Assembly: GCA_017431225.1 (NCBI GenBank)
Contig: JAFRLM010000020.1
Coordinates: 1-64,000 of the forward strand
Source: Erysipelotrichaceae bacterium
GTDB taxonomy: Bacteria; Bacillota_I; Bacilli_A; Erysipelotrichales; Erysipelotrichaceae
Length of the DNA stretch: 64,000 nt
Direction: 5' to 3'
The notes under the pieces were generated by a model that saw only the letters and a list, made by a program, of their open reading frames with translations, had not been told where the DNA came from and searched no databases. The position numbers and the translations under genes were made by a program. This document shows positions 1-64,000 of this stretch, piece after piece (within the stretch, counting starts at the first letter, position 1; every line of letters starts with the position of its first letter).

Positions 1-92
1 TTGTACATCTTATCCAGTTTTCAAAGATCGAAGGCACAGATGAAGAGAATCTTTGGCGTTGCGCTTTATGATCTCTCCCGCAGTGCTTTGTT
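1..92 (-). other. Leader of an rRNA operon that continues off the left edge
   Basis: Read on the minus strand, this stretch follows a consensus promoter and ends with CTTTGAAAACTGGATAAG (bases 7-24). This is the conserved motif found ahead of 16S rRNA in many Firmicutes and used in leader/spacer pairing for processing. No mature rRNA is inside the window, so the identity of the downstream gene is inferred from the motif and promoter strength. Confidence 0.6.
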
Positions 93-155
93 ATTCTATC
101 AAGCCGGGAATGGGATGTCAATAGATTTTTTAAATTTTTTTAAAAATCTTTTTCT
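93..155 (-). promoter_or_regulatory. Strong rRNA-type promoter with UP element
   Basis: On the minus strand there is TTGACA (116-121), a spacer of exactly 17 bases, and TAGAAT (93-98). Immediately upstream (122-155) is a run of A/T tracts like an rRNA UP element. Together with the conserved rRNA-leader motif downstream, this is the promoter of an rRNA operon transcribed leftward. Confidence 0.85.
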
Positions 156-276
156 GATCCATTTACTCAACTTTTTCAGGTCCAAAATCCTCCCTTTGCT
201 CTCTTTTCGGAGACCCTTCAAAAGCATGCATAAACAGCTGATTTTCTCCCCTCTTCCCTGTCCGTGAGCATATCAC

Positions 277-312
277 TTGCCTTTCCTACTTTGTGATATT
301 ATTATCAAATTG
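277..312 (+). promoter_or_regulatory. Promoter of the 2-hydroxyacid dehydrogenase with a Rex-like operator
   Basis: TTGCCT (277-282), 17-base spacer, TATTAT (300-305). The imperfect palindrome TTGTGATA-TTAT-TATCAAA (291-309) overlaps the -10 element. It resembles the redox-repressor Rex box (TTGTGA...TCACAA) except for one base missing in the right arm. Rex commonly represses NADH-oxidising lactate dehydrogenase genes, so control by the NADH/NAD ratio is plausible but inferred. Confidence 0.55.
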
Positions 313-337
313 AAAATGAAAGAGAGGCACCAAAAAC

Positions 338-1378
338 ATGAATAAAATTAAGATCGCATTCTTTGACGCAAAAGAATATGACATCACTTCTTTTAATAAA
401 GCTGATACAGATTCCGAATTTGAATACCGTTTCTTTGAGACCAGACTGAACATTGACACTGTCCGCCTCGCGGAAGGCGCTGACGTTGTCTGTGTCTTTG
501 TCAACGATGACATTAATAAAGAAGTCATCGACCGGCTCTGTGAATACGGCATCCGTCTGATCGCTCTGCGCTGCGCCGGCTACAACAATGTCGACGTTGA
601 ATACGCTTATAAGAAGATTCATCTGGTCCGTGTCCCGGCCTATTCTCCTTATGCCGTCGCCGAACACGCGATCGCCCTTCTGCTGACATCGATCCGCCGT
701 ATCCACAAATCCTATATCCGCACCAGAGACTTCAACTTCTCTTTAACAGGGCTTACCGGCTTCGATCTGCATGGGAAGACGGTCGGTGTCGTCGGGACCG
801 GCAAGATCGGCAAGGTATTCATTGATATCTGCAGAGGTTTCGGCATGCATGTCATCGCTTATGATAAATATCCGGATCTGAACAGCGGCATCGAATACGT
901 TCCGCTGGAAGAGATCTGGGAAAGAAGCGATATCCTTTCCTTCCACTGCCCGCTGACGAACGAGACAAGACACATGGTCAACCGGGAAACGATCCATAAG
1001 ATGAAACCGGGAGTCGTGATCATCAATACCTCCCGCGGTGCTCTGATCGATGCCGAAAGCTTGCTTGAAGGGATCAAGGAGCGCAGGATCGGCGCCGCCT
1101 GCCTGGACGTATACGAAGAGGAATCCGATGTATTCTTCAATGACCTTTCCGGCCACATCATGGACGATGAGATCCTGGCAAGGCTCATCTCCATGCCAAA
1201 CGTGATCGTCACTTCCCATCAGGCTTTTCTGACGAAGGAAGCGCTGACGAATATCGCTGACACGACTCTGCAGAATATCCGTGATATCCTGAACGAGGGG
1301 CGCTGCCAGAACGAACTCTGCTACCGCTGCCCGGATTTCAGCACCTGTTCAAAAGAACATGTCAAAAAGTGTTTCTAA
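338..1378 (+). CDS. D-2-hydroxyacid dehydrogenase, D-lactate dehydrogenase type
   Basis: NAD-dependent dehydrogenase that reduces 2-oxoacids such as pyruvate to D-hydroxyacids. It is probably the fermentative D-lactate dehydrogenase. The 346 residues hold the catalytic domain, then the Rossmann motif GTGKIG (153-158), the NTSRGALID block with catalytic Arg233, acidic residues at VYEEE (about 259-262), and SHQAF with catalytic His294. The early block LRCAGYNNVD is typical of the LdhA branch rather than phosphoglycerate dehydrogenases. GAGAGG precedes the ATG. Unusually, the last 25 residues hold five cysteines (323, 328, 331, 337, 345), a possible metal-binding or disulfide tail. Hydroxyisocaproate dehydrogenase is the main alternative. 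Confidence 0.85.
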   Translation: MNKIKIAFFDAKEYDITSFNKADTDSEFEYRFFETRLNIDTVRLAEGADVVCVFVNDDINKEVIDRLCEYGIRLIALRCAGYNNVDVEYAYKKIHLVRVPAYSPYAVAEHAIALLLTSIRRIHKSYIRTRDFNFSLTGLTGFDLHGKTVGVVGTGKIGKVFIDICRGFGMHVIAYDKYPDLNSGIEYVPLEEIWERSDILSFHCPLTNETRHMVNRETIHKMKPGVVIINTSRGALIDAESLLEGIKERRIGAACLDVYEEESDVFFNDLSGHIMDDEILARLISMPNVIVTSHQAFLTKEALTNIADTTLQNIRDILNEGRCQNELCYRCPDFSTCSKEHVKKCF

Positions 1379-1380
1379 TT

Positions 1381-1408
1381 AAAAAAGAAGTCAGTGACTT
1401 CTTTTTTC
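1381..1408. terminator. Bidirectional intrinsic terminator
   Basis: AAAAAAGAAGTC-AGT-GACTTCTTTTTT is a perfect hairpin flanked by A and T runs, between two convergent genes. It overlaps the stop region of the minus-strand membrane protein. Confidence 0.85.
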
Positions 1409-1882
1409 ATTCTCTTCGATCAGCTGACGGACATCGACCACATATTTCTCCGGGTCGTTCCGGTCGATATAGACATTTAGTTCATTGATACCGAGCTCCG
1501 CCATTAAAAGAAAGGGATCGAACCAGAGCTTCTGACTCGTATAACGGCGCACGGTGTTGTCTGTGGGATCACGGTCTTCGCAGGTCAGCTGGAAAGGATT
1601 CTCCCCATTGACCGATAAGGTAGTGTCGATCCCGGTACGGAGCACCGGCAGCGTAACTGCGTAACCCTCGCGGTAAAGACGTTCCCGTTCTTTTTTCTGT
1701 CTGCCCATCCGCACCAGTGCGATCATGCCGATGCTGAAGAAGATCAGTCCGACAAGGGTGTACGGCAGCATGAACAGGACTTCCCGGAGCACCAGACCGA
1801 GAATGATGCCGAAGATCGTAAAGATCAGTCCAATGACGGCAAAGATCGTAAAGATGAAGTTCATTGCTTTTTCACCACGCAT
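1391..1882 (-). CDS. Small membrane protein, DUF3592-like
   Basis: A 163-residue protein with two hydrophobic segments (about residues 8-30 and 37-59), then a soluble domain of about 100 residues that ends with NDPEKYVVDV. The layout (two helices, a basic linker, a small beta-rich domain with a Tyr-Val-Val-Asp strand) resembles DUF3592-type membrane proteins, and the gene at 11654-12046 has a related composition. Function unknown. It stands alone, convergent with the dehydrogenase and divergent from acylphosphatase. GGAGGCAAAAAAT lies ahead of the first codons; a second ATG six codons in is also possible. Confidence 0.6.
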   Translation of the reverse strand: MRGEKAMNFIFTIFAVIGLIFTIFGIILGLVLREVLFMLPYTLVGLIFFSIGMIALVRMGRQKKERERLYREGYAVTLPVLRTGIDTTLSVNGENPFQLTCEDRDPTDNTVRRYTSQKLWFDPFLLMAELGINELNVYIDRNDPEKYVVDVRQLIEENEKRSH

Positions 1883-1904
1883 ATTTTTTGCCTCCTGCTA
1901 ATTA

Positions 1905-1919
1905 TGCTAAACTGAAATC
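1905..1919 (+). promoter_or_regulatory. Extended -10 promoter abutting acyP (leaderless)
   Basis: TGC-TAAACT (1905-1913) is a TGn-extended -10 hexamer that ends six bases before the ATG at 1920. Transcription would begin at or next to the start codon. No Shine-Dalgarno sequence fits. Confidence 0.55.
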
Positions 1920-2192
1920 ATGAAGAGATTCCATGTGATATTCAAAGGAGATGTCCAGGGTGTCGGTTTCCGCTACACCATCTCCGAGCTTGCTAAAAAG
2001 TATGATCTGTCCGGCAGCGTTGAGAATCTCAGCGACGGCACGGTCGAGGTGTATTTCCAGGGGGATGAGGAAGCGATCAAAGCAGCGATCGCCGAAGCGA
2101 CTTCGCCTCTGCGTTTTATCTACGTAACAGATACAGTCATCAACGAGGAGGAAGTCGACTACTATGAGCACTTCTTCCGCACCCGTTACTGA
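1920..2192 (+). CDS. acyP: Acylphosphatase
   Basis: Small cytosolic enzyme that hydrolyses the carboxyl-phosphate bond of acyl phosphates such as acetyl phosphate and 1,3-bisphosphoglycerate. The 90 residues match the family length. They contain the signature GDVQGVGFRY, with the phosphate-binding Arg at about residue 18, and GSVENLSDGTVEVYFQG with the substrate-positioning Asn. The 3' end overlaps the convergent RNA methyltransferase gene by 7 bases. The start lies directly behind a -10-like hexamer, suggesting a leaderless mRNA. Confidence 0.93.
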   Translation: MKRFHVIFKGDVQGVGFRYTISELAKKYDLSGSVENLSDGTVEVYFQGDEEAIKAAIAEATSPLRFIYVTDTVINEEEVDYYEHFFRTRY

Positions 2193-2893
2193 AAATGATA
2201 CATCACCAGCGTCGCGGCGATCGCGACGTTGAGTGAATCGATGTTCTGCATCGGGATCTTAACGGTCCTGTCTGCGGCATCCATCACTGCTTTTGTGACT
2301 CCTGAGCCTTCGTTTCCCACAACGAAGGCCATTTTTTCTTCCGCTTCGATCTCAGGAAGCGGAACGGTATTCGTGCTGAGCCCGGTCGCGTATACCGCGT
2401 ATCCCTGCTCTTTCAGTCTTTTGATCTCCCGGGCCAGTTCCCCGTGCGAGATGGCCAGCCGGAAATAACTGTCGCCGGCGGCTTCAAGCGCCTTTTCATG
2501 ATACAGATCGGCGCATTCCGGAGAAAGGATGAGCGAATCAAAACCGAAGAGCACAGCAGTGCGGGCGATCGTACCGATATTCAAAGGATCCTGCAGACTG
2601 TCCAGCATCAGGATACGTCTTCCCTCCGCCTGTTTTTCAGGGAGCTTGCGGCCGATGCCGAGTCTTTGTATATCCGGACGTCCGCTGATCTTTTCCATGA
2701 TCTCCGGCGTCACTTCCTCCGCATCGCTGAAAGCAAAAGTCTGCTCTCCTGTATATAGCAGAGTATCGATCAATCCGGCAGTCAGAGCGGTTTCAAGCGC
2801 CTTGCCGGTATAGAGGACTTCTTCGCTGCGGTATTTCTTCTGACGGAGTTTTGCCCATTCCTTGACTCTTTTGTTACTTAGTGAAGTGAGCAT
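2186..2893 (-). CDS. SpoU/TrmH-family RNA 2'-O-methyltransferase (first of two)
   Basis: S-adenosylmethionine-dependent RNA ribose methyltransferase of the SPOUT superfamily, 235 residues. An N-terminal RNA-binding domain (LTSLSNKRVKEWAKLRQKK) precedes the knotted catalytic domain with its three motifs: LQDPLNIGTIARTA, FVVGNEGSGV and IPMQNIDSLNVAIAATLV. The start at 2893 is chosen over an upstream GTG/ATG frame because AAAGGAGG sits seven bases before it. It overlaps the upstream gene by 20 bases and is the last gene of a four-gene RNA-modification operon. It resembles the B. subtilis YsgA group of putative 23S rRNA methyltransferases. The exact target nucleotide cannot be read from sequence. 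Confidence 0.85.
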   Translation of the reverse strand: MLTSLSNKRVKEWAKLRQKKYRSEEVLYTGKALETALTAGLIDTLLYTGEQTFAFSDAEEVTPEIMEKISGRPDIQRLGIGRKLPEKQAEGRRILMLDSLQDPLNIGTIARTAVLFGFDSLILSPECADLYHEKALEAAGDSYFRLAISHGELAREIKRLKEQGYAVYATGLSTNTVPLPEIEAEEKMAFVVGNEGSGVTKAVMDAADRTVKIPMQNIDSLNVAIAATLVMYHFQ

Positions 2894-3602
2894 AATTCCT
2901 CCTTTGGAAAACGGTCCCGCTGACGACCGCGACGGCACTGACGAGATTCAGCGCATTGCGGAAATCGGATCCGTAAGGGATGAAGATCTCCTTGTCGCAG
3001 AGTTTCAGGATCTCCGCCTTGATCCCGCGTTTCTCCCCTCCCAGGACAAAACAGACCTTGCCCTGAAAGTCCTCCGTAAAAAGATCTCCCGAGGAATCCG
3101 AACGCTGCAAGGCATAAAGACGGTAGCCCTTCGCTTTCAGCTGACGCAGTCTCTGTTCCAGATCCTCGCCGGCGTAAAGGCTGATCTTCTCATAGGCGCC
3201 TGCTGAGGAGCGGAGCACTGTCGCTTCGGAATCCTTGTAGTCCCGGGTCCCGGTCAGGATACCCTTAAAGCCGAACGCGCAGAGCGTACGCAGACAGTAA
3301 CCGAAATTGTACGGATCTTCGACTCCGTCGATCAGAAACAGGACATCCTGCTTCAGGAGCTGTTCAAACGGATCGCTGCGGCGCTGCGAGACTTCAGCGG
3401 CAACACCGCCTGTTCCATTGCCGAAACGTTCCTTCATTTCTTCCGCAGGCAGACGCAGAAGCTCTGTCTTTGTCTGCTTGCAGATCTTTTTCAGATAATT
3501 CGTTTCCCGGCTTTCCTTCCCGCTGACGAGCCAGACTCTCTCCACATCGCGGCGTTTATTCTCGATCGCCGCTTTTACACTGATCATTCCGCTGACGATC
3601 AT
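2874..3602 (-). CDS. SpoU/TrmH-family RNA 2'-O-methyltransferase (second), RlmB-like
   Basis: A 242-residue SPOUT methyltransferase. An N-terminal substrate-binding domain (about 1-85, VSGMISVKAAIENKRRDVE) is followed by the catalytic domain with motif 1 LIDGVEDPYNFGYCLRT, motif 2 FVLGGEKRGI and motif 3 IPYGSDFRNALNLVSAVAV. Motif 1 has Tyr-Asn-Phe-Gly where Pro-Xaa-Asn-Xaa-Gly is usual, and motif 3 has Arg-Asn-Ala-Leu-Asn in place of Ser-Leu-Asn. The substrate may therefore differ from that of classical RlmB. Its ATG overlaps the stop of the U32 gene upstream (ATGA), and its end overlaps the next methyltransferase by 20 bases, so translation is coupled. Confidence 0.8.
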   Translation of the reverse strand: MIVSGMISVKAAIENKRRDVERVWLVSGKESRETNYLKKICKQTKTELLRLPAEEMKERFGNGTGGVAAEVSQRRSDPFEQLLKQDVLFLIDGVEDPYNFGYCLRTLCAFGFKGILTGTRDYKDSEATVLRSSAGAYEKISLYAGEDLEQRLRQLKAKGYRLYALQRSDSSGDLFTEDFQGKVCFVLGGEKRGIKAEILKLCDKEIFIPYGSDFRNALNLVSAVAVVSGTVFQRRNYAHFTK

Positions 3603-4798
3603 TTTACGAGCCTCACCATGTCGTGTTCTTCCGTTTCAAAGGGGATCAGCAGCCAGAGCGTGCGCATCGGCGTATGGCTCTCCTCGAGCGGATCCCAGTC
3701 TTCGCTGAACACATCTGTCAGAACGAAACGGCGGTTTGGTTTATGCGGGCCGAAGACTTCAAGGGTGTCTCCGACGGCGAAAGGATTGCGGGTCTCAATG
3801 CGTGCCAGTCCGTTGAAAGGATCGTATTCCCGGACATAGCCGACATAATCGTGGCGGACGTTCGCCGCTTCTTCGTAGAGCTGTTTGTCCTTATCCATGT
3901 TTCCGTCCAGAAAGCCGCAGGCAAATGGACGGTTCTCGGCCTTATTGAGTTCGCTCTCAAAGAACGCGAGATCTTCTTCGGTCAATTCCTCGCCGGCATC
4001 GAGCTTATCCAGGATCGTCCGGTATGCGCGGACGACCGTGGCGATATAATAGTCAGATTTCATCCTGCCTTCGATCTTGAGCGAGGCAATGCCCAGGCGA
4101 TGCAGATCCTTCAGCCAGGCAGCCGCCTGCAGATCACGGGAACCCATGGAGAAAAGATGTTCCGGATCGGACAGTTCCTTCTGTGAATCATAGAGATGAT
4201 AATGCCAGCGGCACGACTGCGCGCAGCCGCCGCGGTTGGCATCACGTAAAGTCATATAGTTGGATAAGGTGCAGCGTCCCGAATAATTGGCGCACATGCC
4301 CCCGTGAATGAAGACCTCAAGCGGCAGATCGGTCGCTTTGGTGACCTGCTCGATCTCTTGCAAACTGAGTTCCCGGCCCAGAACAACTCTGTCCGCGCCC
4401 CAGCTCTTCAGCAGTTCCGCGGAAGCGGAGTTCAGCGCCGAAAGCTGCGTGGAAATATGGCATTCAAGTTTCGGTGCGTATTTCTTCGCGATGCGGACAA
4501 GTCCGGGAGATTCGATGATGATCGCGTCAACACCGATCGATTCGAGATACTGCAGATATTCCTTTATCCCGTAAAGGTCCTCGTCATGGAAGACGATGTT
4601 GACAGTGACATATAACCTGGCATGATTTTCATGCGCAAAAGCGACCGCTTCCGCGATGTCTTTTCTTTCAAAATTGGATGCCCTGGCTCTTAAGGAATAC
4701 TCCTTGCCGCCGATATAGACCGCATCCGCTCCGTAGCGGATCGCTGTCTTCGCTTTATGGAGGTCCTTGGCGGGCGCTAATAATTCACATTTCTTCAT
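3599..4798 (-). CDS. trhP2: U32 peptidase-family tRNA hydroxylation protein, TrhP2/YrrO-like
   Basis: Member of the U32 family. In B. subtilis, YrrO (TrhP2) acts with YrrN (TrhP1) to make 5-hydroxyuridine at tRNA position 34 from prephenate-dependent chemistry. The 399 residues carry ELLAPAKDLHKAKTAIRYGADAVYIGG at the N-terminus, the family signature EVFIHGGMCANYSGRC, GGCAQSCRW with conserved cysteines (likely Fe-S ligands), and LKIEGRMKSDYYIA. The ATG at 4798 is preferred over an in-frame start 60 codons upstream, because it overlaps the stop of the preceding U32 gene as ATGA and matches the family N-terminus. It is the second gene of the operon. Confidence 0.85.
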   Translation of the reverse strand: MKKCELLAPAKDLHKAKTAIRYGADAVYIGGKEYSLRARASNFERKDIAEAVAFAHENHARLYVTVNIVFHDEDLYGIKEYLQYLESIGVDAIIIESPGLVRIAKKYAPKLECHISTQLSALNSASAELLKSWGADRVVLGRELSLQEIEQVTKATDLPLEVFIHGGMCANYSGRCTLSNYMTLRDANRGGCAQSCRWHYHLYDSQKELSDPEHLFSMGSRDLQAAAWLKDLHRLGIASLKIEGRMKSDYYIATVVRAYRTILDKLDAGEELTEEDLAFFESELNKAENRPFACGFLDGNMDKDKQLYEEAANVRHDYVGYVREYDPFNGLARIETRNPFAVGDTLEVFGPHKPNRRFVLTDVFSEDWDPLEESHTPMRTLWLLIPFETEEHDMVRLVK

Positions 4799-5649
4799 TT
4801 TCTCAGATTCGTCTTCCGGTAAAGATAAGCTTCCGTGAATGTCTCTTCCGGGAAGCTTTCCTGAAGTTCGCGGCGTTTTTCCTCCGCGTTCCCGCTGTTC
4901 AGCTCCTGCAGGTCTTTCAGTACATGGAGAAGCACCTCTCTGTTTACATTGTCTCCGCAGAGGATGACCCTCCGGCAAAGCGGAAGAAGCTGCAGATATT
5001 CTTTATACGGAGCTGCGAAATCGTTTGTATAAACGATGCTTTCCTTTTCATTTTCAACGACCCGGTAACGTTCCCGGCGGTTCGCTTCCCGGATCAGATA
5101 GCCTTCTTTCGCGCGCGGATCCGCTTCGATCCCGGCATAATCAAAATAGGACTGCAGATATTTGCGGCGGCTTACGGCCATGATCAGCGGCCCGAAGAGC
5201 TGCAGATCGACTTTCCCGCCGGTGTTCTCGCAGATCGTTTTGATCTCTTCAAGTGTCAGCTCTCTGGCCGGAACACAGGACTGCACGCCTTGTTTCAGGA
5301 AAAAGGCTGTATCCAGTGAATTGGTCAGAAGCGTCAGCGGATCATAGATCAGAAGATCCTGCATGCCCATCGCTTTCGCTTCCCTGAGTACAGCAAGATC
5401 GGAAAAATAGACGCCGGCGACTTCTTTAGTGCGGATCACGCTGAGGTAGGTCCGCAGGAGCTCAAGGTCCTCTTCGTAGATCATCTGATCGATCGAGATA
5501 TAGACCTCCAGACCGTTCTCGCGGGCTTCCTTATACAGATGCAGATCATCGTATCTGGAGAAGAGCGATCCCAGGATCACGCCATCCGCCAGGCCTTTCA
5601 GATCGGCAGGGGTCAGATTGTTGTTAAGCAATGAAACGACTTTGTTCAT
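4795..5649 (-). CDS. trhP1: U32 peptidase-family protein, TrhP1/YrrN-like
   Basis: First gene of the operon. The 284-residue protein is a shorter, more divergent U32 paralogue with the recognisable strand pattern ADGVILGSLFSRYDDL, GVYFSDLAVLREAKAMG, YDPLTLLTNSLD, and CVPARELTLEEIKTICE in place of the VVLGRELSLEEI of the longer partner. The paired arrangement of a short and a long U32 protein is that of yrrN-yrrO in Bacillus, where both are needed for tRNA wobble-uridine hydroxylation. It lacks the cysteine-rich signature of its neighbour, so it is probably the non-catalytic partner. Confidence 0.75.
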   Translation of the reverse strand: MNKVVSLLNNNLTPADLKGLADGVILGSLFSRYDDLHLYKEARENGLEVYISIDQMIYEEDLELLRTYLSVIRTKEVAGVYFSDLAVLREAKAMGMQDLLIYDPLTLLTNSLDTAFFLKQGVQSCVPARELTLEEIKTICENTGGKVDLQLFGPLIMAVSRRKYLQSYFDYAGIEADPRAKEGYLIREANRRERYRVVENEKESIVYTNDFAAPYKEYLQLLPLCRRVILCGDNVNREVLLHVLKDLQELNSGNAEEKRRELQESFPEETFTEAYLYRKTNLRK

Positions 5650-5715
5650 GAAACTATTCTATCATGCAAAAACCGATGACAAACGGTTGAGTTTATGAAT
5701 ATAATGAAGCCACAG

Positions 5716-5799
5716 ATGACTTAGCGGTGCGTTAAGTGCCGGCCTGCAGGGATACATCAGGCCGGACGAAAAGGCAACTTGCGGTATCGCTGAAGTTTC
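5716..5799 (+). ncRNA. Tetrahydrofolate (THF, folT-type) riboswitch
   Basis: Matches the conserved core of the THF-I riboswitch: GCGTTAAGTG (5729-5738), GGGAT (5749-5753), ACGAA (5766-5770) and GCGGT (5781-5785). These are separated by a GCCGGCCTG...CAGGCCGG hairpin, and a closing stem pairs ACTTAGCG (about 5719-5726) with CGCTGAAGT (5788-5796). It sits directly upstream of a FolT-type transporter gene, its classical position. A second hairpin (TACATAA...TTATGTA, 5807-5825) between aptamer and ribosome-binding site may be the expression platform. THF binding is expected to lower folT expression. Confidence 0.88.
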
Positions 5800-5862
5800 C
5801 CGCTGTTACATAATCCAATTATGTAGCAATCGAAGTATCTGTCTGCAGAAAGGATGTGTAAC

Positions 5863-6405
5863 ATGTTTAAAGAATCATTAAAAGAATTACGTTCTACCAG
5901 AAACCTCGTTACCATGGCGATGCTTTGTGCGCTCAATGTCGTTACCAGCTGGTTTTCGATCCCGCTCTCACCGACGCTGAAGATCTCCTTTTCGTATCTT
6001 TCAATGTCGATGATCGGACATCTGTTCGGACCGAGCTGCGGCATCATATGCGGTTTCATCCTTGACACCGTCAAGTTCGTCATCAAGCCATCCGGCCCCT
6101 ACAATCCCTTATGGGCGCTGGTAGAAATGGGTGCCGGTCTGCTCTACGGCATCCTGCTGTACAGAAAACAGGCGACCGTAAAACGCTGCTTCATCACCAA
6201 GTTCATCGTCTCGCTGATCATGAACGTTCTGATCACTTCGGCGCTGATGGCCTTCTTATATTCCAAGGGCTTCATCTTCTACGCTTCCAGCCGGGTCGTC
6301 AAGAACCTGCTCCTCTGGCCGATCGAATCCACCCTGATGTATCTGATGCTCAGCCGGGTCGCCGTTCTCTTCAAGCGTGATCCCAAACCGGAAGAAAAAG
6401 CCTGA
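5863..6405 (+). CDS. folT: Folate-family ECF transporter S component
   Basis: Integral membrane substrate-binding subunit of an energy-coupling-factor importer for folates. The 180 residues form about five or six hydrophobic helices. The order LKISFSYLSMSMIGHLFGP, CGIICGFILDTVKFVIKPSGPYNP, and a C-terminal basic tail matches FolT. The ATG at 5863 is preferred over one nine bases upstream because AGAAAGG is spaced nine bases before it. The shared EcfA/EcfA'/EcfT module is not in this window, as is normal for group II ECF transporters. A THF riboswitch precedes the gene, which supports the substrate assignment. Confidence 0.9.
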   Translation: MFKESLKELRSTRNLVTMAMLCALNVVTSWFSIPLSPTLKISFSYLSMSMIGHLFGPSCGIICGFILDTVKFVIKPSGPYNPLWALVEMGAGLLYGILLYRKQATVKRCFITKFIVSLIMNVLITSALMAFLYSKGFIFYASSRVVKNLLLWPIESTLMYLMLSRVAVLFKRDPKPEEKA

Positions 6406-6426
6406 GCTTCCAATTCCATCCAAAAG

Positions 6427-6454
6427 AAAAATCTGTCTCGCGACAGATTTTTTT
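6427..6454. terminator. Bidirectional intrinsic terminator between folT and typA
   Basis: AAAATCTGTC-TCGC-GACAGATTTT followed by more Ts on the plus strand and A-rich on the other side, between convergent genes. Confidence 0.85.
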
Positions 6455-6462
6455 GTGCTTTA

Positions 6463-8295
6463 TTACTCTTCTTCTTCCGCAGCCGAGCGCATCTCACGCA
6501 TATGCTTGCGGCGGTCAAGATTGGTCAGGTAACGCTTGCGCAGACGGATCGCGGCCGGAGTGATCTCGACCAGCTCGTCGTCATTGATGAATTCAAGCGC
6601 TTCTTCCAGAGAGAAGATCTTCGGCGGAACGAGTTTCATCGCTTCATCGTTGCCGGTGGAACGGACAGCCGTCATCTTCTTGTTTTTCAGCGGGTTGACT
6701 TCAATATCCTGGTTCTCTGAGGAGACACCGACGATCATGCCTTCGTAGACTTCTGTCTGCGGGGAGATGAACAGCTGGCCTCTGTCCTGGATATTCCATA
6801 ACGCATAGGTCATCGCCTTGCCGGTATCGGTGGAGATCAGAGCACCGTTCTCACGCTGCGGGATCTCGCCGACATACGGAGCGTATTCGATGAAACGGCG
6901 GACCAGGATACCTTCACCCTTGGTCATATTGATAAAGTCGGAACGGAAACCCAGAAGGCTTCTTGTTGCCGCGTGGTAAATGATCTTGGTGTAGGACCCT
7001 TCGTCCTGTATATCGATCATCTGGCCTTTGCGCAGGTTCAGCATGTTGATGACGGAACCGCTGTAGTCGTTCGGTACGGAACAGATGACTTCCTCGATCG
7101 GTTCGCAGAGACGGCCTTCGATACGCTTGAAGATGACTTCCGGACGGGAAACACCGATCTCGTAGCCTTCACGGCGCATATTTTCCAGAAGGATCGAAAG
7201 ATGCAGCTCGCCGCGGCCGGATACCTTGAAGGTATCGGTGGAATCGGTCTCTTCAACGCGCAGACCGACATTGACTTCCAGTTCCCTCTCAAGACGTTCA
7301 CGGATGTTACGGGAAGTGACATATTTGCCGCTCTGTCCCTGGAAGGGAGACGTGTTGACCATGAAGTTCATCGACATCGTCGGCTCTTCGATCGCGATCT
7401 GCGGCATCGGTTCAACGTTTTCGCTGCCGACCGTATCGCCGATCTCGATATTCTCGATACCGGAGATCAGAACGATATCACCGCACTGTGCTTCATCGAT
7501 CGCGGTACGCTTCAGACCCTGATAGTTGAAGAGATTGGCGATCTTGCGGTTTTCCTTCTTGCCGTTGGAATTCACGACTTTGACGTTTTCGTTGGCTTTG
7601 ATGATACCGCCGTAAACACGGCCGATACCGATACGTCCGATATAGTCGTCATATGCCAGAGCGGATACCTGCATTTTCAGCGGTTCACCGCGCAGATCCG
7701 GATACGGCTCTACATGGGAGATGATCGTCTCGAAAAGCGGGATGATATCTTCGTTGGTATCATCGACCTCATAACGGACGATGCCGTCACGGGCGATACC
7801 GTACAGGATCGGGAAATCAAGCTGTTCATCGTTAGCTTCAAGATCCAGGAACAGATCATAGACTTCATCGATGACTTCACTGACACGGGAGTCCTGCTTG
7901 TCGATCTTGTTGATAAGGAGGATCGGCTTCAGTCCCTGTTCCAGTGATTTTTTCAGAACGAAACGGGTCTGCGGCATCGGTCCTTCAGCGGAGTCGACCA
8001 AAAGGATGACTGTATCGACAGTCTTGATGATCCGCTCAACTTCCGATGAAAAATCTGCGTGGCCGGGGGTGTCAACGATGTTGATCTTGTAATCCTTGTA
8101 AAAGACCGAACAGTTTTTGGAGTAGATGGTGATACCCCTTTCTCTTTCGAGATCGTTCGAATCCATGACTTGCTCCACGATCTCTTCATGTTCACCAAAA
8201 ACATGTGACTGTGCGAGGAAAGCGTCAACCAGTGTGCTTTTTCCGGCATCGACGTGGGCAATGACTGCCACGTTAATCATTTTCGTAAATTCCAT
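6463..8295 (-). CDS. typA: Ribosome-associated translational GTPase TypA/BipA
   Basis: EF-G-like GTPase that binds 70S ribosomes and helps 50S assembly and stress adaptation. The 610 residues show the full order: P-loop [10 protein letters not shown], switch regions with RERGITI and [17 protein letters not shown] for guanine recognition, the EF-Tu-like domain 2, domains III and V, and a C-terminal domain ending in RKRYLT and an acidic tail. The P-loop has Ala where most members have His (AHVDHGKT). Translation probably starts at the ATG at 8295, 6-8 bases from a -10-like hexamer with no Shine-Dalgarno; a second in-frame ATG is at 8280. Confidence 0.96.
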
Positions 8296-8301
8296 ACCCC
8301 A

Positions 8302-8332
8302 ATATTATATTCAACTTGACTTCTGTGAACAA
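8302..8332 (-). promoter_or_regulatory. typA promoter, near-leaderless
   Basis: On the minus strand TATAAT (8304-8309) lies eight bases before the ATG; the overlapping hexamer TAATAT leaves six. A weak -35, TTGTTC, lies 17 bases upstream. It is divergent from and interleaved with the tRNA-Leu promoter. Confidence 0.5.
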
Positions 8333-8344
8333 GGTTATTATTAT
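8316..8344 (+). promoter_or_regulatory. Promoter of tRNA-Leu
   Basis: TTGACT (8316-8321), 17-base spacer, TATTAT (8339-8344); the mature tRNA begins 13 bases later. Confidence 0.75.
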
Positions 8345-8357
8345 AAATAATGCAATT

Positions 8358-8442
8358 GCACCGGTGGCGGAACAGGTAGACGCGTACGTTTGAGGGGCGT
8401 ATGGAGTAATCCGTGCAAGTTCAAGTCTTGTTCGGTGCACCA
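8358..8442 (+). tRNA. tRNA-Leu (anticodon GAG)
   Basis: Class II tRNA with a long variable arm. Acceptor GCACCGG pairs with TCGGTGC. The anticodon stem TACGT/GCGTA encloses TTGAGGG, anticodon GAG (reads CUC). CCA is encoded at 8440-8442. Confidence 0.93.
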
Positions 8443-8451
8443 ATTGTAAGA

Positions 8452-8480
8452 AAAACGGATCACTGATCCGTTTTATTTTT
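8452..8480 (+). terminator. Terminator after tRNA-Leu
   Basis: AAAACGGATC-ACT-GATCCGTTTT then TATTTTT. Confidence 0.85.
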
Positions 8481-8488
8481 GCCAAAAA

Positions 8489-8530
8489 GAAAATGTCCGT
8501 TTCCGGATCTTCCGGGAGCGGACATTTTTC
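8489..8530 (-). terminator. Terminator downstream of the membrane-anchored unknown protein
   Basis: A hairpin of AAAATGTCCG with CGGACATTTT, extended by an inner TTCCGG/CCGGGA stem, directly after the minus-strand stop codon. Confidence 0.75.
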
Positions 8531-9028
8531 TTATTCAAAACTTGCGATGATCGCCTTCGCGGCAGCGAAACTCATCGGCAGCTCGGACAGCAGCGCGTAC
8601 TGCAGTCCGTCCTTGACGAAGAGTACATCGGAAACCGATCCCTCATCTCCGAAAACACGCATTCCCAGACCGTTATAGTCGAGATCCTGCTCGATCTCGT
8701 AGAGATGATAATCGTTGTTCAGATCCTCCGCGGATACGGTGTCCGAGATCCGCAGCACGAGTCCCTGATCGGTCTCTTTTTCTTTATAGACGATCTCGAT
8801 GATCGTCGGATCTTCATACAGACGGTAACCCTTCTTCACGACGCCTTCGAGCATCTTTGTCGGTTCCGCGAACGGACGACCAAGGATCTCAGCAGCTTCC
8901 GCCTTGGTTACATAGCGGTGACCGGGTTCTTTTGTTTCTGCCACTTTCCTGGCATACATTGAACTTGCGACAGCAGCGGCGCCCGCAAGAAGAGCGGTCC
9001 CGATAACGATCTTTCTTCCAACTCCCAT
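8531..9028 (-). CDS. Membrane-anchored protein of unknown function
   Basis: A 165-residue protein with one N-terminal hydrophobic helix (KIVIGTALLAGAAAVASS, about 6-24) and an extracytoplasmic domain. It ends with a strand pattern, VLFVKDGLQYALLSELPMSF, like the DUF4367 class of exported domains, though the match is only by eye. GGAGGGCTGACCAC precedes the ATG. It is a single-gene unit with its own terminator. No catalytic motif is visible. Confidence 0.6.
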   Translation of the reverse strand: MGVGRKIVIGTALLAGAAAVASSMYARKVAETKEPGHRYVTKAEAAEILGRPFAEPTKMLEGVVKKGYRLYEDPTIIEIVYKEKETDQGLVLRISDTVSAEDLNNDYHLYEIEQDLDYNGLGMRVFGDEGSVSDVLFVKDGLQYALLSELPMSFAAAKAIIASFE

Positions 9029-9101
9029 GTGGTCAGCCCTCCTTATTTTTTATCATTTTACCACGTTTGTTCAGTCAACGGAAATTAACGCCCGTTTCGT
9101 C

Positions 9102-9132
9102 AAAGAAAAAGCAGCGCCAGATGACGCTGCTT
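9102..9132 (-). terminator. Terminator of the M18 peptidase/phosphodiesterase unit
   Basis: On the minus strand AAGCAGCG-TCATCTGG-CGCTGCTT then TTTCTTT, just past the stop codon of the phosphodiesterase gene. Confidence 0.85.
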
Positions 9133-9136
9133 ATGC

Positions 9137-10237
9137 TTATTTCTGATAGACGATGAGCGGGATGTAGATCTCATCCGCACACATGCCCGCGTGCTGGCCT
9201 TTGAATTTGAATACCTTTGATTCATCGTATTCATAAGCAAGACACAAGTCACTCTTGGCGATCGCCAGGAAGTCCCCGATGAATTCCTCGAAACGCGGAT
9301 GATTTTCCTTCGCTCCGAAAAGGCCTGTCTCCAGGACCTGCTTATGGTCCAGCAGCATATAGTCCTTCTCGAACATCTCCTTGAATTCCTTCGCGAACGC
9401 CTCGCGGTTTTCCTCGGCTACATAGAAAGCCATGGCCCGCGGTTCGATCGTCGGCGGAGTAAGCAGATACTTATCGAGCGCGGTATCACGCAGATTGATG
9501 CTGCGGCGGATCTGGACCTGACCGTGGTCAGCGATGATGATGACCATCGTGTTCTCGGCGATCTCCTGTCCAAGTCTTTCGAGCTCCGCATTGATATCGC
9601 TTAAAAGCTGATCGGATTCCGGGGAATCAGGTCCGGTCTTATGCATCTGGGAATCGTATTTATCCCAGTACAGATAGACAAAATCCGTTTCCTGATCCTT
9701 TGAATAGGCGATCAGGCGGTCAATGCCTTCCGCCAGCGTCTTGGGATCTTCCTCGGTAAAAGCCGGGTTCAGTGTCCTGGCGCAGAAACCTGCTTCATTG
9801 AGTTCCTTCTCCATGCGCGGGACCGGCAGGGTCCTTTCCATGAAACCGGGATACTCTCTTCCGCTGTATTTGCCTTCGTTCCAGAAAGGAATCACGGATT
9901 CACCGAGTTCCTTAAAGTACATCGTCCAGCCCAGCCAGGCGTTTTCATTCGGCCCTCTGCCATTGAGGATCGCAGTTGTTGCGGCTGTTGTCGTCGGAGG
10001 GAATACCGTCTCCGTCTTATACAGCATATTGCGGTTGACGAACGCGTCTGCCGGAAGCTTTCTTTTGATCAGATTGGCGCCCATGCCGTCGATCAGTATC
10101 AGAAAGATCTTCTCCGGTTTCTTTTCGGCGATCACTTTGGCCAGACGCTCATCCGGTTCATAGGAGGAGGCAAGGCCGTAGTGTGCGCGCAGAGCCGCGA
10201 TCGAGGAGAGGATGCCGTCTTCGTAATTGACGACCAT
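9137..10237 (-). CDS. Alkaline-phosphatase-superfamily nucleotide pyrophosphatase/phosphodiesterase
   Basis: A 366-residue predicted metal-dependent phosphodiesterase of the type I NPP branch. It has LIDGMG (first metal Asp), FPPTTTAATTAILNG with the nucleophilic Thr, YWDKYDSQMHKTG (Asp and His), ADHGQ (Asp-His), and KGQHAGM with the last His ligand. There is no signal peptide, so it is cytosolic. Its ATG overlaps the stop of the M18 peptidase gene by one base (TAATG), so the two are translationally coupled. Substrate unknown; cleavage of a nucleotide diphosphate or phosphodiester is inferred. Confidence 0.85.
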   Translation of the reverse strand: MVVNYEDGILSSIAALRAHYGLASSYEPDERLAKVIAEKKPEKIFLILIDGMGANLIKRKLPADAFVNRNMLYKTETVFPPTTTAATTAILNGRGPNENAWLGWTMYFKELGESVIPFWNEGKYSGREYPGFMERTLPVPRMEKELNEAGFCARTLNPAFTEEDPKTLAEGIDRLIAYSKDQETDFVYLYWDKYDSQMHKTGPDSPESDQLLSDINAELERLGQEIAENTMVIIIADHGQVQIRRSINLRDTALDKYLLTPPTIEPRAMAFYVAEENREAFAKEFKEMFEKDYMLLDHKQVLETGLFGAKENHPRFEEFIGDFLAIAKSDLCLAYEYDESKVFKFKGQHAGMCADEIYIPLIVYQK

Positions 10238-11604
10238 TAATCCATATCCTTCAGGAAGGCTTTATATGCGAGATAACCTTCATAGAGGTCTGCTTTAGAA
10301 GAAACTTCGTAGCAGGCATGCATGTTCTGAACGGCGATGCCGGCATCGATGACGTCCATGTTGAGGTTGGCAAGGATGTAGGCGATCGTTCCGCCGCCGC
10401 CGACATCGACTCTGCCCAGCTCAGCTGTCTGGAAAGCGATCTTATTCTTATCCATGACATGGCGCAGCTTGCCGATGAATTCAGCGTTCGCGTCATTGCA
10501 GCCGCTCTTGCCGCGGGCACCGGTATATTTATTGAAGACGATGCCCTTGCCTAAGTAAGCAGCGTTCTTCGACTCGAAAACAGAAGCATAGTTCGGATCA
10601 AAGCCGGCGGAAACGTCGCTTGAAAGCATGCGGGAATTTGTGAGGCAGCGGCGTACATTGAGCTCGCTGTATTCGCCGGCGCGGTCAAGCATCTCAGCGA
10701 TCGCGTTTTCAAAGAACGCGGACTGCATGCCGGTATTGCCCTGGGAGCCGACTTCTTCCTTATCGACGAGGATGCAGCAGGAAGTTCTTTCCGGAACATC
10801 TTCACTGTCTAAAAGAGCCATCAGGGATGTGTAGGCGCAGATCTTGTCATCCTGTCCGTAAGCAAAGACCATGGAACGGTCAAGACCGTAGTCTCTTGCC
10901 TTGCCTGCCGGAACGACTTCGATCTCAGCGGAGATGAAATCATCTTCTTCGATGTCATATTTCTCTTTCAGAAGAGCCAGGACGTTTTCCTTGACCGGGT
11001 TTTCCTTCTTGCCCTTGAGCGGGAGCGAACCGACAGTGATGTTGAGGTCTTCGCCCTCGACGACTGTTGCGCCCGGTTTCTTCATCTGTTCCTGAGCGAG
11101 GTGGATCAGAAGATCGCTGATACCGACGACCGGATCATCATCCTTTTCGCCGATGCAGATATCTACGACTGTACCATCCTTCTTGCAGACGACGCCGTGC
11201 AGAGCTAAAGGCTGCGCGACCCACTGGTACTTCTTGATACCGCCGTAGTAATGGGTATCGAGCAGAGCGATGCCGCTTTCTTCGTAAAGCGGATTCTGCT
11301 TGATGTCAAGACGCGGGGACTCGATATGCGCGCCTAAGATATTCATGCCTTCTTTCAGCGGCTTCTTGCCGATCACGAAGAGACAGAGTGATTTATTGCG
11401 GTTGTTGACATAGACCTTATCACCGGCCTTCAAATGTTCTGTTTCAAAAAGGTTCTTGTAGCCTTTCTTTTCGGCTTCCTTGATGCTTTCTCTGACCTGC
11501 TCACGCTCGGTCTTGCCGCGGTTCAGGAAGTCCTTGTAGTCTTCAGCAAAACGCATGACTTTTTTCATTTTTGCATCCGACATTTTGTCCCATACTGTTT
11601 TCAT
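10237..11604 (-). CDS. M18-family aminopeptidase
   Basis: Zinc aminopeptidase that removes N-terminal (often acidic or hydrophobic) residues, cytosolic and usually dodecameric. The 455 residues include the metal ligands: GAHIESPRLD (His), DKEEVGSQGNTG (the Glu pair), SSDVSAGFDPNY, and NMHACYEVSS (His) near the C-terminus. Length and motifs match M18 (LAP4/ApeA type). It is the first gene of a two-gene operon with the phosphodiesterase. GGAGCG precedes the ATG. Confidence 0.93.
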   Translation of the reverse strand: MKTVWDKMSDAKMKKVMRFAEDYKDFLNRGKTEREQVRESIKEAEKKGYKNLFETEHLKAGDKVYVNNRNKSLCLFVIGKKPLKEGMNILGAHIESPRLDIKQNPLYEESGIALLDTHYYGGIKKYQWVAQPLALHGVVCKKDGTVVDICIGEKDDDPVVGISDLLIHLAQEQMKKPGATVVEGEDLNITVGSLPLKGKKENPVKENVLALLKEKYDIEEDDFISAEIEVVPAGKARDYGLDRSMVFAYGQDDKICAYTSLMALLDSEDVPERTSCCILVDKEEVGSQGNTGMQSAFFENAIAEMLDRAGEYSELNVRRCLTNSRMLSSDVSAGFDPNYASVFESKNAAYLGKGIVFNKYTGARGKSGCNDANAEFIGKLRHVMDKNKIAFQTAELGRVDVGGGGTIAYILANLNMDVIDAGIAVQNMHACYEVSSKADLYEGYLAYKAFLKDMD

Positions 11605-11653
11605 TTCGGTTCGCTCCTTTCAAATGAACAATTCATTATAACAAAGAATTCGA

Positions 11654-12046
11654 TCAGTAGATGATTTTATACACCAGCAGAAGCAGCAGTACCGGAAGTA
11701 CCGGCAGCGCGATCTTCAGGATACGGCCGGTGCGTGAGATCGTCGCCGTTTCGATCTTTGACGGATCCTTGGGATCGAAGAAGATATCGATCGATTCCGG
11801 CGCGTTGTCCCCTCTTGTCTCGAAGGTGTATTCCTTCTCCTTGTAAACGTGACGGTAAACAGCTTTGCCGTTTTCGACACGGACGAGTTCCGCCTTGCCG
11901 ATCCCGCCTTCCGCCAGATAGCGGCGGATACGCGCGGTGCGGCCGCTGAACGTATTCAGAAATGTGAACAGAAGTTCCGCCATAACGACCAGGATCGTCA
12001 TGATGATCATGATCTTATCAGCGCTTTCCTTTGCGATGCCCAGCAT
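11654..12046 (-). CDS. Small two-helix membrane protein, DUF3592-like
   Basis: A 130-residue protein. It has an N-terminal helix (KIMIIMTILVVMAELLF), a soluble middle with GKAELVRVENGKAVYRHVYKEKEYTF and IFFDPKDPSKIET, and a C-terminal helix (KIALPVLPVLLLLLVYKIIY). This helix-domain-helix plan is that of DUF3592 proteins. The start at 12046 is chosen because AAGGAGG lies seven bases before it; a longer open frame runs back through the tRNA-Ser gene and is rejected. Function unknown. Confidence 0.65.
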   Translation of the reverse strand: MLGIAKESADKIMIIMTILVVMAELLFTFLNTFSGRTARIRRYLAEGGIGKAELVRVENGKAVYRHVYKEKEYTFETRGDNAPESIDIFFDPKDPSKIETATISRTGRILKIALPVLPVLLLLLVYKIIY

Positions 12047-12064
12047 CTTTATCCCTCCTTCTAA

Positions 12065-12091
12065 AGAAAAAAAGCAGCCATGGGCTGCTGT
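12065..12091 (-). terminator. Terminator of the dut-tRNA-Arg-tRNA-Ser transcript
   Basis: On the minus strand AGCAGCC-CAT-GGCTGCT followed by seven Ts. Confidence 0.88.
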
Positions 12092-12099
12092 GTTTTTAA

Positions 12100-12190
12100 T
12101 GGCGCAGACTACAGGATTCGAACCTGTGATACGCTTTTGGCGTATGCCACCTTTCCAAGATGGTTGTTTCAACCTCTCACACAAGTCTGC
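12100..12190 (-). tRNA. tRNA-Ser (anticodon GGA)
   Basis: Class II tRNA. Acceptor GCAGACT/AGTCTGC, anticodon stem CCATC/GGTGG with loop TTGGAAA, long variable arm, T-arm GGTTCGAATCC, encoded CCA. It lies downstream of tRNA-Arg in the same transcript. Confidence 0.93.
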
Positions 12191-12198
12191 ATAAAATA

Positions 12199-12274
12199 TG
12201 GCGCGCCCAGTAGGAATCGAACCTACAGTCTTTTGAATCGGAATCAAATACTTTATCCATTAAGCTATGGGCGC
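12199..12274 (-). tRNA. tRNA-Arg (anticodon CCG)
   Basis: Acceptor GCGCCCA/TGGGCGC, anticodon stem TTTGA/TCAAA with loop TTCCGAT, encoded CCA. Its first base lies one nucleotide after the dut stop codon, so it must be cut out of a dut-tRNA transcript unless a promoter lies inside dut. Confidence 0.93.
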
Positions 12275-12275
12275 A

Positions 12276-12782
12276 TTACTTCCCACTGCTACCGAGTCCG
12301 CCGGTCCTCTGACCTGTCACTTCCTCTTCTTCCGCAAGATAGTAGGATTTGAAGATGCCCTGAACGATACGTTCTCCTTTTTCGAGAACGACGGTCTCGC
12401 TCCCCAGATTTCTCAAGGCTATCAGGATATGTCCTTCGTTGTCGGCTTCATAGTAATCGGCATCGATGATCCCTACCGTATTGGCCAGGACCAGTGAGCG
12501 CTTGATGCCCAGTGATGACCTCGGATAGAGTTCCAGAACAAATCCGTAATTCATTCTAACACGAATACCCGACGGAATGACAACAAATTTTTGCGGATTT
12601 ATCACAATTTTGTACGGAGTGGCAAAATCATAGCCCGCAGAAGCCTTGCTGGCACGGTGCGGAAGGACGATTTTTTCGTATGCCTGCGCGATCTCTTCCT
12701 CTGTAACACCGGCGATCCGGTCGCGGCTGTCTTTGCAAAACTGTTCGAAGGAGACCTTCTCGAATGCTGCGATTCCTGTCAT
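12276..12782 (-). CDS. dut: dUTP diphosphatase (trimeric dUTPase)
   Basis: Hydrolyses dUTP to dUMP and pyrophosphate, keeping uracil out of DNA and feeding thymidylate synthesis. The 168 residues carry the five dUTPase motifs: SAGYDFATP, YPRSSLGIKRSLV, GIIDADYYEADNEGHI, GERIVQGIF, and the C-terminal Gly-rich arm RTGGLGSSGK that closes over the substrate. The N-terminus FEKVSFEQFCKD matches related Firmicutes enzymes and supports the ATG at 12782 rather than an upstream in-frame ATG. There is no Shine-Dalgarno site. It is followed by two tRNA genes in the same unit. Confidence 0.93.
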   Translation of the reverse strand: MTGIAAFEKVSFEQFCKDSRDRIAGVTEEEIAQAYEKIVLPHRASKASAGYDFATPYKIVINPQKFVVIPSGIRVRMNYGFVLELYPRSSLGIKRSLVLANTVGIIDADYYEADNEGHILIALRNLGSETVVLEKGERIVQGIFKSYYLAEEEEVTGQRTGGLGSSGK

Positions 12783-12788
12783 ACAAAA

Positions 12789-12797
12789 ATAATAACA
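12789..12797 (-). promoter_or_regulatory. Extended -10 promoter of dut (leaderless)
   Basis: On the minus strand TGT-TATTAT ends six bases before the ATG at 12782. No convincing -35 is seen. It is divergent from the tRNA-Ser(GCT) promoter. Confidence 0.55.
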
Positions 12798-12806
12798 CAA
12801 AAATAC

Positions 12807-12835
12807 TTGCCAAAAGAAAACTTCCATGCTAATAT
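12807..12835 (+). promoter_or_regulatory. Promoter of the tRNA-Ser/tRNA-Gly pair
   Basis: TTGCCA (12807-12812), 17-base spacer, TAATAT (12830-12835); the tRNA starts about 36 bases downstream. Confidence 0.7.
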
Positions 12836-12871
12836 TTAAAAGCGCTGATATTTGGCAGCGACATTCGACAC

Positions 12872-12962
12872 GAAGAAGTACTCAAGAGGTCGAAGAGGAG
12901 GCCCTGCTAAGGCCTTAGGTCGGGTTTCCGGCGCGAGGGTTCAAATCCCTCCTTCTTCGCCA
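12872..12962 (+). tRNA. tRNA-Ser (anticodon GCT)
   Basis: Class II tRNA. Acceptor GAAGAAG/CTTCTTC, anticodon stem GGCC/GGCC around CTGCTAA, long variable arm, T-arm GGGTTCAAATCCC, encoded CCA. Confidence 0.93.
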
Positions 12963-12968
12963 GTTAAT

Positions 12969-13042
12969 GCAGATGTAGTTCAATGGTAGAACGCCACCTT
13001 GCCAAGGTGGACACGAGGGTTCAATTCCCTTCATCTGCTCCA
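12969..13042 (+). tRNA. tRNA-Gly (anticodon GCC)
   Basis: Acceptor GCAGATG/CATCTGC, anticodon arm CCACC-TTGCCAA-GGTGG, encoded CCA. It lies six bases after tRNA-Ser and shares its promoter and terminator. Confidence 0.93.
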
Positions 13043-13052
13043 TGTGTTGATT

Positions 13053-13078
13053 AAGCCCCGTAACCGGGGCTTTTTTAT
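13053..13078 (+). terminator. Terminator of the tRNA-Ser/tRNA-Gly unit
   Basis: AAGCCCCG-TAAC-CGGGGCTT followed by TTTTATTG. Confidence 0.9.
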
Positions 13079-13098
13079 TGCTTAAGGCAATTTATAAA

Positions 13099-13137
13099 GA
13101 AAAAGAGAGATATCTCAACGATACCTCTCTTTCTTTG
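13099..13137 (-). terminator. Terminator of the DUF2975-like gene
   Basis: On the minus strand AAAGAGAG...CTCTCTTT followed by TTCTTT; the loop is about 18 bases and itself partly paired. Confidence 0.7.
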
Positions 13138-13161
13138 CTGATTCTGTGATCTGTTTTCCGC

Positions 13162-13704
13162 TTATCTGTTTTCCAGCTCACGGCCATATTCCGCAATATG
13201 ATAGAGCAGATACTTGCCGCAGGCGTATACCAGGAAGGACAGATTGACAGAAGTCATGGTATTTCCGGCAGAGTTGCCGTTGATCTTCAGTGAAGAAGCC
13301 ATGAGGCTTATGATGATACCGCCTACGATGCCAAGCAGGCCGCCGATGATCTCCATACGGGCGGAAGTCTTCAGGGCATTGACAGATCTGTCGGAGAAAG
13401 GCGTTTCATTCCTGCATTCATCGAGTGCTTTCCGCATATTGATCGTACCCAGCAGAGCGAAGACAACGCAGACGAGCCCCAGGAACAGCGCGAACAGGAT
13501 GATCGGTAAAAGCTCTTTGATCTGTTCCGGAGTCAGATTCGTGCCATGATAGGAAACGGAGAGCGCAGCACTCTGAGAGAGTCCGGAAAGACTTCCCGAT
13601 ATAACAAGTGCCGCTACCACCATCAGCAGCACGACCAGTGCGATGACTTCAAGGACAACAGCAATGGTTGCGAGTATTTTCAGAAACCCAGCAGTTCTTT
13701 TCAT
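13162..13704 (-). CDS. DUF2975-like integral membrane protein
   Basis: A 180-residue protein with four hydrophobic segments: about 7-35, 66-88, 115-137 and a final one near 150-168. A conserved-looking cytoplasmic loop, ALDECRNETPFSDRSVNALK, is typical of DUF2975 proteins, where a Pro-Phe and an Asn/Arg pair precede the third helix. Function is unknown; the family is often next to small XRE regulators, which is not the case here. AAAGAGGTAATAAT precedes the ATG. Confidence 0.7.
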   Translation of the reverse strand: MKRTAGFLKILATIAVVLEVIALVVLLMVVAALVISGSLSGLSQSAALSVSYHGTNLTPEQIKELLPIILFALFLGLVCVVFALLGTINMRKALDECRNETPFSDRSVNALKTSARMEIIGGLLGIVGGIIISLMASSLKINGNSAGNTMTSVNLSFLVYACGKYLLYHIAEYGRELENR

Positions 13705-13810
13705 ATTATTACCTCTTTTTCTTTAAGCCCATTATAAATCTCCTGGTGAAGAATTGCACAAAGTTCTTTAAAGAATCATGGTGGTGAATATGATCGGGCT
13801 GTTTGCAGAT

Positions 13811-13844
13811 AAAAAATGCCAGACCCTCGCGGATCTGACATTCT
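13811..13844 (-). terminator. Terminator of the aldo/keto reductase gene
   Basis: On the minus strand AATGTCAGATCC-GCGA-GGGTCTGGCATT with G-U pairs, followed by TTTTT. Confidence 0.8.
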
Positions 13845-13856
13845 GTTTGCAGGATC

Positions 13857-14690
13857 TTATTTGCGGCTGATCGGACCTAAAGCTTCGAGCTCAGCGATCA
13901 GTTCGTCTGTCATTTCGACATTGATCTGGGTGTTGGAGACCATGTATTCCTGATGAACGGTCTTCGGCAGGACGACTGCGCACTTTGTCAGCGCGTAAGC
14001 CAGAGAGAGTTCCGGAACGGAGACGTTGAGTCTCTCGGCGATCTTCTTGACACCTTCGTGGATGATCAGCTTGCCGGTAGCGATCGGGGAATACGCTTCG
14101 ATCGCGATATCGTTCTCCTTGCAGAAAGCGAGCGTATCTGTCAGAAGATGACCGATGTGCAGCTCGATCTGGTTCACAGCCGGCTTGACCTCGCAGTTTT
14201 CGAGGATGTTCTTGAGATCGTCAACGGAGAAGTTGGAAACACCGATGCTCTTGAGTTTACCTTCCTTGTGCGCTTCTTCCATCGCGCGGTAAACAGCGAC
14301 GTTTTCCTCATTGTAGTTATGGGAATCGTCCATCTTGCCGTTGGACATCGGGCGCGGCCAGTGGATCAGCATCAGATCGATATACGGCATATCGAGCTTG
14401 CGTAAGGATTCTTCGATCGATTCCTTGGCTTCTTCATAGCTCTTTACGGTAGATGCGATCTTGGAGGTGACGAAGAGATTCTCACGGGCAATGCCGGAAT
14501 CCTTGATCGCTTTGCCGACGCCTTCCTCGTTCTTGTAGAACTGAGCGGTATCGATGTGGGTATAGCCGACATCCAGTGCGTCTTTTACAGACTGGTAAGC
14601 GACATCATTCGGGACCTGCCAGGTGCCGAGGCCGATGACCGGGATGACTTTTCCGTCATTGAGAGTGAATGTTTTTTCCAATAAGTTCAT
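13857..14690 (-). CDS. Aldo/keto reductase
   Basis: NADPH-dependent (beta/alpha)8 oxidoreductase that reduces aldehydes or ketones. The 277 residues contain PVIGLGTWQ, the catalytic DVGYTHIDTAQFYKNE (Asp and Tyr), VTSKI (Lys), LMLIHWP (His), and the cofactor-end ITxKTV-like segment VVLPKTVHQEY. This is the family's complete tetrad and usual length. GGAG is eight bases before the ATG at 14690; a TTG six bases upstream is in frame but poorly spaced. The 2,5-diketo-gluconate reductase-like subgroup is the closest by eye; the physiological substrate is unknown. Confidence 0.92.
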   Translation of the reverse strand: MNLLEKTFTLNDGKVIPVIGLGTWQVPNDVAYQSVKDALDVGYTHIDTAQFYKNEEGVGKAIKDSGIARENLFVTSKIASTVKSYEEAKESIEESLRKLDMPYIDLMLIHWPRPMSNGKMDDSHNYNEENVAVYRAMEEAHKEGKLKSIGVSNFSVDDLKNILENCEVKPAVNQIELHIGHLLTDTLAFCKENDIAIEAYSPIATGKLIIHEGVKKIAERLNVSVPELSLAYALTKCAVVLPKTVHQEYMVSNTQINVEMTDELIAELEALGPISRK

Positions 14691-14734
14691 CTTCAAGTCT
14701 CCTTATCTTGAAATAATCATATCATCTTTTTCCT

Positions 14735-14860
14735 TGACACTCCCCATGCCTAAAGGCAGGGGATTCTAAAGAAGTTTGCTCAGGCGAGCCTTATTCTTTG
14801 TGGGCTTGCCAAGAGCCCTCTACACAGTCCTTCGAAATCGAAGTTCTGCTTACTTTTACG
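14735..14860 (-). ncRNA. Candidate right-end guide RNA (omega-RNA) region
   Basis: TnpB proteins of this family use an RNA derived from the 3' end of tnpB and the right end of the element. Here that region would cover the last tnpB codons and the right-end hairpin at 14741-14763. The guide would be the flanking sequence beyond about 14735 on the minus strand. The boundaries are inferred. Confidence 0.4.
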
Positions 14861-16036
14861 AAGTATGTTGGCGGCACCGTTCATATCAGCATTAACGACA
14901 GTTCCGTCCTTTGTTTTGTACAAACCGCGATGGATACGCCTGCCACTAAAGGTACCAGTGTACGGCTGTTCGGGTTTGTACTCAGGGAGAATGTCACCAT
15001 CCAGGAAACTACTCTTAGATGTGTAGGATTCTTCCTGCTCGATATATTGGATGCCATAGCGTTCACAAAGACCGCTTAATAACTGTCTGAAGTCACCGAA
15101 GCTGATATTAACAAACGCCTGATTGTTCTTGCGTCTGATATTGATGTTACGCTTAAAGTCGGGCGTGTAGCCAACAATCACAGTACCTATATGATGTTCA
15201 ATACAATGATTGATGATATACCTTGCTGATTTACGCATAATGTCCTTGGCTTGATTGTTTCGCTTCTCCGTGATACGAGACATCTTGTCAGTGCGTTTCG
15301 CCCCCTGCTTGTCCGCTACCGACTGAAGGCGTGCCTTTTCCTTATTCCAGCCTTGGTTAATGGATTTTAGTTTACGACCGTCCAGAATGAACGATGTCCC
15401 AAGGGTTGTGATACAGGAAGCAAGATTATCCACACCGATGTCGATTGCCATGGCATTAACAGGGTCTACGCATGCAGCCTCTATATCGGCTTCGTAGACA
15501 TACTGCACCTTAAAGCATCTTCCTCCTGCGATTGGAAGAATACGTACTTCCTTAATCGCTTTGTCTGCAAGGCGCTCAGGAAACGGAATCTTGATATCGC
15601 AATCAGGATGCGACTTGCGAAACGCCCTGCTGACAGGCATCTGCAAATAGCTATTTTTAATACTGATGGCATTCGTAGACAACACAAGGTTGAACATCCC
15701 GCCCTTTTTGCGGTAGCGCGGCATTTTAACGTCCTGAAAGCGATACTCGTTATGCCTTGCTTTGCGTATCAGGTTGAAGAACGACTTGAAACTCCTATCT
15801 GCAACTTTAAGTGTCTGTTGCGAAACGCCCGCCTGCAATAAGGAATAGTTTTCGTTATCCTTGCAGACGTGACAGTTACTCTCATACGTTAGAAATTTCT
15901 TGTTTTCAAAATAGTATTGGCGAATGTTATATAATGCAACATTATAAAGGTTATTGGCATAACGACACATCTCTGCAAGCAGTTTATACTGTTGCTTTGT
16001 TAACCCGCGTATGATATTTGTTTGTGTCAGAAACAT
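14780..16036 (-). CDS. tnpB: TnpB RNA-guided nuclease, IS200/IS605 family
   Basis: A 418-residue protein with the OrfB/TnpB architecture: an N-terminal helical domain with YANNLYNVALYNIRQ, a middle domain ending MPRYRKKGG, then a RuvC-like nuclease with AIDIGVDNLASC (first Asp), a central GTVIVGY strand and EEESYTSKSSF (Glu), and the last acidic residue in VNADMNGAANILRK. The zinc-ribbon CxxC pairs found in many TnpBs are absent; this protein has FSGRRIHRGLY in that place, as in a known subgroup. AAAGGAGGT lies eight bases before the ATG. It looks intact and may be active. Confidence 0.92.
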   Translation of the reverse strand: MFLTQTNIIRGLTKQQYKLLAEMCRYANNLYNVALYNIRQYYFENKKFLTYESNCHVCKDNENYSLLQAGVSQQTLKVADRSFKSFFNLIRKARHNEYRFQDVKMPRYRKKGGMFNLVLSTNAISIKNSYLQMPVSRAFRKSHPDCDIKIPFPERLADKAIKEVRILPIAGGRCFKVQYVYEADIEAACVDPVNAMAIDIGVDNLASCITTLGTSFILDGRKLKSINQGWNKEKARLQSVADKQGAKRTDKMSRITEKRNNQAKDIMRKSARYIINHCIEHHIGTVIVGYTPDFKRNINIRRKNNQAFVNISFGDFRQLLSGLCERYGIQYIEQEESYTSKSSFLDGDILPEYKPEQPYTGTFSGRRIHRGLYKTKDGTVVNADMNGAANILRKSKQNFDFEGLCRGLLASPQRIRLA

Positions 16037-16178
16037 ATGGTTGACCTCCTTTCCTATATATTTGCCATATGCACATTATATAGCAATATATTGCAGTTAT
16101 CAACTATAGCGCCTTATATCCCCATAGCTAAAGCAAGGGGCTTTACGGCGCATTTCGGTAAAAACAGTTGGAACGCAC

Positions 16179-16207
16179 TTGACATGTGAAACGCAAATTG
16201 ATAGTAT
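16179..16207 (+). promoter_or_regulatory. Promoter of tRNA-Asp
   Basis: TTGACA (16179-16184), 17-base spacer, TAGTAT (16202-16207), just outside the left end of the tnpB element. Confidence 0.85.
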
Positions 16208-16220
16208 AGTTTCTGCTAGT

Positions 16221-16296
16221 GGTGCATTGGTGTAGCGGTTAACATGCCTCCCTGTCACGGAGGAGACCACGGGTTCGATTCCCGTATGCACCGCCA
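16221..16296 (+). tRNA. tRNA-Asp (anticodon GTC)
   Basis: Acceptor GGTGCAT/ATGCACC, anticodon arm CCTCC-CTGTCAC-GGAGG, T-arm CGGGTTCGATTCCCG, encoded CCA. Confidence 0.94.
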
Positions 16297-16310
16297 CTTT
16301 TTATTTTTAC

Positions 16311-16352
16311 GGGACTGTTCAGGCTTTGGCCGGGGCAGTCCTTTTTCTTTGT
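16311..16352 (+). terminator. Terminator after tRNA-Asp
   Basis: GGGACTG...CAGTCC with a GGCTTTGGCC inner stem, followed by TTTTTCTTTG. Confidence 0.7.
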
Positions 16353-16378
16353 TTCCCTGATTCGGCCACATTCAGGAG

Positions 16379-16387
16379 TGGTAAAAT
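16379..16387 (+). promoter_or_regulatory. Extended -10 promoter of the acyltransferase gene (near-leaderless)
   Basis: TGG-TAAAAT (16379-16387) ends eight bases before the ATG at 16396. The AGGAG at 16374 overlaps this element and is too far upstream to serve as a ribosome-binding site. Confidence 0.45.
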
Positions 16388-16395
16388 AAAAAAAG

Positions 16396-18594
16396 ATGAA
16401 AACGAAACATCTTATGAAACTCGACCTGTTGCGGGTGATTCTGGCAGCGGCTGTTTTTCTTTTTCATATCGGACTGCTTCCGGGCGGTTATCTGGCCGTC
16501 CCTGCCTTTTTCACTCTAAGTGCCTATCTTTCAGCGAATTCCCTCCTGAAAGAAAAGAGTTTTTCCTTAAAGGATCATTATCTGCGTCGTCTGAAAAAGC
16601 TTTATCTGCCTCTGCTGGCAGTCGCTTTCGTATGCGTGGCCGTATTCTCCGGCGAAAGATTCAACTGGGTCGAAATGAAGCCGGAGACGCTTTCGGTCCT
16701 TTTTTCCTACAACAATTACTGGCAACTGAAGGCGAATCTCGATTACTTCACCCGTCATATCGCCTCACCCTTCATGCATCTGTGGTTCATCGCGATCCTG
16801 GTGCAGCTGGAACTGCTGCTTCCCCTGTTTGTCCTGCTTTTAAGAAAATGCGCGAGATCCCTTTCCCGGATCGCCCCGCTGCTGCTCTGTCTGATCCTGG
16901 TCTTCGCGTCCTATATCGTCTTCCTTCTGCAGCTGCGCAAGAGCGGAATGATGCAGGCCTATTACGGGACGTTCGCCCGCTGTCACGCCTATTTGCTCGG
17001 TGTCCTGCAGGCCTTCTTCGTGCATCTGATCGGCCGCCCGGGCTTCCGCGAAAAGAAGACTGCCGATCTTCTTTATTTCGTCTATCTCGCCGTTCTGGTG
17101 GTATTATTCATCTTTGTCGATGCCGCTTCCCCGTTCTTCGCGGTCGCGATGATCCTGTCTTCGCTGATCTGCATCCGCATGACAGACTACGCGGCTCTGG
17201 GAAACGAGACCCTCTTCGGAGAAAACTTCGATGCGGTGATCCTGCTGCTGGCAAAGATCAGCTACGAATTCTATCTTGTTCAGTATCCCTGGATCTTCTT
17301 TTTCCAGAACACCTCACTCCCCGCAGTCCTGCAGGGGATCCTCGTGTTCCTGCTGGCCCTTCTCTCTGCTCTCTTCTTACATTTCGTGTTCGATCTGCGT
17401 AAAGGAAAGACAAGGATCGTGCAGCTTGCTCTGTGTCTTCTGCTCACAGTTGCTTCCCTTTTCGGCGGCTACACCTGGCTGAAAGCGGAAGACCACAGCG
17501 AACAGACCGAGGAAATGAAGCAGAAGATGGAAGAGAGCCGGCAGCTGATCGAACAGAAGAACAGCGAATACTACAACAACGTGGCGATGCAGGAAGAAGA
17601 ACGCCGGCGTTTCGTTGAAGGCATGGAAAACAAGGAGGAAGCGGTAAGCGAACTGCTGAAACAGCTTCCGGTCACTGCCATCGGTGACTCGATCATGCTG
17701 GACCTCGTCAATCAGCTCTACGAACGTTTCCCGAACATCTATATCGACAGCGAGATCTCACGCGACCTTTACAGCGGAAACAAGATCCTGCAGGAACTGA
17801 AGGATCAGGGAAAACTGGCAGACATCATCCTGCTCTCCCTTTCGGTCAACGGCGATTACCGGGAAAAATACTGCGAGGAACTGATGGAGATCGCGGACGG
17901 CCGGGAAGTGTTCTGGGTCGATGCGGTCGGACCGGATGATCCGAACTTCAATGAGCGCTTTGCGGAATTCGCAAAAAAATATGACAACCTGCATATCGTC
18001 GAATGGGTCAAGGCTTCCCGCGGCCATCCCGAATACTTCTATTATGATCAGATCCACGTAATCGGCGCAGGTGTTCCTGCCCTGGCGAAAGAGATCTACG
18101 ATACCGTCTATAACTACTTCTATCTGAAATACGCGGATATCAGTCAGGAATTCCTGGACAAGCAGGCCGAGGAAGCGCGCAAGCGCATCGCCTTCTACGG
18201 CAACGGCGCTCTGATCAACGCTTATGAGACTTTAAGCGGCGCGTATCCGGGTGCCCTGTATAATGCCAAGGAATACGATTACGAGCTTCTCTATGAGGAG
18301 ATCGAAGAAAAGGTGAATGAGAATACACTTGAGAACCGGCTCGTCTTCCTCTTCGACAAACAGGCCGGACTGAACGAGAAAAACTACCGGAAGATCCTCG
18401 AACTCTGTGAGGGGCACGAGGTCTATATCATCAGTCTGACAAAGAAGAGACCGGCAGTCGAAAACGCCACCGTCATTGATTTCTACGCGGAGATCAAGGC
18501 GCATCCGGAATACCTGCTGAAAGACAAGGTCCATCTCAGCGAGGAAGGAAACAAAGCGCTGACCGCAAGCCTGCAGGCGCTCCTGCAGCCATAA
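16396..18594 (+). CDS. Membrane acyltransferase with two C-terminal SGNH-like domains (OatA-like)
   Basis: A 732-residue fusion. Residues 1 to about 360 are an acyltransferase-3 membrane domain (LDLLRVILAAAVFLFHIG with catalytic-type His, then about ten helices). A coiled linker rich in Glu/Gln follows (about 365-415). Then comes an SGNH hydrolase-like domain with AIGDSIMLD (about 429) and DQIHVIGAG (about 551), as in peptidoglycan O-acetyltransferase OatA. The remaining 150 residues look like a second, degenerate SGNH copy: GNG (about 599) in place of GDS, yet DKVHLSEEG (about 709) keeps the Asp-x-x-His. It probably moves acetyl groups across the membrane onto peptidoglycan or another surface glycan. 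The second copy may bind rather than catalyse. Confidence 0.85.
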   Translation: MKTKHLMKLDLLRVILAAAVFLFHIGLLPGGYLAVPAFFTLSAYLSANSLLKEKSFSLKDHYLRRLKKLYLPLLAVAFVCVAVFSGERFNWVEMKPETLSVLFSYNNYWQLKANLDYFTRHIASPFMHLWFIAILVQLELLLPLFVLLLRKCARSLSRIAPLLLCLILVFASYIVFLLQLRKSGMMQAYYGTFARCHAYLLGVLQAFFVHLIGRPGFREKKTADLLYFVYLAVLVVLFIFVDAASPFFAVAMILSSLICIRMTDYAALGNETLFGENFDAVILLLAKISYEFYLVQYPWIFFFQNTSLPAVLQGILVFLLALLSALFLHFVFDLRKGKTRIVQLALCLLLTVASLFGGYTWLKAEDHSEQTEEMKQKMEESRQLIEQKNSEYYNNVAMQEEERRRFVEGMENKEEAVSELLKQLPVTAIGDSIMLDLVNQLYERFPNIYIDSEISRDLYSGNKILQELKDQGKLADIILLSLSVNGDYREKYCEELMEIADGREVFWVDAVGPDDPNFNERFAEFAKKYDNLHIVEWVKASRGHPEYFYYDQIHVIGAGVPALAKEIYDTVYNYFYLKYADISQEFLDKQAEEARKRIAFYGNGALINAYETLSGAYPGALYNAKEYDYELLYEEIEEKVNENTLENRLVFLFDKQAGLNEKNYRKILELCEGHEVYIISLTKKRPAVENATVIDFYAEIKAHPEYLLKDKVHLSEEGNKALTASLQALLQP

Positions 18595-18596
18595 CA

Positions 18597-18625
18597 TAAA
18601 ACAGAGGCATACCTCTGTTTTTGTT
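18597..18625 (+). terminator. Terminator of the acyltransferase gene
   Basis: AAACAGAGG-CATA-CCTCTGTTT followed by TTG. Confidence 0.85.
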
Positions 18626-18646
18626 TGCAATAAATGATATGAAGTA

Positions 18647-19306
18647 TCAGCGGAGCTGCAGCACGCCCAGAACGATCAGGAATTCGCCCAGGAGATACAG
18701 CAGCATGACCAGGAAATGCTTCCGGAAGACGACTTCCGGCTTTTTATAATAGCGCACCAGGAAGAGGCAGCAGTCGGAAGCGAAGAACAGCAGCGCTCCC
18801 AGAAAAGCGATCAGCGCGCCACTGCTGCGGTTCTGCCACAGCTGGATCAGGGCAAAAAGATTCATCGTCGAATTGCATAACATATAGAAATACATCAGCG
18901 GCAGCATCTTTTTCGGTGTCGTCGGCCGGATCAGATGGATGATCACGAAAGAGATGCCGTAGTAAAGCACCGCTGCCGGGATCACCAGCACCAGCGGCGC
19001 CGTCTTCAGATCGATGTTATGCAGATAGGTCAGGATGAAGAAGATATGGGAAAGGATGAAGCTGATGCCTCCGTAGATGAACCAGTTATGCCCCTTCGGG
19101 ATCAGCAGCAGATCGCCCAGCCAGCTGAAAAAGAGCGCCATCACGAGATAATAATCGAGGTCTCTGGCAGCCAGGATATAATACAGCAGCAGCAAAAGCA
19201 GAAGATAGGGCTTTGTCCTCGCCCTTTTCTCCGCGTCGTCATGATAGCTGTGATAAAGATGAATGATACTGTAAGCTGCAAACAGGATCAGGCTTGCGGT
19301 CTTCAT
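18647..19306 (-). CDS. Lysoplasmalogenase-like membrane protein (YhhN/TMEM86 family)
   Basis: A 219-residue polytopic membrane protein with about eight helices and the family signatures LFFSWLGDLLLIPKG, GGISFILSHIFFILTY, ALIAFLGALLFFASDCCL and LYLLGEFLIVLG. These hold the conserved Asp and His residues thought to be catalytic. Characterised members cleave the vinyl-ether bond of lysoplasmalogens. Plasmalogens occur in many anaerobic Firmicutes, so a lipid role is reasonable but inferred. AAGGAGG precedes the ATG. Confidence 0.82.
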   Translation of the reverse strand: MKTASLILFAAYSIIHLYHSYHDDAEKRARTKPYLLLLLLLYYILAARDLDYYLVMALFFSWLGDLLLIPKGHNWFIYGGISFILSHIFFILTYLHNIDLKTAPLVLVIPAAVLYYGISFVIIHLIRPTTPKKMLPLMYFYMLCNSTMNLFALIQLWQNRSSGALIAFLGALLFFASDCCLFLVRYYKKPEVVFRKHFLVMLLYLLGEFLIVLGVLQLR

Positions 19307-19349
19307 GTTTCCTCCTTATCCGGCGGATCCATATCCTGCCTTCATTATA

Positions 19350-19375
19350 ACAAAAAGCCGCAGGGAGCGGCTTTC
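19350..19375 (-). terminator. Terminator of the XRE-membrane regulator gene
   Basis: On the minus strand AAAGCCGC-TCCCT-GCGGCTTT followed by TTG. Confidence 0.8.
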
Positions 19376-19384
19376 TACGGTCGA

Positions 19385-20341
19385 TTAAGCAGATCTCTTT
19401 TTGCGGAGCATGTCCAGCAGCAAAAGGAGCGCGGCATACAGCAGGACCGTCATCAGCAGCATGCCGGAGAAATAGTAGGCCGCGTCATATACGCTCGCGG
19501 AAGAGCCGGCGAGCAGAACGAGCGCGCTGACCGTGAAGCAGAGCGGCAGCAGCGCCAGTTTTAAAAGGAGCGGTCCGTAATGCTGCCTGCGCAGAACGAA
19601 GGCAAGCACGCCCAGTACAAGTGCCGCGATAACAGAAAGCAGGATCCAGTAGTTGTAGATCAGCCGCGGAAGTGTCTCTATACCGCCGCTGACCGGAGCC
19701 TCGCCGTACAGCAGCACATCCCCTTCTTTCCCCGGGTAAAGCCAGACTTCGGAAGTCTTTCCCTTTTCGCCGAGCAGAACGATCTGCCGTCCGTTTTTAT
19801 GCAGGCTGCCGAGAAGTGTCTTATAACAGCCGAGCGAAACGATCTCCTTCCCGTCTTCGGTATGGATCGTTTCGACATCACAGCCGCTGACATTTTCGCT
19901 CAGGACCGCGATGATCTGACCGTTCTCGAGGACCGATACCTCTGCCGGAGCCTCCGCCGCGGACAGGAAGCGGGGAGCGTTGAGATGCACGAGCAGCGCT
20001 GTCAGAAGGACCGCTGCTGTCAGGAAGGACAGAAGCAGATTCCGGATCTGCTGACGGGAAAAGAGTTCCTTTACGAGCCGGTAACTGCTGTCAGTGATCT
20101 CTTTCACTTCTTCTGCGGGGAGCGTTTCCGGGATCTTCTCCCCATGCAGCAGCTCCGCCACGCTGACATCCAGCTTCCCGGAAAGTTCCTCCAGACTGCC
20201 GATATCCGGAAAACCGCGGCCGGTCTCCCAGCGGGATACGGCCTTATCGGAAATATGCAGTTGTTCAGCCAGCTGTGCCTGGGTCCATCCTTTTTCCTTG
20301 CGCAGCTTCGCGATGAAGCTGCCTGTTTTTTCTGTGTTCAT
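19385..20341 (-). CDS. XRE-family regulator fused to a membrane domain
   Basis: A 318-residue protein. Residues about 8-62 form a helix-turn-helix (IAKLRKEKGWTQAQLAEQLHISDKAVSRWETGRGFPD), followed by a short linker. A helix at about 97-117 (LLLSFLTAAVLLTALLVHL) is followed by an extracytoplasmic beta-rich segment (about 125-220), and three more helices fill the C-terminus. The topology suggests a DNA-binding protein that senses an envelope signal. It lies next to the sortase operon but has its own SD (GCGGAGG) and terminator. Target unknown. Confidence 0.8.
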   Translation of the reverse strand: MNTEKTGSFIAKLRKEKGWTQAQLAEQLHISDKAVSRWETGRGFPDIGSLEELSGKLDVSVAELLHGEKIPETLPAEEVKEITDSSYRLVKELFSRQQIRNLLLSFLTAAVLLTALLVHLNAPRFLSAAEAPAEVSVLENGQIIAVLSENVSGCDVETIHTEDGKEIVSLGCYKTLLGSLHKNGRQIVLLGEKGKTSEVWLYPGKEGDVLLYGEAPVSGGIETLPRLIYNYWILLSVIAALVLGVLAFVLRRQHYGPLLLKLALLPLCFTVSALVLLAGSSASVYDAAYYFSGMLLMTVLLYAALLLLLDMLRKKRSA

Positions 20342-20405
20342 AGTTTTACCTCCGCTTTCAGCCTAGGTCTCTTTGCTCAAAGAGTCACCCTATGCTGCGT
20401 AGAGT

Positions 20406-20438
20406 TATCAAAAAAGCGTCTTTTCGGTAAAGACGCTT
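20406..20438 (-). terminator. Terminator of the murF-ddl-deoD-vanY-srtB run
   Basis: On the minus strand AAGCGTCTTTA-CCGA-AAAGACGCTT followed by TTTTGAT. It overlaps the sortase stop codon. Confidence 0.9.
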
Positions 20439-21309
20439 ACTGTTTCATTGCCTGATCGAACTGCAGACGGTCGATCTCCTTGGCGACAACGATCAGACGC
20501 AGGTCCGGACGGTTCAGAACACAGGTCTGCAGCGTCAGGATCGAATCATCCACGTCGAAATCGATGCCGGTGAATTCCGCGTCGTAGCCGGTCCCTTCCT
20601 GATCGATATCAAGACCCGGATCATTGACGGAAACGTTGATCGCGTCCTTATAGGCTTCCAGATATTCCGGAGTAAAGTTCTCAAGGTAATACTGCTGTTC
20701 ATCTTTCGTATAGACGTAGTCCTTATAGGCTTCGTCATATTCCAGACTGCAGAGATAAACGGAAGCGACCTGATAGCGGCGCACCTCATCCTCAAGCAGC
20801 AGCGCGATGTATTTGTTTTCCTCGTAGTTGTCCTTATCACGCAGGACATGCAGCGGGGTGAACATCTGGTTGCGTTCCGGATCATATTCCGGATACATGT
20901 AATGACCGTAGATCACGATGTTATGGTCTTCGGGCGTATCGCCGTCCTTCTTGTAATGGATGCGGTAATCAAGGAAACAGGTGCCGCCCAGCGCATAATC
21001 GCCGGTCTTCCAGTCGGTGCGCAGATAGGTATCGTTCGTTGCGCCCTGCACGACCGGCTGATCGATCAGGCCGGATTCAAAGCGCAATGTCCCGATATAG
21101 TCCGGGTTGACCGCTTCATTTTCCTGAAACTTCTTCTCGCTCCAGTCGTAGTATTCCCCGACCGTAATGGTCTTTACCGGTTCAGGAGTCTTTTCACTTG
21201 GAGCCGGAGCCGGTTCTGCCGGCTTATGAAAGACCGCCAGCAGCAAAACCGCGGAGACAGCGATCACCGCCAGCGAAAGCATCAGGATCTTCTTGTCCGT
21301 CTTATTCAT
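20437..21309 (-). CDS. srtB: Class B sortase
   Basis: Membrane-anchored cysteine transpeptidase that attaches surface proteins to the cell wall or polymerises pili. The 290 residues have an N-terminal membrane helix (about 8-27), a Pro/Glu linker, and the sortase barrel with NIVIYGHYM (catalytic His about 136), TLQTC (Cys about 263) and the Arg eight residues later (NRPDLRL). The long helix-containing insert before the catalytic Cys is the class B hallmark. Its ATG overlaps the VanY stop. Candidate substrates are the two Cna-B proteins at 39-47 kb, whose C-termini end PPVPNTAGK, but a class B recognition motif (NPQTN type) is not obvious there. Confidence 0.9.
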   Translation of the reverse strand: MNKTDKKILMLSLAVIAVSAVLLLAVFHKPAEPAPAPSEKTPEPVKTITVGEYYDWSEKKFQENEAVNPDYIGTLRFESGLIDQPVVQGATNDTYLRTDWKTGDYALGGTCFLDYRIHYKKDGDTPEDHNIVIYGHYMYPEYDPERNQMFTPLHVLRDKDNYEENKYIALLLEDEVRRYQVASVYLCSLEYDEAYKDYVYTKDEQQYYLENFTPEYLEAYKDAINVSVNDPGLDIDQEGTGYDAEFTGIDFDVDDSILTLQTCVLNRPDLRLIVVAKEIDRLQFDQAMKQ

Positions 21310-22271
21310 CATTCTCCTCTGATGAAGTAGGTATAGTACTCATCGTATGTAAGTCCGCTGGCTTTGACGGCTTCCGCGATATCGCCGACATAGCGGAAAT
21401 GCCAAGCCTCGTAGGTATAACCGGTGATCTCCTCCTTGCCGTCGGGATAACGGAGGATGAATCCGAACCGGGCAGCGTTTTCCGCCAGCCATTTTGCTTC
21501 CGCGGTATTCTCGAAAGTCGCGAAGTTGCTGGAGGAAGTCAGGATATCCACGGTCAGACCGGTCTGATGATCGGAAAAACCGGGTCGTGCGGAATAGCGG
21601 TCCGCCGCTGCCACACCGTCGTTGCGGACATAGTTGTTGTATAAACTGACCTGCTTATCGTAGGAACGGTAAGCGGAAGTGATGTAGAAATCCAGACCTT
21701 CGGCGAGCGCTGCCTCATACATGCGGATATAGGCATCCATTGCCGGCTTGCGCAATGAGGTCTGCACACCGTACTTGGCCTCGATCGGCACCATATCCTC
21801 CGGCACATAGCCGTCCGGAAAATGATAGTACTTGTTCGCCTGCACATAGATCCCCTTCCCGGGATCGTTTTCGACAGCGTCCTCATACGGTCTTTTGTAG
21901 CAGTCAGCGTTCACGAACTCCACGGTAGCGCGGACAGTCTCTTTGGGATGTTCAAGATACAGCGAAGCGCGGCTGACAAGGAAATACGGATCGTGGCTGA
22001 GTTCCAGAAGGCGTTCATAGTTCTCCGCGTTCACGATCCCCTGATTGACCAAAGGGACCACAAAATGCGGCCCCAGGTCGTAGTATTGCAGATATTCTTC
22101 GAGCTTTGTTTCGTCGAAGGCAGCGACGGACTGCAGCTGTACCAGCCGGTAATCCGGTTCTTCTGTTTGTTTAGGCTCCTCTGAAGGCACCGGTGTCGGT
22201 TCCGGCGCAAGAGCCGTGCAGCCGCTGCAGAAAAGAAGCAGTGCCAGAAGCAGAAAGAGCTTCCGCATCAT
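21309..22271 (-). CDS. VanY-type D-Ala-D-Ala carboxypeptidase lipoprotein
   Basis: Zinc peptidase of family M15B that trims the terminal D-Ala from peptidoglycan stem peptides outside the membrane. The 320 residues begin with a lipoprotein signal (LLLALLLFCSGC, lipid Cys18) and a Pro/Glu linker. The catalytic domain shows SAYRSYDKQ, ARPGFSDHQTGLTVD (zinc His and Asp), and GYTYEAWHFRYVG (Glu base and zinc His). Its ATG immediately follows the deoD stop codon (TAAATG). Co-transcription with ddl and murF is consistent with peptidoglycan maturation rather than dedicated vancomycin resistance; no vanHAX genes are nearby. Confidence 0.88.
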   Translation of the reverse strand: MMRKLFLLLALLLFCSGCTALAPEPTPVPSEEPKQTEEPDYRLVQLQSVAAFDETKLEEYLQYYDLGPHFVVPLVNQGIVNAENYERLLELSHDPYFLVSRASLYLEHPKETVRATVEFVNADCYKRPYEDAVENDPGKGIYVQANKYYHFPDGYVPEDMVPIEAKYGVQTSLRKPAMDAYIRMYEAALAEGLDFYITSAYRSYDKQVSLYNNYVRNDGVAAADRYSARPGFSDHQTGLTVDILTSSSNFATFENTAEAKWLAENAARFGFILRYPDGKEEITGYTYEAWHFRYVGDIAEAVKASGLTYDEYYTYFIRGE

Positions 22272-22988
22272 TTATTCTTCGATAGCCCCGAGAGCGATCT
22301 TCATCATACCGGTGAAGGAACTCTGACGCTCTTCCGCAGTGGTCTCCTCGTGTGTGATCATCGAGTCGGAGACGGTCAGCAGGCAGGCAGCCTTCTTGCC
22401 GGTAACTTTCGCGTTGTGGAATAATGCGAAGGATTCCATCTCGGCAGCGACACAGCCGTTGTCGAGCAGAGTCTGGAAACGTTCTTCAAAGACGGAGGGA
22501 TCGTAGTAGAAGACATCGCCGGAAGAAACAGTGCCTTCCTGCATCTCGATGCCTAATTCCTCCGCGGACTTCTTCAGACGTTCGACCAGTTCCGGTGTCG
22601 GACGCTGGATCTTTTCGGTATCACCGGACTGCAGATACGCATAGGTGGATTCCGAGAAAGCGCCGGTAACGTTCAGGACATCATAGATCTTGAGATCCTT
22701 GTTCATGGAACCGCAGGAGCCGACACGGATGATGCTTTCGACACCATACTGGGTGTAGAGCTCATAGGAATAGATACCGATGGACGGCATACCCATACCG
22801 GAACCCATGACGGATACGCGTTTTCCCTCATATGTGCCGGTGTAGCCGAACATATTGCGGACGGTGTTGAACTGGACCGGATCCTTCAGGAAGGTCTCAG
22901 CGATGAATTTGGCGCGCAGGGGATCTCCCGGCATCAGGACGGTCTTTGCGATCTCGCCATAACTGGCCTGGTTGTGTGGTGTTGGCAT
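22272..22988 (-). CDS. deoD: Purine nucleoside phosphorylase, DeoD type
   Basis: Phosphorolyses purine (deoxy)nucleosides to base plus (deoxy)ribose 1-phosphate in the salvage pathway. The 238 residues match hexameric DeoD: MPGDPLRAK phosphate site, VMGSGMGMPSIGIYSYEL, IRVGSCGSM, CVAAEMESFALF for ribose binding, and LLTVSDSM with the catalytic Asp. The start overlaps the ddl stop by one base. Its position between ddl and a carboxypeptidase has no functional explanation visible here. Confidence 0.96.
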   Translation of the reverse strand: MPTPHNQASYGEIAKTVLMPGDPLRAKFIAETFLKDPVQFNTVRNMFGYTGTYEGKRVSVMGSGMGMPSIGIYSYELYTQYGVESIIRVGSCGSMNKDLKIYDVLNVTGAFSESTYAYLQSGDTEKIQRPTPELVERLKKSAEELGIEMQEGTVSSGDVFYYDPSVFEERFQTLLDNGCVAAEMESFALFHNAKVTGKKAACLLTVSDSMITHEETTAEERQSSFTGMMKIALGAIEE

Positions 22989-24187
22989 TATTTTTTCCTC
23001 CCGTAACTCTGTAAGATATTTGTATCGAAGGAGAAGACTTTCTTCTCTCTTTCACTCTTGCGTTTCAAGGCGTTATCGATCAGGACATCGCATTCCTGGT
23101 CAAAACCCATACCGGTCTCCTGCCAGAGATAGAAGGCCAGGGAACCCGGGATCGAGTTGATCTCATTGACATAGACTTTTCCGTCAGCGCGGTCGATCAT
23201 GAAGTCGATACGGACACAGCCGTGCGCTTCCAGAGCTTCAAAAGCCTCAAGAGCGTACTTGCGGATCTCCGCTTCGGTCTCCGGGGAAAGATCGGCCGGG
23301 ACTTTACGGCTGGCCGAAGCCATGCCCTTGCTGGCGCCGCCCTTTGTCGGCGCTTTGACTGCGCCTTTTGTTTTCGCGGACTTGGAGCCGCCGAGATATT
23401 TCTTGTCGAAAGTCAGGAAAGCGTCGTCTTTCATGACTTCTTCGATCGCGGATGTTTTTGCCTCTTTTAAGGAACCGATCACGGAGCAGTTGACTTCCTT
23501 AAGATCCTTGACCATCGCCTCAACGGCAAGCTTGAAATCGTATTTTCCGGCTTCACGGACCTTATCAGCGAATTCCTCCTCGTTATGGATGACTTCGATA
23601 CCGATACTGGAGCCGAGGTTGGCCGGTTTGACGATCAGCGGGAAACCGAGGGCTTTCGCCTTCTCCAGATATTCCGCCTGACGGTTTTCGAATTCACTGA
23701 CCTTGATCTGGAACCAGGGAACGATCGGGATGTGGTGGTATTCCAGGATCTCTTTCATGATAACCTTATCCTGGCCGACTGCCGAGCCGATGACGGAGCT
23801 CGAGGTATACGGGAGATCCATCATTTCCAAAAGTCCCTGCAGGGTACCGTCCTCACCGCCGGTGCCGTGCATGACCGGGAAAGCGACGTCGATCTCCTGC
23901 TCGTAATGCTTGAAGAGACTGTCCTTCACCGCATGCAGGAAGACATGGTTTCCGTCCTTGACAAGGCTGACCTTGCGCAGTTTGGAAACGAGATCATTGA
24001 GATCGGCGTAATTGCCGAGATCGAATAAAAGGTCACCGGTGTACATATCCTTGTTTTTTGCGATGTATACCGGGATCACATCATATTTATCTTTATTCAG
24101 GGCCTGGATAACCTGGTTCGCACTGATACAGCTGATTTCGTGCTCACAGGACTGGCCGCCGAAAAATACTGCAACTCTAATTTTCAT
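22988..24187 (-). CDS. ddl: D-alanine--D-alanine ligase
   Basis: ATP-grasp ligase that makes the D-Ala-D-Ala terminus of peptidoglycan precursors in the cytosol. The 399 residues show VFFGGQSCEHEISC, FPVMHGTGGEDGTLQG, LPLIVKPANLGSSIGI and VYVNEINSIPGSLAFYLW. A Lys/Gly/Ser-rich insert at about 266-295 (GGSKSAKTKGAVKAP...), absent from E. coli DdlB, lies in the ATP-grasp omega-loop region. Similar inserts occur in some Firmicutes ligases. EINSIPG favours D-Ala over D-Lac specificity only weakly. It lies 33 bases after murF in the same direction. Confidence 0.94.
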   Translation of the reverse strand: MKIRVAVFFGGQSCEHEISCISANQVIQALNKDKYDVIPVYIAKNKDMYTGDLLFDLGNYADLNDLVSKLRKVSLVKDGNHVFLHAVKDSLFKHYEQEIDVAFPVMHGTGGEDGTLQGLLEMMDLPYTSSSVIGSAVGQDKVIMKEILEYHHIPIVPWFQIKVSEFENRQAEYLEKAKALGFPLIVKPANLGSSIGIEVIHNEEEFADKVREAGKYDFKLAVEAMVKDLKEVNCSVIGSLKEAKTSAIEEVMKDDAFLTFDKKYLGGSKSAKTKGAVKAPTKGGASKGMASASRKVPADLSPETEAEIRKYALEAFEALEAHGCVRIDFMIDRADGKVYVNEINSIPGSLAFYLWQETGMGFDQECDVLIDNALKRKSEREKKVFSFDTNILQSYGRKK

Positions 24188-24220
24188 GCTGTTGCCTCCA
24201 TTGCTTTCATTATAGCCAAA

Positions 24221-25780
24221 TTACTTAAGGAATGCATCCGGCAGGTCGTTTTCGATCAGGATCGTATCCTGCGGGGTGAAACGGGAATAGACAAGACCGA
24301 AAGCTTCCTTCATCGTACCGCAGCAGCTGATGTTTTCTTCCGGATAACCGCTCTCCTTCAGACCGGCGAGGATGTTTTCCTTCTGCAGTTCGCCGACCAG
24401 GATGACATAGTCCGCCCTGTCCTTCATATAGGCGCCGAATTCCTTATTGTAGCGTGCTTCCTCGCTTCCCAGATCGATCAGACCGGGCGTGATCACGACG
24501 CGTTTTCCTTCCATTTTCGAGAGAACATCCAAAGACTGCTTGCAGCTGACCGGGTTCGAGTTAAAGGCGTTGTCGAGGAAAAGATAACCGTTGATCCTCT
24601 TCTTCTGCAGACGGTGCTCGATCGGACGGACTTCCTTCAGATATTTCTGCGCCTCTTCCGGGGTGATGCCCATCTGCAGCGCCAGAGCGATCGCCAGTAA
24701 GCAGTTCATGATGTTGTTCTCGCCGAGCAGTTCGGTCGTGAAGACGTATTCCTTGCCGTCGATCACAGCTGTGAAACGGGAACCGTCCTTATCGTATTCG
24801 ATGTTTTTGCCGACGATGTCCGCATCGGTGTTGCGGATACCGACACGCACCTTTTTGCAGGTGTTTTTGATTTCATAATTCGCGATATATTCGTTATCGA
24901 CATTCAGGACTGCCACGCCATCCGCCGGCAGGCATTCCACCGCCTGCATCTTTTCATGGATGATGTTGTCGAGGCTCTTGAAGGTATTGAGATGCTGGGG
25001 ACCGATCGAGGTGACGATGCCGTAACGCGGTTTGACGAAGTCCATGAGATAAGTGATCTCGCCGACATGGTCGGCGCCCATCTCGCAGACAAAGACCTGA
25101 TGGATCGGCTTCAGGAGCTCACGGATCGTGCGGGTGATGCCCATCGGGGTGTTATAGCTGGCCGGAGTGATCAGCGTGCGGTAATGCTCGCTCAAAAGAT
25201 CGCCGACGACGTTCTTGGTGGACGTCTTGCCGTAGGAACCGGTGATCCCGATCACCTTCAGATCCGGCATGTCGCGCAGGATCCTTCTGGCCTGATTCTC
25301 ATAGGATTTCTTGATCGCCTTCTCCAGCGGTTCGGTCAGAAGCGCCATCGGCCAGATCAGAAGATACGGCAGAAGCAGTGCGCAAAGACCCATCAGACAG
25401 GGGTTGAAGGCAAAACGGGAAAGAAACAGAAGGACTAACAGCATCAGTACGGCCATAAAGCCGATCTGACGCTTGACACGCAGAGTATAGACGAGTGGTT
25501 TGACGAAGCTCTTCGCCTTTTCGCTGGTGTACAGATAATAGAGAGCGCCAACGGTAAAGACCGCGAAGATCACGGTATTCAGCCAGCCTTTGAAGAAGTG
25601 GCCGATCACAAGAGCGGCAACAAAAAGATACAAGCCGCTGACTTCAAACGTCTGTTTGCGGAAGAGCCAGTGCGAATAACGGTAAAGCTCGTAGCGGTTC
25701 TGCTGAAACATATGTAAAGCCCTCTTCGAGGGGATCACTGCCAGTAACAGGCAGAGGATCAAAACCAACAGTTTAATCAT
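24221..25780 (-). CDS. murF: MurF-type ligase with an N-terminal membrane domain
   Basis: Adds D-Ala-D-Ala to UDP-MurNAc-tripeptide. The 519-residue protein has the Mur ligase core: P-loop GITGSYGKTST (178-188), MGADHVGEITYLMDFVKP, GPQHLNTFKSLDNI, and the C-terminal DNAFNSNPVSCKQSLDVL and GLIDLG signature of MurF. The first ~150 residues replace the usual soluble substrate-binding domain with about four to six hydrophobic helices, which would tether the enzyme to the membrane. Its start overlaps the upstream hydrolase gene by eight bases, and ddl follows, the classic murF-ddl pairing. Confidence 0.9.
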   Translation of the reverse strand: MIKLLVLILCLLLAVIPSKRALHMFQQNRYELYRYSHWLFRKQTFEVSGLYLFVAALVIGHFFKGWLNTVIFAVFTVGALYYLYTSEKAKSFVKPLVYTLRVKRQIGFMAVLMLLVLLFLSRFAFNPCLMGLCALLLPYLLIWPMALLTEPLEKAIKKSYENQARRILRDMPDLKVIGITGSYGKTSTKNVVGDLLSEHYRTLITPASYNTPMGITRTIRELLKPIHQVFVCEMGADHVGEITYLMDFVKPRYGIVTSIGPQHLNTFKSLDNIIHEKMQAVECLPADGVAVLNVDNEYIANYEIKNTCKKVRVGIRNTDADIVGKNIEYDKDGSRFTAVIDGKEYVFTTELLGENNIMNCLLAIALALQMGITPEEAQKYLKEVRPIEHRLQKKRINGYLFLDNAFNSNPVSCKQSLDVLSKMEGKRVVITPGLIDLGSEEARYNKEFGAYMKDRADYVILVGELQKENILAGLKESGYPEENISCCGTMKEAFGLVYSRFTPQDTILIENDLPDAFLK

Positions 25781-26549
25781 CGTAGTCCTCCTTTAAAAAG
25801 GCTTCCAGCACCAGATTGAAACGCTGTGCCTGATGGAAATAGGCGTAATGGTCATCTCCTTCGAAAACGACCAGAGCCGCGTTCGGCATCAGCTTTTCCA
25901 TTTCCTGTCCCTTGCTTAAAGGCGTTGCCTGATCATTACTGCCGAAAACGAGCAGTGTTTCCGGAGTGATCTCTCTTAAGAAAGGACGGACGTCGTCATT
26001 GACGACTTTGACGAAGGTTGCCCGCATAACGCCGGTCGCGTTGCGGTAGTCTTCGCTTCCCCGTTTCTGTGCTGCTTCTTCGACCTTCTGCTTTACGGAG
26101 GGAAGGTCTTTGATCAGCGGCAGCGAGGTGATCTTCTTGCCTGCCTTGTAGGTATAGGTCTTCATATACCAGTCAAGTGTGCGTTTATCGCGCAATCCGG
26201 CAGCGCCGGTCAGGATCATCTTGCGTACCGGATGCTTATGCGCGTAATGCAGCGCGATGCGGCAGCCGAAAGAATGTCCGATCAGGATCGGGTTCTCCAC
26301 TCCGAATTGATCGAGAAATTCCTTTAAAAAGACCGCGTAATCTTCAACACTGTACGGTGTCAAAGGCGGTGAGCTCTGCCCGAAACCCGGCAGATCGAGG
26401 TTATAAACGGTGAAATGCGGTTCGAGGAAAAGCGCGATCGCTTTCATCATCTCGGTATTCTGTCCCCAGCCGTGCAATAAAACGACCGGTTTACCGGACC
26501 CGCTTTTCTCGTAATAGCACTGTATACCCTGTAATTCTGTAAAAGCCAT
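25773..26549 (-). CDS. Alpha/beta-fold hydrolase
   Basis: A 258-residue serine hydrolase with the oxyanion segment LLHGWGQN, nucleophile elbow GHSFGCR (GxSxG), acid LLVFGSNDQATP and catalytic His in EGDDHYAYFHQ. It has no signal peptide. The start at 26549 is used because a TATAAT lies just six bases upstream, so a transcript from it would be leaderless; an in-frame start 24 codons further upstream lies before that hexamer. The 3' end overlaps murF by eight bases. Substrate unknown; its place ahead of murF-ddl suggests, but does not show, an envelope role. Confidence 0.85.
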   Translation of the reverse strand: MAFTELQGIQCYYEKSGSGKPVVLLHGWGQNTEMMKAIALFLEPHFTVYNLDLPGFGQSSPPLTPYSVEDYAVFLKEFLDQFGVENPILIGHSFGCRIALHYAHKHPVRKMILTGAAGLRDKRTLDWYMKTYTYKAGKKITSLPLIKDLPSVKQKVEEAAQKRGSEDYRNATGVMRATFVKVVNDDVRPFLREITPETLLVFGSNDQATPLSKGQEMEKLMPNAALVVFEGDDHYAYFHQAQRFNLVLEAFLKEDYDD

Positions 26550-26555
26550 ACAAAT

Positions 26556-26561
26556 ATTATA
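26556..26561 (-). promoter_or_regulatory. -10 element abutting the hydrolase gene (leaderless)
   Basis: Perfect TATAAT on the minus strand, six bases before the ATG at 26549 and just after the histidine kinase stop codon. No clear -35. Confidence 0.55.
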
Positions 26562-26574
26562 CTCTAACTGAGCG

Positions 26575-27891
26575 TCAGTTCTTTTCTTTCTTGAGGGAAA
26601 TAATGCGGAAAAGAACGCCATCCGCGGTGTTGCCGCCGGTCACGCTGTAACCATAGGTATCGCATACACGTTTGACGATCGAAAGGCCAAGACCGAAATT
26701 GCCTTTGGTGCCCTTTTCATAAGGCGTGAACATCTTCTGCAGATATTCCTGATCGAGCTGTTCGCCGTCGTTATAAACTTCCAGCCGGCCTTTGCGCAGT
26801 TTGATCCGGATCACGCTTTTGGCATAGCGCAGCGCGTTGTCCAGCAGGTTTTCGACAACGATACGCCAGGGATCTTCCTCGCCGTGGAAACAGACATCCT
26901 TGAGGTCGGTCTCGATCTCGATATCGGTGCGCAGGACTTTACAGGCGACGATCGCCTTATGAATGACCTGCACCATGGGCACAGTATTTCCTTCGGGAGC
27001 ACTGTCATCGAGATAACCGAGTTTATTGAAAGTGATCAGACTGTAGACTTTCTTCTCCAGACGGTCGGCATGTTCACTGATGACATCAACGCTCTTCTCA
27101 AGCGTGCCGTAAGGATAAATGCCGTCCTTGATGCTTTCTGAATAGGATTTGATGGTCGCGATCGGTGTCTTGAGATCATGCGAGATATTCTGGATCATCT
27201 CATCGCGGATCTGTTTCTGCTGCTGCAGTTCCTGCTGCATGTCGACCAGCGCTTCCGCGACTTCACCGATCTCATCGGCGCGCTGGACCCGCAGTTCCGG
27301 GTTCTTCTCGCCGTTACGGATCTTATCGATATAATGCTTGATCTGGTTCAGCGGCCGGATCAGAGTGAAGACCCAGATGATCATAAAACTGAACAGTAAA
27401 AGCACCACTAACAAAGTAACGTCGATGACGCCTTCCGAAAGCATCGCCTCGAAGGAACGGCGGTAGGATTCCGAGATCAGCGAGACCAGCAGCAGACTGC
27501 TCTTTTCATAGGGATGCAGGGCATAGATCCTTGAGGTCTTGCCTTTGCCGGCGATACCGTAGGAAATATCGGTGACATTCTGCAGATCGAGTCCGTTCAT
27601 CAGGCTGGCGACATCTTCGGGAACATTGCCCAAAAACACGCCCGAAGAGCGGTCATAGATATAATGGGAGACATTTTTATCGACTGTTTCCGGATAGGTA
27701 TCCGAATACATGAAATATTCGTTCTGGGAACTCTCAAGATAGATGAACATCTGGCGGTTGATGAAGTTATCAACGTTTCGCGAGAGCAGCGTAAAAGAAA
27801 ACAGCAGGTAAAACAGGATCACGAAAAATCCCACAGAAATGAACTGCTGTATCAGGTTCAGTCCGCTCAGCCAGATCCGAAGCCGTTTCAT
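26575..27891 (-). CDS. Sensor histidine kinase
   Basis: A 438-residue two-component sensor. It has a membrane helix (about 13-36), an extracytoplasmic domain (about 37-155), a second helix (about 157-178), a HAMP linker (RPLNQIKHYIDKIRNGE), a dimerisation domain with phospho-acceptor His238 (NISHDLKTPIATIKSY), and an ATPase domain with N-box VENLLDNALRYA and G-boxes KGNFGLGLSI. Its start overlaps the response regulator gene by four bases. The layout resembles the CovRS/YycG-type kinases that act on envelope genes; the signal is unknown. Confidence 0.93.
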   Translation of the reverse strand: MKRLRIWLSGLNLIQQFISVGFFVILFYLLFSFTLLSRNVDNFINRQMFIYLESSQNEYFMYSDTYPETVDKNVSHYIYDRSSGVFLGNVPEDVASLMNGLDLQNVTDISYGIAGKGKTSRIYALHPYEKSSLLLVSLISESYRRSFEAMLSEGVIDVTLLVVLLLFSFMIIWVFTLIRPLNQIKHYIDKIRNGEKNPELRVQRADEIGEVAEALVDMQQELQQQKQIRDEMIQNISHDLKTPIATIKSYSESIKDGIYPYGTLEKSVDVISEHADRLEKKVYSLITFNKLGYLDDSAPEGNTVPMVQVIHKAIVACKVLRTDIEIETDLKDVCFHGEEDPWRIVVENLLDNALRYAKSVIRIKLRKGRLEVYNDGEQLDQEYLQKMFTPYEKGTKGNFGLGLSIVKRVCDTYGYSVTGGNTADGVLFRIISLKKEKN

Positions 27892-28541
27892 CCCAGTCTG
27901 TACCCGAAACCGTAGATCGTGCGGATGGAGATGTTCGGCATCTTCCGGCGCAGACGGCGGAGCGTATCATCAACGACACGGTCGGAACCGTAGAAGTCCT
28001 GTCCCCAGATCTGGGTCAGGATCTGTTCGCGCAGGAAAGCGGTGCCTTTGTTCTTGACGAACATCATCAGCAGATCGAATTCCTTCGTCGTCAGCTCCAG
28101 CGGTGTTCCGTTGTCATAAACGACCCGCTCGTTCTCGTCGATCTCATAGCCGTCGATCTGGATACGGTTCTCCTCGCGGTAGACACGGCGCATGATCGCG
28201 TTGACGCGCAGGACGAGTTCCTTCGGAGAGAAAGGTTTGGTGATATAGTCATCACTGCCTTTTTCCAGACCGATAATGCGGTCGAACTCCTTATCGCGGG
28301 CGCTCATGAAAATGACCGGGATATTGCGGTTGCGTTCCTTGACTTCGTCGAGCAGATCGAATCCGCTCTTGTCATCCAGCATGATATCGAGGATCCAGAG
28401 ATCGCAGGGATCGTCCAGATGCGAGTAAGCTTCGTCAAAGGTAAGATAGGAGTGAATGATGTAGCCTTCTTTCTCAAGATAACGCTTGACGAGCTCGTTT
28501 AGATCCTTCTCATCCTCAACGACGTTAATGATTCTCTTCAT
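27888..28541 (-). CDS. OmpR/PhoB-family response regulator
   Basis: A 217-residue regulator. The receiver domain (1-115) has acidic pocket VVEDEKD, phospho-acceptor Asp52 (ILDIMLDD) and Lys102 (DYITKPF). The winged-helix domain (about 128-217) has LTTKEFDLLMMFVKN, DDTLRRLRRK recognition helix and TIYGFGYRLG wing. It is translationally coupled to its kinase (4-base overlap). The ATG follows a TGG-TATCAT extended -10 by six bases, so the operon mRNA is probably leaderless. Downstream cell-wall genes are candidate targets by proximity only. Confidence 0.95.
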   Translation of the reverse strand: MKRIINVVEDEKDLNELVKRYLEKEGYIIHSYLTFDEAYSHLDDPCDLWILDIMLDDKSGFDLLDEVKERNRNIPVIFMSARDKEFDRIIGLEKGSDDYITKPFSPKELVLRVNAIMRRVYREENRIQIDGYEIDENERVVYDNGTPLELTTKEFDLLMMFVKNKGTAFLREQILTQIWGQDFYGSDRVVDDTLRRLRRKMPNISIRTIYGFGYRLG

Positions 28542-28547
28542 AGTTTA

Positions 28548-28556
28548 ATGATACCA
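28548..28556 (-). promoter_or_regulatory. Extended -10 promoter of the two-component operon (leaderless)
   Basis: On the minus strand TGG-TATCAT, then TAAACT, then the ATG at 28541: six bases between the hexamer and the start codon. Confidence 0.6.
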
Positions 28557-28612
28557 CAAAACTGCTGCGCAGCCGCTTCTGCCGGTTCTTCCCGCGCAAA
28601 GCGGAAATGGAA

Positions 28613-28618
28613 TACAAT
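28613..28618 (+). promoter_or_regulatory. -10 element abutting mutY (leaderless, GTG start)
   Basis: TACAAT, six bases, then GTG at 28625. The in-frame ATG at 28607 lies upstream of this hexamer and so would not be in the transcript. Confidence 0.5.
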
Positions 28619-28624
28619 AGAGCT

Positions 28625-29698
28625 GTGAATCCCTTCCGCTTAGAAGATGCCGCGGCGCTCTGCGCCTGGTACAGAGAAAACAAACGTGCCCTGCCCTGGC
28701 GTGATACCGGGGATCCTTATGATGTCTGGATCTCGGAGATCATGCTGCAGCAGACCCGGATCGAAGCCGTGCGCGAAAAATACCTCCGTTTCAAAAAGGA
28801 GCTCCCGGATATCCCCTCTTTAGCCGCCTGCAAAGAGGACGAACTGATGCGTCTCTGGGAAGGACTCGGCTATTACAGCCGTGCCCGCAATCTGAAGAAA
28901 TGCGCGGAAAAGCTCGTACAGGAATACGATGGTTTGCTACCCGCGGATCATCAGAAACTTCTTTCCCTGCCCGGGATAGGACCCTATACCGCCGGCGCGA
29001 TCGCCTCGATCGCTTTCGGTCTTCCCTGTCCGGCGATCGACGGCAATGTGCTGCGGGTCCTGACCCGTTTCTGCGGGATCACGGAAGACGTGCGCCTGCC
29101 GGCAACAGAGAATGCGGTCAGAGAACAGCTGCTTCCTCTTTACGGAAACGATGTTTCTTCCGGGGATCTGAACCAGGGACTGATGGAGCTCGGGGAAACG
29201 CTCTGCCTTCCTAAAGACAATCCGCATTGTGAAAACTGTCCGCTGCAGAAACACTGTTTCGCTTCTCAGAACGGGATGACAACAAAGATCCCCTTCCGCA
29301 GCAGTCTGAAACGGCGCAGGATCATTAAAAGAACGCTGACAGTGATCCGTCAGGGTGACCGCTTCCTCTTAAAAAAACGGCCCGCGAAAGGTCTTCTGGC
29401 CGGCCTCTATGAATTTCCGGGGATCGATGAGGAACTCGGGATCCATGATCTTGAAGAGCGGATGAAAGAGGCGGGACTTGAAATCGCCAGCATCTTCCCC
29501 CTCCCTTCCGGGATACATGTCTTCTCGCATCTTGAATGGCATATGCAGGCGTATGAAGTCAATGTGACCGGGATCGGGGAGAACTTCAAAGGAGAGGATT
29601 GGCTGCTGCTGAGCCGGGAGGAACTGCAGGAAAAAGCAATTCCCTCAGCTTTCCGGACCTGGGTAAAACACTATTCATTGCGCAAAGAAGCAGAATAA
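28625..29698 (+). CDS. mutY: A/G-specific adenine glycosylase
   Basis: Base-excision repair enzyme that removes adenine mispaired with 8-oxoguanine. The protein is about 357 residues from the GTG. It has SEIMLQQTRIEAV with the catalytic Glu, the helix-hairpin-helix LLSLPGIGPYTAGAIAS, AIDGNVLRV with the catalytic Asp, a [4Fe-4S] cysteine cluster, and a C-terminal NUDIX-like domain (from about residue 235) for 8-oxoG recognition. The cluster reads Cys-x7-Cys-x2-Cys-x5-Cys, one residue longer in the first gap than the usual x6. It is convergent with glmM. Confidence 0.94.
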   Translation: MNPFRLEDAAALCAWYRENKRALPWRDTGDPYDVWISEIMLQQTRIEAVREKYLRFKKELPDIPSLAACKEDELMRLWEGLGYYSRARNLKKCAEKLVQEYDGLLPADHQKLLSLPGIGPYTAGAIASIAFGLPCPAIDGNVLRVLTRFCGITEDVRLPATENAVREQLLPLYGNDVSSGDLNQGLMELGETLCLPKDNPHCENCPLQKHCFASQNGMTTKIPFRSSLKRRRIIKRTLTVIRQGDRFLLKKRPAKGLLAGLYEFPGIDEELGIHDLEERMKEAGLEIASIFPLPSGIHVFSHLEWHMQAYEVNVTGIGENFKGEDWLLLSREELQEKAIPSAFRTWVKHYSLRKEAE

Positions 29699-29737
29699 AA
29701 GGGTATCCGCTCACAAGGCAGATACCCTTTCTTTTTT
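29697..29737. terminator. Bidirectional terminator between mutY and glmM
   Basis: AAAGGGTATC...GATACCCTTT with a 14-base loop, followed by CTTTTTTG; A-rich on the other side. Confidence 0.85.
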
Positions 29738-29750
29738 GTTTGTTTGTAAT

Positions 29751-31091
29751 TTAGGCAGCGTAGCCCTTGGCTTTGATCAGTTCGATGACAGCGTTGTCAT
29801 ACTGTTCGCAAAGCTCATCGGTCTCCGCTTCGGTCATGACGCGGATCAGCGGTTCCGTACCGGAAGGACGGACCAGGATACGGCCGTTATCGCCAAGCGC
29901 TTTGGCGACTTCCTCGATCTTCGCGCAGATCTCTTCGTCATTCAGAACGACGGTCTTGTCTTTGACGCGTACATTGATCAGAAGCTGCGGATAGACTTTT
30001 ACCGGATCACTGAGTGTGTTGATACCGCAGTTGTTCTTGGCCATGACTTCAAGCACGTTCAGCGCGGTCTTCACGCCGTCACCAAACAGGGCGCTGTAGG
30101 AGTTGATGATATGACCGGACTGCTCGCCGCCGACGACATAATCGTTGGCACGCATGCATTCAACGACATTCTTGTCGCCGACCGCAACGATCTCATATTC
30201 GATCCCGGCTGCTTCCAGAGCTTTCTTGAGACCAATATTGGACATGACGGTCGTGACCAGACGGTTGCCTTTCAGCTTGCCTTCCGCCTTGAGCTGTTTC
30301 GCGAGAAGATACATGATCTTATCACCGTCAACGACCTCACCCTGCGGATCGACAGCCAGAACACGGTCAGCGTCGCCGTCAAAAGCGAAACCGATATCGT
30401 ATTTGCCTTCCTTCATCGCTTTCTGGATACCTTCCAGATGGGTGGAACCGCAGTTGGTATTGATATTCAGTCCGTCCGGATCATCGTTCATGATCGTGAC
30501 TTTGGCGCCGAGACGCTTGAAGATCTGGGGAGCGGTAAAGCAGCTGCCGCCGTTGCAGAGATCAAGCAGGATGTTATAGGAGCTGAGGTCGGTCGGATAA
30601 GTCTTGACGATCCAGTCGACGTAGTGTTCTACACCCTGGGGATAGTATTCGATCGTGCCGATCTCTTCCTTTGCGGCGACCGGTAGTTCGAATTTGCCGT
30701 CCATATAATCCTCGATCGGATCTTCCATGTCATCACGGATCTTCAGACCGTCGGTGCCGAAGATCTTGATACCGTTGTCGTAGAAAGGATTATGGCTGGC
30801 GGAGATCATGATCCCGCAGTCGAAGTCCTCGCTGCCGACAAGATATGCCAGACAGGGAGTCGTGCAGTAGCCTGCCAGAAGCGTATCCGAACCGGATTCG
30901 GCGATGCCGCAGGCAAGCGCGTTTTCAAACATGGAGCTGGAAAGACGGGTATCTTTTCCGATCACGATCTTTCCTTTTCCGTTCTTTGCGTAGTAATTAC
31001 CGAGGTAACGGCCGATGCGGTAGACACTGCTGACTTTCAGGTTCTTGTTGGCTTCCCCGCGGACGCCGTCTGTTCCAAAATATCTTCCCAT
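29751..31091 (-). CDS. glmM: Phosphoglucosamine mutase
   Basis: Interconverts glucosamine 6-phosphate and 1-phosphate for UDP-GlcNAc and hence peptidoglycan. The 446 residues start with MGRYFGTDGVRGEAN and contain the phosphoserine loop ISASHNPFYDNGIK, metal loop FDGDADR, sugar loop GGEQSGHII and phosphate-binding RPSGTEPLIRVM, all diagnostic of GlmM. It is the last gene of cdaA-cdaR-glmM, the conserved Firmicutes cluster in which the CdaA, CdaR and GlmM proteins interact and tune cyclic di-AMP synthesis. Confidence 0.97.
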   Translation of the reverse strand: MGRYFGTDGVRGEANKNLKVSSVYRIGRYLGNYYAKNGKGKIVIGKDTRLSSSMFENALACGIAESGSDTLLAGYCTTPCLAYLVGSEDFDCGIMISASHNPFYDNGIKIFGTDGLKIRDDMEDPIEDYMDGKFELPVAAKEEIGTIEYYPQGVEHYVDWIVKTYPTDLSSYNILLDLCNGGSCFTAPQIFKRLGAKVTIMNDDPDGLNINTNCGSTHLEGIQKAMKEGKYDIGFAFDGDADRVLAVDPQGEVVDGDKIMYLLAKQLKAEGKLKGNRLVTTVMSNIGLKKALEAAGIEYEIVAVGDKNVVECMRANDYVVGGEQSGHIINSYSALFGDGVKTALNVLEVMAKNNCGINTLSDPVKVYPQLLINVRVKDKTVVLNDEEICAKIEEVAKALGDNGRILVRPSGTEPLIRVMTEAETDELCEQYDNAVIELIKAKGYAA

Positions 31092-31103
31092 TTTGAATCT
31101 CCT

Positions 31104-32474
31104 TTATTCATTCACTACGAGGGTGATGTGGATGCTTGTGCGGTCAAGCGTGCACTTGACGAACATGTTGCTGCTGAATTCGACCTGCAGCGGCAGTTCA
31201 TAGGTGCCCGGTTCCAGTCCGTCGACATCGATAAAGACATTGATGTCCTCTGCTGTGACCTTTTCGATATTCGAAGCCGTGCCGGTGATCGTTGCTGTAA
31301 CAACGGTCGTATCCGCGTCACTGGCGCCATAGGAATTGTTGTTGTTGCGGTAGTTGATCGGAATGTTCTCGATCGTCTTGGATTCCACAACGTTCAGACG
31401 GACATCCAGGTTGACACTGTTGACTTCCGAGGAAGTAACACCGCTCGGCAGTGTGACCGGGGCAACGATCTGGCTGTCGCTCAGAAGCTGGGAAGCATCG
31501 AGATTGACATAGACGTTGTTGATGCCGGCAAGGACGCTTTCCGGAGCATAGATGACAGTCGTCTGGTGATCCATCTGGACAGAGTCGATCGCCATGCCGC
31601 TCTGTACCTCGCCGTTCAGATTCAGCAGGATCGGTACGGTCTTATGCGGTGACGTCACGGTGACAGAGGCTTTGACAGAGCTCGGATCGATCTCTGCGTT
31701 GACCACCTGGCCGTTGCTGTTGTAGGCGACCAGCGGAGCATTGACCTCGAAATCGGCGGTCTGTCCGGAAACATCGATCAGCGCTTTTACCATCGCGATC
31801 GAGTTCAGGGTATCCTGTGAAGCACGGATATTGACATAAGTCGTATCGCCGGCAAATGTCGGGGTGCCGAGGATATAACGGGAATCCATCTGGTTCTTAT
31901 TGATGAAATCATATTCCAGAGCGAACTGACCGGTGGTCTTGCGCTTTAAGGTGACCATCGCTTCGCTCGGTGTGACTGTCGCGGTAACATTGTTTCCGTA
32001 GCCGGTCGCGACCAGCGGGATCGCGTGGGTGCCTTCAGTATAGCCTTCCAGATCGATCATGCAGTAACCGTTCTTGGCTGCCGCGTTGTTGACGTTGGCC
32101 GCTTCGCCGGTCAGAACGATCTGACAGGTGGAGGGCACACCGCTGATCTCAAAGGACTCATCGTTATAGCGTGCATTTACGGTAACACCGCTCAGGACCT
32201 TGGCGTTGCTCAGACGCTGGCTGGAGGCATTGTCCCCGCTGTAGTTGACCGAGAAATACAGAAGCACGGCCAGAAGCAGGGAAACGACACCGGTATATCT
32301 TCTGGAGAAGAAGACACGGTCAATGATGCTTGAGAAGAAACGAATGAAGCGGAAGATCGCCGCCTCAACGGTCTCGTAACTGCGGCTTACACGTTTGGAC
32401 TGGTTAGCGATACGTTTCGCCAGTTCGGTCTTTTCCTGGGACGGAGTATTGTTCTTATTGTCTTTTTCACTCAT
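31104..32474 (-). CDS. cdaR: CdaA regulatory protein (YbbR-domain protein)
   Basis: A 456-residue membrane-anchored partner of the diadenylate cyclase. A charged cytoplasmic N-terminus (1-60) precedes one helix (YTGVVSLLLAVLLYFSV, about 60-78). Then come four extracytoplasmic YbbR repeats of about 85-90 residues, each with a xYxxxxFEVxG or similar strand pattern. The start at 32474 overlaps the cdaA stop by eight bases; a longer open frame upstream reads through cdaA and is rejected. CdaR modulates CdaA in response to envelope signals. Confidence 0.9.
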   Translation of the reverse strand: MSEKDNKNNTPSQEKTELAKRIANQSKRVSRSYETVEAAIFRFIRFFSSIIDRVFFSRRYTGVVSLLLAVLLYFSVNYSGDNASSQRLSNAKVLSGVTVNARYNDESFEISGVPSTCQIVLTGEAANVNNAAAKNGYCMIDLEGYTEGTHAIPLVATGYGNNVTATVTPSEAMVTLKRKTTGQFALEYDFINKNQMDSRYILGTPTFAGDTTYVNIRASQDTLNSIAMVKALIDVSGQTADFEVNAPLVAYNSNGQVVNAEIDPSSVKASVTVTSPHKTVPILLNLNGEVQSGMAIDSVQMDHQTTVIYAPESVLAGINNVYVNLDASQLLSDSQIVAPVTLPSGVTSSEVNSVNLDVRLNVVESKTIENIPINYRNNNNSYGASDADTTVVTATITGTASNIEKVTAEDINVFIDVDGLEPGTYELPLQVEFSSNMFVKCTLDRTSIHITLVVNE

Positions 32475-33615
32475 CTTCGTCACCTGCCTTGACCTTCTCG
32501 AAGGACTGGGTATTGTCCGTGATATCGATCGCTTCTTCCACGTAGCTGTCTTCGGCCGCTGCCGGAGTCTCATCCTCTTCGGTATCGGCGATGACAGTCG
32601 GATGCTGTTCATCGTATTTCCTCCGGTTGTTGACCGGGATCTTCATATCGATCTCTGTAGTCGAAGCCTTCGCTTCCGGCTCGGCGTCTTTTGCGGCTTC
32701 CTTATTCTTTTTCGCGAAGAAAGCGAAAAGATTCTTCTTGGAAGTGGAATCGTTTTCCTTCTCAACGACCATTTCCGGTTCGTCCGTGATCAGGAGTGAA
32801 CTGCGCTGGCGGCTCTGACGGCGGATCTCGATCTCGTCGTTGCAGATAACGCGGCGCAGATAGTCACGCAGCTGCTGTTCATCGACCGCGAAGATCTTTC
32901 CTTTTTCCGCGATGGAGATACCGGATGTCTCTTCCGAAACAACGATCGTCAGCGCGTCCGTGATCTCAGCGATACCGAGAGCGGCACGGTGTCTGGCGCC
33001 ATAACGGGAAGAAAGCTCCGCGTTGGTCGGCGGGAAATAGGTAGATGCGCAGGCGATCTTATCACCCTGGATGATGACGGCACCGTCATGCAGAGGTGTC
33101 GTGGTCATGAAGATCGAGGACAGAAGCTCTTTGGTAACAGAAGCATTGACCGCCAGTCCGCTGCGGACATAGTCCTGCAGTGACTGCGACTGTTCGATCG
33201 TGATCAGAGCACCGACACGGTTCTTGGATAAAGCGATGACAGCTTCATAGATCTCCTCAACGAGCTTCTCCTTTTCATTCATCAGCAGTGAAGAGATGCT
33301 CGATAAGGCATTGGTCTTACCGATCCTTTCCAGAAGACCGCGGATCTCCGGCTGGAAGATAATGATCGCAGCCAAAAATCCCCAGTTAATGAAGAGGTCG
33401 GAGAAATATGCCACTGTCGACAGTCTGAGCAGTTTTGCCAGAGCGTTGACCAGCAGGATCAGAATAATGCCTTTGAATATCTGGATCGTACGCGCGTTGT
33501 TGCGCACGAATTTCATCGCATAATAAATGAGAAACCACATGATCGCCACATCAAAGAAGATCCTTGAGATCGCCCAGATGCTCTGTAACGTCATATTAAT
33601 ATTGTAATCCGGCAT
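32467..33615 (-). CDS. cdaA: Diadenylate cyclase (membrane-bound CdaA)
   Basis: Makes the essential second messenger cyclic di-AMP from two ATP. The 382 residues have three N-terminal helices (about 10-85), then the DAC domain with TPLHDGAVIIQGDKI, SSRYGARHRAALG and VVSEETSGISIA, the catalytic and ATP-binding motifs. The last ~110 residues, after SLLITDE, form a low-complexity acidic tail ending GDEDE, longer than in B. subtilis CdaA (273 residues). This tail has no recognisable domain. First gene of cdaA-cdaR-glmM; GGAGGGACAC precedes the ATG. Confidence 0.96.
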   Translation of the reverse strand: MPDYNINMTLQSIWAISRIFFDVAIMWFLIYYAMKFVRNNARTIQIFKGIILILLVNALAKLLRLSTVAYFSDLFINWGFLAAIIIFQPEIRGLLERIGKTNALSSISSLLMNEKEKLVEEIYEAVIALSKNRVGALITIEQSQSLQDYVRSGLAVNASVTKELLSSIFMTTTPLHDGAVIIQGDKIACASTYFPPTNAELSSRYGARHRAALGIAEITDALTIVVSEETSGISIAEKGKIFAVDEQQLRDYLRRVICNDEIEIRRQSRQRSSLLITDEPEMVVEKENDSTSKKNLFAFFAKKNKEAAKDAEPEAKASTTEIDMKIPVNNRRKYDEQHPTVIADTEEDETPAAAEDSYVEEAIDITDNTQSFEKVKAGDEDE

Positions 33616-33642
33616 GTGTCCCTCCTTTTCCTTAACTCGTTT

Positions 33643-33651
33643 ATTATACCA
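33643..33651 (-). promoter_or_regulatory. Extended -10 promoter of cdaA-cdaR-glmM
   Basis: On the minus strand TGG-TATAAT (TATAAT at 33643-33648), about 27 bases before the cdaA ATG, leaving room for a normal Shine-Dalgarno site. No clear -35. Confidence 0.6.
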
Positions 33652-33715
33652 CAGAATGCAGAACGCTCTTCAGGTATCTGAAAAAAGGAAACTGGAAAAG
33701 CGGAACGCTTTCTAA

Positions 33716-33721
33716 TACAAT
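33716..33721 (+). promoter_or_regulatory. -10 element next to the TraB-family gene (near-leaderless)
   Basis: TACAAT lies three bases before one ATG (33725) and nine before the next in-frame ATG (33731). The latter would leave a leader of about two or three bases. Confidence 0.45.
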
Positions 33722-33730
33722 AGGATGCGT

Positions 33731-34897
33731 ATGAATGAAAATGTGATCAAGACCGAATACCAGGACAAGGAGATCTGGATCGTCAAGACTGCCCACATTT
33801 CCAGGACTTCCGTTCAGGATGTCCGGGAAACGGTGGCGGAAGTGCAGCCGGATGCGATCTGCATCGAGCTCGATCAGAACCGCTATGAGTCACTGACCTC
33901 CAAAGACCGCTGGCAGAATACCGATATCACGACAGTGATCAAGGAAAAGAAAGCGACTCTGCTTCTGGTCAACATGATCCTGGCGTCCTTTCAGCGGAGA
34001 ATGGCGAAAAATCTCGATACTTCCTCCGGCGGTGAGATGCTGGCCGGGATCGAGGAAGCAAAAAAGGCGAACATCCCGCTCATCAACGCGGACCGCCCGA
34101 TCAACCTCACCTTCCGCCGGATCTGGAACAATCTCGGTCTGAAAGAGAAAACAAAACTCATCTACACGATCTTCTCTTCTCTCTTCGACGATGATGAGAT
34201 CAGCGAGGAAGACCTCGCTTCCCTGAAGGAGGCGGATGCGCTGGAGACTGCGCTGCAGGATGTCGGTAAGGAATTCCCGGTCGTAAAACGGATCCTGATC
34301 GATGAGCGCGATGCCTATCTCGCCCAGAAGATCAAAACAGCACCGGGCAAAAAGATCGTTGCGGTCGTCGGTGCCGGTCACGGTCAGGGGATCATCCGGC
34401 ATATGAGTGAGGATGTCGATCTGCAGCAGCTCGAAGACACCCGCAAACCGAAAGAACGTCCCTGGCTCAAATGGATCCTGCCTGTCGCGATCGTTTCGAT
34501 GGTCGCCTATACCTTATATACCAACCGCGATGTCGGTATCGGTCAGCTGAGATCCTGGTGGCTCTGGAACGGCTGCCTGTCCGCTCTCGGCACAGTGCTG
34601 GCTTTCGGTCATCCCCTGTCGGTCCTGACTTCCTTCGTGCTGGCGCCGCTGACTTCTCTTAATCCGCTTCTGGCAGTCGGCTGGTTCTCCGGCCTCGTCG
34701 AAGCGAAGATCCGCAAGCCAAAAGTAAAAGACTTCGAGCAGCTTGGTGAAGATACTCAAAGTCTTAAAGGTTTCTGGAAAAACAAGGTCACGCGAGTCCT
34801 GCTGGTCGTACTGTTCGCCAACCTGTTCTCGACGATCGGCACCTTCGTATCGGGAGCCGATATCGTCTGGACTTTCTTCCACAATCTATTTCATTAA
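33731..34897 (+). CDS. TraB/PrgY-family membrane protein
   Basis: A 388-residue protein. The N-terminal domain (to about 235) has the TraB motifs KTAHISRTSVQDVRE, AICIELDQNRYE and VAVVGAGHGQGI (the Gly-x-Gly-His of the Tiki/TraB fold). Four hydrophobic helices follow (about 240-388). In Enterococcus, PrgY reduces release of active sex pheromone; archaeal and other bacterial homologues are mostly uncharacterised, with a predicted metallopeptidase-like fold. Two ATGs are possible; the second (33731) fits the promoter position better. It is convergent with alr. Confidence 0.85.
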   Translation: MNENVIKTEYQDKEIWIVKTAHISRTSVQDVRETVAEVQPDAICIELDQNRYESLTSKDRWQNTDITTVIKEKKATLLLVNMILASFQRRMAKNLDTSSGGEMLAGIEEAKKANIPLINADRPINLTFRRIWNNLGLKEKTKLIYTIFSSLFDDDEISEEDLASLKEADALETALQDVGKEFPVVKRILIDERDAYLAQKIKTAPGKKIVAVVGAGHGQGIIRHMSEDVDLQQLEDTRKPKERPWLKWILPVAIVSMVAYTLYTNRDVGIGQLRSWWLWNGCLSALGTVLAFGHPLSVLTSFVLAPLTSLNPLLAVGWFSGLVEAKIRKPKVKDFEQLGEDTQSLKGFWKNKVTRVLLVVLFANLFSTIGTFVSGADIVWTFFHNLFH

Positions 34898-35989
34898 TCA
34901 GAGGATCAACCGCGGGGTTGATTCTTTTAATACATTCCCCTCATTGTCGATATAGCGGCGGGAAACACGGTCACTCAGTCCGGTCAGGATCTCATAAGGG
35001 ATCGTTCCCAGAGTCTCCGCCATCTTTTCAAGCGCGATATGCTGACCGAAGAATTCGACCGGTGTGCCTACCGGGTAAGGACGCTGGGTGTGGATCATGC
35101 ACTGGTCCATGCAGATGGAGCCGACGATCGGGGCGTACTCGCCTTCGATGTAGACATCGTTGCCGGTATACTTGCGGTTGATGCCGTCTGCGTAACCGAT
35201 CGGAAGCGTCAGGATATAGCCTTCCCCGTCGGAAACATAATGGCCGCCGTAGGAGACCGGCTCACCGCGCTCAACACGCTTGCAGTTAATGACTTCGCTC
35301 TTAAGGGCAAGGGCCGGTTTCAGCATCGAGTCAAAGGAGCTGTAACCGCATAAGCCCAGTCCACAGCGGACATGGGTGGAGAAAGGATCATCAAAATTGA
35401 TGCTGGCATCGGTATTGCAGGTGTGGATATAGCGGAACGGATAATGCAGCTCCTCGATGACCTTGCGGAAACGGCGGTACTGCTGATCTGTATACACCTC
35501 ATCCTTTTCGTCACTGCGCGCGTAATGTGTCATGATGCCGCAGATATCGGCACCGCGGATATTCAGCGAAGCCAGGACTTCCGGCGCCTGTTCCGGCAGG
35601 ATGCCGATACGGTGCATGCCGGTATCGATCTTGAGATGGATCTTGACGCCGGTCAGATTGGGGATCGAGGAGAAGTAATCCTTCGAGACGGTGACCAGGG
35701 AAAGATTGTATTCCTTGACCAGATCCAGGAAATTGAGATCGACATAGCCGAGGATCAGGATCTCGCCGCGGACTCCTCTTTTACGCAGATGGATCGCTTC
35801 TTCGATACTGGATACGGCGAAGAAACGGACTCCCTCCTTCATCGCCAGAGCAGCAGCTTCAATATCACCGACGCCGTAGGCATTGGCCTTGATAACAGCG
35901 ATCAGTTCTTTTCCGGCTGTGTGCCGGAGAGTGTTTACATTTGCCCGATAAGAATCGGTATTGATCAAAAGATATGTGTTTCTGTACAT
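34898..35989 (-). CDS. alr: Alanine racemase
   Basis: PLP enzyme that supplies D-alanine for Ddl and the cell wall. The 363 residues show the PLP-lysine block AVIKANAYGVGD, KIDTGMHRIG, the hinge and second-domain signature PVSYGGHYVSDGEGYILTLPIGYADG with the catalytic Tyr, and GSICMDQCM. AGAGGAATT precedes the ATG at 35989; an in-frame ATG 13 codons upstream lies before the Shine-Dalgarno sequence. A TATAAT near 36013 on the minus strand is a likely -10. With ddl, murF and vanY in the same window, the D-Ala pathway is well represented. Confidence 0.95.
   Translation of the reverse strand: MYRNTYLLINTDSYRANVNTLRHTAGKELIAVIKANAYGVGDIEAAALAMKEGVRFFAVSSIEEAIHLRKRGVRGEILILGYVDLNFLDLVKEYNLSLVTVSKDYFSSIPNLTGVKIHLKIDTGMHRIGILPEQAPEVLASLNIRGADICGIMTHYARSDEKDEVYTDQQYRRFRKVIEELHYPFRYIHTCNTDASINFDDPFSTHVRCGLGLCGYSSFDSMLKPALALKSEVINCKRVERGEPVSYGGHYVSDGEGYILTLPIGYADGINRKYTGNDVYIEGEYAPIVGSICMDQCMIHTQRPYPVGTPVEFFGQHIALEKMAETLGTIPYEILTGLSDRVSRRYIDNEGNVLKESTPRLIL
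34905..34932. terminator. Bidirectional terminator between the TraB gene and alr
   Basis: ATCAACC-GCGG-GGTTGAT followed by TCTTTTA. Confidence 0.75.
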
Positions 35990-36048
35990 AATTCCTCTAA
36001 CCTCTATCTGTATAATTATACAACACAAAAACCTAACGAAAATGCTTA

Positions 36049-36078
36049 TTGACGTACCAAAAAGAATTATGTTATTCT
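36049..36078 (+). promoter_or_regulatory. Promoter of tRNA-Val/tRNA-Thr
   Basis: TTGACG (36049-36054), 18-base spacer, TATTCT (36073-36078). Confidence 0.65.
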
Positions 36079-36091
36079 ATATAAGCTTAAT

Positions 36092-36167
36092 GGAGGCTTA
36101 GCTCAGTTGGGAGAGCATCTGCCTTACAAGCAGAGGGTCAGCGGTTCGAGCCCGTTAGCCTCCACCA
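36092..36167 (+). tRNA. tRNA-Val (anticodon TAC)
   Basis: Acceptor GGAGGCT/AGCCTCC, anticodon arm TCTGC-CTTACAA-GCAGA, T-arm CGGTTCGAGCCCG, encoded CCA. Confidence 0.94.
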
Positions 36168-36169
36168 TC

Positions 36170-36245
36170 GCCGACTTAGCTCAACTGGTAGAGCAACTGA
36201 TTTGTAATCAGTAGGTTGCGGGTTCAAGTCCTGCAGTCGGCACCA
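36170..36245 (+). tRNA. tRNA-Thr (anticodon TGT)
   Basis: Acceptor GCCGACT/AGTCGGC, anticodon arm CTGA around TTTGTAA, encoded CCA; two bases after tRNA-Val. Confidence 0.94.
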
Positions 36246-36249
36246 GTAA

Positions 36250-36278
36250 AAAATGACATCCGCGAGGATGTTTTTTTA
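36250..36278 (+). terminator. Terminator of tRNA-Val/tRNA-Thr
   Basis: GACATCC-GCGA-GGATGT followed by TTTTTTATTC. Confidence 0.88.
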
Positions 36279-36370
36279 TTCTTTCAGGCAGAAATCGATT
36301 CTAGATCTGTGTTTCTTCGCTTTTTTCCGGGTTTTTTTCGTAAAAACTCACGAAAACAATCAAGTTCAGA

Positions 36371-36399
36371 TTGACTTTCATTGTTATTAACGATAATAT
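36371..36399 (+). promoter_or_regulatory. Promoter of the tRNA-Tyr-Gln-Lys-Gly cluster
   Basis: TTGACT (36371-36376), 17-base spacer, TAATAT (36394-36399), about 34 bases before tRNA-Tyr. Confidence 0.8.
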
Positions 36400-36432
36400 A
36401 GATAAGCACCGAATATCCTTTCGGTTTAATGT

Positions 36433-36517
36433 GGAGAGGTAGCGAAGTGGCTAAACGCGGGTGACTGTAAATCATCTCCCTCCGGGTTCGGCAGTTCGAA
36501 TCTGTCCCTCTCCACCA
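36433..36517 (+). tRNA. tRNA-Tyr (anticodon GTA)
   Basis: Class II tRNA. Acceptor GGAGAGG/CCTCTCC, anticodon loop CTGTAAA, variable arm ATCTCCCTCCGGGTT, encoded CCA. Confidence 0.94.
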
Positions 36518-36523
36518 TTTTAT

Positions 36524-36599
36524 TGGGATGTAGCCAAGCGGTAAGGCAAGGGACTTTGACTCCCTCATTTCGCTGGTTCGAGTCCAGCCATCCCAGCCA
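36524..36599 (+). tRNA. tRNA-Gln (anticodon TTG)
   Basis: Acceptor TGGGATG/CATCCCA, anticodon arm AGGGA-CTTTGAC-TCCCT, discriminator G, encoded CCA. Confidence 0.94.
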
Positions 36600-36612
36600 A
36601 TTAGGTCACGCT

Positions 36613-36688
36613 GTCCCGGTAGCTCAGGCGGTAGAGCATCTGACTTTTAATCAGAGGGTCTGCGGTTCGATTCCGCATCGGGACACCA
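36613..36688 (+). tRNA. tRNA-Lys (anticodon TTT)
   Basis: Acceptor GTCCCGG with TCGGGAC, anticodon arm TCTGA-CTTTTAA-TCAGA, encoded CCA. Confidence 0.94.
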
Positions 36689-36692
36689 CTCT

Positions 36693-36766
<74 letters not shown>

Positions 36767-36820
36767 GAATAAGCACTCAGAGGTCCAGACGTTGGGCTTT
36801 TTTTATTGCCGGTTCTCGGC

Positions 36821-36826
36821 TATAAT
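36821..36826 (+). promoter_or_regulatory. -10 element of the solitary tRNA-Gly
   Basis: TATAAT 14 bases before the tRNA start. No -35 at normal spacing, so this tRNA may also receive read-through from the upstream cluster. Confidence 0.45.
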
Positions 36827-36839
36827 ATTTCTTGGAGTT

Positions 36840-36913
36840 GCGGGCGTAGTTCAATGGTAGAACTTCAGCTTCCCAAGCTGGCCACGCGGGTTCGATTCCC
36901 GTCGCCCGCTCCA
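36840..36913 (+). tRNA. tRNA-Gly (anticodon CCC)
   Basis: Acceptor GCGGGCG/CGCCCGC, anticodon arm CAGC around TTCCCAA, encoded CCA. With the GCC and TCC tRNAs, this window covers all glycine codons. Confidence 0.94.
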
Positions 36914-37004
36914 TTTTTTTATTTTCCCGGATCAGGCACAATTCTTGCTGAAGATCCGTTCTGTTGTACAATACTTTTAAGAATACGTGGAAACGAGGTG
37001 GCAT

Positions 37005-37454
37005 ATGATCAGACCCGAAGAAACGAATACCGACCTGCTCAGGGCAAAAGAGATCCTTTCCCAGGGACACAGCGCCGCGATCTGCAAAGGCGACAGTGTC
37101 TTTACGAGCGATGCGAACGGCATCAAGCCTCTAAACTGGTGGCTGCGTGACGGTTACTCCTTTGAAGGTTACAGCGCCGCAGACAGAGTCGTCGGCCGGG
37201 CAGCCGCATTTCTCTATGTCCTTCTCAAGGTCAAAGAGATCTATGCGGAACTGCTTTCCGACAGCGCAGTGGAAGTCCTTGAACGTTACGGCATCCCCTA
37301 CTCCTTCAACAAAAGAGTCCCGAATATCCTGAACCGGACCGGAGACGATCTCTGTCCGATGGAAAAGATCGCGATCGGGCATGAAGAACCGGAAGCCTGT
37401 TACGAAGCACTTAAGATCAAGATCGCGGAACTGATGGCGGCCCAGGGAAAATGA
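37005..37454 (+). CDS. DUF1893 protein (cytidine-deaminase-like fold)
   Basis: A 149-residue protein. The family (TM1506 type) has a cytidine-deaminase-like fold. Visible blocks are LLRAKEILSQGHSAAICKGDSVFTSDANGIKPL, DRVVGRAAAFLYVLLKVKEIYAELLSDSAVEVLERYGI, and DDLCPMEKIAIGHEEPEACYEALK. The deaminase His/Cys zinc triad is not complete by eye. GAGGTGG lies before the ATG at 37005; the frame also opens at a GTG six codons earlier, which overlaps the Shine-Dalgarno sequence. Its stop overlaps the next gene by four bases. Role unknown. Confidence 0.75.
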   Translation: MIRPEETNTDLLRAKEILSQGHSAAICKGDSVFTSDANGIKPLNWWLRDGYSFEGYSAADRVVGRAAAFLYVLLKVKEIYAELLSDSAVEVLERYGIPYSFNKRVPNILNRTGDDLCPMEKIAIGHEEPEACYEALKIKIAELMAAQGK

Positions 37455-37876
37455 AGATCGTAGTCATAGATGCCCAGGGAGGCGGAGTCGGAAAAAGCGT
37501 GATCAGCGCACTGAATACACCCGACAGAAAATATGAGATCATTGCCGTCGGCACAAACAGTGCCGCTGCCTCGGCAATGCTGAAAAGCGGGGCAGATAAA
37601 GCAGCTGTTGGTGAAAACGCGGTCATCGTAAACTGCAGGGATGCGGATATCATCGTAGGCGCGATCGGGATCGTGATCGCGGATTCGATGCTTGGTGAGA
37701 TCTCCCCGGCCATGTCTGTCGCGGTCGCTCAGAGCCGCGCGGAAAAGGTGCTGATCCCCTTCAGTCACGGCGGACTGCATCTGATCGGACAGCAGAACCG
37801 CAAGCTTTCGGAATCGATCGAAGAAGCTGCACAGACAGTGTTCGCGATCATTGCAAAAAAGCAGAGTTCATTTTAA
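37451..37876 (+). CDS. DUF3842 protein
   Basis: A 141-residue protein with a nucleotide-binding-like start, MKIVVIDAQGGGVGKSVI, then AVGTNSAAASAMLKSGADKAAVGENAVIVNCRDADIIVGAIGIVIADSMLGEISPAM. This is the highly conserved DUF3842 pattern common in anaerobic Firmicutes. It is coupled (ATGA overlap) to the DUF1893 gene and lies upstream of an ECF transporter subunit. The arrangement suggests the two DUF proteins form one functional unit, possibly acting on a vitamin or metal-related substrate; this is inference from context only. Confidence 0.75.
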   Translation: MKIVVIDAQGGGVGKSVISALNTPDRKYEIIAVGTNSAAASAMLKSGADKAAVGENAVIVNCRDADIIVGAIGIVIADSMLGEISPAMSVAVAQSRAEKVLIPFSHGGLHLIGQQNRKLSESIEEAAQTVFAIIAKKQSSF

Positions 37877-37881
37877 AATGA

Positions 37882-38006
37882 ATTGCAGGCAGGAAGCCTG
37901 TGGAAAGATGCAGGAAGCATCAGATAAACCTTTTTAAAATCAAAACGTATTATGGTATGTCACGAAGGCATATCGACTTCAGCAGAAGCCGGATATGCCT
38001 TTTATT
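37882..38006 (+). ncRNA. Structured leader of the ECF transporter gene, candidate riboswitch
   Basis: Two consecutive 5-bp hairpins with the same loop, CAGGC-AGGAA-GCCTG (37886-37900) and GATGC-AGGAA-GCATC (37907-37921), are separated by TGGAAA. Next come an A/T-rich linker and a terminator hairpin, GGCATATC...GATATGCC with an inner CTTC-AGCA-GAAG stem (37967-37999), followed by CTTTTATTT. GGTATGTC (37954-37961) could pair with the terminator's right arm instead. It does not match a riboswitch class I can name. Confidence 0.45.
37967..38006 (+). terminator. Intrinsic terminator in the ECF gene leader
   Basis: Eight-base outer stem plus a four-base inner stem, then TTTTATTT, 15 bases before the ECF start codon; probably an attenuator. 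Confidence 0.7.
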
Positions 38007-38020
38007 TGGAGAAATCGTAC

Positions 38021-38539
38021 ATGAAAACAAAAAATCTGATCCTCACTGCATTATTTATCGCTCTTGGTCTCGTCCTGCCGATGGCTTTCCATGCGATCCC
38101 CAACGGCGGAACGCTTTTTTCACCAATGCACATCCCGGTCCTGGTCTGTGGTCTTGTTGTCGGTCCGATCGAAGGACTGATCTGCGGTATCTGTACGCCG
38201 GTCCTTTCCAGCCTGATGACCGGTATGCCGCCGGCGCCGATCCTTCCTGGAATGACCCTGGAGCTCGCTGTCTATGGCCTGATCAGCGGACTGGTCATGC
38301 GCTTTATGAAAGACAATAAATCGATCGTCAAGATCTACATCGCATTGATCATTGCCATGCTATGCGGCCGTATCGCAGCCGGACTGCTGAATGCCCTGGT
38401 ACTGAATGTCGGAACGTATTCCCTTCCGGTCTGGATCACCGCTTATTTTGTTCGCGGACTGCCGGGGATCATTACTCATCTGATCCTGATCCCGCTGGTC
38501 GTACGCGCCTTACAAAAAGCAAAGCTCAGCGTTAACTGA
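38021..38539 (+). CDS. ECF transporter S component, substrate unassigned
   Basis: A 172-residue integral membrane protein with about six helices. Characteristic blocks are LVLPMAFHAIPNGGTLFSPMHIPVLVCGLVVGP and PVLSSLMTGMPPAPILPGMTLELAVYGLISG. The substrate-binding loop with HIPVL and GMPP defines a common but poorly characterised S-component group in Firmicutes. GGAGAAATCGTAC precedes the ATG. It needs the shared EcfT/EcfA module, which is not here. The DUF1893-DUF3842 pair upstream and a terminator-controlled leader suggest regulation by the imported compound. The 3' end overlaps the convergent EamA gene by eight bases. Confidence 0.8.
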   Translation: MKTKNLILTALFIALGLVLPMAFHAIPNGGTLFSPMHIPVLVCGLVVGPIEGLICGICTPVLSSLMTGMPPAPILPGMTLELAVYGLISGLVMRFMKDNKSIVKIYIALIIAMLCGRIAAGLLNALVLNVGTYSLPVWITAYFVRGLPGIITHLILIPLVVRALQKAKLSVN

Positions 38540-39383
38540 GCGAAGCGAGCAATACTGCTATAAACATGAGCCCTGCCCCGCAGAGCTCTTTTAAATTCAT
38601 CGCCTGATGCAGGATCAGCCAGCCTCCCAGTGCGGAAAAGACGCTTTCAAGGCACATGATGATCGAAGCCAAAGTCGGATGAACGTTTTTCTGTCCGAGG
38701 GTCTGGAAAGTATAGGCGACCCCGCCGGACAGGATACCGGCATATAACAGTGAAGGCAGAGCTTCACGCAATCCTTCGGTATGAAAACGGCCGCTTGCGA
38801 ACAGGATCACTGTACTCAGGGCTGCGGAAACAAAGACCTGCGCCATAGACAATGAAACACCATCGACCAGTCGGATATAATGGTTGACGGCTATGATCTG
38901 CAATGCGAAAAAGAAAGCGCCCAGGATCAGCAGAAGTTCCCCTTTGCCAAAACCAAGACTGCCGTTCATGCACAGCAGATACAGGCCGGCAACACTTAGA
39001 ACGACCGCCAGAAGTGTCCGCCAGGAGATCCGGCTGCCGGTAAAGAAAGTGAGCAAAGGCACGATCACCACATACATCGCGGTCAGAAATCCGGCTCTTG
39101 CGGTCGTTGTCATCGGGATCGCGATCTGCTGCAGGATCGAGGCGATAAAGAGCGCGGAACCGCAGACAAGACCGGCCTGGCACAGTGTTTTCCAGTCCTC
39201 TGCGGCCGGGCGGCGGATCTTCCGGAAAAGAAAGATCACAATGAAAGCAAGCCAGCTGCGGCACGCGAGAAACATCAACGGATCGACATAATCCGCACCA
39301 ATGCGCTGAGCGGTGAATGCAAAACCCCAGATCGCCGCTGCTGCAAACAGCAGAAGCGAATAAAGAGACTGTTTTTTAAACAT
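38532..39383 (-). CDS. EamA/DMT-family permease
   Basis: A 283-residue protein with ten hydrophobic helices in two repeated halves of five, each with the EamA pattern (AAAAIWGFAFTAQRIG, MTTTARAGFLTAMYVVIVPLL, and HPTLASIIMCLESVFSALGGWLILHQ). It is probably a metabolite exporter or uptake carrier; substrate unknown. The start at 39383 (MFKKQSLYS) is placed by the family N-terminus and by the -10 element six bases upstream; a longer open frame upstream lies outside that transcript. Confidence 0.88.
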   Translation of the reverse strand: MFKKQSLYSLLLFAAAAIWGFAFTAQRIGADYVDPLMFLACRSWLAFIVIFLFRKIRRPAAEDWKTLCQAGLVCGSALFIASILQQIAIPMTTTARAGFLTAMYVVIVPLLTFFTGSRISWRTLLAVVLSVAGLYLLCMNGSLGFGKGELLLILGAFFFALQIIAVNHYIRLVDGVSLSMAQVFVSAALSTVILFASGRFHTEGLREALPSLLYAGILSGGVAYTFQTLGQKNVHPTLASIIMCLESVFSALGGWLILHQAMNLKELCGAGLMFIAVLLASLS

Positions 39384-39389
39384 AGAAAT

Positions 39390-39398
39390 ATAATAACA
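39390..39398 (-). promoter_or_regulatory. Extended -10 promoter of the EamA gene (leaderless)
   Basis: On the minus strand TGT-TATTAT ends six bases before the ATG at 39383. This is the same element and spacing as at dut. Confidence 0.6.
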
Positions 39399-39431
39399 AA
39401 ACTTGCCGGGAACGGGCGAATAAGAATCTTC

Positions 39432-39473
39432 AGGAAAAGCCATATCCTTTTGATTGGATATGGCTTTTATGTT
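39432..39473 (-). terminator. Terminator of the large Cna-B protein gene
   Basis: On the minus strand AAAAGCCATATCC-AATCAAAA-GGATATGGCTTTT, just after the stop codon. Confidence 0.9.
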
Positions 39474-39477
39474 TCTT

Positions 39478-42400
39478 TTATTTACCAGCTGTGTTCGGTA
39501 CGGGCGGTTTCGGAGGAGTCGGCGGTGACGGCGGAGTGTGGGAGTTCGTTACAGTGAATCCATCCTTCGCGTTTCCGCTGATCACAGTCGTGTAGGATTT
39601 GACTGTGTCTTCGGTAACGGTGTATTTGATCTCTTTTCCGCCTTCACAGACCGGAAGATCTTCCAGAGTTGCTGTCCACTTGTTTTCCTCGTTCAGTTCG
39701 AAGGTTTCGATCTCTTCGCCATTCGCAAGGACATGGACTGTGACAGAAGCCGGACGCAGTTTATCCTTATCATTGACATCATTCCAGACTTTCTTGACCG
39801 TCAGGTCTGTGGTCTCCGGAGTGTACTGGTTGGTGAAAGTCGTGATGAGTCCGGATACTTCTTTGCTGAGGAGCTTGTAGCCTTCCGGCATAGAGCCTTC
39901 TTCCCAGCTATAAGTGATCTCCTGACCGTCCTTATACTTCGGAAGACCTTCAACTGTTGCTTCCCAGTTCTTATCAGCAGTCAGAGAAACGGACTGGCCG
40001 TTGGAAAGAGTCATCGTGATTGAACCCGGACGTTTTCCATCCTGATCGTCGGCATCATCCCAGACTTTTTTAACAGTAACGGCTGTTGTTTCCGGAGTAT
40101 AGCTGTTGACGATCGTTGTGCTGGTTCCTGAAGAATTGACATTGTAGGCAACCGTATATTCACCGAGCTTGCCATCCTGTTCGCCGACTTCCTTGACAAA
40201 GTAAGTGATCGGAGAGCCATCTTTATTAGCAGCAAGATCTTTCCAGGTGTATTCCAGGCTGCCGTCGATCGGCAGAGTGATCGGATCTCCAACTGTCTCC
40301 TCAACAGTTTCAGTCGTGGCTTCTGCTCTTAATGCAGGAGCTTCTGCTGCTTCAGCAGTTTCGTTTATTGCTTCTGCCTTTAAGACAGGAGCCTCGTTTG
40401 CTTCTTCAGCTGCAGGCGCAGTTTCTTCAACAACTGCGGTTTCAGTGTTTTCCGCTGCTGCTTCCGGAGCTGTTTCTGTTTCTGCTGCTTCGGCCTGAGT
40501 TTCTTCAACAGCTTCTGCAGGAGCTGCTTCCTGTGCTTCGCTTTCAGCTGCTTCTTCTGTCTGAAGAGTTTCTGTTTCAGATGTTTCCGCTGCTTCAGCT
40601 GTCTCTGCAGGAACTTCCTGTTTCTCTTCAACAGCAGCTTCTTCAGTCGTGGCTGCCGGAGCGGCTTCCTTCTCTGCTTCAGTCAGATCTGTTGTTGCAG
40701 CGCTTTCCACAGCCTTTGTGTATCTCATCATCAGCTGGACACTGATGGTTTCCGGACGCTTGCCGTCCTGATCATCCGCATCGTCCCAGGACTTGACGAC
40801 CTGATAAGTCGTTGTTGCGGTTGCGTGCGTATTGGTGATAGTACCGTTATTGTTTGCCGGAGAGCCGGATACTTCGTATCCTTCCGGTACGGTGTCTTCG
40901 GTCACTGTATAGGTAATCTCATTTCCGTTCGCGTTTTTCGGCAGACCGGACCACTTATAGGTCCATGTATTTCCGTTCTTCGTGATCTCCGGAGTCGGAG
41001 CAGTCGTTCCATCCGGAAGTCCGTTCAAGGTGAGAGTGAGTTCCTCAGGACGGATACCATCCTGGTTATCGGCATCATTCCATGCCTTAGTGACAGTGAC
41101 ATCTGTCGTTTCCGGAGTATAACTGTTGGTGATCGTTCCGTTATTGTTTGCCGGAGATCCTGTCATCGTATAATCGCTCGGAACAGTGTTTTCCGATACG
41201 GTGTAAGTGATCTCTGCACCTGTGCTGTCATATTTCGGTAATCCTGTCCAGGTATAGGTCCAGGTATTGCCGTCTGTGCTCTTTGTGATCTCCGGAGTCG
41301 GAGCAGTCGTGCCTTCCGGAAGATTATTCACCGTCAGTTCAAGAGTTTCCGGACGTTTTCCGTCCTGGTTGCTTGCGTCATCCCAGACTTTTGTAACGGT
41401 GATGTCCTTGACTGCATATTCATTGGTATAAGTGACTTCATAGACGGTGTTCGTCGATTCGATCGTCCCGGTGGAGGTACGGCCGCCTACGAACTTATCC
41501 GTCGTTCCTTCTCCGTCAATTACTTTGATCTTGGCTGTCTTGAAAATGAAGCCGGTCGGGAGATCACCTTCTGTGATCTCGTACGTCGAATCTGTCGGCA
41601 GGTTGTTAAGACGGACGGAATGACCATCCTTCATATTGACCGTGATCGTTGAACCGCTTGGTGCGTAGTACCAGCCATTCGCTCCGTCTTCGGCTGTTGC
41701 GCCGGAAACGCCTTCTGTGACCGGATTTCCGTCTTTATCCCGAACGGAGATCCAGACCCAGTAATCAGAGTCATGGCCATCATCTCCTGCAGGCGGAGCA
41801 TCCGGAGCCAGAGAGTTTGTAACTTTCAGCGTGAACGGGAAAGTTGCGTCTTCCGGAACATTTTCACCTTCGACGACTTTCTTGATATTCAGGCTGGAAC
41901 GACGATAGTTGGTTGCAGTAAGGGAATTTGCGGATTCATCCGCATAGTACTGATCGCCATTGATCGTATAAACAGTCGCTCCGCTGGGAGCAGTGTGTTT
42001 TTCATCGACTTTTATCAGCACCGTCAGCGTTCCGTCGATCATCATTGGGTGTACAGTTGGGACATCGAGTTCCCAGTGATAGGTCAGATCGTCCGGTTCG
42101 CTGAAAGTGAAGTCATGGCCTTCGGATCCTTTCAGAACTTCCATTTCACCATCCGCATTGGTGCGCATGATGCCGATCGAAACAAAGACACTGCCCTTCC
42201 AGCCATTATCACTGTTAAGGGAAACCGAATATACCGGCTCAGTATCATCATCTCTGAGAACACCAAGCGTGACCGATTTTGCTGACTGACTGTCGATCTC
42301 ATTTTCCCATTCCTTCGAAACAGCGAGCTGTTTAACAGCATCTGTCTGTACCGGATCAGGATTCGTATAATTCACGCTTCCGCCGTCATAACCTTCACGG

Positions 42401-43941
42401 GTATCATCCCAGGTCAGTGTGGCAGTTGTATTCGTTGACAGATTGCCGTTCTTATCAATGTACTGCTGAATGTTGGAATCCAGTTCACCCCAGGCGCCTT
42501 GGTTGCTTTCATCAACATACGGATCGTTCTTGATGTCAGCTACGATATCCAGAGTTGTCTGGCTCGGGTAGACATCAAAGGTAACTGAATAGGTAACACC
42601 GTCGAGAAGTGTGCCGACACTGCTCAGATTCCAGTTTACAGAGCCGTTCTCTAATTTGGCTTGAGGCGGATCGTAATTATATAAGGCATTCTTCCCTGTC
42701 CATTCGTATTTAAGATTTCCGCCGGAAACACTTCCGTTCACGGTAACACTGTTGGAACCCCATCTGACAGTAGAGGTGCCGTCACCGTTATCTGTTACGG
42801 TGTAGGTCTCCATCTCGCCGCTTGTCAGGTTGACGCGCTGAAACTGATTGTTGCTGTCGAGCGGAATGCTGATCCAATACTGGTATTCCTCGATCACTTC
42901 GAGAAGCTCGGAGATTTCACCAGTCGATGTTTCGACCTCGTTGGTCGTACCGTCTGCGATGCCGACGTTCGTAACACCAAGGGCATTAACGATCGTCTGG
43001 AAGATGCTTTCGATCGCCTCGGTCAAGGCGGATGTATCAGAAGCATTAAAATAGTTTTCTGTAGCTACGGTCTGTCCATCCATGCCCGGACGGTCAGAAC
43101 CGTTATTTGCGTAATAGATCAGATCATCAAGCAGATCTGCTTCTCTACCGTATGCGTAAATACCGAAAAGGGTCGTATCTGTACGGCTCTCAATCGTAAG
43201 TGCTTCATTGCGGGCTTCCTGATAGAACGGCCGGAAATCCGTCCACTGATGGTTTCCTGCCGGGTTGATCGGTCCATTATGGCCAGTACCGTTCGCACCG
43301 GACGCAGTGCAGGCACCGTCGGTTACGAGAATGACGAATGTAGGATCGCTGTCAGCAGAGTTAAGATATGAAATTGCCTGCTGCAGGCCGCTTTCCCAGT
43401 TCGTGCCGTTACCGTTATAGTTCAGATTTACGGTTCCGTCTACTCCGTCATCAAAGAAGCGGTTCGCACCGTTATTGTTAGAGGTAAGATTGCTTGTCCA
43501 TCCCTGACGTTGGGCTCCGGTCACCGCAAAAGTAACGATCGCGACCTGGATATTGTTCGGATTGGAGGAACTCTGATATCCCCTCAGGTTCTCAATGAAA
43601 TCATGCACGATATCTTCGGCATAATCCGCCCGGTTGCGGTTCGGGTTCGTGGTGACGTTGTTGCTGGTCATACTGGACGAGACGTCATATACGATCAGTA
43701 CATTAACATTTGATGCGGTTTCGACTTCTGTATCCGCATCGCCGGTGACGGACAGCTCGATCTTGTAAGTGCCGTCATTACTGCCATCCTCCGTTTTGTT
43801 CGGCGTGGCAGTCTTGTCGTGTTCCGGTGGAATAACTTCCGCCTTAACACGGGTCGCCAAAGGTGAGATCCCCAGCGAATTGCTTACCAACATGGACAGG
43901 ACAAACGCCATTGTCAGCAAGACTTTTCCAATTCTCCTCAT
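39478..43941 (-). CDS. Large surface protein: VWA domain plus multiple Cna-B repeats
   Basis: A 1487-residue secreted adhesin- or pilin-like protein. It has a signal peptide (about 1-34) and a von Willebrand A domain (about 75-330) with MIDAS motif DVSSS and LVTDGAC. A middle region ends in a SpaA/FctA-like segment (SLNIKKVVEGENVPEDATFPFTL). Then come at least six Cna-B modules with VTKVWDD, YTVSE and ITNSYTPE, the Lys, Glu and Asn pattern of intramolecular isopeptide bonds. Within one Cna-B module an Ala/Glu-rich insert of about 145 residues (about 1072-1217) splits the domain. The protein ends PPSPPTPPKPPVPNTAGK with no hydrophobic helix or basic tail after the LPxTG-like motif. It is a probable sortase-linked or otherwise retained adhesin. 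Confidence 0.9.
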   Translation of the reverse strand: MRRIGKVLLTMAFVLSMLVSNSLGISPLATRVKAEVIPPEHDKTATPNKTEDGSNDGTYKIELSVTGDADTEVETASNVNVLIVYDVSSSMTSNNVTTNPNRNRADYAEDIVHDFIENLRGYQSSSNPNNIQVAIVTFAVTGAQRQGWTSNLTSNNNGANRFFDDGVDGTVNLNYNGNGTNWESGLQQAISYLNSADSDPTFVILVTDGACTASGANGTGHNGPINPAGNHQWTDFRPFYQEARNEALTIESRTDTTLFGIYAYGREADLLDDLIYYANNGSDRPGMDGQTVATENYFNASDTSALTEAIESIFQTIVNALGVTNVGIADGTTNEVETSTGEISELLEVIEEYQYWISIPLDSNNQFQRVNLTSGEMETYTVTDNGDGTSTVRWGSNSVTVNGSVSGGNLKYEWTGKNALYNYDPPQAKLENGSVNWNLSSVGTLLDGVTYSVTFDVYPSQTTLDIVADIKNDPYVDESNQGAWGELDSNIQQYIDKNGNLSTNTTATLTWDDTREGYDGGSVNYTNPDPVQTDAVKQLAVSKEWENEIDSQSAKSVTLGVLRDDDTEPVYSVSLNSDNGWKGSVFVSIGIMRTNADGEMEVLKGSEGHDFTFSEPDDLTYHWELDVPTVHPMMIDGTLTVLIKVDEKHTAPSGATVYTINGDQYYADESANSLTATNYRRSSLNIKKVVEGENVPEDATFPFTLKVTNSLAPDAPPAGDDGHDSDYWVWISVRDKDGNPVTEGVSGATAEDGANGWYYAPSGSTITVNMKDGHSVRLNNLPTDSTYEITEGDLPTGFIFKTAKIKVIDGEGTTDKFVGGRTSTGTIESTNTVYEVTYTNEYAVKDITVTKVWDDASNQDGKRPETLELTVNNLPEGTTAPTPEITKSTDGNTWTYTWTGLPKYDSTGAEITYTVSENTVPSDYTMTGSPANNNGTITNSYTPETTDVTVTKAWNDADNQDGIRPEELTLTLNGLPDGTTAPTPEITKNGNTWTYKWSGLPKNANGNEITYTVTEDTVPEGYEVSGSPANNNGTITNTHATATTTYQVVKSWDDADDQDGKRPETISVQLMMRYTKAVESAATTDLTEAEKEAAPAATTEEAAVEEKQEVPAETAEAAETSETETLQTEEAAESEAQEAAPAEAVEETQAEAAETETAPEAAAENTETAVVEETAPAAEEANEAPVLKAEAINETAEAAEAPALRAEATTETVEETVGDPITLPIDGSLEYTWKDLAANKDGSPITYFVKEVGEQDGKLGEYTVAYNVNSSGTSTTIVNSYTPETTAVTVKKVWDDADDQDGKRPGSITMTLSNGQSVSLTADKNWEATVEGLPKYKDGQEITYSWEEGSMPEGYKLLSKEVSGLITTFTNQYTPETTDLTVKKVWNDVNDKDKLRPASVTVHVLANGEEIETFELNEENKWTATLEDLPVCEGGKEIKYTVTEDTVKSYTTVISGNAKDGFTVTNSHTPPSPPTPPKPPVPNTAGK
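40290..40728 (-). repeat. Low-complexity Ala/Glu/Thr coding insert inside a Cna-B module
   Basis: A tract dominated by GCT/GCA/GAA-type codons, giving strings such as AETAEAAETSETE. It lies between the strand ETISVQLMMRYT and the strand ITLPIDGSLEYTWKDL, which in other Cna-B domains are joined by a short loop. A related Glu/Ala-rich tract is at the N-terminus of the second Cna-B protein. Confidence 0.75.
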
Positions 43942-44105
43942 ACGCTTTCTTTCATCAGATCAGGCAACGGTCTGATGATTCCCTTTCCGGCCTTATATCC
44001 TTTTGTAATATGCGCAGGCCATTGCCGCATATCAGCTAAGCTCCACGGAGCTTTGCTTCCATTTGCCGAAGGCTGAACACGGGTCTCGATGAATTGTTTT
44101 CCTAC

Positions 44106-44139
44106 ACAAAAAAGTTTGTGTCGGATCTGAAACACAAAC
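44106..44139 (-). terminator. Intrinsic terminator in the adhesin leader (attenuator)
   Basis: On the minus strand GTTTGTGT-TTCAGATCCG-ACACAAAC followed directly by TTTTTTG, 165 bases before the adhesin start. The upstream gene already has its own terminator 350 bases earlier, so this one has no other obvious purpose. Confidence 0.7.
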
Positions 44140-44488
44140 ATGATCTTGATTGATATAGTGACCATGTTTTGTGCGTTTATTCCGGTCCAATCTTCTAACA
44201 CGGATTTGATTAACTTTGCAGTTAACTGACGGTTGATTGAATATGCTTTCAACACGACAAAATCGCGCAAAACATATATGCTGATACTAGTAGAATATCA
44301 TTATTCACTGCCGGAATAAATATGCAATTTATATATTTTGCCACATTTTTACCGCAGTGTTTTAGATGACAGACACAAATACGTCTAAGAAAATTAGATT
44401 TTTTGTCTAAGAGTTATAGTATACAATCTTCTTGCAGCTTCATCATGCCATCGAAGGATACATTGCTGGAGCAATGACAAGATTAACA

Positions 44489-44530
44489 AAAAGGATGCCT
44501 CCCATAGATTCAGGGAAGCATCCTTTTAAG
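44489..44530 (-). terminator. Terminator of the second Cna-B gene
   Basis: AAAAGGATGC with GCATCCTTTT, plus an inner TCCC/GGGA stem. Confidence 0.85.
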
Positions 44531-44609
44531 TTGTGTAATAGTCCGGTTATCAGTATGTCCGGGATCCCGGGATAAACCCTTTATGAATCCGCGTTTTTTA
44601 GCTGAACCG

Positions 44610-46946
44610 TTATTTACCTGCAGTATTCGGTACAGGCGGTTTCGGCGAAGTCGGCGGAGTCGGCGGAGTGTGGGAGTTCGTTACAGTGAATCCGTCCTTC
44701 GCGCTGCCGCTGATCGCTGTCGTATAGGAAGCGACTGTGTCTTCGGTAACGGTGTATTTGATCTCCTTGCCGTCTTTCAGGACAGGCTGTCCTTCTAATG
44801 TAGCCGTCCACTTGTTTTCCTCGCTCAGTTCAAAGGATTCGACTTCTTTGCCGTCGGCGAGGATATGAACGGTGACTTTTGCCGGACGCAGTTTATCCTT
44901 ATTGTTGACATCGTTCCAGACTTTCTTGACGGTGATGTCAATGGTCTTCGGAGTGTACTGATTCGTGATCGTTGTGATGAGACCTGAGACTTCCTGAGAG
45001 AGAAGCTTATAGCCTTCCGGCATACTGTCTTCTTTCCAGGTGTAGGTGATCTCTTTCCCGTTTTCGTATTTGGGAAGGCCTTCCACAACGGCTGTCCACT
45101 GGTTGCTTTCGCTCAAAGTAACTTTATCGCCATTGGAGAGAGTAACATTTAATGTCTGCGGACGCATGCCGTCCTTATTGTCGGAATCTTCCCATACCTT
45201 GACGATCGTCAGATCGATCGTTTCAGGAGTGTGGGTATTTTTGATCGTTCCGCCGTTTTCTACCGCTGCCGTCGGACTCTTTTCATATCCATCCGGTACA
45301 GTTTCCTCTCTTACGGTATAAACGATCGGTTCGCCGCCTGCGTATACCGGCACATTGCTCCAGGTATATGTCCAGGTATTGCCGTCTTCACTCTTTGTGA
45401 TCGTCGGATTCGGAGCTGTCACTCCCTCCGGAAGACCATTCAGAGTTAATGTCAGTTCATCCGGGCGTTTGCCGTCCTGGTTATTGGCGTCATCCCATTC
45501 CTTAGTGACACTGACTTCTGTTTTTGCCGGTGCATGTGTATTGGTGATCGTTGCACCGTTTCCAACGGCAGCATCCGGGCTCTTGGTATAACCTCTCGGG
45601 ACTTCGTCTTCAGATACTGTATAAACGATCTCTTCCCCGTTCAGTGTCTTGGGAAGACCTGCCCAGGTATAGGTCCAGAAATCTCCCTCTTTCTTGATCT
45701 CCGGAGCAGGAGCGGTCGTTCCTTCCGGGAGACCATTCAGAGTCAGCTCAAGACTATCCGGACGGATGCCGTCCTGGTCGCTGCTGTCAGCCCAGGACTT
45801 GGTGACGGTAACGGTTGCTGTTTCAGGCTTGTTGGTGATGCTGCCGGCATTCTCTTCCGGTGTGCTTCTTACATATGTTCCTCTTGCCCAGAACGACCAG
45901 GAAGGATGAGAGTCGAATTTGATCTTGCCGGGGTTGCCGGAAGTCATTGTAAACCCGCCTTCAGCATGATGACCGAAGCCGGTAAGATATGTTGTGCCCT
46001 CCCAATCCTCATGCGGAAACTGCGGATGTTCTCTGACAAGGGCAAGTAGGATCTTCTGCTCGATCACGCTGATCTCTTCGGGAGTCCAGATATACAGCTG
46101 ATTGCCTTTTTTAGCGGCAATGAAAGACTTCTCTTTCGATTCTGTATATACTTCAAATTCGGTAACGCTATTTGGCTGGATCCATACCCAGTCCTCTTCA
46201 CCGTCAAGCGTTGTCATATTGACTGCCGGATCTTTATGTTTTTCCGCGACTTCTGTGTAATTAGGAACGGTTACTTCCGCGACCGCGAAATTATAAACAT
46301 GATACTTCCCATCATCGCCAATATAAAAGGCCGGTTCCTGATCATCACTGTCCGTCAGTCTGAATTCGTGTTTCCATTCATTGGCGGCAGTGACTGTAGC
46401 GGTGTCAAACAGATCGCTCTCTGTATAAGAATCACCTTTATAGCGATACAGCTTTACCGTAATGGAATCCGGGCGAAGACGAAGACTATCATTGCTGTCG
46501 TCCCATACTTTTGTAAAAGGAATGATGATCGTTGACGGATCGTAAACATCAACTCCATCTCCTTCTGCTCTGATAGTGATTTCGCCATCTTCGCCTTCCG
46601 GATCCGCTGCTAAAAGAACAGGAGCATTCAGTTTATCCGCAGCTGCGGGATTCTCCTGCACTGCTTCTTCCTTATCCGCAGCGACCTTTTCTTCAGGAAC
46701 TTCTGCATCTTCGCCTTCAGTACCTTCAGCAGCGATTGTCGGCTGTTCTGCCTCTGCTTCAGCTGCTTCAGCGCTTCCGCCATCTTCATTTTCTTCATTC
46801 TGATTCTGATCATCCAGTATCACTGTCTGCTCTCCATCGTCCGCAGCTTTCGCAACATTTGTGAATGGCGAGATGCCGACACTGTTGCTTACCAGCATGA
46901 ATAGAACGAACGACAGGATCATCAGAATTTTTTTGATTCGATTCAT
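44610..46946 (-). CDS. Surface protein with Cna-B repeats, paralogue of the large adhesin
   Basis: A 778-residue secreted protein. The signal peptide (MNRIKKILMILSFVLFMLVSNSVG) nearly repeats that of the larger paralogue. An acidic Ala/Glu-rich segment (about 35-110) and a Cna-B-like domain starting TKVWDDSNDSLRLRP follow. A unique region contains WVWIQPNSVTEFEVYTESKEKSF and a segment with YLTGFGHHAEGGFTM. Five tandem Cna-B modules complete the protein. The last two modules and the tail PKPPVPNTAGK are nearly identical to those of the neighbour, including at DNA level. There is no VWA domain and no membrane helix after VPNTAGK. GGGGGG lies before the ATG at 46946; the open frame extends 21 codons upstream without support. 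Confidence 0.88.
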   Translation of the reverse strand: MNRIKKILMILSFVLFMLVSNSVGISPFTNVAKAADDGEQTVILDDQNQNEENEDGGSAEAAEAEAEQPTIAAEGTEGEDAEVPEEKVAADKEEAVQENPAAADKLNAPVLLAADPEGEDGEITIRAEGDGVDVYDPSTIIIPFTKVWDDSNDSLRLRPDSITVKLYRYKGDSYTESDLFDTATVTAANEWKHEFRLTDSDDQEPAFYIGDDGKYHVYNFAVAEVTVPNYTEVAEKHKDPAVNMTTLDGEEDWVWIQPNSVTEFEVYTESKEKSFIAAKKGNQLYIWTPEEISVIEQKILLALVREHPQFPHEDWEGTTYLTGFGHHAEGGFTMTSGNPGKIKFDSHPSWSFWARGTYVRSTPEENAGSITNKPETATVTVTKSWADSSDQDGIRPDSLELTLNGLPEGTTAPAPEIKKEGDFWTYTWAGLPKTLNGEEIVYTVSEDEVPRGYTKSPDAAVGNGATITNTHAPAKTEVSVTKEWDDANNQDGKRPDELTLTLNGLPEGVTAPNPTITKSEDGNTWTYTWSNVPVYAGGEPIVYTVREETVPDGYEKSPTAAVENGGTIKNTHTPETIDLTIVKVWEDSDNKDGMRPQTLNVTLSNGDKVTLSESNQWTAVVEGLPKYENGKEITYTWKEDSMPEGYKLLSQEVSGLITTITNQYTPKTIDITVKKVWNDVNNKDKLRPAKVTVHILADGKEVESFELSEENKWTATLEGQPVLKDGKEIKYTVTEDTVASYTTAISGSAKDGFTVTNSHTPPTPPTSPKPPVPNTAGK

Positions 46947-47431
46947 GTTGAACCCCCCTGCGCATACAAGCGCACATGCTTTTTGTACAACGTAAAAACA
47001 AAAAGACACTACTTCATTTCTAGGCTACCACGCAGAATCCGCAAAGAATTAGACGCATCTACCCCTTATTTCCAAATCCTTTTTCAGCGTCCTTACGATT
47101 CGACGAAACTGATCAGTCTTGGCCGAAATTATATAGTTCTTTCAGAATGATCCCACAGCAAAAGATCCGGCAGACCGGAAGTCTCCGGCTTACACAAAAC
47201 AAAAGCCCGTCTTCAAAAACACGCAGAATGACGAACACAGGTCCGGGTTTTGCAGAAGATCGCTGACCATCTCAGTGAACAGTCTTCGATAAGGAACATT
47301 TTGTTCATATAACATTTATGTGATAAATTCCTTCATCAGCGGTCTTTTTCTTTTCAGCCCCTCTTCTGTATAATAACGTTGCGTTTTTAAAGAAAGAGGA
47401 GCCGGTTTGCGCCGGCATGAGGGAATTATTT
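46947..47431. promoter_or_regulatory. Divergent regulatory region between Cna-B gene and buk
   Basis: About 485 bases with no gene I can support. For buk: TATAAT at 47369-47374, then an AGGAGCCGG-TTTGC-GCCGGC hairpin just before the Shine-Dalgarno sequence. For the Cna-B gene: a weak TTGCGG (16 bases) TAGAAA pair around 47020-47050 on the minus strand, and a GCGCTTGTATGCGC hairpin next to its G-rich Shine-Dalgarno sequence. The middle (47100-47340) shows nothing recognisable. Confidence 0.4.
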
Positions 47432-48523
47432 ATGAAACTTCTGATCATCAATCCGGGTTCGACCTCAACGAAGATCAGTCTTCATGATGAGGAGACAAAG
47501 CTTTTTGAGGAAAGCATCTTCCACGATGCGCCTGAACTTTTAAAATATCCGCACGTCAACGACCAGGTACCTTTCCGTAAACAGGTCGTTCTCGATATCC
47601 TGAAAAAGAACGGTTACTCCCTGGAAGACGTTGATGTCTTTGTCGGCCGCGGCGGCAGCGCATGCCCCTGTGAAGCCGGTGTCATGGAAGTTACCGAAAA
47701 GCTCTACGAAGACACCCGTGACGGTGTCGGCGGAAGCGAACATGCCGCCAAGCTCGGCGTCATGCTGGCACACGATTTCTCCAAAGAGACCGGCAAGCCG
47801 GCTTACACGATGAACCCGACCAATGTCGATGAGCTGATCGATGAAGCCCGTATCACCGGTATCAAAGGTGTCTACAGCAATGCCCAGGCTCATGTCCTGA
47901 ACCAGAAAGCAGTCGCTACCTACCACGCGGAGAAGATGGGCAAAAAATACGAAGACTGCAACTTCGTCGTCTGCCATATCGATGGCGGTATCACTGTTCA
48001 TGCACACCGCAAGGGCAGAATGATCGACGGCAACGTCGGTTCCGGCGGCGACGGCGCCTTCACACCCACCCGTATCGGCAGTGTCCCGATCCTGCCGCTG
48101 ATCCAGTATTTAAAATCCCACAGTATCGAAGAAGTTGAACTGATGTGCTCCCGTGCCGGCGGTTTCGTTTCCCACTTCGGCACCAGCAACGCGGACGTTA
48201 TTCACGAAAGAGTCGTCAACGGCGACAGGAAAGCCGGACTGATCTGGCGTTCAATGGTCTACCAGATCTGCAAGCAGATCGGTGCCATGGCTGTTGCTCT
48301 CGATGGAGAAGTTGACGGCATCCTGCTGACCGGCGGACTCATGCGCTTCCCGGACATCGCTGAGATGATCCATAAGAAGTGTGACTGGATCGCTCCGATC
48401 TACTGCTATCCGGGCGAACTGGAACAGGAAGCGCTTGCCAACGAGACCCTGAAAGTCCTGCACGGCAAGGCTAAGCTTAAGAAATACACAGGCGAACCTG
48501 TCTGGAAAGGCATCGAAGACTAA
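47432..48523 (+). CDS. buk: Butyrate kinase
   Basis: Converts butyryl phosphate and ADP to butyrate and ATP, the energy-yielding last step of butyrate fermentation; branched acids are also used by some members. The 363 residues belong to the acetokinase (ASKHA) family: LLIINPGSTSTKISLHD, GRGGSACPCEAGVMEV, HIDGGITVHAHRKGRMID, and LTGGLMRFPDI. GAGGG is spaced correctly before the ATG at 47432; a start five codons upstream is less likely. No phosphotransbutyrylase (ptb) gene is adjacent, whereas ptb-buk is the usual pairing. Its partner may lie elsewhere. Confidence 0.92.
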   Translation: MKLLIINPGSTSTKISLHDEETKLFEESIFHDAPELLKYPHVNDQVPFRKQVVLDILKKNGYSLEDVDVFVGRGGSACPCEAGVMEVTEKLYEDTRDGVGGSEHAAKLGVMLAHDFSKETGKPAYTMNPTNVDELIDEARITGIKGVYSNAQAHVLNQKAVATYHAEKMGKKYEDCNFVVCHIDGGITVHAHRKGRMIDGNVGSGGDGAFTPTRIGSVPILPLIQYLKSHSIEEVELMCSRAGGFVSHFGTSNADVIHERVVNGDRKAGLIWRSMVYQICKQIGAMAVALDGEVDGILLTGGLMRFPDIAEMIHKKCDWIAPIYCYPGELEQEALANETLKVLHGKAKLKKYTGEPVWKGIED

Positions 48524-48551
48524 CAGAGGATCAAATGATCCTCTTTTCTTT
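48524..48551 (+). terminator. Terminator of buk
   Basis: AGAGGATC-AAAT-GATCCTCT followed by TTTCTTTTTC. Confidence 0.88.
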
Positions 48552-48584
48552 TTCATATCGATTTCGCAGCTAAGAACTTTCGTG

Positions 48585-48590
48585 TAAAAT
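48585..48590 (+). promoter_or_regulatory. -10 element abutting the MFS gene (leaderless)
   Basis: TAAAAT preceded by TG, seven bases before the ATG at 48598. An in-frame ATG at 48589 overlaps the hexamer and is excluded. Confidence 0.5.
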
Positions 48591-48597
48591 GGAACCT

Positions 48598-49791
48598 ATG
48601 AAAAGAATCCTTAACCGGGATCATATCCTGATCCAGACGGCGTTTTATATCTGTTTCGCGGCACTGATGGGCTTTGGCACCTTCACGATGCTGAGCCGCG
48701 GTTACAATGCCTCGACGATCGGCGTGCTCATCGCCCTGGCCAATCTTTCCAGCATCGTCTTCAATTATCTGATCTCCGCCCTGCAGGGAAAACTGAAAAC
48801 GGTCAGCGCTTTTCAGATGGCTTTCTTTGTTTCGCTTGCCCTGCTGGCCGCCTATACCGGGAACGCGCTCTGCGCAAGACCGTCCTTTGCCCTGAGTCTG
48901 AGTTATCTGCTGTGCATCGCCTTTACGTTCTCGCTGACACCGCTGATCGATTCGCTCAATTCCGCGCTGATCAAAAACGGCATCGACATCCACTTCGGTG
49001 TTGCCCGTTCCTTCGGTTCCCTGTCCTACGGGATCTCCTGCATCGTCTTCGGTTATATCGCCTCGGCAGCCGGATGGCAGGCGATCGTCTGGCTGCTGGT
49101 CCTGTTTCATCTCGTATTGATCTTCTTCCTATATATCAGCGGCAGACATTTCGCCCGGATCGATACAGCAGAAGCGGGAGAAGAAGAAAAGGAAACACTT
49201 CACTTCCTGGAATTCATCAAGAACCGTCCTTCCTTTTTCCTGACCTGCATCGGTTATGCCGGACTGATGGGCTGTTTCAACCTGATCATGGAAAGCTTCC
49301 TTCTGCCGATCCTGCTCAGTGTCGGCGGAACGACCGTTGACTCCGGCATCGTCCAGGGGATCAAGGCGTTCATGGAAGTTCCCTTCATTTTCTGTTTTCA
49401 TCTGATCGAACGCCGTTTCTCTCTGCGCTCGATCTTTACGGTCTCCGTATTCAGTTTCTTCGCCAAGTGTCTGATCATGTACGCGGCCCGCACTGTCGTC
49501 CCGATCTACGCTTCCCAGATCCTGCAGGGGACATCGCTCGCGCTCCTTTTGCCGGCCTATGTCTCCTACATCAACCGGACCATGAAGAAAAACGAGATCG
49601 CTCTGGCTTACGCGCTGCAGGCAATGAGCCTGACTGCAGTGCAGATGCTGCTGAATTCCTTCGGCGGCTATGTGCTCGATCTCTACGGTGTCAAGCCACT
49701 GTGCATGCTGGCAGCTGTACTTACCGCTCTCAGCGGCTACCTGCTGCTGCGTCATCTCCGTCCGGCAGATACTGCCAAACAGACAGTCTGA
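48598..49791 (+). CDS. MFS permease
   Basis: A 397-residue transporter with twelve hydrophobic helices in two halves, separated by a charged cytoplasmic loop (about 190-205, AEAGEEEKE). The FGVARSFGSLSYGI segment in helix 5 and the overall pattern resemble the MFS_1-like/LacY-type group that includes nucleoside and oligosaccharide symporters. Substrate unknown. It is transcribed alone, between buk and a convergent hydrolase gene. Confidence 0.85.
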   Translation: MKRILNRDHILIQTAFYICFAALMGFGTFTMLSRGYNASTIGVLIALANLSSIVFNYLISALQGKLKTVSAFQMAFFVSLALLAAYTGNALCARPSFALSLSYLLCIAFTFSLTPLIDSLNSALIKNGIDIHFGVARSFGSLSYGISCIVFGYIASAAGWQAIVWLLVLFHLVLIFFLYISGRHFARIDTAEAGEEEKETLHFLEFIKNRPSFFLTCIGYAGLMGCFNLIMESFLLPILLSVGGTTVDSGIVQGIKAFMEVPFIFCFHLIERRFSLRSIFTVSVFSFFAKCLIMYAARTVVPIYASQILQGTSLALLLPAYVSYINRTMKKNEIALAYALQAMSLTAVQMLLNSFGGYVLDLYGVKPLCMLAAVLTALSGYLLLRHLRPADTAKQTV

Positions 49792-49797
49792 TCATAC

Positions 49798-49825
49798 AAA
49801 AAGAAGGCAACGCCTTCTTTTCTTT
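49798..49825. terminator. Bidirectional terminator between the MFS and hydrolase genes
   Basis: AAGAAGGC-AAC-GCCTTCTT followed by TTCTTTATTC. Confidence 0.82.
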
Positions 49826-50771
49826 ATTCGTCTTTCGGGATCTGCCCGATCGCCTTTAGAAATTCACTCACGTGACGCGCGTATTCCTGCGGCTGGCGGA
49901 TCGCGGATACAGCGTGTTCCGCGCCTTCCAGATAATAGATCTCCTTATAGCCCTTCGTCCGTTCGTACATCCTTTTCGAATTTTCCGGAAGGATAAAGGA
50001 ATCTTCGGCACCGTGCAGGAAGAGGATCGGGATCATGTTTTCGTCCAGTGCGTCGATCGGCCGCATGTCTCTCAGTGAATAACGATAGCGGAGCCTTGTC
50101 CCGAGATCGGTAAGCTCAAACAGGAAGGAAGGCATCTTGGCGCTCTTATAACCTCCCCGCAGCACATTCTCGATATCCGCAAAGCCGCAGTCCGCTACAG
50201 CAAAGTCGACCGCGGGCAGATACTGCATACAGGTAAGCGTCGTTGCCGCGCCAAGCGATTCTCCGTGCAGACCCAGACTGTCGATCAGCGGATAACGGGA
50301 ACGGGTATCTTCGATCAGCTTCAGCAGATCCTGCGCTTCCAGGATGCCGTAAGTCGTGATCGCCGGCGCGTTCAGACCGTGCCCGCGCAGATCATAGAGA
50401 ACACAGTTGTATCCCAGATCCAGATAGACCGGAACGTATTTCAGAGAACCGATGCGGTTATCTGTATAGCCATGCGAGATGATGACGTATTTCCTTGAAG
50501 GAACAGGATTCTTTAAAAGCTGAACATGCAGCTCGTAATCGTCTTTTCCCTTAACGATATAATCCTCTTTTTCAAGCAGGTCATAAAAAGAAGTGTTGTA
50601 ATGTTCCGACTGCCAGGTCATCGCTTCTTCCAGGGTCTGGCGTTTTCCGGTCATCGTAAAGCCGGCCAGCCAGAAGGATACGGCAAAAAGCACGACAAGC
50701 AGCAGGATCAGAATGATCAGAAATATCTTCAGCAAACGGGATCTCCCCTTTCTGTTGTTTTTACTATGCAT
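49824..50771 (-). CDS. Membrane-anchored alpha/beta hydrolase
   Basis: A 315-residue protein with a basic N-terminus and one helix (about 15-38, LLKIFLIILILLLVVLFAVSFWLAG), then an extracytoplasmic serine-hydrolase domain. It has the oxyanion segment ISHGYTDNR, YDLRGHGLN, nucleophile elbow LHGESLGAAT, acid HGAEDSFILPENS and His GAEHAVS. The type resembles the YqkD/BAAT-like hydrolases of Firmicutes. The start at 50771 is placed about 30 bases after a TATAAT (near 50799-50804), and no Shine-Dalgarno sequence is visible. Substrate unknown. Confidence 0.82.
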   Translation of the reverse strand: MHSKNNRKGRSRLLKIFLIILILLLVVLFAVSFWLAGFTMTGKRQTLEEAMTWQSEHYNTSFYDLLEKEDYIVKGKDDYELHVQLLKNPVPSRKYVIISHGYTDNRIGSLKYVPVYLDLGYNCVLYDLRGHGLNAPAITTYGILEAQDLLKLIEDTRSRYPLIDSLGLHGESLGAATTLTCMQYLPAVDFAVADCGFADIENVLRGGYKSAKMPSFLFELTDLGTRLRYRYSLRDMRPIDALDENMIPILFLHGAEDSFILPENSKRMYERTKGYKEIYYLEGAEHAVSAIRQPQEYARHVSEFLKAIGQIPKDE

Positions 50772-50886
50772 ATACAGGTCAGTTTCTGTTTCTATTATAC
50801 CCTCTCGGGAATGGTTTTTCCTTTCTCCTGAAAACCGGAGAAAAAGGAAATGATATAGTAAAAGTGATGAAAAACGGAGAAAGAAT

Positions 50887-52074
50887 ATGAACAGAGCGAT
50901 CCGAAACCTTTTGATCCTGCTTCTTATGGCAACCCTTCTTTCGGGGTGCGCGGGAGAGAAAAAGGAAGAGACTCCCGAAACGCCCGCAGTTCCGGAGATC
51001 CATGAACTTGCCACACAGCACGAAACCGAATTCGGCGGAGTCTACCTCGTGATCACGATCGATGACTTCAATAAACTGGGATTCGAATACGGCGACAGTG
51101 TGAACGTCGAATTCTCCAATGGCTACAAGCTTGAGGACATCCCCTACTATAACGGCTACTATGTCGATGCCGGGAAACCGCTGCTGATCGCCTATCCCGG
51201 ATACGATTACATCAAGGCCGCGATCAATTACGGCGAAGACCTCTGGGAGGAAGCCGAACTGAAGGCGACCAATGTAAAGACTCTCTGGATGACTGCCGGA
51301 CTGGATGAGCATTCCAAAGCTTCTGTTACTCTGAATGAAGCTGGAAAATACCGTGCCATTCAGGAAGCGCGGGACATCCATTATTATGACGAGCGGGAGA
51401 AATATCCCAGCGATATCGTCTTTGCCAATTTCCGCGCTATTGAGATGGGAAGCATCGCCGACGGACGTCTTTACCGTTCCGCCTCGCCCTGCGACAACCA
51501 GCATAAACGCGCTCCCTACGTCAATGACCTCATGCAGGAATACGGCGTGAATGCCGTCCTCGATCTCTCGGATAACGAATCGAAGATCCGGGGTTATCTG
51601 CAGCAGCCGGATTTCGCTTCCGCCTACTGGAAAGAGCTTTACGATCAGGGAAACGTCCTGCCGATCGCTTTGAATATGAATTATCTTTCCGATGACTTCG
51701 CGGCGAAGATCGCGCAGGGCTTCATCGACCTCAGCGAAAAGGAAGGACCTTATCTCATCCACTGCACCGAAGGCAAGGACCGCACAGGTTTTGTCTGCAT
51801 GCTGGTGGAAGCGTTATGCGGCGCAAGCTATCAGGAGATCGCCGACGATTATATGCTGACCTATGATAATTACTATGAGATCCGCAAGAATAACCAGGCA
51901 GATAAATACCAGACGATCCTCGAAAGCAATCTTGACGCGATGCTGAAGTTCATCGTCAATGATGATTCCGTTGATTTCAAAACAGCAGATCTCACACCAT
52001 ATGCGCGCGCCTATCTTCTGAACGCCGGCATGAGCGAGGAGCAGATCGATTCCTTCATCTCCCGTCTGCAGTAA
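50887..52074 (+). CDS. Tyrosine-phosphatase-like lipoprotein
   Basis: A 395-residue lipoprotein (signal with LLSGC, lipid Cys about 21). After an acidic linker comes a beta-rich domain of about 90 residues (YLVITIDDFNKLGFEYGDSVNVEFSNGY). A PtpB-like protein-tyrosine/lipid phosphatase domain follows, with GRLYRSASP, AVLDLSDNESK and the P-loop HCTEGKDRTG (Cys-x5-Arg). The early domain resembles a SAM-hydroxide-adenosyltransferase-like barrel by strand pattern, with low certainty. It acts outside the membrane, so its substrate is probably not a cytosolic phosphoprotein. GGAGAAAGAAT precedes the ATG. Confidence 0.85.
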   Translation: MNRAIRNLLILLLMATLLSGCAGEKKEETPETPAVPEIHELATQHETEFGGVYLVITIDDFNKLGFEYGDSVNVEFSNGYKLEDIPYYNGYYVDAGKPLLIAYPGYDYIKAAINYGEDLWEEAELKATNVKTLWMTAGLDEHSKASVTLNEAGKYRAIQEARDIHYYDEREKYPSDIVFANFRAIEMGSIADGRLYRSASPCDNQHKRAPYVNDLMQEYGVNAVLDLSDNESKIRGYLQQPDFASAYWKELYDQGNVLPIALNMNYLSDDFAAKIAQGFIDLSEKEGPYLIHCTEGKDRTGFVCMLVEALCGASYQEIADDYMLTYDNYYEIRKNNQADKYQTILESNLDAMLKFIVNDDSVDFKTADLTPYARAYLLNAGMSEEQIDSFISRLQ

Positions 52075-52099
52075 AAACAAACAGATCGATAGACCAAAG

Positions 52100-52145
52100 T
52101 AAAAGGGGCTGTTACGAAATAGCTAATCCGTAACAGCCCCTTCTC
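52100..52145. terminator. Strong bidirectional terminator
   Basis: AAGGGGCTGTTACG...CGTAACAGCCCCTT, a 14-base-pair stem with a short loop, between convergent genes. Confidence 0.9.
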
Positions 52146-52162
52146 TAATTGTTTGAGATATT

Positions 52163-53962
52163 CTATTCGACGGTGAAGTCGACGTTGATCTGGACGTTGT
52201 CCTTCTGTTCAAAGAGATCGATACCCATCAGCATGCCCTTCTCTTCGTTGTAGATGGCGACCTGTTTCAGGGAACCGACCACCGAAGGATTCGTTCTCTC
52301 GAATCCGGCAGCGGTCAGTTTCTCTTCGTAGGCATTCAGGAATGCTTCTGCTTCCTCCATGGTCGCGAAGGTCTGATCGAACGCGAGATAGAGCTTGTAG
52401 TCACGTCCGTACTGGACTTTGGCAAATTTCGCCAGATCACGGCAGGTGAGCGGATCATTGAGGTCGATCTCCGGGAAGCCTGCTTCAGCGATGCGCTTTT
52501 CAGCTTCCTCTGCCGGTAATGTCTTCTCGGATCTGTAGAGCAGGGATACTTTGTTGTCGCCTGTCATCAGATAACGGAAATTGGCTCTGCCCTGCGGCGC
52601 AGCGAGGTAGCTCATTTCCTCCGTATCGCCTTCGTATACCGGTGTGAATCCGGCATCCTGCAGTGCTGTTTCATATGCTGCAAGATATTCATTCATCTTG
52701 TCTTCGTCTTCGAAGTTGATGTCGACATACAGATTGGCGTTATAGTCGAAGAAGTATAACCAGGATTCCGTCAAAGCGGCAGCGCGGTCGGTACCCTTCA
52801 GTTCGACGAAATTCGTTGATGCCGGGAGTTCCACGAAACCAAGACCGGTGACGACCTTATTGATCTCATCCAGTCCGTAGTATTCCGGGTAGGCATAGTA
52901 TTTCTTCGTGACCAGATTGACACCGTTGTCGAAGCTCGGCGCGATCTCGGAATAACACTTGTATTCATCACGCAGCAGACGGCGGTAGACTGTCTTTTCG
53001 CTTCCGTCTTCCGCAACGGCTTTCGCTTCTTCGAAGCCTTCCTTCTTTAAGAGCTCGATATAATCGGCAAGATCCTGTTCTGTCGCGTGGGAATCGCGGA
53101 TCGTTGTCATATCGGTCATCAGGTAATCCTGATCCATCGTCATCGCATAGCTTGCGAATGTCGGGAACGGTACAGCCTGTTCGCCGTATCCGGGCATGAA
53201 AATGGAATTCAGAATGAACAGATCGCCTTCTGTCCAGGCAGTACGCGGTTCCGGATATACCGGGGATTTCATCCAGGCTTCCGCCGCGGCATTGTCCTCG
53301 GCTTCACCGAAAGTGATCACGACATCGATATCGTCATAGCTGATGCGGGTGACCGGGTTGTCATTCATGACGGCTTTCATATGAACGACTGTCGGATCGA
53401 TGTTGTCCATTTCAAGATAGACATCTTCCATCTGGGAGACTGCCATTTCACCGTATCCGGCATAACTGAGCAGGAAGCGCTTGACGATCTCTTCATGGGA
53501 TAAGAAAGTCAGCGGCGCGTCTGTCTGGTTATAGAAAAGATTGTAGATATTGCCCTGTGAGACTTCTTCATTCAGAAGGTAGCCGGGCAGTCTTGAATCC
53601 GCGGCGTCGATCGCCTGCTCCTCACCGAGGAAGACGATGTTCTCCAGACCGCCGTTTCTCAGGAAGCCCTGGAAAGCCTCGTTCTTCACACTCATCGCAG
53701 CGAAGTCGTTGTAGGCTTCATCCTTATAATCGAACCAGACCAGGTCTCTGGAATAGACGTTGATCTTCAGGAAATTCGACTCGATCGTATACTTTCCGTC
53801 CTTGATCTTCGCCAGGAAATTATCCATCGCCTTTTCGGAGATCTCCGCGGGGGTGAGCTCCGGCTCCGGTTCCGGATCTTCGGATGGTTTATTTCCCTGG
53901 CAGCCTGTCAGACACAGACAAAGCACCGCCAGCAGGATCAGCAGTTTCTTTATGCTTTTCAT
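52163..53962 (-). CDS. Large lipoprotein of unknown function
   Basis: A 599-residue exported lipoprotein (MKSIKKLLILLAVLCLCLTGC, lipid Cys about 21) with an acidic Pro/Glu linker. The rest is soluble and rich in aromatic residues. At least three segments of similar layout (AYETALQDAGFTPVYE, FLNAYEEKLTAAGFERT, YIELLKKEGFEEAK) suggest repeated alpha/beta units like those in some Bacillota surface lipoproteins. No catalytic motif is visible. GGAGGATAATACC precedes the ATG at 53962. It is a single-gene unit. Confidence 0.75.
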   Translation of the reverse strand: MKSIKKLLILLAVLCLCLTGCQGNKPSEDPEPEPELTPAEISEKAMDNFLAKIKDGKYTIESNFLKINVYSRDLVWFDYKDEAYNDFAAMSVKNEAFQGFLRNGGLENIVFLGEEQAIDAADSRLPGYLLNEEVSQGNIYNLFYNQTDAPLTFLSHEEIVKRFLLSYAGYGEMAVSQMEDVYLEMDNIDPTVVHMKAVMNDNPVTRISYDDIDVVITFGEAEDNAAAEAWMKSPVYPEPRTAWTEGDLFILNSIFMPGYGEQAVPFPTFASYAMTMDQDYLMTDMTTIRDSHATEQDLADYIELLKKEGFEEAKAVAEDGSEKTVYRRLLRDEYKCYSEIAPSFDNGVNLVTKKYYAYPEYYGLDEINKVVTGLGFVELPASTNFVELKGTDRAAALTESWLYFFDYNANLYVDINFEDEDKMNEYLAAYETALQDAGFTPVYEGDTEEMSYLAAPQGRANFRYLMTGDNKVSLLYRSEKTLPAEEAEKRIAEAGFPEIDLNDPLTCRDLAKFAKVQYGRDYKLYLAFDQTFATMEEAEAFLNAYEEKLTAAGFERTNPSVVGSLKQVAIYNEEKGMLMGIDLFEQKDNVQINVDFTVE

Positions 53963-54049
53963 GGTATTATCCTCCAAATGTACATAAACTACTACAATTA
54001 TACTTCATGCCTTAAACAGATAGAAAGAAGAACGGACGGTCCTTTTCAA

Positions 54050-54076
54050 AACCGGACATATTTGTGTCCGGATGCA
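54050..54076 (-). terminator. Terminator of the NifX-like gene
   Basis: On the minus strand CCGGACA-CAAATA-TGTCCGG followed by TTTTG. Confidence 0.8.
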
Positions 54077-54078
54077 GG

Positions 54079-54483
54079 TCAGGCGCTGTGGCAGTTATGA
54101 TCATCGCCGCAGCCGTGATCGTGATGGCATTCGTGTCCTTCTTCACGGTCATGATGGTGACAGGATGCATCCGGATCGTACGCAAGCGCGCCGTTAAGAT
54201 AGGCTCTTACCACATCATCCGCTTTTCCCTGCGCACCGGGGATCAGCTCGATCCCGGCTTCATTCAGAGCATAACGGGCACCCATGCCGATACCGCCGCA
54301 GATCAAAAGGTCAGCGCCGGCTTCCTTTAAAAGCACTGCCAGCATGCCGTGGCCATGACCGTTGGAGGACAAGATCTGTTCCTTTATGATCCCTCCGTCC
54401 TCGATATCGTAAAGCTTGAACTCTTCCGTGCGGCCGAAGTGCTGGCCGACAAAACCATACTCATACGTGACTGCAATTCTCAT
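54079..54483 (-). CDS. NifX/NafY-like dinitrogenase iron-molybdenum cofactor domain protein
   Basis: A 134-residue protein. Residues 1 to about 105 match the NifX/NifB-C-terminal fold (MRIAVTYEYGFVGQHFGRTEEFKLYDIEDG, LLKEAGADLLICGGIGMGARYALNEAGIELI), and the tail (about 106-134) is crowded with His, Cys and Asp. The family binds metal-sulfur clusters; members outside nitrogen fixers are often linked to Mrp/ApbC or metal homeostasis. No nif genes are present. GAGGAAAAATAA precedes the ATG. A metal storage or carrier role is inferred from the tail. Confidence 0.85.
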   Translation of the reverse strand: MRIAVTYEYGFVGQHFGRTEEFKLYDIEDGGIIKEQILSSNGHGHGMLAVLLKEAGADLLICGGIGMGARYALNEAGIELIPGAQGKADDVVRAYLNGALAYDPDASCHHHDREEGHECHHDHGCGDDHNCHSA

Positions 54484-54503
54484 TTATTTTTCCTCATTCT
54501 TTT

Positions 54504-54800
54504 TTATACATCCATAGCGGCTGTTTTTACTCTTTCTTTTAAGAAGGAACGGAACCGTTTTGATCCGAAAACGATGAACCGGTATTCTCTGTTGTCCTTC
54601 AGCCGGATCGAGAATACAGGAAACAGAAATCTTCGCTGAAAACTGATTTCTGAAATATCCGCGTATCTCATCTCGATACGCTTCAGTTCCGGAGAAACGG
54701 TCAGCTTGTTCGTGTGATACGTCATTTTCTCCTCATCGGTGCTGATGCCACCTCCGAGGACTCCTTCGCGGATGATGCTTGCGACAAAATACGGGTTCAT
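54504..54800 (-). CDS. Small PH-like domain protein
   Basis: A 98-residue protein with a strand pattern (MTYHTNKLTVSPELKRIEMRYADISEISFQRRFLFPVFSIRLKDNREYRFIVFG...) typical of bacterial PH/GRAM-like domains. It ends in an alpha helix with basic residues. It lies 12 bases after the prephenate-dehydratase-like gene and probably shares its transcript. GGAGATC precedes the ATG. No enzymatic motif. Confidence 0.6.
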   Translation of the reverse strand: MNPYFVASIIREGVLGGGISTDEEKMTYHTNKLTVSPELKRIEMRYADISEISFQRRFLFPVFSIRLKDNREYRFIVFGSKRFRSFLKERVKTAAMDV

Positions 54801-54812
54801 AGAGATCTCCTT

Positions 54813-55703
54813 TTATTTGACGGAAAAGCTCCCCAGATAGCGGAATTCGAGGGAAGACTGCTGACACAGTTTCTGATAATCCCCATAGGAACTCCCGGCG
54901 CATTCGATCACATAGACATAGTGGCCAAGTTCTGTTTTCAAAGGACGGTCATGGATCGCGACCAGCACCATCTTCAGCTCTTCCATCTTTTTCATCAAAG
55001 CAGGCAGTTCCTCCGCCGGTCCGGAAGCCAGGAAAGCCAGCCGGTCCGCGGACTCCGTAGCTGCCTGTTCGGTGGAAAGAACATAGAAACGAGTCTTATT
55101 GAAATCGCTGTTCTGGATCCCCGGAGCAAGGACCTTCAGCCCGTAAACTTCCGCGCTGCCCGCAGAGGCGATCGCCGCGCAGGAAGGATCGTTTCCCTCC
55201 GCTACGAGTCTGGCGCCTTCCGCTGTGCTTGAGACAACGACTGTTTCCGCTTCCGGGAGATTCGTCTTCAGCCATTCCGCGCCCTGGGTCAGGCCCTGCG
55301 GATGTGAATAGACTGTCCTGATCTGACTGAGCTCCGCGCCCGGAAGCGAAAGCAGATTCTGCGTGATCGGCAGCTCCACTTCCCCGACGACAGATAAAGA
55401 AGGATGCGCGATCAGGATATCGACATAATCGATCACCGCTCCGCCAATGGTATTCTCCTGCGGAATGACCGCGTAGCGGCTCTCTCCATTCAGCAGTGCC
55501 TCTACAGCATCCGCGACAGTCTCATACGGCTGCAGGGAAGCCTGCTCATCAAAAAACGTTTTACACGCTTCTTCGGTATATGTGCCGCGCGGTCCCAGAT
55601 AACTGACTTTGGCGGTCTGATCGATCACCACCGGGATCGTCTCTTCCGCAGCGGAACAGCCCGCCAGCAGAAAAACAAGGATCATCAATACTAATTTCTT
55701 CAT
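54813..55703 (-). CDS. Prephenate dehydratase-like lipoprotein with ACT domain
   Basis: A 296-residue protein with an N-terminal lipoprotein signal (MKKLVLMILVFLLAGC, lipid Cys16), then a complete PheA-type dehydratase: VSYLGPRGTYTEEA, YAVIPQENTIGGAVIDYVDIL, YSHPQGLTQGAEWL, and NKTRFYVLS with the catalytic Thr-Arg-Phe. A C-terminal ACT domain follows (EELKMVLVAIHDRPLKTELGHYVYVIECAG). Normal prephenate dehydratases are cytosolic and make phenylpyruvate for phenylalanine synthesis; an exported lipid-anchored form is unusual. It may be a real enzyme outside the cell, or an amino-acid sensor. It starts seven bases after a TATAAT. Confidence 0.85.
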   Translation of the reverse strand: MKKLVLMILVFLLAGCSAAEETIPVVIDQTAKVSYLGPRGTYTEEACKTFFDEQASLQPYETVADAVEALLNGESRYAVIPQENTIGGAVIDYVDILIAHPSLSVVGEVELPITQNLLSLPGAELSQIRTVYSHPQGLTQGAEWLKTNLPEAETVVVSSTAEGARLVAEGNDPSCAAIASAGSAEVYGLKVLAPGIQNSDFNKTRFYVLSTEQAATESADRLAFLASGPAEELPALMKKMEELKMVLVAIHDRPLKTELGHYVYVIECAGSSYGDYQKLCQQSSLEFRYLGSFSVK

Positions 55704-55710
55704 CTTTTTA

Positions 55711-55716
55711 ATTATA
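55711..55716 (-). promoter_or_regulatory. -10 element abutting the prephenate dehydratase-like gene (leaderless)
   Basis: TATAAT on the minus strand, preceded by TTG, seven bases before the ATG at 55703. Confidence 0.5.
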
Positions 55717-55749
55717 CAAGGCTCCAAGAATATGACTCTTTGTTGAAAT

Positions 55750-56892
55750 CTAATGGTGCAGCTCGAAGAGATCCCGCGGGAAAAGAGACAGGGATTCCGC
55801 GCCGTTCTCGGTGACAAGGATCATGTCTTCGACGCGCATATACATCTCTCCGGGGAACATCATCTTCGGTTCGGAACAGAATACCATTCCCGGCAGCATG
55901 ACTTCGTCTTCGTAATCCGCCAGTATCGGGAATTCATGGCAGTCAATACCGATCTGATGGCCGTTCATGCCGTGCTCCTGCTTTCGGAAGTATTTTCCGT
56001 AGCCGTGCGCTTCGACGTAATCGGTGATCATTTTGTACGTCTCGTTCACATTCGTCTTATAGGGAACGATGCTGCGGATCATGTTGACCTGCGCGTCCTG
56101 AAGCACTTTATAGCCTTCGCGGATATATTCCGGCGCTTCGCCCCAGTACAGCGTTCTGCCCCAGTCGGAGCAGTATCCGTCCTTAACGAATCCAATATCG
56201 AACGCGATCCCGGTATTCGGCAGAAGACGGTTCGTGCGCGGGAAGTCATAATTCTGCTCGGCGGTGAATGTGCCTCTTGTCTTGAAGCCGATCGTCGGCG
56301 GGAAGGAAAAGTCATCCATGCCGTGTTCCATACCATAGCGCATCAGCATGTCTTCCGCTTCCGCCATCGTCATTCCTTCACGGAAGTTTTCCGCGACATA
56401 CATGATCGCCTGATCGGTAAAGCGCGCCATATAGCGCAGCTGCTCGATCTCCCTGGCGTCTTTGATCTTGCGCAGATCTTTTAAAAGCAGTTCCGCATCG
56501 ACTGCTTCCGCTTCGGGAACGATATCCTTAACAGCTCCTGAGAGCCAGCCGGCACAGTCGCTTCCGATACCGATCCTCTTTCCTCTGACAAAGAAAGACA
56601 GCGTATCCTCCATCTGATCGAAGTAGGACAGGATGACTTTGCACCCCGGAAAATCATCCTTCAGCCTCGGGATGCATACGATCCTGAAGTCTCCCTCCGC
56701 AGATAACCAGAGGACTGCTTCCGGAAGGATATGGGACGACTGGCGGCCGCCGATGTTGTTCATGCAGCTTCTCTGCCAGAAGTAGTTGGTACATTCGCTT
56801 ACATACTGAAGATTCGCGCCGGTCGCGTAGAGCACTCCGTCAAGGCCTGCGTTGCGGATCGTATTCAGTATTCTTGTTCTGCGTTCACTCAT
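55750..56892 (-). CDS. M24-family metallopeptidase (Xaa-Pro peptidase-like)
   Basis: A 380-residue pita-bread peptidase. A creatinase-like N-terminal domain (1 to about 135) precedes the M24 domain with the five metal ligands in order: AFDIGFVKDGYCSDWGR (two Asp), EHGMNGHQIG (His), VFCSEPKM (Glu) and RVEDMI (Glu). It is cytosolic and probably cleaves Xaa-Pro dipeptides or N-terminal residues before proline. GTGAGGATC precedes the ATG at 56892; a longer in-frame start upstream overlaps the Shine-Dalgarno sequence. It lies upstream of the dehydratase-like gene, which has its own promoter. Confidence 0.9.
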   Translation of the reverse strand: MSERRTRILNTIRNAGLDGVLYATGANLQYVSECTNYFWQRSCMNNIGGRQSSHILPEAVLWLSAEGDFRIVCIPRLKDDFPGCKVILSYFDQMEDTLSFFVRGKRIGIGSDCAGWLSGAVKDIVPEAEAVDAELLLKDLRKIKDAREIEQLRYMARFTDQAIMYVAENFREGMTMAEAEDMLMRYGMEHGMDDFSFPPTIGFKTRGTFTAEQNYDFPRTNRLLPNTGIAFDIGFVKDGYCSDWGRTLYWGEAPEYIREGYKVLQDAQVNMIRSIVPYKTNVNETYKMITDYVEAHGYGKYFRKQEHGMNGHQIGIDCHEFPILADYEDEVMLPGMVFCSEPKMMFPGEMYMRVEDMILVTENGAESLSLFPRDLFELHH

Positions 56893-56947
56893 AATCTGAT
56901 CCTCACTTCTTCCCTTCCGTAAAAACCCGGTCAGCATTCCTTCCATG

Positions 56948-57071
56948 TTAAAGATCGATCACGATCTTCCTGTAGCTTCTGCATAGCCACACTTCCAGAG
57001 AAGCACGGCCTCCGAAAGGAGCTTTCAATCAGTCCTTTTTCCATCTCTTCGCTGCAATACGGGCATTTCAT
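56948..57071 (-). pseudogene. Frameshifted, shortened zinc-ribbon protein (DUF6487-like)
   Basis: The start MKCPYCSEEMEKGLIESS is that of the small zinc-ribbon proteins of the DUF6487 type (CPYC knuckle) and has a GGAG site. After about 18 codons the frame drifts into an unrelated tail. In another frame the sequence continues as EVWLCRSYRKIVIDL and a stop codon (56948-56950), which is the expected C-terminal half of that family. The middle is missing. A frameshift plus deletion has broken the gene. Confidence 0.6.
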
Positions 57072-57157
57072 ATGCATTATCTCCTTTTGCAAAGCCGGAA
57101 TAAGACCGCTCTTAAGCGTACTTGTTTGTCCGGTCCGGCTTGTTTTTCTGTCTTCAT

Positions 57158-57187
57158 TATACAAAAACAGGACCTTTCAGTCCTGTC
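57158..57187 (-). terminator. Terminator with ACAGGAC...GTCCTGT stem (repeat copy 1)
   Basis: On the minus strand ACAGGAC-TGAAAG-GTCCTGT followed by TTTTGTATAATG. The same hairpin and flank recur at 62018-62049 and 62507-62536. Confidence 0.82.
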
Positions 57188-57227
57188 TGTTGATTAGGTG
57201 AGCCACGCTTCAGAGAGAGATATGCGG

Positions 57228-57839
57228 TCACTGTTTTGCCGATTTATGCAGAATCATCTCGGCAGCGATTGTTGTGCCGATCAGAAGCAGCAGCCATATC
57301 AGCAGAAGAAAATAGTTTCCTGCCTCAAGAAGAGGATACGGCGCCAGAACACGGGAAGTGCAGGCATTATACAAAAGCGATAACGCGAAGAGAACGAAAG
57401 CGGGAAATGAGATCATCCAGCAGCGGTTCGCAGTCTTCTGATCGATCATATTATTCAGCCTGGCTGCATAGATGATCATAGCCGAAACGATCATCCAGAC
57501 GAAACCGTTCATGATCGCGAACGCGTTCTGGTATTCATACCAGAGAGCGCAGGAAGTGATATAGCCGATCCAGGCCATGGACGGTCCCAGAACAGAAAGA
57601 ACGTTGCCGGTCTTTCTTTCTTTGTCATTCTCCTTTATCGGCTCGATGCCTTTTAATAAATAGTCGGTCGTGACATCAAAGAATTCGCTCATCGCGATGA
57701 TCTTTTCCATCTCCGGAACGCTTTGTTCGCTTTCCCATTTTGAAACTGCCTGCCGGCTTACGCCGAGCTTATCCGCCAGTTCTTCCTGAGAGATTCCTTT
57801 CTGTCTTCTTAACTCTAAGATCCGATCTGAAATTTTCAT
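57228..57839 (-). CDS. XRE-family regulator with four membrane helices
   Basis: A 203-residue protein with an N-terminal helix-turn-helix (RILELRRQKGISQEELADKLGVSRQAVSKWESEQSVPEMEKII, about 6-50), a linker, and four hydrophobic segments (about 85-200). It is of the common Firmicutes type in which a Cro/CI-like domain is tethered to the membrane. AAGGAGGAAAACAAT precedes the ATG. It is the last gene before the pseudogene, within the accessory region next to ssrA. Target unknown. Confidence 0.85.
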   Translation of the reverse strand: MKISDRILELRRQKGISQEELADKLGVSRQAVSKWESEQSVPEMEKIIAMSEFFDVTTDYLLKGIEPIKENDKERKTGNVLSVLGPSMAWIGYITSCALWYEYQNAFAIMNGFVWMIVSAMIIYAARLNNMIDQKTANRCWMISFPAFVLFALSLLYNACTSRVLAPYPLLEAGNYFLLLIWLLLLIGTTIAAEMILHKSAKQ

Positions 57840-57993
57840 ATTGTTTTCCTCCTTGATGGTTTAAAAGTACCTTTCTTTCCGGTTGCCTCTCCACCATCTC
57901 GGCTTGGAACTCTATAAACCGCCGGTTGCGATCTGTTATTTCGGCTGATGATCATCGAAAAACAGAAAATGTATTCCGGCGATCAAGAAAGCT

Positions 57994-58506
57994 TTAACCC
58001 TCTTTGCCGAATATAAGGCCTTTGAGTCCGCTGACTACTTTCTTGACGGTCTGGCTTCCTGTGCCGAAACCCTGACGGAAAACATAATCCATCGTGTCAT
58101 AGAACCCGTCAAGAGTCTGCTTTGTAAACTCCGCCTTGACCTTGTCTTCGCTCATATTTTTATATTTGCTCTTTTCCCTGAACTCCTTGTAGTTGTCAAA
58201 GACATACTTGTGCCATTCCGGTCCAAGCAGTTTGTCACTGTATTCTTCTTCGAATTTCCTGATCGATGTGCCAACATCCAGAGGGATATCCATGTAGTAA
58301 TACTTTACCAGACTTATGGTTTCCTCATGATAGGCTCTCAGCTCGGCGATCCGGTCATCGCTCAATGCATCAATATCTTCGAGATACTTCTCGTATAAAT
58401 ACATATATCTCGTATAGACGCTGCGAAGGATGTCATCCGGGTCTTTCTTTTTGGCGGTCTCTTCATTCAGGATCTGTTCGATTCTTTCTCTTTTTAATTC
58501 GATCAT
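57994..58506 (-). CDS. Hypothetical helical protein
   Basis: A 170-residue, mostly alpha-helical, highly charged protein (KRERIEQILNEETAKKKDPDDIL, RYMYLYEKYLEDIDALSDDRIAELRAYHEE) with no membrane segment or signal. It ends GSQTVKKVVSGLKGLIFGKEG. I do not recognise the family. GGAGAATAAGT precedes the ATG. It lies 53 bases downstream of the lipoprotein gene at 58560 on the same strand and may be co-transcribed with it. Confidence 0.65.
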   Translation of the reverse strand: MIELKRERIEQILNEETAKKKDPDDILRSVYTRYMYLYEKYLEDIDALSDDRIAELRAYHEETISLVKYYYMDIPLDVGTSIRKFEEEYSDKLLGPEWHKYVFDNYKEFREKSKYKNMSEDKVKAEFTKQTLDGFYDTMDYVFRQGFGTGSQTVKKVVSGLKGLIFGKEG

Positions 58507-58559
58507 ACTTATTCTCCATAATAAGCTTTGCTTTTCTGTGTGGCGGCGCCGACCGGGAT

Positions 58560-59441
58560 TCAGTCGCCGGCGGTCATATCATACACAAACACTTCGTGTA
58601 TTTCTTCGGTATATCCTTCGTAGAATCCTCTCGGCATTCCGGCGATGATCCTCGCGCCTCTGTTGTACAGCAGCAGAAACTGACCGGTATCCTTCCGGAA
58701 TGTCAGGCCTTCGATCTCGCCCTGACGGATCACATCATCGAATGTCTTTTCCAGGGTGACCCTGCCGGTATCCCTGTTTTCGGAAACATCGATCCTGTAC
58801 ATGTGGTCCGGCGCGTTTTCTTCGGCGTCCCCGTCATCGCTCGTGACATAGAGCCTGCCGTCATGATACGCCACGCCCTGGATCCATTTGGGACTTGTCT
58901 GCATTTTCAGCTTTCCTTTATATTCCGCTGTGTCCAGATCATACATGTACAGATATTCACTGGATTCATCGTCTATCCACGACGACATATACACTGTCCG
59001 GGAATCCGGATCCACGGCGATCCCGCTGCATTCCAGCTGACCGGTATCCGCCCGGAAGGGAAAAACTCTTTTGAGTTTCAGCGTGTCGCCGTCATAGACT
59101 GCGACCTGTATATTTCTGCCCTCACCGTCCATAAAGTATTCCACGCCAAGATATAATTCATTGTTGTACACATCGATATCACCGATGTGGTTGACTTCCA
59201 GTGAATAACCCTCAAACGGCTCAGGGTTTTCGGCAATAAGGTTCCAATTACCGTCATACTTTTGCAGTATCCCGGATCCGCTGACCCAGTAATCGCCGTT
59301 CTCTGTGCAGATCCCCTGTCTGCCGCCGACGGGGTGAACTTCCTGCAGTTCATATCTGTAAGCGGGTCTTGCGTTTCCGGCGCATCCGTTCAGAAACACT
59401 GCGGATAGAATTCCAAGTGTCATCATTGTCTTTATTTGCAT
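58560..59441 (-). CDS. Lipoprotein with beta-propeller-like repeats
   Basis: A 293-residue lipoprotein (LGILSAVFLNGC, lipid Cys about 20). The mature part shows repeated strand patterns typical of a WD/SMP-30-like beta-propeller: GDYWVSGSGILQKYDGNW, GDIDVYNNELYLGVEYF, GIAVDPDSRTVYMSSW, GVAYHDGRLYVTSDDG, GLTFRKDTGQFLLLYN. It is exported and bound to the outer face of the membrane. Ligand or enzyme activity unknown. GAGGGAAAA precedes the ATG. Confidence 0.75.
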   Translation of the reverse strand: MQIKTMMTLGILSAVFLNGCAGNARPAYRYELQEVHPVGGRQGICTENGDYWVSGSGILQKYDGNWNLIAENPEPFEGYSLEVNHIGDIDVYNNELYLGVEYFMDGEGRNIQVAVYDGDTLKLKRVFPFRADTGQLECSGIAVDPDSRTVYMSSWIDDESSEYLYMYDLDTAEYKGKLKMQTSPKWIQGVAYHDGRLYVTSDDGDAEENAPDHMYRIDVSENRDTGRVTLEKTFDDVIRQGEIEGLTFRKDTGQFLLLYNRGARIIAGMPRGFYEGYTEEIHEVFVYDMTAGD

Positions 59442-59474
59442 TTTTCCCTCGCTATACGGATCTGTTACCCTTTT

Positions 59475-59560
59475 TCATTATAGTTGAACAGGATCGTTTT
59501 ATCCCGTAAGTCGGTATTTGCTGAAGATAACGACAGTTCAGACGAACGCTGATCATCAGC
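59475..59560. repeat. Degenerate copy of the terminator/ssrA-3'-like repeat
   Basis: CATTATAGTTGAACAGGATCG (a decayed form of ATTATACAAAAACAGGAC) is followed about 45 bases later by AGTTCAGACGAAC, the 13-base core also seen at 62069-62085 and, with one change, near 60286. Confidence 0.4.
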
Positions 59561-59580
59561 AGTAAACTCATTCCGGTCTG

Positions 59581-60180
59581 TCAGTCAGGCTGCTGGCCGT
59601 CGTGCACTTTCCATGCGCATTCTGTGATTCGCATATCCGTGAACACTGCCTTGAAACTGGAATCTTCCGGGCTGCAGGCGTAAATGCCAAAGCGGATCTT
59701 TCCGGCACCCTCCCACATATGGCAAACTCTCATCTGCGTGAATTCATTGCCGTCCGGCGAACACTCTATGCAATAGTCGTCTTCTCTGCGGCTGAAACGG
59801 TACCACATGACCTTGACGTCTGCCGGAATGGCGGTCGTCGCCCAGTCGGAATAACCGTGATTCGTTACAACGGAGCCGAGATGCTGAAAGGACTCATTTT
59901 CATATTCTACAGACCCTTTCAGCCAGTTTTCGGAATCAAGGTACATGACGATACCGCATTGATCAAAACGATGATGGCTTTCCGTGAAGTCTGTTTTCAC
60001 GATAAACGAGAAGTACTTCTCTTCGGTTTCCGTCTGCAATACCGGAGCATTGTCATTACGGAAATGATAGTACGTTCTCTGCCAGAGATCTGTGTGCGGG
60101 ATCGTCACGATCTCGATCCAGTCTTTACTGACAGAATAATTGAGCGGCTCTCTTGTCCATTTCATTTCATTTGTGTTCAT
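59581..60180 (-). CDS. DUF1349 concanavalin-A-like protein
   Basis: A 199-residue protein matching the DUF1349 jelly-roll family. It has DLWQRTYYHFRNDNAP, FSFIVKTDFTESHHRFDQCGIVMYLDSENWLKGSVEYE, SDWATTAIP, MWYRFSRREDDYCIECSPDG and IRFGIYACSP. Family members are cytosolic, often regulator- or carbohydrate-associated, and without proven function (yeast homologues were named for effects on enolase regulation). GGAGGAAC precedes the ATG. It is probably cargo of the accessory region. Confidence 0.85.
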   Translation of the reverse strand: MNTNEMKWTREPLNYSVSKDWIEIVTIPHTDLWQRTYYHFRNDNAPVLQTETEEKYFSFIVKTDFTESHHRFDQCGIVMYLDSENWLKGSVEYENESFQHLGSVVTNHGYSDWATTAIPADVKVMWYRFSRREDDYCIECSPDGNEFTQMRVCHMWEGAGKIRFGIYACSPEDSSFKAVFTDMRITECAWKVHDGQQPD

Positions 60181-60257
60181 AAGTTCCTCCGGAAAGGCTC
60201 TTTCCGCATCGGCGAATACCGGTGCTTTTCTTCTGTATTTATTGCCTTCAAAGCCCT

Positions 60258-60310
60258 GTTCGTTTTCTTTTGATGGAGTCGGGTGAGTTCAGACAAACCG
60301 AATATTTATA
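60258..60310. repeat. Second degenerate ssrA-3'-like repeat
   Basis: Contains TTTTGATGGAGTCGGG followed by TGAGTTCAGACAAACC. Aligned with 62056-62088 it keeps TTGATGGAG and the AGTTCAGAC-AAC core. On the minus strand it reads ...CTCCATCA, like a decayed CTCCACCA tRNA-type end. Confidence 0.4.
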
Positions 60311-60352
60311 TGAGATCGGCGGTCATCGCCCTGAAGATTCAAAGGACTCAGA

Positions 60353-60988
60353 TCAGTCTTTTCTTTTGATCGGGTGGCGAATGACGGTCTTCAGCTTTTC
60401 CGGCTCGACCTTTCTGGCATCGCTCAGATATATTTCGTGATGAAGCCGCTGTTCACTGATATCCAATGCGAATCCCTGCTGCTCCATATACTCATGCATC
60501 AGCGCTACTGTCGCAGGCTCGCCATCATAGGAACCGATGTGCATGCACTGAACGCACAAGCCTTCTTCATATGTCAGAAATTCGACCTTTGAGAAGTCCG
60601 TCTTTTTCTTTTTGGCAGCCTCCTCAACAACCCATTCGAAATCAGCCTTTGTGACAAAATCAGGCAGACGAATGACAGAGATCCATTTGAAGTTTTCTTT
60701 ATGGGCGTAGTCGATCCCCGCAATACCATCCTGCCACCAGAACCCCTCCAGCGGAGGAACGACATAATCAAAATATCCTTCGATCTTATGGCTGCCTTTT
60801 TTGCTCATCTTTATCGTGAACGCGATACCATACAAAAGACCTATGGCTTGTTTGTATTCGCCGTCTTCCTGATTCGGATCGCCCTGTCCACGAACCGCGA
60901 TATAGTTCACGCGCGGCACCGTCACGATCGAAGGCTTGTTCTTAGGCATGTAGAATTCCTTGTACTCTTTTTTATAATCAAACGGCAT
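60353..60988 (-). CDS. GyrI-like small-molecule-binding domain protein
   Basis: A 211-residue protein of the GyrI-like/SOUL fold. It has YKKEYKEFYMPKNKPSIVTVPRVNYIAVRGQGDPN, YGIAFTIKMSKKG, PPLEGFWW, KADFEWVVEEAAKKKK and CVQCMHIGSYDGEPATVALMHEYMEQQGF. Standalone members (the YdhL/CHP group) bind or hydrolyse small toxic molecules. GAGGAAAAGGTA precedes the ATG at 60988, which overlaps the 3' end of the hydrolase gene by 11 bases, so the two are coupled. Confidence 0.85.
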   Translation of the reverse strand: MPFDYKKEYKEFYMPKNKPSIVTVPRVNYIAVRGQGDPNQEDGEYKQAIGLLYGIAFTIKMSKKGSHKIEGYFDYVVPPLEGFWWQDGIAGIDYAHKENFKWISVIRLPDFVTKADFEWVVEEAAKKKKTDFSKVEFLTYEEGLCVQCMHIGSYDGEPATVALMHEYMEQQGFALDISEQRLHHEIYLSDARKVEPEKLKTVIRHPIKRKD

Positions 60989-61616
60989 TACCTTTTCCTC
61001 CGCAAATTCGTTTTCCAATCGTTCTGATGAGCCATGAATCAAGAAAGTCCATCTGTTCCGGCGTATGAAACCAATGCTCGCCGTCCTTCATAACAGCCAG
61101 CTCTGCCCCGGTCCTTTCGGAAAAAGCAGATATCGTCTTAAAGGATGTCAGATTGTCTTTTTCACCGTAAAGGATGCTGGTGGGAACTACCCAGCTGACC
61201 GGATGATCCCTAACATACTGTAAATAATCCCACGACAGTGTTTCCCCAAAATCTGTTTTTATCTTCCCTTTTAAGCGCAGCTCATCTTCGGTCACATTTG
61301 ACCATGACATCATGTTCAGGATCAATCCTTCCATATCGGTAACCGGAGAGATAAACAGCGCTCTTTCGACCTGCCGATCTGAAAAAGAATGCATCGAGAA
61401 GAATGCACCGATACTGTTGGCGATCAGCAGAACCGGTCCGGATCTTTCGCACAAAGCATTCATATATGATCCGAATTCTCTTTTGGCATCCCAGGGGGTT
61501 TCGGCTTTGTAGTCAAATCCGATCACATCATAGTCCTTCAAAATCGGTCTGTAATGACCTGCCTCTTTCGCGCTGCCGCCTTTTCCGTGAATGTAAACCG
61601 CTGTTTGTTTCGTCAT
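60978..61616 (-). CDS. Small alpha/beta hydrolase
   Basis: A 212-residue serine hydrolase-like protein with VYIHGKGGSAKEAGHY, a nucleophile elbow ANSIGAF (Asn in place of the first Gly of GxSxG), acid ILYGEKDNLT and His in GEHWFH. It is cytosolic. It starts the two-gene unit with the GyrI-like protein. AGGAAAAG is a modest ribosome-binding site. Similar proteins are annotated as alpha/beta hydrolases of unknown substrate. Confidence 0.8.
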   Translation of the reverse strand: MTKQTAVYIHGKGGSAKEAGHYRPILKDYDVIGFDYKAETPWDAKREFGSYMNALCERSGPVLLIANSIGAFFSMHSFSDRQVERALFISPVTDMEGLILNMMSWSNVTEDELRLKGKIKTDFGETLSWDYLQYVRDHPVSWVVPTSILYGEKDNLTSFKTISAFSERTGAELAVMKDGEHWFHTPEQMDFLDSWLIRTIGKRICGGKGNAV

Positions 61617-61663
61617 TATTTATCTTTTCCTGTTCGGTGATTTTCTTACCGGGATCCGCGGTA

Positions 61664-61978
61664 TCATCTTGCTTTCTTCGGTTTCTTTTCAGGCAGTTCC
61701 GCATACATGCCTTCCAGCAGTTCTGTGATCAGATCCATATCTTCAAATCTGTCAAATACATGCATCAGTGTCTTTGAGCCTTCATACGGAAAACGCAGTT
61801 CAGAATCTGCAAGCAGCTTGTCCGATGTCGGTGTTCTCTTTAAAAACAGTTCATTATCGCAAATATCACCTATCAGCTTACCGTCAAGGTACACAAGATA
61901 TCCGCCCATCATGGCTTTTATGACAATGTTTCCGGCTGTGGAAAAACACTCGCGCACATATTCATTAAATTCATTCAT
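61664..61978 (-). CDS. TfoX/Sxy N-terminal domain protein
   Basis: A 104-residue protein matching the TfoX N-terminal domain: CFSTAGNIVIKAMMGGYLVYLDGKLIGDICDNELFLKRT, then a helical C-terminus ending LPEKKPKKAR. In gammaproteobacteria full-length TfoX/Sxy triggers competence genes. Single-domain versions in Firmicutes have no established role and often sit in accessory DNA, as here. GGAGGCCGTCATA precedes the ATG. Confidence 0.85.
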   Translation of the reverse strand: MNEFNEYVRECFSTAGNIVIKAMMGGYLVYLDGKLIGDICDNELFLKRTPTSDKLLADSELRFPYEGSKTLMHVFDRFEDMDLITELLEGMYAELPEKKPKKAR

Positions 61979-62017
61979 TATGACGGCCTCCGGCTTCCGT
62001 GATTTCTCCTGAATCCA

Positions 62018-62095
62018 TTATACAAAAACAGGACCAATACAGTCCTGTCTGTTGTTATTGATGGAGCTGAGGAGAGTTCAGACGAACTCTGTACG
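62018..62095 (-). repeat. Terminator plus degenerate copy of the tmRNA 3' end (candidate attachment-site scar)
   Basis: On the minus strand CAGAGTTCG...CTCTCCTCAGCTCCATCA resembles the tmRNA end CAGGGGTTCGACTCCCCTCATCTCCACCA (62547-62575), with an inserted TCTGAA and several changes. It is followed by a terminator with the same ATTATACAAAAACAGGAC flank as the one after ssrA. The segment looks like a decayed duplication of the ssrA 3' end, as left by integrative elements. Confidence 0.5.
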
Positions 62096-62145
62096 GTCAC
62101 AGGAGATTATCTGATCATTGCTCTTACAATTCGATAAATGAGAAG

Positions 62146-62460
62146 TTAACGATTGTACTTTGCTCCAGCAGTAATTAACATGACCAATCCCACTGCAAAG
62201 CAAACGGCAAAACACAGAAAACTGTAAACAGAATCTGTCACAAAAAGTATTACAGCAGATATCAGTAACCCAATTCCTATTACAATAAGACCAATTCCTG
62301 ACAGCCTGCAAAACGCTGTCTTGTTTTCTGCAGAGACTTTATTGACATGATAATCATGCATCAGGGTGAGTTTTTCTTTTTTCCAGATCAACCAACCCAT
62401 AACAGCAATAATAGTACCTGCTCCTCCGGTTATTAAGAATCCAATTATTTTGCCTATCAT
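62146..62460 (-). CDS. DUF3784 membrane protein
   Basis: A 104-residue protein with three hydrophobic helices and the family pattern GWLIWKKEKLTLMHDYHVNKVSAENKTAFCRLSGIGLIVIGIGLL. DUF3784 proteins are widespread in Bacillota, often near regulators or mobile DNA, and have no known function. GGGAGATCC precedes the ATG. It lies between the tmRNA gene and a degenerate copy of its 3' end. Confidence 0.82.
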   Translation of the reverse strand: MIGKIIGFLITGGAGTIIAVMGWLIWKKEKLTLMHDYHVNKVSAENKTAFCRLSGIGLIVIGIGLLISAVILFVTDSVYSFLCFAVCFAVGLVMLITAGAKYNR

Positions 62461-62506
62461 ATCGAGGATCTCCCTTACATACTTCGATTTGTCTCTTTAA
62501 ATCCAT

Positions 62507-62536
62507 TATACAAAAACAGGACTTTTCAGTCCTGTT
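62507..62536 (-). terminator. Terminator of ssrA
   Basis: On the minus strand ACAGGAC-TGAAAA-GTCCTGT followed by TTTTGTATAATGG, 11 bases after the tmRNA CCA end. Confidence 0.88.
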
Positions 62537-62546
62537 CTCTTCTACA

Positions 62547-62897
62547 TGGTGGAGATGAGGGGAGTCGAACCCCTGTCCAGAAAAAGCCCCACATCGCAGT
62601 TTCTACAGTTTATTCCGAATTTGTTTTAAGACGGATCTTATAGCCCGGACTGCCAGGACCCGAATCTGCCTTTTCGGTTTTCGGATGGTAAGAGGAAGGC
62701 TAACTTACTTCACCTAACTTGTGTTTACTCTGCAACCGCTACAAGTTTTACAGCTGCAGGCTTGCCGCGTCTATATCGACGTTACTTAGGCAAATGCTAA
62801 TTCAGTATTGTTAGCGTTTATTTTAATTTGATGATTAGGTCATCACTCCACTGCCACTGCGATCCAGCATAATCCTGTCGAGACCAAATACATCCCC
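62547..62897 (-). ncRNA. ssrA: Transfer-messenger RNA
   Basis: On the minus strand the molecule starts GGGGATGTATTTGG and ends CATCTCCACCA, giving the tRNA-like acceptor stem (GGGGATG/CATCTCC) and a T-arm GGGGTTCGACTCCCC. The tag frame is at 62786-62815: GCT resume codon, peptide ANNTELAFA, stop TAA. The tag ends in AFA, as in Mollicutes, rather than the LAA of most bacteria. Its partner gene smpB lies directly upstream. Confidence 0.95.
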
Positions 62898-62906
62898 AGG
62901 AATTAA

Positions 62907-62935
62907 ACTTTAAATCGTTTATTTTCCTTTGTCAA
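62907..62935 (-). promoter_or_regulatory. Promoter of ssrA
   Basis: On the minus strand TTGACA (62930-62935), 17-base spacer, TAAAGT (62907-62912). The -35 overlaps the smpB stop codon. Confidence 0.8.
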
Positions 62936-63381
62936 TAACGGCGCATCGCTTTCTCCGCCTCGCGTTTCATCGTGCGGACTTTCGATGCTTCACGTTTGTC
63001 GTAGAGATTCTTACCTTTTGCCAGGGCGATCTCAAGTTTCGCAAGTCCGGAACTCAGATACAGCCTCAGCGGGATAACCGTATACCCGTCCAGTTTGGAC
63101 TTGGAAAACAGTTTGACGATCTCCCTGCGGTGAAGAAGCAGCTTGCGGTCACGGTCAGCATCGTGATTGTTGTAGGTGCCGAAAGTATAAACAGCGATAT
63201 GAAGTCCCTTGATCCAGGCTTCCCCTTCGCTGAAAGAGATATAGGCATCCTGGAATGACGCTTTTCCGTTCCGCAGAGATTTGATCTCTGTACCCTGCAG
63301 GACCAGTCCGGCCTCATAGGTATCCTCGATGAAATAATCGTGATATGCTTTTTTATTTCGTGCGATCTCTTTAACTGCCAT
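62932..63381 (-). CDS. smpB: SsrA-binding protein
   Basis: Binds tmRNA and delivers it to stalled ribosomes in trans-translation. The 149 residues match SmpB: IARNKKAYHDYFIEDTYEAGLVLQGTEIKSLRNGKASFQDAYI, YNNHDADRDRKLLLHRREI, GYTVIPLRLYLSSGLAKLEIALAKGKNLYDKREASK, and a basic C-terminal tail. It lies between rnr and ssrA, as in many Firmicutes. Its ATG is six bases after a TATAAT that is also the last two sense codons of rnr, so it can be made from its own leaderless mRNA. Confidence 0.97.
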   Translation of the reverse strand: MAVKEIARNKKAYHDYFIEDTYEAGLVLQGTEIKSLRNGKASFQDAYISFSEGEAWIKGLHIAVYTFGTYNNHDADRDRKLLLHRREIVKLFSKSKLDGYTVIPLRLYLSSGLAKLEIALAKGKNLYDKREASKVRTMKREAEKAMRRY

Positions 63382-63384
63382 ATG

Positions 63385-64000
63385 CTAATTATACCCCTTT
63401 CTTAAGGGAGAAACCTCAATTCTTTTGTAGTGCCAGTCGATGCCGAGGATATAGACACGAACGGTATCTCCGAGCTTATAGGACGTCTGTTCGAATTCAC
63501 TGTCCAGATACATGAAGACTTCGATCCCGTTCTTCAAAGACATATAGACCCCGAAAGGCTGGATCGAGGTAACGATCGCAGTCGCTTTCCTGCCGATCCT
63601 GCTTTCCGCATAAACGCATGCGGCGACTTTATCCGCTTCACGTTCGATCTTGACCGCATCGATCTCCTTCTGGTTGACCTGCGCGGCGATGCCTTTAAGA
63701 TCCTTCTCTTCCCTGAATCTCTCGTCGCGGAACACGTGTCTGTGCAGTGCCCGGTGAACGAGCAGATCCGGATAACGGCGGATCGGTGAAGTGAAGTGAC
63801 AGTAGTTTTCCAGCGCCAGAGCATAGTGCCCCTTGCTTTCGGGCGCGTATTTGGCTTTCGCCTGCGCGCGCAGAAGCAGATTGTAAAGATAATCGCAGCC
63901 CTCTTTGTCTTCAAGATAGCGTAACGCGTTTAAGATCTCCTCACGCTGCGTCTCTCCTACCCGCGGACAGCCGACGGCGTCCGCTTCCGCGAAGAAGTCT
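63385..64000 (-). CDS. rnr: Ribonuclease R, C-terminal part (continues off the right edge)
   Basis: A 3'-5' exoribonuclease that degrades structured RNA and, with tmRNA-SmpB, non-stop mRNAs. The window holds the last 204 residues. They contain the end of the RNB catalytic domain (KAKYAPESKGHYALALENYCHFTSPIRRYPDLLVHR) and the C-terminal S1 domain (GRKATAIVTSIQPFGVYMSLKNGIEVFMYLDS...YKLGDTVRVYILGID). The frame is open to the edge. It is followed after 3 bases by smpB, the common rnr-smpB order. The basic tail beyond S1 that E. coli RNase R has is absent, as in other Firmicutes. Confidence 0.93.
   Translation of the reverse strand, partial: DFFAEADAVGCPRVGETQREEILNALRYLEDKEGCDYLYNLLLRAQAKAKYAPESKGHYALALENYCHFTSPIRRYPDLLVHRALHRHVFRDERFREEKDLKGIAAQVNQKEIDAVKIEREADKVAACVYAESRIGRKATAIVTSIQPFGVYMSLKNGIEVFMYLDSEFEQTSYKLGDTVRVYILGIDWHYKRIEVSPLRKGYN
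63388..63393 (-). promoter_or_regulatory. -10 element of smpB inside the end of rnr (leaderless)
   Basis: TATAAT on the minus strand encodes the last two residues (Tyr-Asn) of RNase R; the rnr stop codon lies in the six bases before the smpB ATG. Confidence 0.5.

What the first reader, a model, noticed from the sequence alone, without database searches (positions are those of the whole stretch)
1905..63393. Many genes have a -10 hexamer 6-9 bases before the start codon: widespread leaderless mRNAs
At seven genes the hexamer ends exactly six bases before the start codon: acyP TAAACT (1908), dut TATTAT (12789-12794), hydrolase TATAAT (26556), response regulator TATCAT (28548), mutY TACAAT before a GTG (28613), EamA TATTAT (39390), smpB TATAAT (63388). 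Near matches are MFS and the dehydratase lipoprotein (7 bases), acyltransferase and typA (8), and TraB (9). Several are TGn-extended (acyP, dut, response regulator, EamA, acyltransferase), and -35 boxes are mostly poor. None has a Shine-Dalgarno sequence, while other genes here have clear GGAGG sites. With a start point about seven bases after the hexamer, the mRNA 5' end would be at the start codon. This design is familiar in Actinobacteria and Deinococcus but not expected to be common in Bacillota.
Basis: partly seen in the sequence, partly recalled or inferred. Interest (0 to 1): 0.8.

Follow-up and report, generated by a model that had tools for sequence, protein, structure and literature searches.

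The report
Many start-codon promoters: predicted leaderless genes
In this uncultured gut bacterium of the family Erysipelotrichaceae roughly one gene in ten seems to carry its promoter so close to the start codon that its mRNA should begin at, or within about three bases of, that codon; this way of starting translation is known in other bacteria, and here it looks unusually common for its phylum, although no RNA has been measured.

Summary
All twelve listed sites lie where stated; one more was missed (5649). In 638,026 bases (41%) of the genome, TANAAT ends exactly six bases before 19 of 515 starts chosen without upstream signals, against 0.1 expected from internal ATGs. A start model puts 75 of 519 genes in this class; five models with shifted spacers give 0, 11, 1, 0, 0. 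The class avoids Shine-Dalgarno genes. In spacer-6 genes the base before the start codon is a pyrimidine in 38 of 39 (SD genes 240 of 399), as expected if transcription starts on the start codon. Orthologues keep the spacing in 34 of 38 cases, against 2 of 120 for SD genes. The organism is an uncultured Erysipelotrichaceae (Bacillota). The signal is strongest in its genus, patchy in its family, and not seen in two named Erysipelothrix species, six Bacillaceae-type or five Lachnospiraceae genomes. Leaderless mRNAs are mapped in streptococci at 8-9%. This is a new, frequency-rich lineage of a known kind. No 5' ends were measured.

The parts
1908..1920 (+). acyP (PF00708): TGC-TAAACT at 1908-1913, spacer 6, ATG at 1920; no orthologue tested
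5649..5661 (-).
8295..8309 (-). typA/bipA: TATAAT at 8304-8309, spacer 8, ATG at 8295; perhaps a leader of about 2 bases; no orthologue tested
12782..12794 (-). dut (PF00692): TGT-TATTAT at 12789-12794, spacer 6, ATG at 12782; a TANNNT at spacer 6 in all six relatives lined up
16382..16396 (+). acyltransferase (PF01757): TGG-TAAAAT at 16382-16387, spacer 8, ATG at 16396; kept in both relatives lined up
26549..26561 (-). alpha/beta hydrolase (PF00561): TATAAT at 26556-26561, spacer 6, ATG at 26549; TATAAT 6-8 bases before the start in six of seven relatives lined up, absent in one (L177)
28541..28553 (-). response regulator (PF00072, PF00486): TGG-TATCAT at 28548-28553, spacer 6, ATG at 28541; kept in five of seven relatives lined up; not in L169 (hexamer further upstream) or L155
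28613..28625 (+). mutY (PF00730, PF14815): TACAAT at 28613-28618, spacer 6, GTG at 28625; kept in three of three same-genus relatives; divergent from the response regulator, 83 bases between the two start codons
33716..33731 (+). TraB/PrgY family: TACAAT at 33716-33721, spacer 9, ATG at 33731; weakest call, an AGGA lies between them; no orthologue tested
39383..39395 (-). EamA transporter (PF00892): TGT-TATTAT at 39390-39395, spacer 6, ATG at 39383; no orthologue tested
48585..48598 (+). MFS transporter (PF07690): TAAAAT at 48585-48590, spacer 7, ATG at 48598; no orthologue tested
55703..55716 (-). prephenate dehydratase (PF00800): TATAAT at 55711-55716, spacer 7, ATG at 55703; no orthologue tested
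63381..63393 (-). smpB (PF01668): TATAAT at 63388-63393, spacer 6, ATG at 63381; among 38 relatives printed, seen only in the two that are 99% identical

Best explanation
Between about 7% and 14% of the genes in the sampled DNA, and 13% to 31% of those that need a promoter of their own (depending on how starts and such genes are chosen), are read from ordinary housekeeping (sigma-A-type) promoters whose -10 box, often TGn-extended and with a weak -35, ends 6 to 9 bases before the start codon. RNA polymerase starts at a purine after a pyrimidine, which at spacer 6 is the first base of the start codon itself; at spacers 7-9 it would give a leader of about 1-3 bases. Such mRNAs cannot carry a Shine-Dalgarno sequence and are presumably translated by recognition of the 5'-terminal AUG by ribosomes carrying initiator tRNA. 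Sequence anatomy, spacing, exclusion of Shine-Dalgarno genes and conservation are shown; the 5' ends, the sigma factor and the route of translation are inferred. The architecture is strongest in this genus and patchy in its family.
For: TANAAT at offsets 6/7/8 before 515 starts: 19/7/7, zero at 13-16; expected at 6-8 from internal ATGs at most 0.1. Start model: 75 of 519 genes, spacers 6/7/8/9/10 in 39/15/12/8/1, motif TGGTATAAT; shifted-spacer controls 0, 11, 1, 0, 0. A -10 at 6-8 in 2 of 305 SD genes against 46 of 210 others, p = 2e-17. Pyrimidine before the start codon in 38 of 39 spacer-6 genes against 240 of 399 SD genes, p = 1.9e-7; promoter-like sites further upstream of SD genes show the pyrimidine-purine pair most often at the same distance, 39 of 89 against 0.15-0.30 at the other distances. 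Divergent genes of the class lack a second strong -10 upstream (0 of 39 score 7 or more, against 9 of 81 SD genes), while 14 of 17 strong -10s of SD genes lie 20-34 bases from the start. Orthologues: 34 of 38 keep it, against 2 of 120 SD genes. Whole genome: TATAAT 6-8 before ATG 92, 12-14 before ATG 29.
Against: I saw no RNA data for this organism. Starts come from a home-made gene caller; with coding-only starts the class is 48 of 515, of which about 11 are expected by chance (sum of the control values at 6-8), so nearer 7% than 14%. Four of 38 orthologues do not have TANNNT at 6-8, and smpB shows it in only 2 of 38 relatives printed. The reversed-pattern control of the whole-genome count also differs between near and far in this genome (22 against 11), though not in G001 (6 and 6) or G041 (14 and 12). 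In 80-kb samples of eleven genomes, this one included, the test was too weak: this genome gave 3 genes against 0.9 expected, G039 0 against 2.2, Beduini 1 against 2.6. For spacers 7-9 the pyrimidine signature is not significant.
Confidence: 0.92

Rival explanations
1. The hexamers are real promoters but the start codons are wrong: translation begins further downstream behind a leader with a Shine-Dalgarno sequence.
For: For dut, mutY and EamA the start is not the one chosen by coding score alone, and for hydrolase it is not the first ATG.
Against: Orthologues at 46-99% protein identity align from the proposed first codon or the next one (dut, response regulator, hydrolase), and the hexamer-to-start spacing is kept even where the start codon has moved by one codon relative to the protein (dut in L163, L175, L176). 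A wrong-start artefact would not be expected to put a pyrimidine before 38 of 39 starts.
Confidence: 0.04
2. The hexamer is an AU-rich translation signal in a longer leader, as at S1-binding or AT-rich non-SD sites, and transcription starts further upstream.
For: Non-SD genes with AT-rich bases upstream are described in other phyla (PMC5397173, passages).
Against: The motif is a TGn-extended TATAAT with fixed spacing, not general AT-richness; divergent genes of the class lack another strong -10 at 18-140 bases upstream; nine divergent pairs leave only 22-125 bases between two start codons.
Confidence: 0.03
3. Chance matches in AT-rich upstream DNA, selected by eye.
For: TANNNT is a loose pattern; in the window alone the excess is 6 against 1.2.
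Against: The genome sample, shifted-spacer controls, reversed-pattern control (10 against 0) and orthologue conservation speak against it.
Confidence: 0.01

Closest known systems
Leaderless genes of streptococci (S. pyogenes 8.6%, S. agalactiae 8% of mRNAs, S. pneumoniae 9% of operons; PMC6431027, PMC4448216, PMC6212727, abstract and passages seen)
   Same: Same phylum; in S. agalactiae 90% of the leaderless transcripts start at the A of the AUG; 54 are shared by S. pyogenes and S. agalactiae.
   Different: There the 5' ends are measured, and leaderless cut-offs differ (under 5 bases in S. agalactiae). Here the predicted share of promoter-bearing genes is higher: 64 of 307 genes that are divergent or at least 50 bases from the gene before them, 39 of 124 divergent genes; with coding-only starts 41 of 320, chance matches included.
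Leaderless genes with TA-like signals predicted by Zheng et al. 2011 (PMC3160421, passages seen)
   Same: Same signal, a Pribnow box just before the start codon; a TG peak before it in several low-GC genomes.
   Different: In Firmicutes they report 56 of 209 genomes, mean 4.2%, concentrated in Lactobacillales and Mycoplasma, the latter averaging 18.3% in five genomes, above my estimate here; the word Erysipel- does not occur in the text. This genome is about 50% GC.
Leaderless mRNAs of Actinobacteria and Deinococcus-Thermus (Zheng et al. 2011 means 19.2% and 39.4%)
   Same: Same anatomy.
   Different: Different phyla, higher predicted shares; there the centre of the hexamer is little conserved (TAnnnT), here it is close to TATAAT.
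Solventogenic clostridia (PMC9045289, passage seen)
   Same: Bacillota with mapped 5' ends.
   Different: Only about 2-3% of transcripts leaderless.

Membership tests
leaderless genes with a -10 box at the start codon | -10 hexamer ending about 6-8 bases before the start codon, more often than chance | tested here: met
leaderless genes with a -10 box at the start codon | no Shine-Dalgarno sequence | tested here: met
   -10 at 6-8 in 2 of 305 SD genes against 46 of 210 others; TraB is an exception in the window
leaderless genes with a -10 box at the start codon | pyrimidine-purine initiator placed on the start codon | tested here: met
   38 of 39 for spacer 6; not shown for spacers 7-9
leaderless genes with a -10 box at the start codon | architecture conserved in relatives | tested here: met
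   34 of 38 against 2 of 120; smpB not conserved beyond 99%-identical relatives among 38 printed
leaderless genes with a -10 box at the start codon | primary 5' end at or within a few bases of the start codon | not testable with these tools
   no RNA data held
leaderless genes with a -10 box at the start codon | translated without a leader | not testable with these tools
   shown for one pneumococcal gene elsewhere (PMC6212727, passage seen)

The most novel reading that the evidence does not exclude
A clade inside Erysipelotrichaceae has independently made leaderless expression a major mode of gene expression for Bacillota: a fifth or more of its promoter-bearing genes, more than the 8-9% mapped in streptococci, while Shine-Dalgarno initiation stays in use beside it. 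It arose within the family rather than being inherited together with the Mollicutes (where Mycoplasma is predicted to be high as well), and perhaps again in some Clostridia (Mageeibacillus UBA4314, less surely Saccharofermentans RUI031).
Probability: 0.45. Interest if true: 0.5.

Novelty: new member of a known kind. Interest (0 to 1): 0.38.

Why it matters
Gene finders that rely on a Shine-Dalgarno sequence or on the longest frame are likely to misplace starts in this genus (inference): in dut, hydrolase, mutY and EamA the first ATG of the frame lies upstream of the predicted start. A family in which genera differ sharply in this trait, with orthologues caught in both states (response regulator, hydrolase, smpB), makes the gain and loss of leaderless expression testable gene by gene. 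It also adds a lineage for which I found no report to the Bacillota with many predicted leaderless genes.

Tried and rejected
A trait shared with the Mollicutes was considered and finds no support here: two named Erysipelothrix species give near/far ratios of 1.03, Beduini 0.90, one Acholeplasmataceae 0.66. It is not excluded: no genome named Mycoplasma was tested, and Mycoplasma is predicted to be high.

A survey by 80-kb samples of eleven genomes, this one included, was too small and is not used as evidence: class genes against expected were 3 and 0.9 (own), 5 and 1.5 (G001), 6 and 2.9 (G023), 3 and 2.3 (G009), 5 and 3.2 (Erysipelothrix), 8 and 3.9 (G026), 0 and 2.2 (G039), 1 and 2.6 (Beduini), 2 and 1.6 (Mageeibacillus), 3 and 1.1 (Bacillus), 2 and 0.9 (Alicyclobacillus). 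Whole-genome pattern counts replaced it.

The class survey with TGNTATAATN6ATG (395 genomes) has only a reversed-pattern control and unnamed families; I looked through its table without computing statistics and rely on the near/far counts instead.

An excess of divergent leaderless pairs was considered: 9 of 62 divergent pairs, about 6 expected from the class frequencies by hand, so not claimed.

I recalled a Cappable-seq study of the mouse gut as covering an Erysipelotrichaceae; its passages show no such species.

Functional bias of the leaderless genes was not tested: Pfam was run on 18 of the 75.

Full report
What the window is. Its SmpB is 99% identical to those of two MAGs labelled Erysipelotrichaceae bacterium (RGIG5766, sheep ileum; S37M_St_43), with further Erysipelotrichaceae and Solobacterium at 55-72%. 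Solobacterium lies in Bacillota, class Erysipelotrichia. The genome is an incomplete MAG of 1.56 Mb in 25 contigs, 85.8% complete, about 50% GC in the part read.

The observation. All twelve hexamers lie at the stated places with the stated spacings, and one more spacer-6 site, before a U32 peptidase gene at 5649, was missed. Twelve of the 13 have no GGAG, GAGG or AGGA in bases -20 to -4; TraB has AGGA at -9 to -6.

Is it chance? I wrote a gene caller that chooses starts from coding score and start codon only, blind to upstream signals, and ran it on the window plus stretches of the same genome, 638,026 bases, 519 genes, 515 with enough upstream DNA. TANAAT ends 6, 7 and 8 bases before the start in 19, 7 and 7 genes, and in none at 13-16; it rises again (2-7 per offset) at 18-30, where leadered promoters are expected. 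Internal in-frame ATGs (3,824, scaled) give at most 0.1 at offsets 6-8. TANNNT at 6 is 29 against 4.2; permuting upstream columns among the first 262 genes gives 4.6 against 16. A -10 (TANNNT) at 6-8 occurs in 2 of 305 genes with a Shine-Dalgarno sequence and in 46 of 210 without (Fisher 2e-17). These 48 of 515 include about 11 expected by chance from the control values, so the conservative excess is about 7% of genes. A second model let start, signal type and motif be learnt together: 399 SD, 75 leaderless-type (14%), 45 neither, motif TGGTATAAT, with spacers 6, 7, 8, 9 and 10 in 39, 15, 12, 8 and 1 genes. Given other spacers, the same procedure finds 0 (11-17), 11 (18-24), 1 (25-31), 0 (32-38) and 0 (39-45).

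Where transcription starts. Bacterial RNA polymerase prefers a purine after a pyrimidine (established; seen again in PMC4782308). In 89 promoter-like sites upstream of SD genes, that pair is commonest with six bases between hexamer and purine (39 of 89, against 0.15-0.30 at the other distances). [quoted passage not shown] that base was not part of either model. With coding-only starts it is 18 of 19 for TANAAT and 27 of 29 for TANNNT. At spacers 7, 8 and 9 the base six after the hexamer is a purine in 10 of 15, 10 of 12 and 6 of 8, which suggests leaders of 1-3 bases; the pyrimidine test is not significant there.

Architecture. Genes whose upstream neighbour is divergent, and so must have a promoter, are leaderless-type in 39 of 124 cases; genes that are divergent or at least 50 bases from a same-strand neighbour, in 64 of 307; 22 genes without a called neighbour were dropped. 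With coding-only starts the figure is 41 of 320, chance included. Divergent leaderless-type genes have no second strong -10 at 18-140 bases upstream (0 of 39 score 7 or more; SD genes 9 of 81), while 14 of 17 strong -10s of divergent SD genes lie 20-34 bases from the start. Two designs thus seem to coexist: -10 at about 20-34 with Shine-Dalgarno, or -10 at 6-9 without.

Conservation. One 17.8-kb part of the window was compared with eight handles, seven distinct genomes since G003 and G041 are the same (identical coordinates), and upstream regions were lined up. Then the start of each own protein was compared with the fetched DNA of relatives, keeping best hits of 45% identity or more that align within six residues of the start and are not cut by an end: 168 orthologue pairs, ten of them of genes with neither signal. 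Orthologues of leaderless-type genes have TANNNT at 6-8 in 7 of 7 (G001), 18 of 20 (G003), 5 of 5 (G002), 3 of 3 (G045/G048) and 1 of 3 (G042/G043), 34 of 38 in all; orthologues of SD genes in 2 of 120. The two misses in G003 keep the variant of the window's genome (GATAAT at 6, TAGAAT at 9). The start could move by up to six codons in this test; the SD genes had the same freedom. Some genes are counted in several relatives. In dut the start codon has moved by one codon relative to the protein in L163, L175 and L176, and the six-base spacing moved with it. Losses are visible: response regulator in L169 and L155, hydrolase in L177, and smpB, where by eye only 2 of 38 printed relatives, both 99% identical, show it. 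Six of the window's 13 genes had an orthologue.

Distribution. I counted TATAAT followed by ATG at 6-8 bases and, as a control, at 12-14 bases, in whole genomes. Of 44 named or own genomes the four highest ratios are this genome 3.17, RGIG5766 2.86, RGIG2492 2.62 and RGIG8004 2.56. Not all near relatives are high: SUG1439 and E08 bin134, whose SmpB is 72% and 69% identical, give 1.65 and 1.35, whereas RGIG2492 and RGIG8004 are at 68-69%. Other Erysipelotrichaceae and Solobacterium lie between 1.13 and 1.60; two named Erysipelothrix species 1.03 each, one MAG labelled Erysipelothrix sp. 1.44, Beduini 0.90, six Bacillaceae-type genomes 0.81-1.04, three Alicyclobacillus 0.73-1.13, five Lachnospiraceae 0.69-1.16, one Acholeplasmataceae 0.66. 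Among Clostridia, Mageeibacillus UBA4314 stands out (1.71, p = 5e-5); Saccharofermentans RUI031 (1.39, p = 0.005) does not survive correction for 44 tests. The reversed pattern differs between near and far in this genome (22 and 11), not in RGIG5766 (14 and 12), RGIG2492 (24 and 29) or RGIG8004 (17 and 21). In the GTDB family, 57 genomes drawn: same-genus G001 3.55, this genome 3.17, nine of 57 significant after correction, 27 of 57 at or below 1.1, one of these with no match at all. The trait is therefore strongest in this genus and patchy in the family, and on this sample not a property of the phylum.

What is known. Zheng et al. 2011 (PMC3160421, passages) predicted leaderless genes in 56 of 209 Firmicutes genomes, mean 4.2%, concentrated in Lactobacillales and Mycoplasma (five genomes, average 18.3%). 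Mapped 5' ends give 8.6% in S. pyogenes, 8% in S. agalactiae, all AUG and 90% starting at its A, 9% of operons in S. pneumoniae with efficient translation of one reporter, 2-3% in three clostridia, nine transcripts in M. gallisepticum. A gut Cappable-seq study reports 10% and 15% in Akkermansia and Bifidobacterium; its other two species were L. johnsonii and a Lachnospiraceae. The StartLink paper says that 21.6% of bacterial species are predicted to use leaderless transcription. All these papers were seen as abstract or passages only. Searches for leaderless with Erysipelotrich- (5 papers, two looked into), Erysipelothrix (1 paper) and Solobacterium (none) listed nothing about it in this group by title or passage; this covers only the open-licence library.

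Verdict. It is a known mechanism in a lineage where I found no report of it, at a share that appears to exceed that mapped in streptococci, though not that predicted for Mycoplasma.

Noticed in passing
window 28541-28625: The response regulator and mutY start codons face away from each other 83 bases apart, both leaderless-type, so the stretch between them holds two back-to-back promoters; nine such pairs among 62 divergent pairs lie in the sampled 638 kb, gaps 22-125 bases.
   Followed up: partly
window 5711-5807: Tetrahydrofolate riboswitch (RF01831) on the + strand, upstream of the gene whose start the model puts at 5863 and next to the divergent leaderless-type U32 gene.
   Followed up: no
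L052-L055, upstream of smpB: In these four relatives an inverted repeat (AATAGTGAAAT...ATTTCACTATTTT) lies directly before smpB, like a terminator or attenuator, where the window has the leaderless promoter.
   Followed up: no
G068 (Mageeibacillus UBA4314, via L104) and G450 (Saccharofermentans RUI031, via L124): Two Clostridia with a near/far excess of TATAAT before ATG (1.71 and 1.39, the second not significant after correction); in G068 the extended pattern gives 24 hits against 0 in the reversed control.
   Followed up: partly
G019 and G288 (same family): Two 2.3-Mb family members have 0 and 1 TATAAT...ATG matches in the near count, against dozens to hundreds in the other 55; perhaps a very different base composition.
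   Followed up: no
window 36092-36910: Cluster of seven tRNA genes on the + strand.
   Followed up: no

Follow-up and report, generated by a model that had tools for sequence, protein, structure and literature searches.

The window, by which we mean the whole 64,000-nucleotide stretch analysed here, carries on its minus strand (54813–55703) a gene for a 296-residue prephenate dehydratase (PDT) with an ACT domain, identified by Pfam, NCBIfam, an AF2 model and structural superposition; its ORF starts MKKLVLMILVFLLAGC. The product begins with a predicted lipoprotein signal peptide (residues 1–15, MKKLVLMILVFLLAG; 55659–55703), followed by the lipid-acceptor Cys16 (55656–55658), a linker that differs among homologues (residues 17–31; 55611–55655), the PDT catalytic domain (PF00800, residues 33–213; 55065–55607) and the ACT domain (residues 214–296; 54816–55064). 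Both flanking genes lie on the same strand. Upstream, an M24 metallopeptidase gene (55750–56946; PF00557, E 9.7e-38) ends 46 bases before the PDT ATG. Downstream, as the initial annotation had noted, a small gene (54504–54800) follows 12 bases after the PDT stop (54801–54812); its 98-residue product, which that annotation called ‘PH-like’, has no Pfam or NCBIfam family match. Scanning for promoters gave no sigma-70-like site near the PDT gene.

PF00800 matched with E 4.7e-59 and 199.7 bits, against a curated cut-off of 25.2, and was the sole Pfam domain, with no ACT call. PRK11898, the NCBIfam equivalog for the biosynthetic PDT, aligned to residues 31–295 with 217.5 bits, a near miss of its cut-off of 219. 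The AF2 model (mean pLDDT 88.7) found PDTs as its best structural matches, with 18–31% identity to solved PDTs in structural alignments, and superposed over residues 28–296 on the solved PDT–ACT structure 6vh5_D (Z 27.0, rmsd 2.2 Å, 260 residues aligned). Because this superposition and the PRK11898 alignment both take in the C-terminal residues, we regard the ACT domain as present. Judged by sequence and model, then, the window protein is a PheA-type PDT with a complete predicted PDT–ACT fold behind a lipoprotein signal, and the initial description of a PheA-type enzyme with a TRF motif and an ACT domain holds.

Among 315 genomes of the order, 27 close relatives were found, the window's own protein included, at E 1e-66 or better, clearly apart from the other PDTs of the order (E 7e-43 or worse). 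All 27 have a lipoprotein-like N-terminus in which Cys16 is invariant, while elsewhere the signal is freely variable, as is the linker. Wider relatives were sought by scanning GTDB species genomes, from which the best 80 were taken, and the pooled loci fell into an exported set (n = 99; at least 400 bits with the clade model) and a cytosolic set (n = 44; at most 200 bits), with none in between.

By an explicit rule, 95 of 99 exported-clade members have an export signal, as against 0/44 cytosolic PDTs, and 84/99 have a lipobox. Three of the four exceptions lie at contig ends (L141, L147 and L109) and the fourth (L151) reflects a limit of the rule; in L109 and L151 a lipobox can be seen by eye. 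Every member with an intact N-terminus therefore has an export signal, mostly a lipobox. In some members the lipobox is replaced by an SPase-I-type signal (L135, L142 and L161 of Spirochaetia, and L115 of Riflebacteria) or by a TM anchor (L113 and L127); such a switch of route with export retained is the outcome expected from selection for export. In the window protein the same rule-based approach recognizes an N-region, a hydrophobic stretch, a lipobox and Cys at +1 in MKKLVLMILVFLLAG followed by C16. Given the invariance of Cys16 among 27 homologues and the contrast of 95/99 with 0/44, this signal is not a chance resemblance, in agreement with the original reading of it, and the window protein is almost certainly exported.

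The catalytic residues are kept throughout the exported clade. E83, N84, H134, Q140, T204, R205 and F206 are 100% conserved in both the 99 exported and the 44 cytosolic proteins, and S133 is 100% conserved in the former and 97% in the latter. These residues belong to PQENT (residues 81–85; 55449–55463), which is 100% conserved in the exported set, to SHPQGLTQ (residues 133–140; 55284–55307), in which Q136 is likewise 100% conserved among exported members, and to the catalytic TRF (residues 204–206; 55086–55094), whose Thr to Ala exchange abolishes the activity of the fungal enzyme EqPdt (PMC11980547). Beside these motifs stand residues specific to the exported clade, Q82, G87, W144 and Y207, which may leave room for a shifted substrate.

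The regulatory site has fared differently. Cytosolic PDTs keep the GAL and ESRP motifs of the Phe site (G231 100%, L233 100%, E251 90%, S252 100%), whereas in exported PDTs residues 231–232 are variable and H251 (98%) and D252 (92%) replace the start of ESRP; the window protein has EEL at residues 231–233 (55005–55013) and HDRP at residues 251–254 (54942–54953). PDTs with an altered ESRP become insensitive to aromatic amino acids, according to PMC11980547, which cites Jimenez 2000. From the loss of both motifs we infer that canonical Phe inhibition has been lost in the exported clade, which counts against the earlier suggestion that the protein might serve as a phenylalanine sensor. Two residues of the ACT domain, H251 and C268 (81%), are conserved among exported PDTs and not among cytosolic ones; a new ligand or metal site there is conceivable.

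No second PDT was found in the window genome (G000, about 86% complete), a search that the initial annotation had proposed. Neither chorismate synthase nor AroB was found in the four genomes of the genus (G000–G003), one of which is rated 100% complete, so that an internal supply of prephenate is unlikely in this genus, and the exported PDT is correspondingly an improbable contributor to ordinary de novo Phe synthesis there. The initial reading of a surface-exposed PheA-type enzyme is supported to that extent. The other hosts do make chorismate, with chorismate synthase in 22/24 and 24/24 genomes of two sets, and usually they have a separate PDT as well (14/24 order genomes and 19/24 other host genomes), nearly always fused to a chorismate mutase-type domain in those retrieved.

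These findings bear on the possibility that the gene yields an ordinary cytosolic PheA from an internal start, the signal being unused. Two in-frame GTG codons downstream of the signal, GTG25 and GTG26, make such a start possible on paper, and the gene is the sole PDT found in its genome, so that one half of the case that the initial annotation held to be damaging, a sole pheA with a cytosolic product, does apply. The homologues argue for export in the other half: use of a downstream start would conflict with the whole clade, in which Cys16 is invariant (27 homologues) and the signal near-universal (95/99). Since the feedback motifs are also lost, searches of the genus found neither chorismate synthase nor AroB, and most other hosts have a separate PDT, we consider a cytosolic PheA highly improbable.

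CM_2 matches occur in 24 of 29 genomes; judged by the kind of ORF that holds them, small ORFs or the cytosolic fusion, an exported chorismate mutase partner appears unlikely; no CM_2 match was found in G000 or G002. The two other genomes of the genus have small chorismate mutase genes (G001:C31, L229; G003:C21, L226), though chorismate synthase and AroB were not found there; these genes are perhaps relics or perhaps have another use. Two genomes, G156 and G110, have chorismate synthase and no match to DHQ synthase (PF01761), perhaps indicating a partial or alternative shikimate route.

Within the genus the PDT gene is accessory, since G001, rated fully complete, lives without it and G003 has the downstream genes without PDT and its M24 gene elsewhere. 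Where present, it is under purifying selection: between the window genome and G002, dN is 0.012 and dS 0.188, a dN/dS of about 0.06. In a tree rooted by midpoint only, for which the program warned of long branches, the exported PDTs form one side with an SH-aLRT of 100, both against the order-wide cytosolic PDTs and against cytosolic PDTs encoded in the very Lachnospiraceae and Oscillospiraceae genomes that carry exported ones. Hosts of the exported clade belong to Erysipelotrichaceae, Lachnospiraceae, Oscillospiraceae, Spirochaetota and Riflebacteria, with the guts of ruminants as the main source, and the members from Erysipelotrichaceae and Spirochaetota are scattered inside it, a distribution that points to horizontal transfer among gut bacteria. 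It was found at a clade-level score in only 5/299 sampled genomes from the family of Oribacterium strain G315. Isolate or sample names indicate a ruminant origin for 53/80 best relatives, counting name series that we take to be ruminant. Among the phage and plasmid matches listed, only distant ones appeared (at most 36% identity; ordinary PDTs where annotated), and no viral contigs were found; carriage by phage or plasmid was rejected on these grounds.

Gene neighbourhoods offer no partner. The gene for the 98-residue protein occurs without PDT in the congeners G001 and G003 and is not common to other loci, and was rejected as such. When neighbours were clustered across 27 order loci and across 104 loci, sharing was confined to close relatives. 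Of 134 flanking genes scanned with Pfam, no more than four fell into any one family, with no ABC component, sensor kinase or transporter recurring, and the exported PDT is not linked to an aro operon. Elsewhere in the window, the minus strand encodes two large surface-type proteins of repetitive sequence, judged by eye to be Cna-B-like (39478–43941 and 44610–47009); both end in PPVPNTAGK followed by a stop, with no hydrophobic anchor continuing downstream. A plus-strand gene (50887–52074) encodes a lipoprotein with a Y_phosphatase3 match (PF13350, E 1e-20) and the motif HCTEGKDRTG; it may be a secreted phosphatase of PTP type.

In Lachnospiraceae the PDT domain also occurs at the C-terminus of other exported proteins, all behind export signals: a histidine phosphatase (His_Phos_2; L110, L131 and L164, with L138 similar), a glycoside hydrolase of family 3 (GH3; L148) and an alpha-acetolactate decarboxylase (L144). 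No exported-clade member was seen to carry a fused chorismate mutase. The decarboxylase fusion (L144:490–2616) joins in one lipoprotein two decarboxylating enzymes that act on unstable metabolites. A PAP2-type phosphatase gene adjoins the fusion genes of L131, L138 and L148, which represent two fusion architectures. In G326, the genome of the Treponema locus L126, a 636-residue protein (L283) has its PDT domain at residues 344–597 behind a long N-terminal part without family match.

The modular look of these fusions to unrelated enzymes, together with the resemblance of the PDT fold to type II periplasmic binding proteins, would suit a non-catalytic surface receptor, with an aromatic ligand bound by the PDT domain, which would then signal or tune its fused partners; this class includes the Phe sensor. 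Thr-Arg-Phe and Glu-Asn are invariant, though a protein that only binds would have no need to preserve them, both ACT Phe-site motifs are lost, and neither a sensor kinase nor a transporter is a recurrent neighbour; we think a receptor improbable. The same binding-protein-like fold, combined with lipid anchoring, might instead suggest that an ABC importer of prephenate, phenylpyruvate or Phe uses the protein as its solute-binding lipoprotein. That role is very doubtful: the domain is fused to enzymes, it has SPase-I-type and TM-anchored forms, its ACT domain is retained, and none of the 134 neighbour genes supplies a recurrent ABC component. Both readings are made less likely by the invariant catalytic triad and by the want of a recurrent transporter or sensor among those neighbours.

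That the exported PDT is a catalytic dehydratase acting on a prephenate-like substrate appears rather probable from its conserved residues. The fuller reading, to which we give about an even chance, is of a secreted, lipid-anchored dehydratase–decarboxylase of PheA fold with an extracellular substrate; it is favoured because export is clade-wide, the catalytic residues are kept, and the genus yielded neither chorismate synthase nor AroB. The surface enzyme would convert a cyclohexadienyl compound outside the cell, either prephenate, or arogenate from plants or neighbouring microbes, to phenylpyruvate (or Phe), irreversibly through loss of CO2 and without Phe feedback. The product would be taken up, with no dedicated neighbouring transporter in the scheme, and then either be converted to Phe by transamination or serve as a 2-oxo acid. 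Scavenging as the purpose of this activity is put forward tentatively. No record of an extracellular prephenate or arogenate pool in the gut was found in the open-access literature searched, and the fused partner domains are too mixed to indicate a single pathway, which counts against this explanation.

The main rival is that a PDT fold with a catalytic-type pocket acts on another extracellular substrate, such as a signal, an antibiotic or a plant aromatic. There is precedent in GqqA of Komagataeibacter europaeus, a PDT homologue described in PMC8192741 as an acyl-homoserine lactone (AHL) acylase that acts also on beta-lactams and complements E. coli pheA. Its structure (7am0_C) is close to the AF2 model (Z 26.7, rmsd 2.2, 256 residues aligned), clade-specific residues flank the catalytic motifs of the exported PDTs, and their gene is mobile and accessory. 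Nevertheless, the canonical PDT motifs are all 100% conserved, and GqqA is just 22% identical to the window protein and lies outside the exported clade, so that we judge a different substrate unlikely. GqqA has the PDT–ACT fold in common with the window protein, along with its second activity on extracellular signals; it binds Phe in the crystal (PMC8192741) and is not known to be a lipoprotein.

If a secreted dehydratase is the correct reading, part of the terminal phenylalanine route would be a between-cell activity in the rumen, even in members unable to make chorismate, and an exchange of prephenate or arogenate in the gut, should it occur, would give the rumen a further cross-feeding currency. 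No description of an exported, secreted or periplasmic PheA-type PDT in bacteria was found in the open-access literature searched. It is plausible, at somewhat less than even chances, that these proteins are an undescribed extracellular PheA-type family, spread horizontally in gut bacteria, recombined with secreted enzyme domains and processing exchanged prephenate or arogenate. Members include Oribacterium sp. P6A1, NK2B42 and KHPX15 and Lachnospiraceae MA2020, MC2017 and KH1T2; such named strains, if in culture, make the question testable.

The export of shikimate-pathway enzymes by some bacteria is an acknowledged puzzle (PMC10520331), and the earlier cases found involve either a dehydratase family of Proteobacteria that is unrelated to this one or an effector from a fungus. 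In the present clade the classical PheA fold itself is exported, in two or more named phyla; its Phe regulation appears to have been lost, and it occurs fused to secreted enzymes. Cytosolic PheA (PF00800; PRK11898) shares its fold and its motifs ENT/ENS, SH..Q and NxTRF, but the exported proteins form a separate clade with a signal in every intact member and with GAL and ESRP replaced. PheC, exported chorismate mutases and CM–CDT fusions are known extracytoplasmic enzymes of the shikimate branch, among which PheC and CM–CDT convert prephenate to phenylpyruvate; the authors describe this location as an enigma and remark on the lack of feedback control (PMC10520331). PheC and CDT nevertheless belong to a different family, probably derived from solute-binding proteins, occur in Proteobacteria and are found fused to an exported mutase (PMC10520331), whereas the present clade has a true PheA–ACT fold and is mostly lipid-anchored; with PDT as the sole Pfam match and PDTs as the best structural matches, identity with PheC or CM–CDT was ruled out. 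Another parallel is EqPdt of Erysiphe quercicola, the rubber-tree powdery mildew, a PheA-type PDT acting outside its producer, with a required TRF, an altered ESRP (NSRP) and no Phe inhibition (PMC11980547). EqPdt, however, is fungal, has no signal peptide, is predicted to be secreted unconventionally and is paired with a secreted chorismate mutase (PMC11980547).
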